From positions 1 to 28,049 of the IMG/VR virus record IMGVR_UViG_3300027987_000030: a DNA stretch of 28,049 nucleotides; one strand, given 5' to 3'. Shown here piece by piece: positions 1-28,049 of the stretch; the first letter of the stretch is position 1, and each line of letters begins with the position of its first letter. The notes beneath the pieces were generated by a model, which worked only from the letters and a program-made list of their open reading frames with translations, did not search any database and was not told the origin of the DNA. The DNA comes from a virus. The position numbers were made by a program, and so were the translations under genes.

Positions 1-984
1 AACCCTCCCTATCAGCAGGCTAACATGCTGATCAAGATGTTTAAGGACGGAGAGAAGCTAACGCGCGAGGCGTGCGAGCGTGCTGGCGTTAAGTTTGTTT
101 ACATAGACTATTACACCTTCTGCTATGAATATCAATATGCTTATGATTGTTTGAAGGATTACCTTAAGGGTATGTCTGTTGATGACTTCTACAACAACTA
201 CTATAGTAAGTGGATCAATCAAGGACGCAAGCTACCGAATGATACTCCTACTCCCGGTCATGATCCTGATGAGATTAGCTGGAAATTCAAGACTCGCTTC
301 TATCCGTATGTACTGAAGCGAGAATTCAAGTTCGATGAGACGGGTGCTCCTATCGACCCCCTCTACCAAATCGCAAGGTACAACCAGCAGGGAGTGATTG
401 CTGAGCCTCACAAGATGAAGGAGATTCGAGGCTGGGGAGATGAGCCGGCTCCCTGGAAGAAGTACACGCATATCAAGACTTCCATGCACGTCTCAGCAGA
501 ATGTCACTACTTCTATCGCACTGCTCGCCATATGGGGTCGGGCAACTACCTCAACCTAGGGGTCTTCCGTGGCTTATCGACAGCCTGTATGGCTATGGGT
601 CTTAGAGACTCTGGCAGTAAGGGGAAGGTGTATGCAGTAGATCTATTCAACCACGTACACAATCAGCGTAAGGCATTTGATGAGGGAATGGCTGATGCTG
701 GTCTAGGTAAGTTTGTGGAAGTATGTCCCGGGTTCACGTATGACTGGCATGAGCGTTTGAAGGGTGTAAAGTTCAATTTCATTTTAATTGATGCTGACCA
801 TCACTATGAATCTTGCTACACGGACTTCAAGAACTACTCACCTTTCCTTGCTCCCAATGGGCTCATCGCATTTCATGATGTAGATATGATCCCTGTTGGT
901 AGAGTGATTGAGGAGCACCTGACCCCGGACAAGTGGGAGCAGGTAGCTCACATATACAAACTTAAAGTCTTCAAGCGCAAATAG
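1..984 (+). CDS. Class I SAM-dependent methyltransferase-like protein, 5' end outside window
   Basis: The reading frame is open from base 1, so the gene probably starts before the window. An ATG at 25 exists but has no convincing ribosome binding site. Counting from that ATG, residues 173-210 (YLNLGVFRGLST, then KVYAVDLF) look like the glycine-rich SAM-binding loop and the acidic strand-2 end of a class I methyltransferase. Residues 253-287 (ILIDADHHYESCYTDF, PNGLIAFHDVD) match the later strands of the Methyltransf_24 type often seen in glycan modification. The first 170 residues are not recognised and could be another domain. The methyl acceptor cannot be told. A strong hairpin terminator follows the stop directly. 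Family call is good; function is inferred. Confidence 0.7.
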   Translation, partial: NPPYQQANMLIKMFKDGEKLTREACERAGVKFVYIDYYTFCYEYQYAYDCLKDYLKGMSVDDFYNNYYSKWINQGRKLPNDTPTPGHDPDEISWKFKTRFYPYVLKREFKFDETGAPIDPLYQIARYNQQGVIAEPHKMKEIRGWGDEPAPWKKYTHIKTSMHVSAECHYFYRTARHMGSGNYLNLGVFRGLSTACMAMGLRDSGSKGKVYAVDLFNHVHNQRKAFDEGMADAGLGKFVEVCPGFTYDWHERLKGVKFNFILIDADHHYESCYTDFKNYSPFLAPNGLIAFHDVDMIPVGRVIEEHLTPDKWEQVAHIYKLKVFKRK

Positions 985-986
985 AA

Positions 987-1010
987 ACGGCCCGCCTTTC
1001 GGCGGGCCGT
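987..1010. terminator. Bidirectional terminator between convergent genes
   Basis: A perfect 10-bp GC-rich stem (987-996 with 1001-1010) closes a TTTC loop. A short T-rich run follows on the plus strand (TCAGTTTCTA) and TTTCTATTT follows on the minus strand. It lies between the rightward methyltransferase stop and the leftward gene ending at 1037, so it can serve both. Confidence 0.85.
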
Positions 1011-1036
1011 TCAGTTTCTAGCTCCCTACTAGAAAC

Positions 1037-1378
1037 TTATCGCATACCGGGCCTCTTGCTCAGCATACGATCATTGATCGTAATACTGCGTGCTTGCTGA
1101 AGCGTAGTAATCAACTCATCGCCCTCTTGGAACGAGAAGGGTACTGAACCCTTGCTGTCATTCCGCTCAAGAGCGAGCATGTCGTTCTCAAAGAATCGAA
1201 CGACAAATGGGGAGTTGGTGATATGCGAGGGAACCGAATCCAGCGTCTCCATGCTAAGCGCAATCCCTACGATGTAGGTCGCCTTGTCCACTTCGGCCGG
1301 CGACATACGGATAGAGAAATCGCCACGCTTGACGATTGCCTCGTTCGCATTCCCATCAGGCAGGAATACTCTAGGCAT
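1037..1378 (-). CDS. Hypothetical protein, last gene of leftward HTH unit
   Basis: This 113-residue protein is not recognised. It starts with ATG at 1378, overlapping the stop of the preceding gene by a TAATG-type junction, which implies translational coupling. The sequence is mixed alpha/beta with no membrane segment or signal peptide. Its stretch SPFVVRFFENDMLALERND looks like a beta-rich core, but no catalytic motif stands out. It is the third and last gene after the leftward promoter at 2287 and is closed by the bidirectional terminator. Coupling to the gene upstream suggests the two products act together, but no role can be assigned. Confidence 0.7.
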   Translation of the reverse strand: MPRVFLPDGNANEAIVKRGDFSIRMSPAEVDKATYIVGIALSMETLDSVPSHITNSPFVVRFFENDMLALERNDSKGSVPFSFQEGDELITTLQQARSITINDRMLSKRPGMR

Positions 1379-1979
1379 TAGCCTGTGCTCCTGACTGAGC
1401 CTTGAACGCCTCGTGCTTGGCCTTCACATCCGGGTTGAGTTCAAGGAAGAACTCCATTGCGGATACCGAAGGGAACTCACGGGGCGGGTCGGTCACGAAG
1501 ATCGTCCGAGCAGGGTCAAGCTTCGGGCGTGCAGCACGGTCAGGCCCAACGTTTGCCTCAAGCTTCTCAACGAGCTTCTTTAGAGTCTCCATCTTCTCAC
1601 GGAAAGCGACAACGCCTAGAATGCGAAGTTGCTCCTCAAGTGCATCGGGATCCGGTGGAAGCCCGGCCTTGCTGCGCTCACTGGAGATGTTTCGCACCTG
1701 AGCATCGTAGCGCTCTTTGCGAAGGCTGTACGCCTTCTTTAGTGCATCGAGTGCCTGATTGTCATAAGGACGATCAGCATCATAGAGGAAGATCCCGAAG
1801 AAGTTCAGGTAGTCTAGAACGGACTCCGAACCGGGATTGTTCTCGCGGAAGTCATGCATCTGCTCGTGCGTCAGGTCAGCGTGACCGAACGCAGGGACGC
1901 GGATCTTGACGCCACGATTCCCCCACTCGATTGCCTCATCCCACGGGGTAGGATTGTAGAGACGTGAAACGTAAGCCAT
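1371..1979 (-). CDS. Hypothetical phage protein with central coiled-coil-prone region
   Basis: This 202-residue protein has no family I recognise. It starts with ATG at 1979 within a TAATG overlap with the HTH gene, preceded by GGAG about 7 bases upstream. Residues 1-70 contain several aromatic and proline positions (NPTPWDEAIEWGN, LDYLNFFGIFLYDADR). Residues 75-145 are helical and charged, with heptad-like leucines (EEQLRILGVVAFREKMETLKKLVEKLEANV). Near the C-terminus, FPSVSAMEFFLELNPDVK reads like a short helical module. It sits between the HTH gene and the 113-residue gene in one unit. A DNA-packaging or regulatory accessory role is possible but not shown by the sequence. Confidence 0.7.
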   Translation of the reverse strand: MAYVSRLYNPTPWDEAIEWGNRGVKIRVPAFGHADLTHEQMHDFRENNPGSESVLDYLNFFGIFLYDADRPYDNQALDALKKAYSLRKERYDAQVRNISSERSKAGLPPDPDALEEQLRILGVVAFREKMETLKKLVEKLEANVGPDRAARPKLDPARTIFVTDPPREFPSVSAMEFFLELNPDVKAKHEAFKAQSGAQANA

Positions 1980-2239
1980 TAGTTATCTCCTTTAGTCTGA
2001 AGGACAACCTCAGGCGTGGGATCGGTTAGATCCTTCACCGGAAGTAGCTCCTTCTCCTTCTTCTTGCCGGCCTTACGCCCCGGGCGGCGGCGATTGACAC
2101 CAAGCTCGATCAGGGTATTCCTGACCGTTCCCGGTGACACGCCATGAACCTCAGCGATCTCGCGCATTGTAGCGCCGTTGAGGTAGGCGTCTCTCACCTG
2201 CTCTTTGGCAGTAGCCAGCTTGTTCTTGAACGAAGTCAT
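1979..2239 (-). CDS. Small helix-turn-helix DNA-binding protein
   Basis: An 86-residue protein with a clear HTH at about residues 22-48 (GATMREIAEVHGVSPGTVRN, then TLIELGV), of the resolvase/Hin or terminase-small-subunit style. A very basic stretch follows (NRRRPGRKAGKKKEK), which would hold DNA phosphates. ATG at 2239 is preceded by GGGAG at a 6-base spacing. It is the first gene after the leftward promoter-like element at 2287-2269 and is coupled to the next gene. It could be a regulator or a small terminase-type DNA recogniser. No large terminase is nearby, so I prefer regulator, with low certainty. It is too short for a full recombinase. Confidence 0.75.
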   Translation of the reverse strand: MTSFKNKLATAKEQVRDAYLNGATMREIAEVHGVSPGTVRNTLIELGVNRRRPGRKAGKKKEKELLPVKDLTDPTPEVVLQTKGDN

Positions 2240-2255
2240 ATGTATCTCCCTTTCT

Positions 2256-2270
2256 AGAGCGTCATGCTCT
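2256..2270 (-). promoter_or_regulatory. Possible 5'-terminal RNA stem-loop of the HTH unit
   Basis: The sequence AGAGC-GTCAT-GCTCT (read on plus) is a perfect inverted repeat. On the minus strand the stem GAGC/GCTC would begin at the predicted first transcribed G (2269). Terminal stems like this protect the 5' end of some phage mRNAs. It is a sequence inference only. Confidence 0.45.
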
Positions 2271-2287
2271 ATTAGATAATGCCGTTT
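2269..2287 (-). promoter_or_regulatory. Promoter-like element, copy A (leftward, HTH unit)
   Basis: On the minus strand this reads AAACGGCATTATCTAATAG, identical over 18 bases to the copies at 9248, 18188 and 23707. It is 30 bases upstream of the HTH start and points towards it. After TAATA only one G is present (GAGC) where most other copies have GG. Its form resembles promoters of T7-type RNA polymerases. Confidence 0.75.
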
Positions 2288-2292
2288 GTTTC

Positions 2293-2317
2293 TTTGTTCA
2301 ATCCACTATTGAACAAA
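2293..2317. repeat. Perfect 10-bp inverted repeat before copy A
   Basis: TTTGTTCAAT (2293-2302) pairs with ATTGAACAAA (2308-2317) around CCACT. It overlaps the stop codon of the phosphoesterase gene and lies 5 bases before promoter copy A in the leftward direction. There is no T run on the minus strand, so it is not a classical rho-independent terminator. It could be an operator, an RNA processing site or a terminator for a phage polymerase. A related palindrome precedes copy F. Confidence 0.6.
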
Positions 2318-2968
2318 TACTCCATCCTTCCATTCAACCATAACTGTCTCATGCCTCTTTAGGGACACTACAGGAATGTTCTGAATGGCCGGATATACCT
2401 CTCGATTGGGGTGGGTCACCGTTACCACGAGCTTAGGACGGGTGGCGTAGATGATGTTTCGGATCCCCGGAGCATCTAGATACTCGTACACCACTAGCAG
2501 ATCCGTTGGCCCACTAGAGCAGGCTCTCTCTACTTCTCTGCGTGTGTAGTGCCGGTAATACCTAGGGCCGGGCTCTCCGTTGTACGTATCCGCGCTATAG
2601 ACCTTGCCGAATCCTGTGACCCGTAGCTCACTCTCCCAGCCGATAGTCGTCTTGAACCCCTGATGCAGATAGTGAACATTGTTCAAGATCTGCGTATTCC
2701 CAGAGTTCACTCGTCTGGTGAGCCAGTGGTGATCATCATGCACGCCTGCGATGGTAAGGGTTGGTGTGACGTAAGGGGTGAGGGCTCCAACATACATTCG
2801 TGCGAAGTCCCTACCAGCGTGCTTACGAGAGGCGCGATCCATGTAGTGAGGATCAGGGTGTACACCATAGTCCCCAGCGCATACAACCCAATTAGCCCCA
2901 GAACCTTTAATACTGTTGTAGAAATCATTAAGGTGCCCCTCAATCGGCCCGCTTAGTAGCAGCTTCAT
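2306..2968 (-). CDS. Calcineurin-type phosphoesterase, Dbr1-like, with degenerate metal site
   Basis: A 220-residue protein whose layout follows lariat-debranching-type metallophosphoesterases. Motif I region is residues 6-16 (SGPIEGHLNDF), motif II is GDY at 32-34, the GNHE equivalent is GVHDD at 75-79, the strand LLVVYEYLDA (157-166) stands where Dbr1 has SHDWP, and THPNR is at 185-189. Several metal ligands of the family are changed: the motif I Cys/Asp-x-His gives Pro-x-Glu, Asn of GNHE is Val, and the later His is Tyr. It may be inactive or use altered metals. ATG at 2968 has GGAGG 9 bases upstream; an upstream TTG at 2974 is too close to that site. It is last in the integrase unit. Confidence 0.65.
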   Translation of the reverse strand: MKLLLSGPIEGHLNDFYNSIKGSGANWVVCAGDYGVHPDPHYMDRASRKHAGRDFARMYVGALTPYVTPTLTIAGVHDDHHWLTRRVNSGNTQILNNVHYLHQGFKTTIGWESELRVTGFGKVYSADTYNGEPGPRYYRHYTRREVERACSSGPTDLLVVYEYLDAPGIRNIIYATRPKLVVTVTHPNREVYPAIQNIPVVSLKRHETVMVEWKDGVFVQ

Positions 2969-3242
2969 TTTCAAGTGCCTCCACCCGTGAACGTAGATCG
3001 TTCATGTCATTCTCAATGAGAACGACAGCTTCGGTCATAGCCTTCTGTAGAAGCTTAATCACCTCTACAGCCTTGTGCTCAGCCCGCCATTCGATAGCCT
3101 TGGCGAACTTCTCTGCTACCGTGCGGATCTTCTCGTGGCTCTTGACAGGCAGCATAGTGACCCCTGCCGCCCTGAACATATCGTAGAAGAAGCCTGAGAA
3201 GGCATCTACGAATTCATGGTCCCGAGGTGTAAGTTCACTCAT
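2940..3242 (-). CDS. Hypothetical 100-residue helical protein
   Basis: The protein is not recognised. I place the start at ATG 3242 because AGGAG lies 7 bases upstream and the ATG sits inside the end of the preceding gene (AATGAGTGA overlap). A longer frame opening at 3332 has no such site and only overlaps the neighbour. Residues 1-40 are mixed (SELTPRDHEFVDAFSGFFYD), residues 45-75 are helical, and the C-terminus is an acidic coiled coil (LIENDMNDLRSRVEALENEA). The last bases overlap the phosphoesterase start. It belongs to the leftward integrase unit. A scaffold-like or regulatory partner is possible; nothing in the sequence decides. Confidence 0.65.
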   Translation of the reverse strand: MSELTPRDHEFVDAFSGFFYDMFRAAGVTMLPVKSHEKIRTVAEKFAKAIEWRAEHKAVEVIKLLQKAMTEAVVLIENDMNDLRSRVEALENEAATKRAD

Positions 3243-3588
3243 TATTCTTCTCCTTTGTTGCATCGAGCGTGTCCTTAGCGAACAGCGCGAACTTTGCACT
3301 GATATCCTGCATGGCAATCTGAACGACGCCATCTAGGTTCTTCTGGGTAGGGTCGTTCTCGAACATGGTCAGGCGCGAGAACAGAGCAGCGAAACCGCCC
3401 TTACCGGGATCGATCCCATAGTGAGTGTAACCGTTGTCGGCCACCTTCACCTTCTCTGACTCGTCCTTAACTGCTCGTACAGCTTCCTTCACCTTCTCTT
3501 TGTTGAAGATGAATTCAGGCTTGAACACCGGCTTAGCTGCCGGGTCGGGCTCCTCAGGAAACTCCACAGGCTTGAAATACTTGCTCAT
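3235..3588 (-). CDS. Hypothetical 117-residue protein
   Basis: The protein is not recognised. Two ATGs lie close together (3594 and 3588). GGAGG directly abuts the first, which is too tight, and is 6 bases from the second, so I choose 3588 (MSKYFKPVEF). The N-terminal 30 residues are rich in Pro, Lys and Phe (EEPDPAAKPVFKPEF), likely unstructured. Then comes a charged helix (NKEKVKEAVRAVKDESEKV) and a more hydrophobic C-terminal half with FAALFSRLTMF and a final helix. It follows the integrase by a 4-base ATGA-type contact, so it is translated together with it. Role unknown. Confidence 0.65.
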   Translation of the reverse strand: MSKYFKPVEFPEEPDPAAKPVFKPEFIFNKEKVKEAVRAVKDESEKVKVADNGYTHYGIDPGKGGFAALFSRLTMFENDPTQKNLDGVVQIAMQDISAKFALFAKDTLDATKEKNNE

Positions 3589-3590
3589 AG

Positions 3591-4382
3591 TCATCCTCCA
3601 ACTGCTTTGTTAATGTCTACCTCATCTTGGGTTACGTTCCAATAGATGCCTAGGGTGGTAGTTACGTTGCTGTGTCCTAGCCACAGTTGCACTTGCTTGG
3701 GAGAGATACCCCTCTCAAGCGCAGTAGTAGCGAACGTGTGCCGCAGATCATGGAACCGGATCTCCGGGGCCTCGATGAACCGGCACAGGCGTCGCAGGAT
3801 AGGGTTGGGGTCGTGGATCTCGAATATGCGCTCTTCTGGGGCACGGAATGCAACATTTCGGCCCATTGTCATCGCGTCCACAAGTTCCTTTGACATGGGG
3901 ACGAAGCGCGTGCGGCCGTTCTTGGTAGGCCCGTCATAGGAGCGGGATACCTTGATCCGGCCTTTGATCATATCAACATCGCCACACCGGAGGCCGAACA
4001 CCTCTCCTCTGCGGAGCCCGGCGTGTAGGCCCAGTAGAAGGACAGGGAGGAACTTGGGCTCAACGCGACGGCAAATGTGAGTTAGCGCCAGTCCTTGAGC
4101 ATCGGTCAACACCACTAGCTCGGGCTGCTGCTCCTCCCGGGTCAGCATCTTGTGATATTGTTTAATGTCAACAGGAGGGAGGTTGTAGAACTTCCGATAG
4201 TCGCGCAATAGACGAAGCAATACTTGACGAGTACGAACACTCAGCCCTTTCTCTTTCCATTTGTTCAATGCATTAGGGATATCATCACTCCCAAGGCTGA
4301 GAATATGATTAAGGTAAAGTGAACGATACGCCCGAATAGTGTTCGGGCGACCCATGAAGGTGTCCTCAAATCGGTCAGGCAT
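3591..4382 (-). CDS. int: Tyrosine recombinase (phage integrase)
   Basis: A 263-residue integrase with the complete tyrosine recombinase set: Arg124 (AGLRRGEVFG), Lys154 in the beta-hairpin (GPTKNGRTRF), His211 and Arg214 (HDLRHTFATT), His237 (WLGHSNVTTT) and the nucleophile Tyr247 (LGIYWN). A short helical core-binding domain occupies about residues 10-75. No separate arm-binding domain is obvious, so the protein is small for a phage integrase. The start is ATG 4382, with GGAGG 6 bases upstream. The frame stays open to 4448, but that longer form would begin before the predicted transcription start (4393). The mRNA leader would be only 11 bases. It would cut and join attP and attB; the att sites are not identified. 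Confidence 0.93.
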   Translation of the reverse strand: MPDRFEDTFMGRPNTIRAYRSLYLNHILSLGSDDIPNALNKWKEKGLSVRTRQVLLRLLRDYRKFYNLPPVDIKQYHKMLTREEQQPELVVLTDAQGLALTHICRRVEPKFLPVLLLGLHAGLRRGEVFGLRCGDVDMIKGRIKVSRSYDGPTKNGRTRFVPMSKELVDAMTMGRNVAFRAPEERIFEIHDPNPILRRLCRFIEAPEIRFHDLRHTFATTALERGISPKQVQLWLGHSNVTTTLGIYWNVTQDEVDINKAVGG

Positions 4383-4390
4383 TTCAGTCC

Positions 4391-4411
4391 TCCTACTAGA
4401 TAATGCCGTTT
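4391..4411 (-). promoter_or_regulatory. Promoter-like element, copy B (leftward, integrase unit)
   Basis: On the minus strand this reads AAACGGCATTATCTAGTAGG, with one change (A to G) from the other copies, three bases before the predicted start. The initiating GGAGG doubles as the ribosome binding site of the integrase, whose ATG is 11 bases from +1. It is divergent to copy C about 70 bases away. Confidence 0.75.
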
Positions 4412-4477
4412 CCGCCAGGAAATTTCCAGTTAGGATAAAGTAAAACAAATCGCCTTTGTTGGATTAAACAATCAATG
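4412..4477. other. Spacer between divergent promoter-like elements
   Basis: This AT-rich spacer holds a 10-bp palindrome GGAAATTTCC (4418-4427), 6 bases upstream of copy B, and a weak TTGTT/AACAA stem (4456-4471) before copy C. It is next to the integrase and is non-coding if the integrase starts at 4382, so it is a candidate for a control region or part of an attachment site. No attachment core can be proven from this window alone. Confidence 0.4.
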
Positions 4478-4499
4478 AGACGGCATTATCTAATAGGGA
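4478..4499 (+). promoter_or_regulatory. Promoter-like element, copy C (rightward, fibre unit)
   Basis: AGACGGCATTATCTAATAGG matches the other copies except for one base near the 5' end. It lies about 25 bases upstream of the TTG start of the first rightward gene. Predicted initiation is GGGAC at 4496. A small ACTA-ATC-TAGT stem follows immediately. Confidence 0.75.
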
Positions 4500-4520
4500 C
4501 TAATCTAGTGAGGTTTCAGC

Positions 4521-4790
4521 TTGGGCAATCGGTGGACAATCGAAGACGGTAACACCGATCCCGGCAAGTCAGACCGGTACGAGTGGCGTCTGCCTGAAAA
4601 TGATAATAAGCATGTTGAAGAGGCGCTAGCTCCCGGTGACCTATTGATCAAGCCCAGTAAGATCACTCTTAAGCCAACTCTTTCACCAAAGGCTTCCGGC
4701 GTTCAGCACGGATGGGAAGATTGGACTAAGCAGACATTCACCGATAGCGGGACGTGGTATTCTTACGGTACCATCATCCAAGAGGACTAA
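4521..4790 (+). CDS. Small hypothetical protein upstream of fibre
   Basis: An 89-residue protein that begins with TTG at 4521. An in-frame TGA at 4509 rules out an earlier start, and GAGG lies about 9 bases upstream. It is rich in Trp, Asp and Thr (RWTIEDGNTDPGK, GWEDWTKQTFTDSGTWYSYG) and has no membrane segment. No family is recognised. It is the first gene of the copy C unit and overlaps the fibre start by a TAATG junction, so it is probably a small virion or fibre-associated protein. The non-ATG start and spacing suggest modest expression. Confidence 0.6.
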   Translation: MGNRWTIEDGNTDPGKSDRYEWRLPENDNKHVEEALAPGDLLIKPSKITLKPTLSPKASGVQHGWEDWTKQTFTDSGTWYSYGTIIQED

Positions 4791-7645
4791 TGGCGAACAC
4801 TGAACGATTCGGTACCTTCTACGCCCCGTGGCCCGTCATTGACGGCAAGCCGCTTAATCTTCAATGGGGAGAGATCCGTCAGAATCATGCCGAGACAAAG
4901 GCGATGGTACGCAACTCTTTCCAAGAGTTGCAGGACGGCCAAGACTCGCTCAACGCCATTAGATCTCTTCTAGGGCAAGCTTTCGGTGATATCGCATTCA
5001 GCAATCGCTATCGCTTCTACTACAACAAGAGCACTCGTGAGTTCTGCCTTCAGAAGAATGACGGTACTGTAGCTACCCCTTCTTGGACAGACGTATGGTG
5101 CATCCGTCTAGCAGACGGTCAGTTCCAGTCTGTCGCTCCGGGCGGTATCCAGTCGGATGCCGGCTTCTATGGTCCCGGCCTTGAGAACATCTATCAGATC
5201 GGTGAGACGGGCTCTACGGCAGATGAGTCGTTCCTACACCGCAGTAAGCTATTCTTCAACGTAGATGACGGCTTTGAGCTAGCAGAAATCACCTCTGGCG
5301 GCAACCAGGGCGGGGTAGAGGTTAAATACACCTTCCCATTCGGCCGCGCTCAGGAGTTCACGAAGGTAGGCCAAGAGTGGGTTGTTGAACATAACTACGG
5401 CATCAGTCCCGTACTTGTTCAGGTTATGGACACTGATAAGCGTGTCATCATCCCTGACAAGGCTGACGTTAGCGATCCCAACACAGCATACTTCTACTTC
5501 CATGACGTAGTAACCGGCTCAGTCTACATCGCCTCTGGTGGTGTGGGGGCGGTAAGCCTTGTCCCGCGTGACCCCTTCTACCTCGTTATGCGCACGGATG
5601 CCCAGACCGCCGGCCAGCGGCTCATGCACCCGAACGCGGACGTGATCTTCGATAGTCGCTTCTTCTACATCAACGTTGACCTAGATCCTGCTGCTGGTGG
5701 TGCCCACAAGACTGCGCACGTCTCACTTGATCCCAAGCGTCTTGGCGGCATGACCATCACTGATGGTAACAACAGCTACATCAGTGCAGACCTGTCTAAC
5801 TTCAATCAGGATCACTTCTACGTCTCTAGTGACCTGAACGGCAACCCCGTAATCAACCTGAAGTACGGTCCTACGGCCGGTGCAGGCGGTATCATCACTC
5901 TAACCGGTGATCGAAACCTAGCCACTACCGTTGTAGGCGTAGATGCCACAGTAGCACTCCAGCCCAAGCTCGGAGGCATGAAGGGCTTCTACTTCAACAA
6001 CGGAGACAACATCTACGCTGGTGGCAGCATCCACGTTGACGTGGGCGGCACTGAGCGCATGGTTATCGGCAAGGATGGAGTTCGAGTTCTTGACCGTGTA
6101 GAGGCCGGCTCGTTCTATACTAGTGGCCTTGACATTTACGACTTCACTAGCAGCACTAAGACCATTCATGCTCACCAGAGGGGATTGTTCATCATCTCTC
6201 AGCATTCTGGCACTGGTGACCAAGTTCAGCTTCGCGCGGTCAATTCAGACCCGCAGTTCGCTTCCGGTAGTACCATTACAGTTACCAATAGTGGTGGCGG
6301 TAGCACTAATGGTATCACGTTAAATACGTCTGCTGGCGGGAACCTTGATATTAATCTCAAGGCCGGTACTGGCTATGTTCTAAGTAGTTCCAAGAACCTA
6401 ACCATTGACAAGAACAAGCTACAGTTCCATAAGATCATTCGTGCCAACGCATTCTACACCTTCACTGGTGAGCTTACTGGCGGTGGTGGAGGCGGTGTAA
6501 CTGACCACGGCGCTCTTACTGGTCTAACGGACGACGATCATACTCAATATCTCCTAGTGAGTGGCACCCGAGCAATGACGGGCGATCTTGATATGGGCGG
6601 CTTCGACTTGCTCGATGCTGCTTCTGGTAAGTTCGGCCAGCAAGTAACAGCAGCTAACTTCTACCTCAGTCTTGGTGGTGAGCTTGTACCTTACCTCTTC
6701 AATCGAAACCACTTCTATCTTACTCCTAGGAAGACGGACGCGGATTCCATTGAGAAGGTAGTTAACTTCGTACTTGATCCTACTACTATCGTAGTGGCTA
6801 ATACCCCGGCCTCAGGCCCAATTGACGCTGGTAACAATAAGATCAAGAACGTCGGTAAGGGCAATACTAGCTCTGATGCTGCACGACTCGACGATATCCC
6901 GCCCGGCTTCTATGGCATGGTGGTCAAGCAGTCTGATGGTGTTGCGTCCTTCGATGGCATCAAAGTCATCAACTTTGAGACTGCCAACTTCTACATCACC
7001 CAGAATAGCCCCAACACAGATGAAGTTCAAGTCAACTTCCGTGGCTCTTCTGGTGGTGGCGCTGGCGTCAGCGATCACGGTGCTCTAACGGGTCTGGCCG
7101 ATGACGATCACACCCAATACGTCCTGGCTGACGGCACCCGAGACATTACGGGTCGCATCGGCCTTACTGCCGGTACAGACATTACCGGCTTTACTACTGT
7201 TGATGGCGCAGTTAGAGTTAGAGACAAGGTTAATGCGGCTGGTTTCTATCTGAACCCCGGCGCACAAGGATTGGGTCATGATTTCTCTCAGATCGACATG
7301 CCCATCGACATTGTGAGCCCCGGCATCACAAACTACTTCCTTGACTCCTTCGTATCACAGGGATACATCATCGAAGAGGTGGTACTTGCTTCTTCAACCG
7401 GCTCAGCATCAGTAGGCTTCTACATTCTCAGTAACACAGAGATGAAGCCACGCGGTATTGGTATCACTGGCAGTGGCGGTGCCGGAAACAATCTAGGTGA
7501 GTTCTACGTTTCTCCTGTAAGGCGCGCTATCACTGCAACTGCGAACAACCTCATGTCTGTAGATAGCTCTCTCGTAGCAAGCGTTCTCACATTGGCCGGC
7601 GCTGACCGTATCCGTGGGCGGATCAGGATCAGATTGAGCGGCTAA
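4790..7645 (+). CDS. Large tail fibre / virion surface protein with FY repeats
   Basis: A 951-residue fibre-type protein. ATG 4790 overlaps the preceding stop and has GAGG just upstream. The N-terminal 65 residues (FGTFYAPWPVIDGKPLNLQW and a following helix) look like a virion-anchoring part. The rest is beta-rich and low in charge, with two copies of a familiar phage-fibre motif, DHGALTGL-x-DDDHTQY followed by GTR-x-x-TG (about residues 571 and 762). There are about 18 FY or FF positions spaced along the chain, several as FY-x(3-5)-GEL or as FY-x(4-6)-NGNPVINL. A glycine run (GGGGGG) precedes the first DHGALTGL copy. It most likely contacts the host surface or forms part of the tail. No enzyme motif is seen. 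Confidence 0.85.
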   Translation: MANTERFGTFYAPWPVIDGKPLNLQWGEIRQNHAETKAMVRNSFQELQDGQDSLNAIRSLLGQAFGDIAFSNRYRFYYNKSTREFCLQKNDGTVATPSWTDVWCIRLADGQFQSVAPGGIQSDAGFYGPGLENIYQIGETGSTADESFLHRSKLFFNVDDGFELAEITSGGNQGGVEVKYTFPFGRAQEFTKVGQEWVVEHNYGISPVLVQVMDTDKRVIIPDKADVSDPNTAYFYFHDVVTGSVYIASGGVGAVSLVPRDPFYLVMRTDAQTAGQRLMHPNADVIFDSRFFYINVDLDPAAGGAHKTAHVSLDPKRLGGMTITDGNNSYISADLSNFNQDHFYVSSDLNGNPVINLKYGPTAGAGGIITLTGDRNLATTVVGVDATVALQPKLGGMKGFYFNNGDNIYAGGSIHVDVGGTERMVIGKDGVRVLDRVEAGSFYTSGLDIYDFTSSTKTIHAHQRGLFIISQHSGTGDQVQLRAVNSDPQFASGSTITVTNSGGGSTNGITLNTSAGGNLDINLKAGTGYVLSSSKNLTIDKNKLQFHKIIRANAFYTFTGELTGGGGGGVTDHGALTGLTDDDHTQYLLVSGTRAMTGDLDMGGFDLLDAASGKFGQQVTAANFYLSLGGELVPYLFNRNHFYLTPRKTDADSIEKVVNFVLDPTTIVVANTPASGPIDAGNNKIKNVGKGNTSSDAARLDDIPPGFYGMVVKQSDGVASFDGIKVINFETANFYITQNSPNTDEVQVNFRGSSGGGAGVSDHGALTGLADDDHTQYVLADGTRDITGRIGLTAGTDITGFTTVDGAVRVRDKVNAAGFYLNPGAQGLGHDFSQIDMPIDIVSPGITNYFLDSFVSQGYIIEEVVLASSTGSASVGFYILSNTEMKPRGIGITGSGGAGNNLGEFYVSPVRRAITATANNLMSVDSSLVASVLTLAGADRIRGRIRIRLSG

Positions 7646-9210
7646 TGCCTAGAGTAAACACCACACTCAATGGCGGCAACGTTGGCGGGCTGAACCCTAA
7701 GGAGTCTTCTAAGACTACTATAGAACGAGGCCAGTTTGGTGGCTATGTTGCTAGCCCCAATCTTATCGCCCAGTCTGTTAGCGGAACCCAAACCGTTACT
7801 AACGATAATGCAATGCACTTGTATAATGGCGGTGGCTCTACTGTTGCTGGTGGTATTGGTGCTCAACAAGTGGAGCTTGGTCGGCTAGCCATCTTCGGCT
7901 GCTGGACTACAATGGACTATACAGCCGGTGACCCACAAACGTCAGGTAGATGGAACTGCTTTGAAGGCACTGGAGCTTCCCAGACTGATGCTACCGCGAC
8001 GGCGTTCTCACAGTGGGTCAACTGCACGATTACTACAGCTAACTCTCGCGACCACGGTGGCTGTTATTTCAACATGTCTGCCGACAGACCGGCTGCTGGT
8101 AGGGCATCTGAATGGGGCGTGAACTTCCGTAATAGCACACTTTCCAGTACATTGGAAGTTAGAGGCGAGGGTGCAACATTTGTTGGTTTTCCTGTTTACT
8201 CTTCACTAGCTATTGGTGACCCACAGACTGCTATTGCTTGGAATGCTGGTGGAACCATCGGCAAGCAGGCCGAAGAATGGGACGTTGCTGACGCGGGTAG
8301 CATTGACCCTAATAATGTAAAGAACGACGTGTCTGGCACCGTCACCGATACCTTCAATGTAGGACGAGAGGGCGATTATCTTCTGTGGTGGAACTGCCGT
8401 GTTGAGTCTGGCTCTACTGCTTCGACCCGTTCCCTACGTTGGCACTTCTTGCTGGACGGAGTAGACGCATTTGGCGTCAATACGGACACTGCTACTTCCG
8501 GTGCTGTAAAGACAGGCCGCGGGTTCCAGTGCTCGTATCCGACGGGCGAGTCCACACAGCTATTCTTTGGCTCGATTCAGGTAAAGCATTTGAAAGCTGG
8601 CTCCTATACGGCTGGCTTCAAGTGCAACAAACACGAAAACGTTACAGGCACTTCCGAAGCGTTCTCTGCTCTACGATGCCACGCGATTGATACTCGCGTG
8701 TTCAGTCAGTTTGAATACACCGCCATTACTGGCTTGAAGATAGAGACAGTAGCAAGCTGGGCCAATACTCCTGGCATTGATTCTTTGACAATCACAACGG
8801 ACGGGACAGCACCGATAATGATAGTGTTCAGCAGTAGCTATCACATCGGCACAAACTCTGTTACCGGCGGCGGCTATCCCGAGATTCGGATTACCAGAAA
8901 CGGAAATGCCATTACGCCTAATGGAACGTCTGGTCCCAACGCCATTCCCATTGGTATTCAAGTTCCATCTCTCGTCCCTGACGGTGCTGCTTCTACTCAG
9001 GACTCGGATAATGCGACCCTGCCTTATACGTTTGTATGGATTGATAACCCCGGAGCGGGCACTTACACATACAGAGTCCAGTCACAGCTTGCTACGAGCG
9101 GGACAGCATACTGGAACTGTAATGACAACGGCGCAGCCGGATTTACTGGATTGTTCGCCGCCGCTGAGCTAAAGCTGGCTCAGTGGAACTATCATATCGA
9201 CAATGTTTAA
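7645..9210 (+). CDS. Beta-rich virion protein with two jelly-roll-like domains
   Basis: A 521-residue protein, ATG 7645 overlapping the fibre stop (TAATG). Residues 1-60 are Asn/Gly/Thr-rich. About residues 60-200 form a beta domain with several Cys and Trp (CWTTMDYTAGDPQTSGRWNC). About residues 230-345 look like a C1q/TNF-type jelly roll (FNVGREGDYLLWWNC, ending HAIDTRVF). A second similar sandwich occupies about 360-510 (DSLTITTDGTAPIMIVFSSS, then PGAGTYTYRVQSQL). Such domains are common in phage receptor-binding or head-surface proteins. It is the last gene of the copy C unit. Fold call is by pattern and moderate; virion role is inferred from context. Confidence 0.7.
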   Translation: MPRVNTTLNGGNVGGLNPKESSKTTIERGQFGGYVASPNLIAQSVSGTQTVTNDNAMHLYNGGGSTVAGGIGAQQVELGRLAIFGCWTTMDYTAGDPQTSGRWNCFEGTGASQTDATATAFSQWVNCTITTANSRDHGGCYFNMSADRPAAGRASEWGVNFRNSTLSSTLEVRGEGATFVGFPVYSSLAIGDPQTAIAWNAGGTIGKQAEEWDVADAGSIDPNNVKNDVSGTVTDTFNVGREGDYLLWWNCRVESGSTASTRSLRWHFLLDGVDAFGVNTDTATSGAVKTGRGFQCSYPTGESTQLFFGSIQVKHLKAGSYTAGFKCNKHENVTGTSEAFSALRCHAIDTRVFSQFEYTAITGLKIETVASWANTPGIDSLTITTDGTAPIMIVFSSSYHIGTNSVTGGGYPEIRITRNGNAITPNGTSGPNAIPIGIQVPSLVPDGAASTQDSDNATLPYTFVWIDNPGAGTYTYRVQSQLATSGTAYWNCNDNGAAGFTGLFAAAELKLAQWNYHIDNV

Positions 9211-9221
9211 TTGTTTATGAT

Positions 9222-9244
9222 CAATTCTTCTGCCTGAAGAATTG
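9222..9244. repeat. Perfect 9-bp inverted repeat before copy D
   Basis: CAATTCTTC (9222-9230) and GAAGAATTG (9236-9244) enclose TGCCT, 3 bases upstream of copy D. No T run follows. It sits at the boundary of two units, like the palindromes before copies A, B, E and F, so it may end upstream transcripts or be a processing or binding site. Confidence 0.55.
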
Positions 9245-9247
9245 TAC

Positions 9248-9270
9248 AAACGGCATTATCTAATAGGAGA
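9248..9270 (+). promoter_or_regulatory. Promoter-like element, copy D (portal unit)
   Basis: AAACGGCATTATCTAATAGG, identical to copies E and F, is followed by AGA. Predicted initiation is at 9266. A separate AGGAG at 9273-9277 serves as ribosome binding site for the gene at 9284, giving an 18-base leader. Confidence 0.8.
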
Positions 9271-9283
9271 ATAGGAGTCTTCC

Positions 9284-9568
9284 ATGAGCAACGTTGCTAC
9301 TAGGATCTACAACAACAACCTTGGCTCCGCTCGAACGGTATCCACCGGTTCGATGCGAGTGTTCCTTATCACAATCACGAACACCACCAATGCAGTTGTT
9401 GATTATGAGATCACCGACGCTGCTGGTAACGGTGTCTTCAACATCACGGTCCCCGCGGACAATACCCACACGATTGAAATCTCGAATGGGTTCATTGTTC
9501 AAGGAATGATCGTGGCGGCAGAGGCAGCTACCAGCTATGTTACCGTATTGTACAGCGCCGACGCATAG
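9284..9568 (+). CDS. Small beta-sandwich virion-type protein
   Basis: A 94-residue protein with AGGAG upstream of ATG 9284. It is almost all short beta strands rich in Thr, Asn and Val (MRVFLITITNTTNAVVDYEI, then FNITVPADNTHTIEISNGF) with no Cys or membrane segment. The pattern is that of a small Ig-like or decoration-type virion protein, and several other proteins of similar size and composition lie at 20595-24698. It is first in the copy D unit, which continues to the portal. Exact function is not known; a head or tail surface role is inferred. Confidence 0.65.
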   Translation: MSNVATRIYNNNLGSARTVSTGSMRVFLITITNTTNAVVDYEITDAAGNGVFNITVPADNTHTIEISNGFIVQGMIVAAEAATSYVTVLYSADA

Positions 9569-9577
9569 GGCTGAACA

Positions 9578-10213
9578 ATGGCTAATGTTAGCGGGGATCT
9601 TGCCGTCAAGAACAAGATGGACGTTACCGATAACGCCCATTTCCATAAAGGACTGCAATCTCCCTACCTTGAGATGGTGGACTCGAAGGATTCGGGTACG
9701 GCAGGAGGTGACTTCAATGCCGACACCAACTTCTTTGCTGGTTGGAAGACTCGTGATCTAACATCCGTATTGTTCAATGATTTCGCTACTACTATCACCG
9801 ATGTAGCTGGAGTTATTGATATTGAGGCTTCACCGGGGAGTCTTAGTCCAGGCGACGGGGCACGATTCACGCTTCCTGCCGGCATCTATTTCATTGAGGC
9901 AGAGGCCCCGGCGCTGGACGTAGGCGAGCACGTTGCTCGTCTAGCAGACGTTACCGACCAAGCTGGTGGTAGCGCAGCAACCGTAGTATTGGGAACTTCA
10001 GAATACTGCGGTTCTGCAATCACGGGCGACTCGGTACAAACCAAGTCCAAGATTGTTGGTAAGTTCCAACTATCACGAAGTACAACGCTTGAGATTCAAC
10101 ATCGTTGTGCAGTGACTAGGGCTACCGACGGTTTCGGTAGCGATGGTGCATTCTATGAAACAGCTAACGTGTTCACGACTGTCCGTATGTGGCAGGTTCG
10201 GGCCGATTACTAG
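9578..10213 (+). CDS. C1q/TNF-like jelly-roll virion protein
   Basis: A 211-residue protein, ATG 9578. Residues 1-75 are an N-terminal attachment part containing GDFNADTNFFAGWKTRDLTS. Residues 78-211 follow a pattern common in phage fibre tips: FTLPAGIYFIEAEAPALDVG, then HVARLADVTD, GTSEYCGSA, SKIVGKFQLSRSTTLEIQH, GFGSDG and a final strand TTVRMWQVRADY. This is the jelly-roll, C1q-like type and normally trimerises. The place before the portal gene in the copy D unit supports a virion part, perhaps receptor binding. The family is recognised by pattern, not by search. Confidence 0.7.
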   Translation: MANVSGDLAVKNKMDVTDNAHFHKGLQSPYLEMVDSKDSGTAGGDFNADTNFFAGWKTRDLTSVLFNDFATTITDVAGVIDIEASPGSLSPGDGARFTLPAGIYFIEAEAPALDVGEHVARLADVTDQAGGSAATVVLGTSEYCGSAITGDSVQTKSKIVGKFQLSRSTTLEIQHRCAVTRATDGFGSDGAFYETANVFTTVRMWQVRADY

Positions 10214-10224
10214 GGAGAAGTAAC

Positions 10225-10554
10225 ATGGCTGACTTTGATGATGACACACGAGATTATACGCGAAGCGATCAGGCTCTACTAGCTCGCCTTGAGCGAGAGA
10301 ATGAGCGTAAGAAGGCCAAGGCAGAGGCGGCTAGCAAGGCTATGGCGCGCACGATTGCTGCCGGCCTGAAGGACGCTAATACGAAGCAGGCCATTGCTCG
10401 TGAGCTTCTTGAGCTTAATGATGAGGATGGTGAGCGTAGTCGCAAGCTTGCGAAGTACATTCACGTTCATGGTCAGGGCAAGGGAGTATCGGAGTTCGAG
10501 GCTAACCAGGGTCGTTACTGGGAAGATGACGGCAGCCAGGACGACGACTTCTAG
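10225..10554 (+). CDS. Small charged helical protein
   Basis: A 109-residue protein. ATG 10225 has GGGAGAAG just upstream; the earlier in-frame start overlaps the previous gene and lacks a site. The N-terminus is very acidic (ADFDDDTRDYTRSD), the middle is a long charged helix (ARLERENERKKAKAEAASKA, then TIAAGLKDANTKQAIARELL) and the C-terminus is acidic again (WEDDGSQDDDF). This charge layout is common in phage assembly factors and internal head proteins. It comes two genes before the portal. I cannot name a family; an assembly role is an inference from position. Confidence 0.65.
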   Translation: MADFDDDTRDYTRSDQALLARLERENERKKAKAEAASKAMARTIAAGLKDANTKQAIARELLELNDEDGERSRKLAKYIHVHGQGKGVSEFEANQGRYWEDDGSQDDDF

Positions 10555-10556
10555 TC

Positions 10557-10940
10557 ATGGCTTGGGGAAGTAAAGACCAATTGATTGCTGAAGTATCCGC
10601 TCTCAAGAGAGAGAACGAGTTACTTCAGAAGTTCTTTGAGAAGAAGGAAGCTGAGGTAGAGGAGCTTCGCAAGACTATCGGCATCCTTCAGGACGCCCTC
10701 ATTGCCAAGGAATCCCCTATGGTCTATAGGGATATGAAGATGGCAGAGGAGCAGGCCAGGGAGCCGCAGGCTGATCCCGAAGAACTAAAGAGACAGCAAG
10801 ATCTAAACAAGTTCAATGCGCTGTTTCTAAATGAACTTGAAGGCGACCTATTCAGGGACGCAGATGATATGATCTCGGCACTTCAGAATGCGGCCGGTGG
10901 GCCTGAGTTCGAGTCACTTCACGGGAATGAGGAAAGCTAA
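10557..10940 (+). CDS. Coiled-coil protein upstream of portal
   Basis: A 127-residue protein whose residues 7-55 form a clear coiled coil with heptad leucines (LIAEVSALKRENELLQKFFE followed by KKEAEVEELRKTIGILQDAL). The second half is acidic and helical (DLNKFNALFLNELEGDLFRD). The ribosome binding site is weak, so coupling from the gene ending at 10554 is likely. Its stop overlaps the portal start by one base (TAATG). It could be a portal or packaging partner. No named family is recognised. Confidence 0.65.
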   Translation: MAWGSKDQLIAEVSALKRENELLQKFFEKKEAEVEELRKTIGILQDALIAKESPMVYRDMKMAEEQAREPQADPEELKRQQDLNKFNALFLNELEGDLFRDADDMISALQNAAGGPEFESLHGNEES

Positions 10941-13171
10941 TGGCTACCGGCGGTGGCATTTCATATAGGCCGAGTGGCGGCAGTCGAGTTAAGCTCGATA
11001 TGATTGATACCGTTCCCCACGGTGATGAGCGTGTGGGAGCGGCTATTCATGAGTATGCGAGTGTAGTCAATCAGGACCGTAAGAGCGCTCACTGGGCTCG
11101 TGCGGTTCGCTGGATGGAGAACTTCTTCTTCTCCAATGGCCGACACTACATCAACGATATCGTCATCTCCCGAATCGCTAACTCAAGCTCTTCGGGCATC
11201 GGTGACCTGTCGGTCATCCGTGAGGCCAGGGCGAACATTCCGAAGCCCACGAACGATATCCTAGGGCCGTACATCTCTACGAACGTGGCTCTCTACACAG
11301 AGAACCGCCCTCGTCCTCGCGTATCTCCTAAGAGCGACAAGGACGAGGATCAGACTTCAGCAGAGCTAAGCGAGCTTACCATTGAGTATCTGTGGGAAGC
11401 TCTGGGGATGCCTGAGAAGCACCGAGAGATCGCACGGCTATTCATGCACTGCGGTATCGCATTCATGGAGATTGCTTGGGATCCTACGATCCCCCGCCGT
11501 ATGCAGGTTCCCCAGACACGCGAAGAGAAGGCTGTAGTATTCCCTGAGGGATCAGAGCCTACGGCAATGGTCGTCCCGCGTCAGGTTCCCGTGCTAGATG
11601 AGCAGGGTAACCCGGTCATGACTGAAGAGATTCAGTATGGGGATATTGCAGCAAACGTAATCTCCCCGTTCCAGATGCATCTTCCTGATGTTCACTATTG
11701 GAACGGCACGAGCATGAACTGGACTATCAAGGAAGAGTTCACTCCCATCAGCGCTCTTCGTGACAAGTACGGCAAGCTCCCTAAGAGGGGCGAGTTTGCT
11801 TTAACAAAGGACAAGGGGTGGAACCTAGATGCGATTGAGAACGTCACTGAGGAGAACATTACTGAACTCTCTATGTGGTGGTGGGAGCGCATTGCTACTC
11901 TGGTGGAGGGTCCGGGTCCGAGTCTTTACCTCGGTGCTCCCGACACTTGGGAAGGATACGCAGTAGTTAGAACCTTTGACCGCGCGCCGTGTGCTACGTG
12001 GCCGAAGGGCCGCACCGTGATTACACTGGGGCGGCATGTATTGTATGATTCGCCTAAGGATGTAGGCGGTCGATCTTATGATCCTCGCTGGCCTAGCCGC
12101 TGGCACCCGTATGTTCGTTACCGCTGGGAAGCAATGGCTGGTAGCATCTACGGCCGCAGTATGATCAGCAAGATGCTGCCCTACATCAAGCGAATCAACT
12201 CGATTGACACGACTGGCATCATGTGGCGGCGCACGGCTCCTATCTCCATGTGGATTGCGCCGAAGGGCTCGCATGTGCGAGAAGACTCATGGGGTGGTAC
12301 TCCCGGTCACGTCTATACGTTTGACCCGAGACGTACTGCCACGCACAAGCCTGAGCCGGTATATCCGCCGCCTCTACCTCCCGCTCTTGAGCAGGAGAAA
12401 CAATTCTGTCTTGGTATGCTTGAGAAGATCGCCGGTACGGAGCAGATCCTACGCGGCGAACGTCCTATTGGCGTGAACTCAGCGGCTATGATTGATATTC
12501 TGCGAAAGCAGGCATTGGCTAGCCGTTCCGCTTCCCTACAGGAGTGGGACGAATCTCTACAAGAGGAAGGTACACTTCTTCTTCAAGTGACGGCGAAGAA
12601 CGTTAAGAATGACGCACGATACGCGGAGCGCATTAGGGTACTGGCCCGTGAGAAGCACAGCCGACTTTCAATTGATAACTTCTCCGGTACGGATCTGTCT
12701 GATAATGTTGTCGTCCGCGTCGATACGGTAAGCCTCGCACTGGTTAGCAAGGAAGCCCGCGAGGCTAAGATGATCGAGGTTCTACAGTACCTTCCGGCTA
12801 TCATGGCTGTGCCGGATATCGGTCTACGACAGGCTATCCTTGAAGAGCTTAGTCTGAAGAAGGCGATTATGCCCAGCGGCCCCGATGTTAACCGCGCGAA
12901 GAAGATGATCTCACTGATCAAGAACAATCGCGCCGAATACGTCTATATGCTACCTGAGGATGATCCGCACATCTTCCACGCAATCCTAGTGAACGAGGTG
13001 AAGGAAGACGGATTCATTGATCTACCGAAGGATCAGCAGACGGCACTCATCGGGTTGATGAATATGTACAAGCGGCAGATTCAACTTCTCGAAATGCAAC
13101 AAATGCAGCAAATGCAGAACCAAATGGCAATGGCTGCCATGATGGGTCAGAAACCCGGAGGCAATGGATAA
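10940..13171 (+). CDS. Portal protein
   Basis: A 743-residue protein with the size and character of large podovirus-type portals (P22-like). The N-terminal 200 residues hold the mixed wing (HWARAVRWMENFFFSNGRHY, NDILGPYISTNVALYTENRP). The middle contains a YRWEAMAGSIYGRSMISKML segment and an INSIDTTGIMWRR helix typical of the stem/clip region. The C-terminus is a Met/Gln-rich helix (QLLEMQQMQQMQNQMAMAAM) like the portal barrel. Twelve copies would form the ring through which DNA enters and to which the tail binds. ATG 10940 is coupled to the coiled-coil gene. No terminase large subunit lies beside it, which is unusual. The call rests on overall pattern. Confidence 0.8.
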   Translation: MATGGGISYRPSGGSRVKLDMIDTVPHGDERVGAAIHEYASVVNQDRKSAHWARAVRWMENFFFSNGRHYINDIVISRIANSSSSGIGDLSVIREARANIPKPTNDILGPYISTNVALYTENRPRPRVSPKSDKDEDQTSAELSELTIEYLWEALGMPEKHREIARLFMHCGIAFMEIAWDPTIPRRMQVPQTREEKAVVFPEGSEPTAMVVPRQVPVLDEQGNPVMTEEIQYGDIAANVISPFQMHLPDVHYWNGTSMNWTIKEEFTPISALRDKYGKLPKRGEFALTKDKGWNLDAIENVTEENITELSMWWWERIATLVEGPGPSLYLGAPDTWEGYAVVRTFDRAPCATWPKGRTVITLGRHVLYDSPKDVGGRSYDPRWPSRWHPYVRYRWEAMAGSIYGRSMISKMLPYIKRINSIDTTGIMWRRTAPISMWIAPKGSHVREDSWGGTPGHVYTFDPRRTATHKPEPVYPPPLPPALEQEKQFCLGMLEKIAGTEQILRGERPIGVNSAAMIDILRKQALASRSASLQEWDESLQEEGTLLLQVTAKNVKNDARYAERIRVLAREKHSRLSIDNFSGTDLSDNVVVRVDTVSLALVSKEAREAKMIEVLQYLPAIMAVPDIGLRQAILEELSLKKAIMPSGPDVNRAKKMISLIKNNRAEYVYMLPEDDPHIFHAILVNEVKEDGFIDLPKDQQTALIGLMNMYKRQIQLLEMQQMQQMQNQMAMAAMMGQKPGGNG

Positions 13172-14034
13172 TGGCATACGGAAGAACCCTGACAAAGCAA
13201 AGCGATCAGGGTAAGTCTAGAGCAGCTTACGAGTTCGGTGAGCGCTCTGCTACGGATTACCTATCTCCGCATCAGAAGGCGGCTTATGAAAGCACCCTGA
13301 AGGAGATCAACACTCCTATGGATGTTGGCATGGGCTTCCGTAGGCAGATCCCCGAGATCGGACGACGCGAGGATCTGCTCAAGCAGATGGGTCGCCTCCG
13401 TGACGTAGCTGGTGCTAATGCTTTAGGGGCATTCGAGGACTTTGCTGCTGGCTTTGCTAAGCCCCATCGAGCCCACGCCTCCAAGGGCTTCCTGACCCAA
13501 GACTTCGCTGGCCCGGAGTCACTACCTGATCCGTCTGCTCACCCTAAGCATATGTCACAGAAGAATGAGGCGGGTGAGACTTGGTATCAGCGCTATGCCA
13601 ATCTAGCGGGTAATGTACTTGATGACCAGTCGTTTGCTGGCCTTGGCCGTAAGGGTGATCCTCGCGGTGGTGAGGCTGCCGCACAGGCATATGCCACAGA
13701 TGCGCGTGTAGCACTTCGGGATAAGTTCCGAAACATGCGCCTTGGCGTAGACGTACCTAACCTATCCCCCAACGCCATGTTCGGCGGCATGAGCGACCCC
13801 AGTCAGGCAAATGATATACTCTACGATCAGGATGCCAAGGATCGAATGATGCGGGCACGCTCTGCATACGGCGCTACGCTTGGTCGAGCTACTAAGCGCG
13901 GTATCACGAATGAGGATCGTGCAGCGGCTCAGGCAGTGTATGATCGGATCATGGGTAACCTACCCGATGTTCTCAAGAACAATCCTGAGGATCTCTATGC
14001 AGGGACTTGGAACCCGGCAGGGTATGGCGGCTAA
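13171..14034 (+). CDS. Hypothetical virion-assembly protein after portal
   Basis: A 287-residue protein, ATG 13171 overlapping the portal stop, with GGAGG 9 bases upstream. It is rich in Ala, Gly, Asp and Arg, with long helical stretches and no membrane segment. Sections such as FGERSATDYLSPHQKAAYES and GRATKRGITNEDRAAAQAVY look soluble and helical. The position just after the portal is typical of head-completion, adaptor or internal virion proteins, and the Gly/Pro-rich last residues (TWNPAGYGG) suggest an exposed tail. I recognise no specific family, so the role is inferred from order only. Confidence 0.7.
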   Translation: MAYGRTLTKQSDQGKSRAAYEFGERSATDYLSPHQKAAYESTLKEINTPMDVGMGFRRQIPEIGRREDLLKQMGRLRDVAGANALGAFEDFAAGFAKPHRAHASKGFLTQDFAGPESLPDPSAHPKHMSQKNEAGETWYQRYANLAGNVLDDQSFAGLGRKGDPRGGEAAAQAYATDARVALRDKFRNMRLGVDVPNLSPNAMFGGMSDPSQANDILYDQDAKDRMMRARSAYGATLGRATKRGITNEDRAAAQAVYDRIMGNLPDVLKNNPEDLYAGTWNPAGYGG

Positions 14035-14204
14035 TGCCGGCTAGCGAGATCATGCATAAGTTCAAGCACGGGACGCTCCGATCAGGATCGGGGCATCTCG
14101 TTAAGAACCCTGCTCAAGCTAGAGCTATTGCTGCTAGCTACGGCCCGCATGGTCATAAGCGCAAGCTCAAGCATCACGCTAAAGGAAAGAGGATGGGAGA
14201 CTAA
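14034..14204 (+). CDS. Small basic protein of the DUF6496 style
   Basis: A 56-residue, very basic protein. The core EIMHKFKHGTLRSGSGHLVK followed by NPAQARAIAAS matches a small family in phages and bacteria with a KFK-x-G-x-L-x-SGS ... QA-x-AIA-x-S pattern (DUF6496, as I recall). The last 20 residues are His/Lys/Arg-rich (HGHKRKLKHHAKGKR), suggesting nucleic-acid binding. ATG 14034 overlaps the previous stop (TAATG), and an earlier frame opening at 14007 has no site. The biochemical role of the family is not known to me. Confidence 0.7.
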   Translation: MPASEIMHKFKHGTLRSGSGHLVKNPAQARAIAASYGPHGHKRKLKHHAKGKRMGD

Positions 14205-14416
14205 TGTGTACGTATAGTATGGCAATGGATTGGGGCGTAGCACAGCCCAAGGAAGTATGGATCCAGCCCTACTGGCCCGCCCAGTTCGAGGATCTACTCA
14301 AGCGGGCCAAGAAGTACGATGCGGACAACGGAGAGCCGGATTGTGAACTAGAGAGTAAGAAGGAAGTTCTCCGTAAGATTGCAGATGAGATGGGAGTTAA
14401 GATCAACTTCGATTAG
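14204..14416 (+). CDS. Conserved small phage protein, function unknown
   Basis: A 70-residue protein, ATG 14204 in a TAATG overlap. It begins MCTYSMAMDWG and continues to a helical, acidic second half (FEDLLKRAKKYDADNGEPDC, then KKEVLRKIADEMGVKINFD). This combination is one I associate with small proteins of unknown function found in many tailed phages near structural genes. Two Cys (residue 2 and one near 47) could bind a metal together with His-free acidic residues, but no clear site is seen. It lies between the DUF6496-like and receiver-like genes. Confidence 0.65.
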   Translation: MCTYSMAMDWGVAQPKEVWIQPYWPAQFEDLLKRAKKYDADNGEPDCELESKKEVLRKIADEMGVKINFD

Positions 14417-14425
14417 GAGAGCCAC

Positions 14426-14815
14426 ATGGGGAGCGATGGCGTCTTACTGTTTCTAGATGATGATCCGAATCGAGCCGCGGTACACTATCAGCGGCTATCA
14501 GATGAAGACAGAGCTAGGACATTCTGGGTTAGAACGGTACCTGAAGCAATCGATGTTCTGATTGACTACAGGGTGAGACTAGAGCAAGTCTCACTAGAGC
14601 ATGACTTGAACAGCACGGAGTACGTCCATTCCGGCAGAGAAGATTGTGGAATGGAGGTGGTGCGATGGCTAGAGAAACGAGACGCCACCACCTACGCTCA
14701 TGTGCAGTTCATAGTTCATACATGGAATGAGCACGCCGGCCCTAAGATGGTGAACCGGCTACAGAAGGCAGGCTATAAGGCGGAACTCAGCCGCTTTGGA
14801 ATGGAGCACAAATAA
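14426..14815 (+). CDS. cREC-type receiver-like protein (cyclic-phosphate processing)
   Basis: A 129-residue protein that matches the cyclic-phosphate-processing receiver (cREC) family. LFLDDDP (residues 8-14) is the acidic pocket, VSLEHDL (55-61) corresponds to the usual LDHDLG motif, GMEVVRWLE (75-83) follows, and QFIVHTWNEHAGPKMVNRLQ (94-113) holds the conserved His and Asn. Asp to Glu at residue 58 is the main change. These domains are linked by comparative genomics to RNA repair and 2',3'-cyclic phosphate metabolism; they are not response regulators with a kinase partner. GGAG sits 8 bases before ATG 14426. It is a metabolic-looking gene within a structural unit. Confidence 0.75.
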   Translation: MGSDGVLLFLDDDPNRAAVHYQRLSDEDRARTFWVRTVPEAIDVLIDYRVRLEQVSLEHDLNSTEYVHSGREDCGMEVVRWLEKRDATTYAHVQFIVHTWNEHAGPKMVNRLQKAGYKAELSRFGMEHK

Positions 14816-15039
14816 TGGACCCCATGAAAGTCCTACTCCCTAACAATGTCGGTAATCTCTCCGCTAATTCTGGCGTAGAGAGCCTTACCGCTAATACGGG
14901 ACTAGGCGCGGCTGAGATCGCTAATAGCGCCGCCATGATGGGTCGTCACGTTCAAGCTCAACCGAATGCCGGTGTTGAGCAGCTTCGTATCCGTAGTGCC
15001 AAGCAGTTTGGCATGAAGAAGGAGCAGGTAGGATTCTAA
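14815..15039 (+). CDS. Small Asn/Ala-rich protein
   Basis: A 74-residue protein, ATG 14815 overlapping the cREC stop, with GGAG about 8 bases upstream; a second ATG three codons on is possible. The sequence is low in complexity, with repeated Asn-Ser/Thr-Gly-x-Gly stretches (NVGNLSANSGVESLTANTGL) then a basic end (RIRSAKQFGMKKEQVGF). It has no membrane segment. No family is recognised. It could be an assembly or internal head protein; the sequence gives no proof. Confidence 0.6.
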   Translation: MDPMKVLLPNNVGNLSANSGVESLTANTGLGAAEIANSAAMMGRHVQAQPNAGVEQLRIRSAKQFGMKKEQVGF

Positions 15040-15404
15040 TGGCTGATGAGTATCTGTCAATCTTCCCGGTATCCAGCCCGATTGATAGAAGCTTTGGTTC
15101 TACGGAACTCAAGGCTCCTAAGCCTATGTCGGATGAGATCTTCGATACCAAGTATAAGAAGATGCTGAAGAAGGTTCGGCCTTTACTTGAGGTTAAGGAA
15201 GAGGCAGATAAGGTCTATTCTAACGGCTACTTTGAGAACCATTATCCCGAGGCTGACAAGAAGCTAAAGAGCTTGCTACATGAGAAGGCTATGGATGCAT
15301 GGGCTCGCTCACTATCTAGCAAAGACGCCAAGGTAGAGGACGAAGAGGAAGAGGAGAAGGCCGAGAAGAAGGCTATCTCTATCACGATCTCTCTGGGGCT
15401 GTAA
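15039..15404 (+). CDS. Hypothetical protein with acidic C-terminus
   Basis: A 121-residue protein, ATG 15039 coupled to the previous stop. The first 40 residues are Ser/Pro-rich, the centre is helical and charged (KYKKMLKKVRPLLEVKEEAD), and residues 100-113 are almost all Glu/Lys/Asp (VEDEEEEEKAEKKA) before a short hydrophobic end (ISITISLGL). It is just upstream of the second long fibre and overlaps its start. The layout could suit a chaperone or fibre-assembly factor, but I do not recognise a family. Confidence 0.6.
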   Translation: MADEYLSIFPVSSPIDRSFGSTELKAPKPMSDEIFDTKYKKMLKKVRPLLEVKEEADKVYSNGYFENHYPEADKKLKSLLHEKAMDAWARSLSSKDAKVEDEEEEEKAEKKAISITISLGL

Positions 15405-18076
15405 TGCCTAATCTCACGAAAGAGCAGATCAAGAAGCTCAATGAGTGGGCTAGGACGCAGCCCGGTCTACGCGGAGTATTTCCCTACACAGAAGCTCGGA
15501 ATGTTAGAACTGAGGGGCTAGGGACACGTTTGTCCGAATATGGCGGCGTCATCCGAGGTGAGGCATTCTACACGGATGGCGATGGTGAAGTAGCTACTCA
15601 GAGTTGGTCCAATGGTCAGTATCGAAGGCTCGATGACGCTAGTCCTATCAGCGCCCAGGCATTCTACGTCCAGTCCGGTGGTGAACTTAGCGTCAGGGGA
15701 CTAGTCGTCCCTATCGGTTCAAAGCCTGCCCCGTCCATTTCATTCGTAGGCGACTCTGATACCGGGCTCTACAGTCCTCACCATAACCACCTCCACATCG
15801 CCAGTGGTGGCAGCGACCGTCTTGATGTTAGTGGTGAGGGTGTCCGTGTTCACGGTCGTCTTCACACCGATACGTTCTATCTCACAGGCTTCGGTGAGCT
15901 TCACGACTTCACCTATGACTACTTCCTCGGCTCTACCCTGCACGATACGAGTGTATCGGTAACCAGTAACGGCACTACGGTAACTGTCAGCTACTCCGGT
16001 GAGACTACCACCTCCGACATTAGGCTCTTGTTCGGTGCTGGCGTTCAAACTTTTCAAGGCCCTATTACGGCTACGTTGACTCCCGGCACCGATGCTTCGC
16101 CCACTCTGAACTACGTCTACATCTTGGCTTCTGCTCCTAGCACATTGGTAGTGAGCACTACAGGGTTCCCGGCTGAGAGCATTGAGTATTGCCCGGTTGC
16201 TCAGGTGCTCTGCCAGTCTGCCGCTGGCGTCCAGAGCTACGGAGCCTACAAGGTTCACTCGTGGAACGACCATGCCCACTCGGCCAACCCCGCTGGGCAC
16301 GGACACATCGGCCACATCAACGCTTGGATTCGCACCCAGCCGGCTACTTGGATTAGTGGCGTCTCTCTAACGCCCACAATCAATACGGCCCCGACCCCTG
16401 ATACGGTAAGCCTTGCGTGCTCGTCTGGTGTAGTGCTTCAGCTACACCGGAACTCTTGGCCTTCATTCGCTGATGGAACTGGCTTCTTCGTGGTGAACCA
16501 CCCGACTGCGGCCTACACTCGTGTCACCACGATGCCCGGCCTGGACTCTAACGGTAATGCCATTGGCAACGGTAACCGCATCTCCGTAGTGGTCTGGGGC
16601 AGTATCAACTCTAACTCAAGCGACTGCAAGCTCTTCATGAACTTGCCCTCGGGCTACTATCAGACCGATGCTGCGGCCATCGCTGATGATAGCGACTACA
16701 CTAACTTCACCATTCCCAGCACCTTTACCGGCACTGGCTTCCTCATCAGCAATCTCATCTATTCCTACTCGAACACGAATGGCGGCTCTTACACTCTGGT
16801 AAAGCACACGGACTTGAGGGGCCTCTTCCCGTCCGTTGCAGGCGGCGGTGCCTCCGCGTCCCAGACAGAGTTCCTTGACAGCACGTTCAGGGTCAACGAC
16901 AACACGGACCAGACCAAGGAACTCGCGTTTGAGGTTAGCGGCGTAACGACCGGCACTGTAAGAACGCTCACGGTGCCCGACAAGAGCGGTACCATCTCGG
17001 TCATGTCCAGCGTGAAGGATGGGACTAACACCCATACGAGCCCCACGGCGCTGAACTTTAACAATAGCGACTTCTACCTCTCGGTGAACAATAACGGGAA
17101 CCCTGTAGTCAACATACTTCAGAACTACGCTAACAAGAACGCACAATGGAACACCTTCGATAACGGTATCACTGCTGAGGCGTTCTATGTGCCTAACGCG
17201 GGTGAGCTATCTAGAGACAACACTACTGGGTATGCAACTGTAATCGGCACTACTGGAGCTGCGCTGTCTGGCCCTGGAACCACTGCCACACGATCCATTA
17301 TCGCGGCGAGCGCTACCGGTGTTGCAGCGCAGGCTTTGAACGGCGGGACGCTCAATTTCACGGCGTCCAATGCCAACGTCACTCTCTCTGCTCTTGGAAC
17401 AAGCGGTAATGTATCTATCGCTGCCCCCAGTCAGATTCAGTTGCTTGTTGGAAACATTAACCAAGATAACTATATCCGTATCGGTAAAGACGGTACCAAG
17501 ATCGGCAACAAGGTAAAGTCCGATGGCTTCTATCTTATCAGTGGTGGTGAGCTTGGGCTGAAAGATTGGCGAGCTACTGCATATGATCAAGTAATCTCTA
17601 ATAGTAATGCTGAGACTACTATCTTTAGTGCAACTGTTCCTGGCGGCTTGCTTGGATCTGATGGTGTCCTAGACTACCAGATGAATGGCAACACCTATAA
17701 CTTCACTGGTGTAAGTCACAACATTCGCTATGCGATCTACTGGGGCGGGATCAAGAGGGTTGACGTAAACGGTAGCGGTCTTGGCTCTGTAGACCGAATG
17801 CGGCCGAAGCAGGTAAAGTTCAGGATTGCCGCCTGTGGATCGGATCAAGCTCAGTTCATTGCCGGTACTGACCACGACGGTATTGGCTCAAACCAAGCTG
17901 TAACTGGTATTGCTGCGGCCATCGGTGGCGCAGAGATCTATTTCAATAGTCAGAATAAGACTACTGTTGATAGCAGTGTGGATCAAACTCTTCAAGTAAC
18001 AGCTACTCTTACGGGTACTGCTAGTGCGGCATGGTCGTTCTATGTGAGGGATCAGGAAGCAAGGATTCAACGATAA
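15404..18076 (+). CDS. Second large tail fibre protein with FY-GEL repeats
   Basis: An 890-residue fibre. N-terminal helix NLTKEQIKKLNEWARTQPGL is followed by FY modules at about residues 54 (AFYTDGDGEV), 85 (AFYVQSGGEL), 157 (TFYLTGFGEL), 557 (DFYLSVNNNGNPVVNI), 592 (AFYVPNAGEL) and 707 (GFYLISGGEL). A SFVGDSDTGLYSP segment (about 113) is common in phage fibres. Residues 285-305 are His-rich (HAHSANPAGHGHIGHINAW) and begin a beta domain that ends near FLISNLIYSYSNTNGGSYTL. The last 170 residues form another beta domain, perhaps the tip. Module sharing with the 951-residue fibre suggests common origin. It ends the copy D unit just before a strong terminator. Confidence 0.85.
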   Translation: MPNLTKEQIKKLNEWARTQPGLRGVFPYTEARNVRTEGLGTRLSEYGGVIRGEAFYTDGDGEVATQSWSNGQYRRLDDASPISAQAFYVQSGGELSVRGLVVPIGSKPAPSISFVGDSDTGLYSPHHNHLHIASGGSDRLDVSGEGVRVHGRLHTDTFYLTGFGELHDFTYDYFLGSTLHDTSVSVTSNGTTVTVSYSGETTTSDIRLLFGAGVQTFQGPITATLTPGTDASPTLNYVYILASAPSTLVVSTTGFPAESIEYCPVAQVLCQSAAGVQSYGAYKVHSWNDHAHSANPAGHGHIGHINAWIRTQPATWISGVSLTPTINTAPTPDTVSLACSSGVVLQLHRNSWPSFADGTGFFVVNHPTAAYTRVTTMPGLDSNGNAIGNGNRISVVVWGSINSNSSDCKLFMNLPSGYYQTDAAAIADDSDYTNFTIPSTFTGTGFLISNLIYSYSNTNGGSYTLVKHTDLRGLFPSVAGGGASASQTEFLDSTFRVNDNTDQTKELAFEVSGVTTGTVRTLTVPDKSGTISVMSSVKDGTNTHTSPTALNFNNSDFYLSVNNNGNPVVNILQNYANKNAQWNTFDNGITAEAFYVPNAGELSRDNTTGYATVIGTTGAALSGPGTTATRSIIAASATGVAAQALNGGTLNFTASNANVTLSALGTSGNVSIAAPSQIQLLVGNINQDNYIRIGKDGTKIGNKVKSDGFYLISGGELGLKDWRATAYDQVISNSNAETTIFSATVPGGLLGSDGVLDYQMNGNTYNFTGVSHNIRYAIYWGGIKRVDVNGSGLGSVDRMRPKQVKFRIAACGSDQAQFIAGTDHDGIGSNQAVTGIAAAIGGAEIYFNSQNKTTVDSSVDQTLQVTATLTGTASAAWSFYVRDQEARIQR

Positions 18077-18109
18077 GACCGCGCGGTGTTCCTCCCGCAT
18101 CGCCGCGGC

Positions 18110-18146
18110 GAGCCCGGTCAGCGCCCCTCCCCCGCTGGCCGGGCTC
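18110..18146 (+). terminator. Strong rho-independent terminator after second fibre
   Basis: A 14-bp GC-rich stem (18110-18123 with 18133-18146) has one G-T type mismatch and a C-rich 9-base loop. It is followed by TTCTTTGTT. It separates the copy D unit from copy E. Confidence 0.9.
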
Positions 18147-18177
18147 TTCTTTGTTCACTCTAACTGAAGCTGACTGA

Positions 18178-18189
18178 TTATTTAAATAA
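18178..18189. repeat. 12-bp AT palindrome before copy E
   Basis: TTATTTAAATAA is a perfect palindrome that runs into the first bases of copy E. It fits the pattern of a palindrome preceding most of the promoter-like elements, though here it is AT-only and could simply ease melting. Confidence 0.45.
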
Positions 18190-18210
18190 ACGGCATTATC
18201 TAATAGGAGC
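18188..18210 (+). promoter_or_regulatory. Promoter-like element, copy E (scaffold/capsid unit)
   Basis: AAACGGCATTATCTAATAGG, followed by AGC, is identical to copies D and F. It lies between the terminator and the scaffold gene. Predicted initiation is 18206. The leader to the scaffold ATG is about 117 bases, the longest of the six. Confidence 0.8.
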
Positions 18211-18247
18211 GTTAGAAGAGGCACCTGTATGGTGGCTGGGTCGCTCC
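18206..18247 (+). promoter_or_regulatory. Possible 5'-terminal RNA stem of the capsid leader
   Basis: GGAGCG at the predicted transcript start (18206-18211) is complementary to CGCTCC at 18242-18247, with a small CACC/GGTG stem inside. The outer stem begins exactly at the predicted +1. This is a pairing read from the sequence, not measured. Confidence 0.4.
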
Positions 18248-18303
18248 GCAGCTTAATCCCCTTCTTCCTCAATCAAGCCGGGCTTACTCCCTACCGGCGT
18301 TAA
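18229..18303 (+). CDS. Possible 24-residue leader ORF before scaffold
   Basis: A short frame in the scaffold leader: ATG 18229, stop TAA 18301, product starting MVAGSLRSLIPFFLN. GAGG lies about 8 bases upstream. The predicted leader stem and the inner CACC/GGTG stem overlap its start, so its translation could be tuned by RNA folding. It may be a real small peptide, a leader that affects scaffold expression, or chance. Base composition is not enough to decide. Confidence 0.3.
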   Translation: MVAGSLRSLIPFFLNQAGLTPYRR

Positions 18304-18322
18304 ACAATAGGAGGTGCCAGTT

Positions 18323-19264
18323 ATGGCAACTGCGTCAGACGAACTTACCCAGGCCCTACAGGATGTAGCATCGGGTAAGGCAGCGGACTCGCAAGCCGCA
18401 GAGAGCGATGATTCGGAAATCACGCAGGCAGCAAAGGCCGCAGTAGCAGCCGGGAAGCCCGCCGATGCCGAAGGCAAGGCTCAAAGTACCGAAGGAGATA
18501 AGAGTAAGACCGTTCCTTATGAGCGATTCTCCGAGGTAGTATCACAGAAGAACGAAGCGTCCGAACGGCTCAAGGCCCTCGAAAGCCAGTTCAAGTCTGT
18601 GAGTGATGAGAGAACTAGTCTCAACGAGCGCGTGAAGCAGCTTGAGACGGACCACCAGATCCTTGAGGCAATCAAGGGACTGGCGAAGGATCCGCGGTAT
18701 TCTAAGGATATCGTGCGTCTGGATAAGGCCCTTCAAGGTATTCACGAAGAGCAGGAAGAGGCGAAGGAAAAGGGCGATGACAAGACTCTTTCCAAGCTTG
18801 AAGAGCAGTGGAAGGAGAAGGTTGCCGAGATCGAAGACATGCAGGCTGAGCAGCGTGCTCAGGCTCTATGGAACGATTCCAGCACCTATGCCCGCCAGCT
18901 TCTCGCATCCCTACCGGATGAATACTCCGACGAGGACAAGGCTATCATCAGCAAGCTTTGGACTCCCGAAGTCAACTGGGACACAATCGAAGAGCAGGGT
19001 AGGGAAGTCATCCCCGCCGAGCTTAAGAAGTCCCTGGCTGCCGTGATTAAGACATACGGAACTCCGCGCGGTGCTGTGGTCGAGAAGACCAAGCAAGAAG
19101 TAATGAAGAATGTCCCCAAGTCCATTGTTCAGTCCAACGACGAATTCCGCAAGGAAGTAGAGTCAAAGGATTGGGCATCCATGAAGGACGGTCAGTTCGA
19201 GCAGTCCGATGCCGATTTCTCGGCAGCGGTTGGCGAGCTACTCCGACGTGGGCGGGCTAGCTAG
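18323..19264 (+). CDS. Capsid scaffolding protein
   Basis: A 313-residue protein directly upstream of the major capsid gene. It is highly charged and almost fully helical. The first 60 residues are low-complexity Ala/Asp/Glu/Lys. Residues 60-185 are coiled coil (NEASERLKALESQFKSVSDE, then RTSLNERVKQLETDHQILEA). The C-terminal part has shorter helices and a basic last stretch (LLRRGRAS), the usual capsid-binding end. This is the classical layout of phage scaffolds that guide prohead assembly and then leave. ATG 18323 has AGGAGG 8 bases upstream; a GTG at 18314 is too close to that site. It is driven by copy E. Confidence 0.88.
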   Translation: MATASDELTQALQDVASGKAADSQAAESDDSEITQAAKAAVAAGKPADAEGKAQSTEGDKSKTVPYERFSEVVSQKNEASERLKALESQFKSVSDERTSLNERVKQLETDHQILEAIKGLAKDPRYSKDIVRLDKALQGIHEEQEEAKEKGDDKTLSKLEEQWKEKVAEIEDMQAEQRAQALWNDSSTYARQLLASLPDEYSDEDKAIISKLWTPEVNWDTIEEQGREVIPAELKKSLAAVIKTYGTPRGAVVEKTKQEVMKNVPKSIVQSNDEFRKEVESKDWASMKDGQFEQSDADFSAAVGELLRRGRAS

Positions 19265-19311
19265 TCGTCAAGGTGGCGACGGGGGATCTTTGTAATCTCT
19301 AGGAGCATCTA

Positions 19312-20526
19312 ATGTCTATTACATTTCAGACTCTAGGCGACATGCTCCTCCGTCGGTACGTCGTGGATTCAATTTTCCAGACGCAGCAGCTTTCTGCTCC
19401 TGTTTATAGCCGACTGAAGGAGAACAGCAAGTGGCAGCCCTCAGGTGAGGGTGTGTACTTTGCTGTGCGCGTTGACGGTAACGAGTCGGGTGGTGCATGG
19501 CGTGGTAAGGACGACAACACCCTCCCGAGTGCCGGTAACGAGCGCATCAAGCAGGCTAAGGTTGAGCCGAAGAAGTATTACCACACGGTATCCTTCTCGG
19601 GTCTTGCCGAGGCCGTTTCTCGCCGCGGTGGCGAGGATGCATTCGCAGCAGCGATTACGGACGCCATTAACATGGCAACCCGACGCGCTGGTGCCAATTT
19701 CGAGACTACCTTCCTCCGTGGGGATGGTACGGGCCGCATCACCAACGTTGCAACTGCTGCAACGGCTGGTACGACCATCACGGTCGATGATGCCCGAACC
19801 TTCCGCGCCGGGCAGGTTCTCGTCTTCCTAAACAACACGACTGGCCTCAAGGTGGCTGGTCCCGTAACTGTTACGAGCCGGAACGTTTCGACTCCCTCGG
19901 TTACGGTAAGTGCCCCGGTCACGGTTGCCGTTGACGACGGGATCTACATCTCTGGCGAGCAGGACGAGGCTTCGTCCCCCGCCGAGGTGACGGCTCTCGG
20001 ACTCCCGGCCCTCGTGTCCAACACGGGTACGATCTACAACCTCAGCCGCACGACCTACCCGATTCTTCAGAGTCAGGTCATTGCAGCAGGCAGCGTAGCA
20101 CTCGATGAGTCGCTACTCCGTCGGCTCCGCAAGCGGCTGATGATCGAGACGGCAGTTGACTCGCTCGACGGGTTCACGTACATCTCCAACCACGACCAGT
20201 TCGACCGGTATACGGAGATCGCGCTACCCTTCCGGCGCTTCAACGACATGAAGCTTGAGCTTGGCGCTCAGCAGGCCATGACTACGTTCGAGGGTCACCC
20301 CTGGACCGTAACGTGGGCTGCTCTCCCTGATGAAATCTATTTCATCAATCTGGGCGCAATTGAGCGTGGTGTCGTTCGCCCCCTCTCGATTGACGAGCGC
20401 GTAAACATGGCATGGGTACCGGGGCAGGACGCCTTTACGGTCCTCATGAAGTTCTACGGTGAGAACGTCGGTGCGAAGCTAAACCAGACCGCAAGGATCA
20501 CTGGTCTAACCCTCCCGACCTACTAA
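19312..20526 (+). CDS. Major capsid protein (HK97-type fold likely)
   Basis: A 404-residue protein next to the scaffold, with TAGGAG before ATG 19312. It contains segments usual for HK97-fold capsids: an N-terminal helix (TLGDMLLRRYVVDSIFQTQQ), an E-loop region with beta hairpins (SGEGVYFAVRVDGNESGGAW), a spine-helix region (EDAFAAAITDAINMATRRAG), then a middle beta insertion (about residues 140-225, AGTTITVDDARTFRAGQVLV) and the axial domain with ELGAQQAMTTFEGHPWTV. Codons are strongly biased to C- or G-ending forms (CTC, CGC, ACG) unlike most neighbours, as expected of the most abundant protein. A terminator follows the stop. Confidence 0.9.
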   Translation: MSITFQTLGDMLLRRYVVDSIFQTQQLSAPVYSRLKENSKWQPSGEGVYFAVRVDGNESGGAWRGKDDNTLPSAGNERIKQAKVEPKKYYHTVSFSGLAEAVSRRGGEDAFAAAITDAINMATRRAGANFETTFLRGDGTGRITNVATAATAGTTITVDDARTFRAGQVLVFLNNTTGLKVAGPVTVTSRNVSTPSVTVSAPVTVAVDDGIYISGEQDEASSPAEVTALGLPALVSNTGTIYNLSRTTYPILQSQVIAAGSVALDESLLRRLRKRLMIETAVDSLDGFTYISNHDQFDRYTEIALPFRRFNDMKLELGAQQAMTTFEGHPWTVTWAALPDEIYFINLGAIERGVVRPLSIDERVNMAWVPGQDAFTVLMKFYGENVGAKLNQTARITGLTLPTY

Positions 20527-20546
20527 TCGTAGCGCGGTAAACTGAA

Positions 20547-20578
20547 ACAGCCCGGGTGTAGCAATACACCCGGGCTGT
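20547..20578 (+). terminator. Terminator after major capsid gene
   Basis: A perfect 14-bp stem (20547-20560 with 20565-20578) has a GCAA tetraloop of the stable GNRA type. ATCTT follows, with only a weak T run, and then AAGGAG, the ribosome binding site of the next gene. Partial read-through is likely, which would lower expression of the small genes downstream. Confidence 0.85.
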
Positions 20579-20594
20579 ATCTTAAGGAGTTCTA

Positions 20595-20879
20595 ATGGCG
20601 ACTATCAATCATCAGCGCGTTTGCCCTATTCCGAGCGCCAATCTGGTCATTACGGTTCTTACACTGACCGCGGCATCGGATAGTGTCGATCTGCCCTGGA
20701 TGAAGGCGTCATCGAACGCAGCGGTTCAGCTTCTTCGGCCGTCCGACTCAGCAATCACTATTGCTCATGATGGTACTAACCCCCGTAACAGGCTTACACT
20801 AACCGGTACGAGCGGGCAAGAAGTGCTGATCGTTTCGTTCCACGATGATCCCCTTCCCAACAATGTTGGGGGGCTATAA
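20595..20879 (+). CDS. Small beta-rich virion-type protein
   Basis: A 94-residue protein, ATG 20595 with AAGGAG upstream. Pattern is alternating beta strands (ANLVITVLTLTAASDSVDLP, NRLTLTGTSGQEVLIVSFHD) with few charges and no membrane helix. Its place right after the capsid terminator, and similarity in style to the genes at 9284 and 24444, suggest a head decoration or head-tail protein. No named family is recognised. The final residues (PLPNNVGGL) look flexible. Confidence 0.6.
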   Translation: MATINHQRVCPIPSANLVITVLTLTAASDSVDLPWMKASSNAAVQLLRPSDSAITIAHDGTNPRNRLTLTGTSGQEVLIVSFHDDPLPNNVGGL

Positions 20880-20881
20880 CA

Positions 20882-21196
20882 ATGGCACCTCCGCAGATTG
20901 ACGTTGGATATGAAAAGATCTTTGACACGGGCGTAGGGAATCTCAAGATTCGCGTCCGTCGTGTTGTCCCTCCGACCAATGCTGACTTCATTGCTACATA
21001 CAGTCAGCCGGGCGATGCTAACCCTGGACGGGCTAATGCAGTTGCCTTTAGTGAGAACACTAACCTACGTATCGCCATGAACCAGTTCTATGTCGGTAAT
21101 ACGGCTGCTGTTCGAGTACCTTATATCCCCGGTACGGACAACATCTACCTCAACAATGCCGCCGGTTCACCGGTTGTGCTAGTTGAGATCAAGTAA
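20882..21196 (+). CDS. Small virion-type protein, MAPPQ family member 1
   Basis: A 104-residue protein, ATG 20882 two bases after the previous stop, with a GGGGG site. It begins MAPPQ and has the pattern VRRVVPPTNADFIATYS, followed by beta strands. The protein at 22934 also begins MAPPQ and has SRVKPISSTDYIQAP at the same place, so the two may be distant paralogues. No membrane or enzyme motif is seen. A virion surface or head-completion role is inferred from position after the capsid gene. Confidence 0.6.
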   Translation: MAPPQIDVGYEKIFDTGVGNLKIRVRRVVPPTNADFIATYSQPGDANPGRANAVAFSENTNLRIAMNQFYVGNTAAVRVPYIPGTDNIYLNNAAGSPVVLVEIK

Positions 21197-21210
21197 TAAA
21201 GGAGACTTAA

Positions 21211-21516
21211 ATGTCTATTCTTGGACACACTGTAGTTCGTGTATTCGGCCAGTATTTCTCGTTCTACCGCATTGGTTACGAGGGTGCTGCCGTTTCGTTC
21301 AATACTGACCAGTCTGCTACTAACGCAGCGGTTGTGGTTCCGTCTTCGGGCGGGCCGTCCGTTTCGATTGCCGGTGCATCTGCATCTGGCAATGAGGTAG
21401 CTGGCGTAAGTGGTCTTGATACGGTTACTCTCGCTGCTGGCGGATCTTCGCAGGGCGGCGTTGTAGTAGTTGTGGTCAACCACGGTAAGAGTGTCGCAGG
21501 GCACCACCCGCTATAG
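21211..21516 (+). CDS. Small Val/Ser/Gly-rich virion-type protein
   Basis: A 101-residue protein with AAGGAG before ATG 21211. The first 30 residues hold several aromatics (VFGQYFSFYRIGYEG), the rest is rich in Val, Ser, Gly and Ala (AAVVVPSSGGPSVSIAGASA, GGVVVVVVNHGKS). It looks like a beta sandwich or an Ig-like unit. The poly-Val stretch is too short and too close to charged residues for a membrane anchor. It probably is a virion component like its neighbours. No family is recognised. Confidence 0.6.
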   Translation: MSILGHTVVRVFGQYFSFYRIGYEGAAVSFNTDQSATNAAVVVPSSGGPSVSIAGASASGNEVAGVSGLDTVTLAAGGSSQGGVVVVVVNHGKSVAGHHPL

Positions 21517-21550
21517 TCTAGCCCTGATCACGCAGGACATGGGGTTCTAG

Positions 21551-22204
21551 ATGGCTGTTAGCGCCTACAATAGCGAAGGCAACCTTAAGAAGAATCCCCT
21601 CCTTGGCACATCACTTGCTGTTGATCCCAATCGAAAGGGAATGCGGCAAGGCTTCTTGGATCTCTACGGAGAAGCCAAGCAGCGAGCAGGTGAAGGCCGA
21701 GAGGGGATGCTTCGACGCCTATCTGAGCGTAATGCATCTCTAGGTGCAGCTAACCAAGCTGAGCTAGAGGGAATCCCTAAGAAGCTTAAGTTTCTAGAAG
21801 ATGAAGCAGCTAGCTACGTTGATGAAGATAAACTAGAAGACCTTACTAAGCGAGCCTCTACAGCCCAGAAATGGATTGAGGAGCAGAATAAAGCTCAAGG
21901 CGCTCGCGGATATAAGGGTACCACAATCAAGTCAGATTATGACAAAGAGATTCAAGATGCCTGGAAGAATCTCGATTGGGGTGATCAGCGCAAGCGGCAA
22001 TCCTATGGTGACTATAACAAGTTCAAAGAAATCTATCTTGAAGATATGGTCAACCAGCTTAATGAATATACCGGTAATGTTAACAGCCGGGTAGCATCAC
22101 TGAACAAGCTTCAGTATCTACCTCTTCTAGAGCAGCAAAGGCTAGTAACTAAGACCCTGAATGATCGTGCAGATTTGTACAATGCATTCTTGGGTGGCGA
22201 GTAA
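21551..22204 (+). CDS. Hypothetical helical protein
   Basis: A 217-residue protein, ATG 21551. It is helical and charged throughout (FLDLYGEAKQRAGEGREGML, LEGIPKKLKFLEDEAASYVD, DKLEDLTKRASTAQKWIEEQ), with a Trp/Tyr-rich middle (WKNLDWGDQRKRQSYGDYNK). There is no signal peptide and no lysozyme or amidase motif. It sits between the small virion proteins and the membrane cassette. A structural, ejected or assembly protein is more likely than an endolysin. It could also be part of the tail or inner core; the sequence does not decide. Confidence 0.65.
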   Translation: MAVSAYNSEGNLKKNPLLGTSLAVDPNRKGMRQGFLDLYGEAKQRAGEGREGMLRRLSERNASLGAANQAELEGIPKKLKFLEDEAASYVDEDKLEDLTKRASTAQKWIEEQNKAQGARGYKGTTIKSDYDKEIQDAWKNLDWGDQRKRQSYGDYNKFKEIYLEDMVNQLNEYTGNVNSRVASLNKLQYLPLLEQQRLVTKTLNDRADLYNAFLGGE

Positions 22205-22216
22205 AGGAGTACAGAA

Positions 22217-22420
22217 ATGGATCTCGGATCACTAATCTCATGGCTAACGACCAATGGCCCGGAGCTTCTTGAGGGGCTGTTTGCCTTCCTCGGGCTCGCC
22301 AGTGTCGTTGCTCGTTTCACGCCGACTGAGGCTGACGACAAGTTCGTTGCCGCAGTAGCAAGCCTCGTGCATAAGCTTGGGCTCACCAAGCCTGCACCCC
22401 CGGCACCGCCGGCTGAGTAG
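22217..22420 (+). CDS. Small membrane protein, holin candidate
   Basis: A 67-residue protein with AAAGGAG before ATG 22217. One hydrophobic segment (about residues 15-31, ELLEGLFAFLGLASVV) follows an amphipathic start (LGSLISWLTTNG), then ARFTPTEADDKFVAAVASLV, and a Pro/Ala-rich end. This RFTPT-x-x-DD pattern occurs in small phage proteins placed in lysis regions. Immediately downstream are an i-spanin-like and a lipoprotein gene, which supports a holin role: opening the inner membrane at the end of infection. The hydrophobic stretch is short, so this stays tentative. Confidence 0.5.
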   Translation: MDLGSLISWLTTNGPELLEGLFAFLGLASVVARFTPTEADDKFVAAVASLVHKLGLTKPAPPAPPAE

Positions 22421-22487
22421 TTAAATGGGAAGCTACGGCTGCTGTAACATCAGTGGCCGTAGCGCCTCCATCAAAAGAGGATTGATA

Positions 22488-22700
22488 ATGGGGTGGGAAA
22501 CAATTGCTACATTCGCAGTCCTAATCGTTGTATTAGGAGGCATCATCGCTGGTCTAGCTTGGCTATATGCCAAGTCCAACTACACCACAGGAAAGTCCGA
22601 GACTGAATCGGAGATCCTGAAGATCAGCGAGCAGCGCAGCAAGGAAGCGGAAGAGGCTCATGAGAAGGCTCTCCGTGAAGGCAGGGAGAAGTACCTATAA
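22488..22700 (+). CDS. Inner-membrane spanin-like protein (Rz-type candidate)
   Basis: A 70-residue protein. ATG 22488 has AGAGG upstream; a longer frame from 22425 has no good site. Residues 3-26 form one N-terminal membrane helix (WETIATFAVLIVVLGGIIAG followed by LAWLY), and the rest is a charged coiled coil (ETESEILKISEQRSKEAEEA). This matches the i-spanin layout: anchored in the inner membrane with a helical periplasmic part. Its stop overlaps the start of the lipoprotein gene by one base, as in Rz/Rz1-type pairs. It is shorter than usual Rz proteins. Confidence 0.55.
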   Translation: MGWETIATFAVLIVVLGGIIAGLAWLYAKSNYTTGKSETESEILKISEQRSKEAEEAHEKALREGREKYL

Positions 22701-22924
22701 TGAAACCTAAAGTATGGCGGTTGAGTTTCGGGTTCATCGCCGCCCTTCTCCTTGCCGGCTGCGTCAACGTCTACACTGGCAAGGCTTGGCCTTGCTCAAG
22801 GATCGATGAAGTTCAGGGGCTCCCCGAGGAACTTCTAGAAATGAAAGCCAAGGGGATCTATCCCAAGGCTAGAACATACATTGTTGATTCGGACGCTAAG
22901 TGCGCCGCGGATCAAGAGAGATAG
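22700..22924 (+). CDS. Small lipoprotein, o-spanin candidate
   Basis: A 74-residue protein with a classical lipoprotein signal: basic start (MKPKVWRL), hydrophobic core (FGFIAALLL) and lipobox LAGC with the modified Cys at residue 21. The mature part (CVNVYTGKAWPCSRIDEVQG onward) has two more Cys and is not Pro-rich as many o-spanins are; it also recalls small YceK-type lipoproteins. Position directly after the i-spanin-like gene, with TAATG overlap, favours an outer-membrane spanin partner that fuses inner and outer membranes during lysis. It shows the host has an outer membrane. Confidence 0.55.
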   Translation: MKPKVWRLSFGFIAALLLAGCVNVYTGKAWPCSRIDEVQGLPEELLEMKAKGIYPKARTYIVDSDAKCAADQER

Positions 22925-22933
22925 GAGACAAGA

Positions 22934-23293
22934 ATGGCTCCCCCGCAGCTAACAGATTATGAAGAGCACGCGGTAAGCCTGCCGGATGGTAAGGTATTCG
23001 TAGTCAGTCGAGTTAAGCCTATTAGCTCAACTGACTATATCCAGGCCCCGGCAGCAATCATCTCTGGGTCACATTCACGATCAGCCAACAGCGGGCAGAC
23101 AGGCTCTTCACTAGTTGGCAGGGTAATCAACACGAAGGTATATCCCTCGTTCTACAGCTACTCAGAGATGAAGAGCGGTGCTCTCTTCTACACATCAAGT
23201 GATGCTACGCAAGTTAATGTCGGCACCTACGTTGGCAATGATGTAACTCTTGCTAGCCTGCTCGTCAAAGAGCGCGTTATCGGAATCAACTAA
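22934..23293 (+). CDS. Small virion-type protein, MAPPQ family member 2
   Basis: A 119-residue protein, ATG 22934 with TAGGAG upstream. It begins MAPPQ and shares the VxRVxPxxxxDYI pattern with the 104-residue protein at 20882, suggesting an old duplication. The middle is Ser/Gly-rich (ISGSHSRSANSGQTGSS), the C-terminal half is beta-rich (VNVGTYVGNDVTLASLLVKE). No membrane segment. It lies after the lysis-like genes, in the same unit. A virion surface protein is the best guess; the family is not named. Confidence 0.6.
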   Translation: MAPPQLTDYEEHAVSLPDGKVFVVSRVKPISSTDYIQAPAAIISGSHSRSANSGQTGSSLVGRVINTKVYPSFYSYSEMKSGALFYTSSDATQVNVGTYVGNDVTLASLLVKERVIGIN

Positions 23294-23302
23294 GGAGTTA
23301 CA

Positions 23303-23674
23303 ATGAGCACATATCTACCGATCTTCAGCAGGTACGTTCGACTCGGTAACGGAACTGAAGTTGGTATCCACAAGTTCGTTATCGATGAGAACGATCCGCC
23401 GGCAAGCAACACTATCACTTGGGAAGTCAAGCAGCTTAGTCGCCATCAGGTTCAGGTGGGTCAGCTTGTAGCATTGAACAATGCACAGGCCGGGCTCTTC
23501 CTATCTGTGACGGCTGCGAGTTCTGACTCAAACAACACCACGGCATCGGTTACACTGACGAAGGCCCAGTTACTCAGCATGAGCGTTCGCGGTGATCGGA
23601 ATCCCCACGAGCTATATTTCGTGACGTTCCATGACCGTGGTAGTGTGAATACTTCGACCTTCCGCGTCAATTAA
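23303..23674 (+). CDS. Small beta-rich virion-type protein
   Basis: A 123-residue protein, ATG 23303 with AAGGAG upstream. It is mostly beta with a polar loop (DENDPPASNTITWEVKQLSR) and a Thr/Ser-rich core (LSVTAASSDSNNTTASVTLT), ending in FVTFHDRGSVNTSTFRVN. The end pattern (VTFHD) is similar to VSFHDD of the protein at 20595. It is the last gene before copy F. It is probably another head or tail surface protein; I recognise no specific family. Confidence 0.6.
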   Translation: MSTYLPIFSRYVRLGNGTEVGIHKFVIDENDPPASNTITWEVKQLSRHQVQVGQLVALNNAQAGLFLSVTAASSDSNNTTASVTLTKAQLLSMSVRGDRNPHELYFVTFHDRGSVNTSTFRVN

Positions 23675-23679
23675 TCAAT

Positions 23680-23700
23680 TGTTCAAGTTGGACTTGAACA
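23680..23700. repeat. Perfect 9-bp inverted repeat before copy F
   Basis: TGTTCAAGT (23680-23688) and ACTTGAACA (23692-23700) enclose TGG, 6 bases before copy F. It shares the TGTTCAA...TTGAACA arms with the palindrome before copy A. There is no T run, so it is not a standard rho-independent terminator. Confidence 0.6.
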
Positions 23701-23706
23701 TTGCTT

Positions 23707-23729
23707 AAACGGCATTATCTAATAGGAGC
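23707..23729 (+). promoter_or_regulatory. Promoter-like element, copy F
   Basis: AAACGGCATTATCTAATAGG followed by AGC is identical to copies D and E. Predicted initiation is 23725. It lies 95 bases before the ATG of a single gene that is itself followed by a terminator, so this copy appears dedicated to that gene. Confidence 0.8.
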
Positions 23730-23744
23730 GAGTTGATCGCGTCC
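23725..23744 (+). promoter_or_regulatory. Possible 5'-terminal RNA stem-loop after copy F
   Basis: GGAGCGA starts at the predicted +1 and pairs with TCGC-G-TCC (one bulged G) around a GTTGA loop. The stem begins at the first transcribed base, as proposed for copies A and E. Confidence 0.45.
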
Positions 23745-23819
23745 TAAGTTCTAAACAAATTTCCGAGAGTGCCGACCCGTTACTTGGGGGAGGAATCTTG
23801 GGTAACAGGAGTAAATCTC

Positions 23820-24200
23820 ATGGCAAAGAATGTCAATACTCGATTCCGCTCGTTCCTTCCGGGTGCGGGCTTCGACTCCTCGGGCTCGCCCAAGCAGGGC
23901 AAGACTCGCGTTGTCGGTGTAATCAACGTCACCTCGTATGCTGGTGAGAACGGTGAGCCCCTCACGGCTCGCGATCTCGGCCTCACCAACATCGACACTG
24001 TTAACCTTCGCGTCGCCGATGCTCAGGCAGGTGATTCGACTGGTGTCCTTCGCCTCGTGACCTACACGAAGAGCACTGGTCACTTCTACCTCTACACTCA
24101 GGTTGCTGCTGGTGACCGCACTCAGGTTGCGGCTGCTGCTACCGAGACGGTAGAGTTCGATGCAATGGGCGACAGCGCCAGCGACGTTGAGCTTCTCTAA
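23820..24200 (+). CDS. Abundant virion protein candidate (decoration type)
   Basis: A 126-residue protein, ATG 23820 with CAGGAG 8 bases upstream; an upstream GTG frame at 23769 lacks a site. It is beta-rich, with SYAGENGEPLTARDLGLTNI followed by DTVNLRVADAQ, a pattern found in small proteins of other podovirus-type phages. It uses CTC, CGC, ACC and TCG codons much more than most neighbours, as the major capsid gene does. It has its own promoter-like element and is followed by a strong terminator. All three traits point to high expression, so a decoration or other high-copy virion protein is likely. Confidence 0.7.
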   Translation: MAKNVNTRFRSFLPGAGFDSSGSPKQGKTRVVGVINVTSYAGENGEPLTARDLGLTNIDTVNLRVADAQAGDSTGVLRLVTYTKSTGHFYLYTQVAAGDRTQVAAAATETVEFDAMGDSASDVELL

Positions 24201-24224
24201 GTTCTAAGCGTCAGCTTTGAAACA

Positions 24225-24256
24225 TGAAAGGGGCTGCCGCCCGGCAGCCCCTTTCA
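24225..24256 (+). terminator. Terminator after the copy F gene
   Basis: A 14-bp stem (24225-24238 with 24243-24256) with GCCC loop. The T run is inside the stem end (CCCCTTTCA). It lies between the gene ending at 24200 and the zinc ribbon start at 24271. Confidence 0.8.
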
Positions 24257-24270
24257 ATTATGAGGTTCTA

Positions 24271-24432
24271 ATGTCTTATTCTGCTCCCCTCCGTTGTTCT
24301 AACTGTGGATGCGTTGTCCATCAGAAGCCCGGGTCCAAGACACCTAAGTATTGCCCCCCGTGCAGACACAGCATCCAAGACAACTTCAGGCAGCAGGCTA
24401 AGAAGCGGAACCAATTCCGAAAGAGTAACTAA
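24271..24432 (+). CDS. Small zinc-ribbon protein
   Basis: A 53-residue protein with four Cys in the pattern C9-x2-C12 ... C28-x2-C31 (RCSNCGC, then YCPPCRH), a typical zinc ribbon, followed by a basic helical tail (QQAKKRNQFRKS). ATG 24271 has GAGG upstream; the frame open from 24217 would run through the terminator hairpin and lacks a site. Such small proteins often bind nucleic acid or other proteins. It lies right after a terminator, so it needs read-through or a weak promoter of its own. Function is not known. Confidence 0.7.
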   Translation: MSYSAPLRCSNCGCVVHQKPGSKTPKYCPPCRHSIQDNFRQQAKKRNQFRKSN

Positions 24433-24443
24433 GGAGTTAACAA

Positions 24444-24698
24444 ATGGCTACTATTGACAATAGCTATATCCTCGCACTAGGCCCGATCAAGGCTGAGGTG
24501 TTCGACCTCAGTGCAGTAACCGATGCGGATACTGTAACTGCTCGGCTTCAGCGCCCTACGTTCGGATTCGCTCTCAACGTAACGGACGGTGAAAATACGG
24601 CGCTCGCGATTGGCGTATCGATTAGTGGGCGTACCATTACGCTCAATAACTCAAGCCTATCGAGCAGCGACGTTGTTCTAGTTCTATTCGGCTTCTAG
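24444..24698 (+). CDS. Small beta-rich virion-type protein
   Basis: An 84-residue protein, ATG 24444 with AAGGAG upstream. It is made of alternating beta strands and ends with SGRTITLNNSSLSSSDVVLV then LFGF, a C-terminal pattern seen in small phage head-surface proteins. It resembles the genes at 9284 and 20595 in size and composition. A short hairpin follows. A virion role is likely but the family is not named. Confidence 0.6.
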   Translation: MATIDNSYILALGPIKAEVFDLSAVTDADTVTARLQRPTFGFALNVTDGENTALAIGVSISGRTITLNNSSLSSSDVVLVLFGF

Positions 24699-24702
24699 GA
24701 AA

Positions 24703-24721
24703 GGGCAGGGGCTCCCTGCCC
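24703..24721 (+). terminator. Short hairpin, weak terminator or processing site
   Basis: A perfect 8-bp GC-rich stem (24703-24710 with 24714-24721) around GCT. AATCCATTC follows with no clear T run. It lies in the 51-base gap before the next gene and may reduce read-through. Confidence 0.5.
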
Positions 24722-24749
24722 AATCCATTCAGTATCGAGGGAGGATACT

Positions 24750-25442
24750 ATGATTCTTGAACTACCTGAAGTGATGCGCCCGCGTGGTGTGTACTATACG
24801 AAGTGTGCTTTAGGCGTCAGCCTACCGGCAGGCTTTGTGAAGGATGTACGGGCATTCGATAACGATATCTACCCCGTATTCCATAGGTACCGCTTATTGT
24901 GGGACAACATCATGAACGAGTATAACGGCCCGGCTGATGACCCCCGGATGACAATCGAGAGTAAGCATGGTGAGCTTAACTTCGGTTTCGTCCTAACAGA
25001 CGGTCACGGTGTTCCAATCCCTGAAGGGTGTTGGCACTTATGGCGATTGTGTCATGGTTATGGTTGGGCTCATATCATCAAGCTTGAAACCAAGGATCAT
25101 ATCTATCTCAATCTCGTACTGAAGAATATGTACCTACAGGACAAGTTCAACCGGAAGTATGGCGCTCGTGGCTGGAGCCGGTATCTTGAGTCAGTAGATC
25201 TAGAGAAGCGCCAGAAGCTAATGGACGAAGAGGCTGATCTCATGAATGAGATTGCCAAAGCCAACAGCGGTATGGTTCGTCGTGTAATGGATAACTTTGG
25301 CCGTGGTGTCAATAAGCCCACCAACCCCCAGAAAGAGACTATCATGTCTGGGGCAGGGATCAGCAACCGCAGTCGAATTGTCCGTCCTGCTTCTGATAGA
25401 GAAGGTGGACTAATCCTACCGCCCGGATATGGAGAAGAGTAA
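24750..25442 (+). CDS. Hypothetical protein upstream of Dps-like gene
   Basis: A 230-residue protein, ATG 24750 with GGGAGG upstream. It has several His, Trp and Cys residues in the middle (PEGCWHLWRLCHGYGWAHII) and a helical, charged section (SVDLEKRQKLMDEEADLMNE). The C-terminus is low-complexity and probably flexible (NPQKETIMSGAGISNRSRIV). It has no signal peptide or membrane helix. It overlaps the Dps-like gene by a TAATG junction, so the two are translated together and may work together. I do not recognise the family. Confidence 0.65.
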   Translation: MILELPEVMRPRGVYYTKCALGVSLPAGFVKDVRAFDNDIYPVFHRYRLLWDNIMNEYNGPADDPRMTIESKHGELNFGFVLTDGHGVPIPEGCWHLWRLCHGYGWAHIIKLETKDHIYLNLVLKNMYLQDKFNRKYGARGWSRYLESVDLEKRQKLMDEEADLMNEIAKANSGMVRRVMDNFGRGVNKPTNPQKETIMSGAGISNRSRIVRPASDREGGLILPPGYGEE

Positions 25443-25870
25443 TGGAGAAGATCGCTACATATTTGCGATTCCTTCAGCTATACGCTCATATCTGCCATAA
25501 CCTAGTTAGCGGTCCTACGTTCTTCGCAGATCACGAGTTCTTAGGTGAACTATACCCTGCCTATGAGGGTGAGTATGATAGTGTCGTAGAGCGTATGATC
25601 GGTCTAGGTATGAAGCCGAATCTCTTTGCTATTACCAAAGATGCAGCGGCTATGCTTGATCGTGTCGGCAACAAGAACATCAATGAAGCATTCAAGAACC
25701 TACTTAAGATCGAGAAGCTTCTATGTGATGTGATTGAGAAGGAAGTAACTCCTAGCCCTATGGCACATCCCCACACCAATATGAAGCAGGGGACTATCCA
25801 GATGCTAGGAAATATCGCAGACGCCTCCGAGGTGAGGCAGTACAAGATGAACCAGCGGATCAGTGACTAA
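25442..25870 (+). CDS. Dps-like mini-ferritin
   Basis: A 142-residue protein of the ferritin-like/Dps type. The inter-subunit ferroxidase ligands are all present with exact Dps spacing: His19 (AHICHN), His31 (FADHEF), Asp46 (GEYDSVVE) and Glu50 (VERMIGLG). The intervals of 12, 15 and 4 equal those of E. coli Dps (51, 63, 78, 82). Two further helices follow (EAFKNLLKIEKLLCDVIEKE, then QTIQ-like end). It is slightly short for Dps and lacks a Lys-rich N-terminal tail. Dps proteins oxidise iron with peroxide and store it as a 12-subunit shell. In a phage this could protect DNA or have become structural. It is coupled to both neighbours. Confidence 0.75.
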   Translation: MEKIATYLRFLQLYAHICHNLVSGPTFFADHEFLGELYPAYEGEYDSVVERMIGLGMKPNLFAITKDAAAMLDRVGNKNINEAFKNLLKIEKLLCDVIEKEVTPSPMAHPHTNMKQGTIQMLGNIADASEVRQYKMNQRISD

Positions 25871-27141
25871 TGACTGGTCAATCAGCAAAGCGTCTAGGGC
25901 TTGAGGTTGAAGGTGACCTTGAGCTTGAGCTTCGGCTACGCCGTATTGAAGAATCATTGGACGGCAAGATTGATGCCAACCAAGATGCTGCTGTAACCGG
26001 TCGAGGCAAGGGCGGTGTCCCGCAAGTAACGGGTCTACGTGTTACAGGGCAGACCCCCGGGTCTGTAACTATCGCGTGGAACCCTGTAGCGATCCCAGAC
26101 CTACGAAGATACGAACTGAATTTTGCTACGAACCTAGGGTATTCTACAAATCTGAAGAGTGCGATTGAGGCAACCACTCAATACACTTTCAACACTGCTA
26201 GTGCAACTGGTGGTGGTGGCGGCGCGACGTGGTATGCCCGCGTTCGCGCCGTTAATAGTTCTGGGGTCAAGGGAACGTGGTCAGTCACTCTTAACCTCAC
26301 TACTGGACAGGCCCAGTCTGAAGATATCGGTGACGGTCAGGTAACAGACGATAACATCTCATCTGACTCCAACACCTCTATCCTAGTCCAGCAGCTTAGG
26401 GGATTTATTGACGGCTTCATTCTAAGTAGAACCTCAGCAACGGTATTGAATGTAGCCGCGGGATTTGCATGTACTAATATCCTTGGAACGTTCGCATCTC
26501 TTACGGCGAACAAGTCCATCGATCTATCAGTAGTAGGCGCAGGTGGTCTAGGAACTACTGTGGCGGCTAACACTTGGTATCACGTATTTGCTATCATCAA
26601 TTCTACTGATAGTAGCACTAATGTTTATGCTGACACAAGTGCTACTGCTGCGAATATCCCTAGTGGTTATGGTGCGCGTCGAAGACTTGGTGCGTTCAAG
26701 ACAGACGGGTCCAGCCAGATTATCCCGTTCATTCAGCATGGTGATCTATTCGTATTCACGGCTCCTGGCTCTCTAACTCTAGACCATTCCGCTACAAATG
26801 TAGACTATACCGGCGGTCAGAGTATCACACTAGAGAATGCTCCTACTGGCGTGAAGACTGAAGTAATGGTTAATTACATTGGTAATTCGTTCAGTGGTGC
26901 ATCGAACGACCCTGATATGATGTTTGACGGCGGTGTAACTACCGCTGCTCCTTCTGGTTCTGCGTCTCCATTGGCTAATGCATTTCCTGGCGGTTCGTCA
27001 GCTTCGCACGCCGTACCTGTTTGGCTGTTGACTGATGGTGGTGATCCTCCGACCGTAACATATAGAGTAACACTTGAGACTACTGCTAATATCTATGTTC
27101 TAGTTCTTAAGTGGCGTGATCTTAGAGGAAAGGATGCTTAA
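25870..27141 (+). CDS. Fibronectin-III containing tail protein
   Basis: A 423-residue protein, ATG 25870 overlapping the Dps-like stop. Residues 1-45 are an acidic coiled coil (EVEGDLELELRLRRIEESLD). Residues 51-145 are an FN3 domain (PQVTGLRVTGQTPGSVTIAW, TWYARVRAVNSSGVKGTWS). About residues 180-290 match a tail domain common in phages (NVAAGFACTN, AANTWYHVFAI, IPSGYGARRRLGAFKTDGSS). The C-terminal part is another beta domain ending in LVLKWRDLRG. It most likely belongs to the tail or a fibre and may bind host glycans or proteins. No catalytic motif is seen. Confidence 0.8.
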   Translation: MTGQSAKRLGLEVEGDLELELRLRRIEESLDGKIDANQDAAVTGRGKGGVPQVTGLRVTGQTPGSVTIAWNPVAIPDLRRYELNFATNLGYSTNLKSAIEATTQYTFNTASATGGGGGATWYARVRAVNSSGVKGTWSVTLNLTTGQAQSEDIGDGQVTDDNISSDSNTSILVQQLRGFIDGFILSRTSATVLNVAAGFACTNILGTFASLTANKSIDLSVVGAGGLGTTVAANTWYHVFAIINSTDSSTNVYADTSATAANIPSGYGARRRLGAFKTDGSSQIIPFIQHGDLFVFTAPGSLTLDHSATNVDYTGGQSITLENAPTGVKTEVMVNYIGNSFSGASNDPDMMFDGGVTTAAPSGSASPLANAFPGGSSASHAVPVWLLTDGGDPPTVTYRVTLETTANIYVLVLKWRDLRGKDA

Positions 27142-27142
27142 C

Positions 27143-27346
27143 ATGCGTAAGCTAGTAATGTTGGGAACATTAATGCTTCCGCTAATGGGTGGTGGGTATG
27201 ACTCCATGCCACCCCAGCAGCAAATTGCGCCTGCTCATAAGAAGCATGATGGTGTAGACTGGACTACTGTAACTGTAGCCATTTGTGGTATGTTGGGTGC
27301 TTGCGTGCCTGCGTACTTCGGATATAAGATGTACAAGAGGAAGTAA
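27143..27346 (+). CDS. Small membrane protein with signal-like start
   Basis: A 67-residue protein, ATG 27143 with AAAGGA about 8 bases upstream; an ATG at 27134 inside the previous gene is a less likely start. The N-terminus is hydrophobic (MRKLVMLGTLMLPLMGGG), a His/Lys/Gln-rich middle follows, and the C-terminus is a second hydrophobic helix with a basic end (TVTVAICGMLGACVPAYFGY, KMYKRK). Two hydrophobic ends of this kind suit a small holin-like or other membrane protein. The function is not certain. Confidence 0.55.
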   Translation: MRKLVMLGTLMLPLMGGGYDSMPPQQQIAPAHKKHDGVDWTTVTVAICGMLGACVPAYFGYKMYKRK

Positions 27347-28049
27347 TGCGAGTATTCATCCTATCACGCTTCAATACGAAGTTCCGCGGCAATGGCTATG
27401 AGCGCGCACAGAAGCGCCGCCTTGACCGCAGGGCTAAGGAGCGTCAATTCAATCCTAAGTGGATGGAAGATCGCCTAGGACTGATGGAGCAATTCACCGC
27501 TCCGTCAATCAAATCCCAGACAGACAAGCGATTTGATTGGTACGTATTCGTTCAGAACGGCACACCGGATAAGGTAATCCGGCGAATCGAGAAGATGGGA
27601 GCCATTGTCATCACTACCCCTGACGACGATGTTGCAGCGGCACAGAAGGTAATTCGTGGTCATCGAGGCGTGATTGCTACCGTCAACCTTGATACCGATG
27701 ATGCACTGGCTCCCACTTTCGTAGAAGAGTTTCATGCTCACGCTACTGAGCGCCCCGGCACTGTAGGGTTCCTACGTGGTATGCTGGTACGCCAGATCCC
27801 CAGTGCTCAGGTGTTCACTATCGGCTGGAAGTCAGAGTCCAATCCATTCCAGGGTCTAGTAGAGAACGCCATGAACGCTGAGACTATCTTCAACAAGCCG
27901 CATGGCAAGATTGATCGTCTCATTGATCTTAAGCGGCCCATGTGGCTCCAGATCATTCACGGTGAGAACATCGATAACTGGAAGCTCAAGCGGTCGAAGA
28001 AGGACATTAATCTAACTAGCGAGCTTAGCCGGTACTTCAATGTTCGCCC
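27346..28049 (+). CDS. Putative rhamnosyltransferase-like glycosyltransferase, 3' end outside window
   Basis: The gene runs off the right edge after 234 codons. It matches the putative rhamnosyl transferase family (PF11316 style): SRFNTKF at residues 7-13, QFTAPSIKSQTDKRFDWYVF (residues 50-69) with the conserved PSI-x-x-Q and F-x-W, the acidic NLDTDDALAP, and a later PFQGLVEN with H-x-x-KID. It would transfer a deoxysugar to a glycan or protein. The start ATG 27346 overlaps the preceding stop. Together with the methyltransferase-like gene at the other end of the window, it may modify virion or host glycans. Substrate is not shown. Confidence 0.75.
   Translation, partial: MRVFILSRFNTKFRGNGYERAQKRRLDRRAKERQFNPKWMEDRLGLMEQFTAPSIKSQTDKRFDWYVFVQNGTPDKVIRRIEKMGAIVITTPDDDVAAAQKVIRGHRGVIATVNLDTDDALAPTFVEEFHAHATERPGTVGFLRGMLVRQIPSAQVFTIGWKSESNPFQGLVENAMNAETIFNKPHGKIDRLIDLKRPMWLQIIHGENIDNWKLKRSKKDINLTSELSRYFNVR

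Follow-up and report, generated by a model that had tools for sequence, protein, structure and literature searches.

Repeated promoter elements of a podovirus are probably read by host RNA polymerase with a phage-encoded sigma70-family factor

The window, by which we mean the whole 28,049-base IMG/VR record analyzed here, is part of an incomplete genome and contains six copies of one directional repeat which, judging from their sequence and setting, almost certainly serve the phage as promoters of its own. We propose, at a probability of about three in four, that they are promoters of later gene blocks and are used by the host core RNA polymerase together with a sigma70-family factor, most likely one that the phage encodes. 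The evidence comes from the copies, their placement and direction, a two-box geometry, the variation of the sequence from phage to phage, and sigma genes in related phages. The phage, a podovirus, encodes a P22-like portal and an integrase of the tyrosine type; among the known phage records searched, its capsid had no relative and its portal a single distant one (21% identity).

When the window was scanned for AAACGGCATTATCTAATA with up to three mismatches, six matches were found, at 2270-2287 (-), 4394-4411 (-), 4478-4495 (+), 9248-9265 (+), 18188-18205 (+), and 23707-23724 (+), here called elements A to F. The scan reproduced the count given in a preliminary description, four exact copies and two (4411- and 4478+) that differ by one base. 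Shuffled sequence gave a chance expectation of 0.01 copies, no shuffle gave six, and at the same threshold there were no weaker copies inside genes of the window. The two bases after the element were GG or GA at every copy. The same description had all copies lying between genes, pointing along transcription, and each heading a block, and this was true of 6 of 6; the copy at 4411 (-) overlaps only a mechanical N-terminal extension of the integrase reading frame, and that at 18188 only a spurious reverse frame.

Element A (2269..2287, -), AAACGGCATTATCTAATA followed by G, has the -10 hexamer CATTAT and a predicted +1 at 2269, and heads a block (2239-1037, -) of genes for an 86-aa helix-turn-helix (HTH) protein (1979-2239, -; the first gene), a 202-aa protein, and a 113-aa protein. 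Element B (4393..4411, -), AAACGGCATTATCTAGTA followed by G, heads the integrase gene and the genes after it to 2306; we placed the integrase at 3591-4382 (-), with the ATG at 4382 (MPDRFEDTFMGRPNTIR) as its probable start, because the integrases of relatives begin MDFEDTF... Divergent from B is element C (4478..4496, +), AGACGGCATTATCTAATA followed by G, which heads tail-fibre-like genes at 4521-9210. The block of element D (9248..9266, +) extends from 9284 to 18076 and includes the portal gene (10940-13171, +), element E (18188..18206, +) heads the block of the scaffold (18314-19264, +) and major capsid (19312-20526, +) genes, and element F (23707..23725, +) heads later virion genes from 23769 to the contig end. 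Near the portal gene, a protein with a cREC_REC (cyclic-phosphate processing receiver-like) domain (14426-14815, +), unusual in a phage virion block, is kept in the window and in 11 of the 11 first relatives. The tail-fibre-like proteins at 4754-7645 and 15404-18076 (+) have a repeated (A/N)xFYxxxGGE-like motif, which tandem repeats encode in one relative, G010.

Relatives were gathered by searches with capsid, portal, terminase, UvsW-like helicase, and DNA polymerase, giving about 40 contigs, several of them 83-121 kb long; all are uncultivated and many are partial. Added to them was M263 (L041 / G012:C263; JAJFLM010000335.1), a 119.6-kb phage contig binned in a Deltaproteobacteria MAG, which is a hint of a host and not a proof. 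As two other contigs, G028 and G029, are nearly as long as M263, about 119.5 kb may be the full genome. The relatives have a T4-like replication set with a family A DNA polymerase, helicases, UvsX/RecA, gp32-like and SbcCD-like proteins, and also a B12-type ribonucleotide reductase. In M263 a LAGLIDADG domain, probably that of an intein, splits the reductase (24619-27582, -), and the family A DNA polymerase of G004 (75224-77932, -) has an N-terminal uracil-DNA glycosylase-like domain.

About 20 of these relatives had the element at corresponding positions, before the scaffold/capsid, portal, integrase, and tail genes, in phage-specific forms such as AAACGGTATTATCTAATA, AAACGGTATAATTAGGAA, AAACGGYATTATTTACTA, AAAAGGCATAGTTAA, and GAGACGGTATAATTAAGTA; the larger contigs contained their own form 3 to 10 times, between genes. 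Copies within one phage hardly varied, and different phages had the 5' part (A-rich, GG) and the -10 in common but not the bases right before the start. The 19-mer of the window itself had no exact match in a scan of viral contigs, since the relatives carry other variants. Such uniformity within and change between phages is what would be expected if the site and its reader drift together, and it agrees with the earlier suggestion, for which copies, placement, and direction also speak, that these would be phage-specific promoter elements defining transcription units. One further repeat, TATGTCACACCA in G016, was considered as a copy of the element and rejected as operator-like; its three copies (3461, 3742, and 3876) have inverted flanks.

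To define the geometry, 52 sites from 11 phages were aligned, anchored on the -10 hexamer. GMCTRA occupies -34 to -29 and is followed by a 16-base spacer that ends in AAACGG or AAAAGG, by YATWRT at -12 to -7, by six more bases, and by G(G/A) at +1. A-11 and T-7 were present in 52 of 52 sites, an invariance partly built into the per-phage search patterns, most of which came from within-phage repeats. Conservation reaches past the 18-mer to the upstream box near -34, which is common across phages and was absent from the preliminary description. This box rose to 1.2 bits per position relative to a shuffle 95% limit of 0.44 and a shuffle maximum of 0.52, about two-fold over the limit at its best positions. 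When the box was derived without each phage in turn and 44 registers were ranked, register -34 came first in 8 of the 11 held-out phages, the window among them, and the three exceptions have 1-3 sites each; the test is weakened by the possibility that some orthologous sites share flanks by descent.

In the held-out test five of the six window copies matched the box at 4-6 of its 6 positions. The -35-like boxes are GATTGA for A (2298..2303, -; 5/6), GATTAA for C (4462..4467, +; 5/6), GCCTGA for D (9232..9237, +; 6/6), GACTGA for E (18172..18177, +; 6/6), and GACTTG for F (23691..23696, +; 4/6); element B (2/6) and a few copies in relatives are without a good box. Directly upstream of A, D, and F are hairpins with 9-10 bp stems (2293-2317, 9222-9244, and 23680-23700) that enclose these boxes, that of A lying within a 10-bp stem, that of D in a 9-bp hairpin, across its loop and 3' arm, and that of F in another of 9 bp. 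Such hairpins are rare in the relatives and may be terminators that end one unit and are joined to the promoter of the following one. As a general cause of the -34 box hairpins were rejected, as stems of at least 7 bp occurred at only 5 of the 52 sites, 3 of them in the window.

An A-11/T-7 hexamer with a -35 box 16-18 bases upstream is the arrangement of sigma70-type promoters, and the conserved GG stands about 6-7 bases past the hexamer, where a sigma70-type start is expected; on this evidence transcription probably begins at the G that follows TAATA, as had been suggested. A point against a sigma70-type reading is that the sites are more strongly conserved from the discriminator through +2 than sigma70 promoters commonly are. 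In M263, G028, and G029, all three of which encode a sigma factor, the elements have the form TTGCAN-N17-[TG]ATAAT with a conserved TAAGTA or TAAATA discriminator. A second class in G028 and G029, TTGCAA-N17-TATAAT with an unconserved discriminator, heads other genes, some near replication genes, and probably represents, in G028, early promoters. The second-class sites of G028 are at 12683, 33332, 67579, 74990, and 84710 (+) and at 112087 and 33274 (-), and several copies share a conserved spacer, AAAGTTTGAAAGAAAAGC.

Asymmetric, oriented, intergenic repeats in a phage that, from its integrase, may be temperate could be stoperator-like sites for a repressor; however, repressor sites do not need a second box at a fixed distance, and exactly one copy heads each block with a fixed -34/-12/+1 spacing and invariant A-11 and T-7, so that we regard this explanation as highly improbable. 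We give still less credence to an RNA element of untranslated leaders, acting in ribosome binding or RNA processing. Although GGAG follows most copies, and at element B could act as a ribosome binding site, the next start codon is about 20 to 140 bases away, the conserved bases extend up to -34, and the occurrence on both strands and in divergent pairs suits promoters.

The preliminary description had taken the element for a T7-type promoter served by a single-subunit RNA polymerase encoded elsewhere in the phage, and a contiguous, directional 18-base element ending in TAATA and then GG(A/G), one per block, does look like one. The search for such a polymerase argued otherwise: PF00940 was absent from the window record and from 36 relatives of up to 121 kb, whereas the same search found T7 polymerase in T7 at 1e-110. 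Any single contig, that of the incomplete window genome included, might have a polymerase in its missing parts. A search with the DxDGD motif for beta'-like single-chain polymerases yielded only tail-like and similar proteins, and the large proteins of the relatives of about 119 kb have other assignments or are virion-like. T7-type promoters are contiguous elements of about 23 bp; the present element instead has a separate -34 box and a -10 hexamer at the sigma position, and some relatives combine sigma genes with versions that are plain -35/-10 promoters. A T7-type polymerase encoded outside the contig therefore seems very unlikely, and among the parts of the earlier proposal that fit the data is a reader encoded elsewhere in the phage, which we infer to be a sigma-type factor.

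Divergent sigma70-family proteins were found in nine relatives (G013, G014, M263, G028, G029, G030, G031, L227, and L228), with the gene at one place, 2-6 kb from that of the UvsW-like helicase. Pfam regions 2, 3, and 4 were found in these proteins, with phrog_351 matches at 1e-13 to 7e-63; those of G013 and G014 scored over the Pfam cut-offs, and those of M263, G028, G029, G030, and G031 are more diverged, with support from phrog_351. As a profile against PDB sigma factors, the alignment matched over regions 2 to 4 at 8e-51, a score helped by the canonical G013 member. For the G028 protein, AlphaFold gave a model (mean pLDDT 78.5, pTM 0.51) with sigma70/sigmaA as its best PDB matches at low TM-scores (0.3-0.4), perhaps because the domain arrangement differs. 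The canonical WWIRQ of the recognition helix is kept in G013 and replaced in G014, M263, G028, G030, and G031. G013, which has the most canonical sigma factor, gave no clear phage-specific element. Beside its 390-aa sigma factor there is a second, short sigma region 2 protein of 216 aa (6108-6758, -).

Scans of the contigs of the window clade by sigma profile, phrog_351, the sigma alignment, and patatin neighbour gave no sigma gene. The contigs of the window, G001, G002, G004, G010, and G015 end before the expected place, and for this reason the sigma gene of the window phage is inferred rather than seen. The end of G004 comes shortly after a patatin-like gene, and G031 has its sigma gene about 2 kb beyond the equivalent gene; gene order suggests that the window phage has its own.

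We also considered that the host sigma factor reads the elements and that a phage activator bound at AAACGG, for example the 86-aa HTH protein, assists or limits it. That protein weakly resembles sigma region 4 and is the first product of the element A block, the -10 is near the sigma70 consensus (TATAAT) in several relatives, and G028 and G029 have in addition the plain promoters with unconserved discriminator. However, matches to the HTH gene were confined to G001, G002, and the window, with one more by eye in G015, and the hexamer and the bases downstream of it co-vary (CATTAT-CTAATA, TATAAT-TAGGAA, CATAGT-TAACTA), which an upstream activator leaves unexplained. We consider recognition by the host sigma factor unlikely.

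We propose instead that the host multisubunit RNA polymerase carrying a phage sigma70-family factor reads the elements. The factor would contact the -34 box GMCTRA, the extended -10 AAACGG-YATWAT, and the stretch to the start, which in the window phage is CTAATA and then GG. Early genes would be transcribed with the host sigma factor, and a phage sigma made early would then turn on one block per copy. More tentatively, and at somewhat less than even odds, about 20 related large podoviruses would share a highly diverged sigma factor and a promoter that drifted together, with a long, near-invariant site (-34 to +2) and a per-phage code largely orthogonal to other phages and to the host.

With this interpretation a T7-like guess becomes a sigma/promoter system in a phage group without a close relative among the sequenced records searched, and an ending in TA and then GG, together with a long exact repeat, is insufficient for calling a T7-type promoter. 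As equivalent sites have different motifs in different phages, the sequences of sigma factors and promoters can be compared pair by pair to learn how sigma regions 2 and 4 acquire a new specificity, and such pairs could be put to use as orthogonal promoters.

Like the promoters of T7, T3, and SP6, the present elements are strongly conserved, directional, end in TA and then GG, and occur once per transcription unit; unlike them, they have a separate -34 box and a sigma-type -10, and a PF00940 polymerase was not found in the window record or the 36 relatives. In SPO1 and T4, phage-encoded specificity subunits redirect the host RNA polymerase to later genes, a likeness in function to the system proposed here. 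In Escherichia phage phiEco32 the sigma factor gp36 serves middle and late promoters, with the start 6-8 bases after the element (PMC8948821, PMC4331800). Its promoters have a single box, tAATGTAtA, explained by a sigma factor without region-4 homology (PMC8948821), as opposed to two boxes here; a phage sigma would be common to both, its genes here being those of the relatives. The closest known system is that of the Salmonella podovirus 7-11, a member of the phiEco32 group, in which the sigma factor SaPh711_gp47 acts with the host core RNA polymerase. Each late block there has one bipartite promoter, GTAAtg-(16)-aCTA, and in the related phiEco32 similar genome positions are occupied by another motif, of a single box (PMC8948821). 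The present case differs from 7-11 and the phiEco32 group in its motif, in the larger number of phages with diverging motifs, in sigma proteins with regions 1.2-4 encoded, in relatives, near a UvsW-like helicase, in the presence of an integrase, and in being known from sequence. As in 7-11 and phiEco32, a phage-specific motif stands upstream of late blocks and differs between related phages at similar positions; with bipartite promoters, one per block, the present system appears, by analogy, to work as that of 7-11 does.
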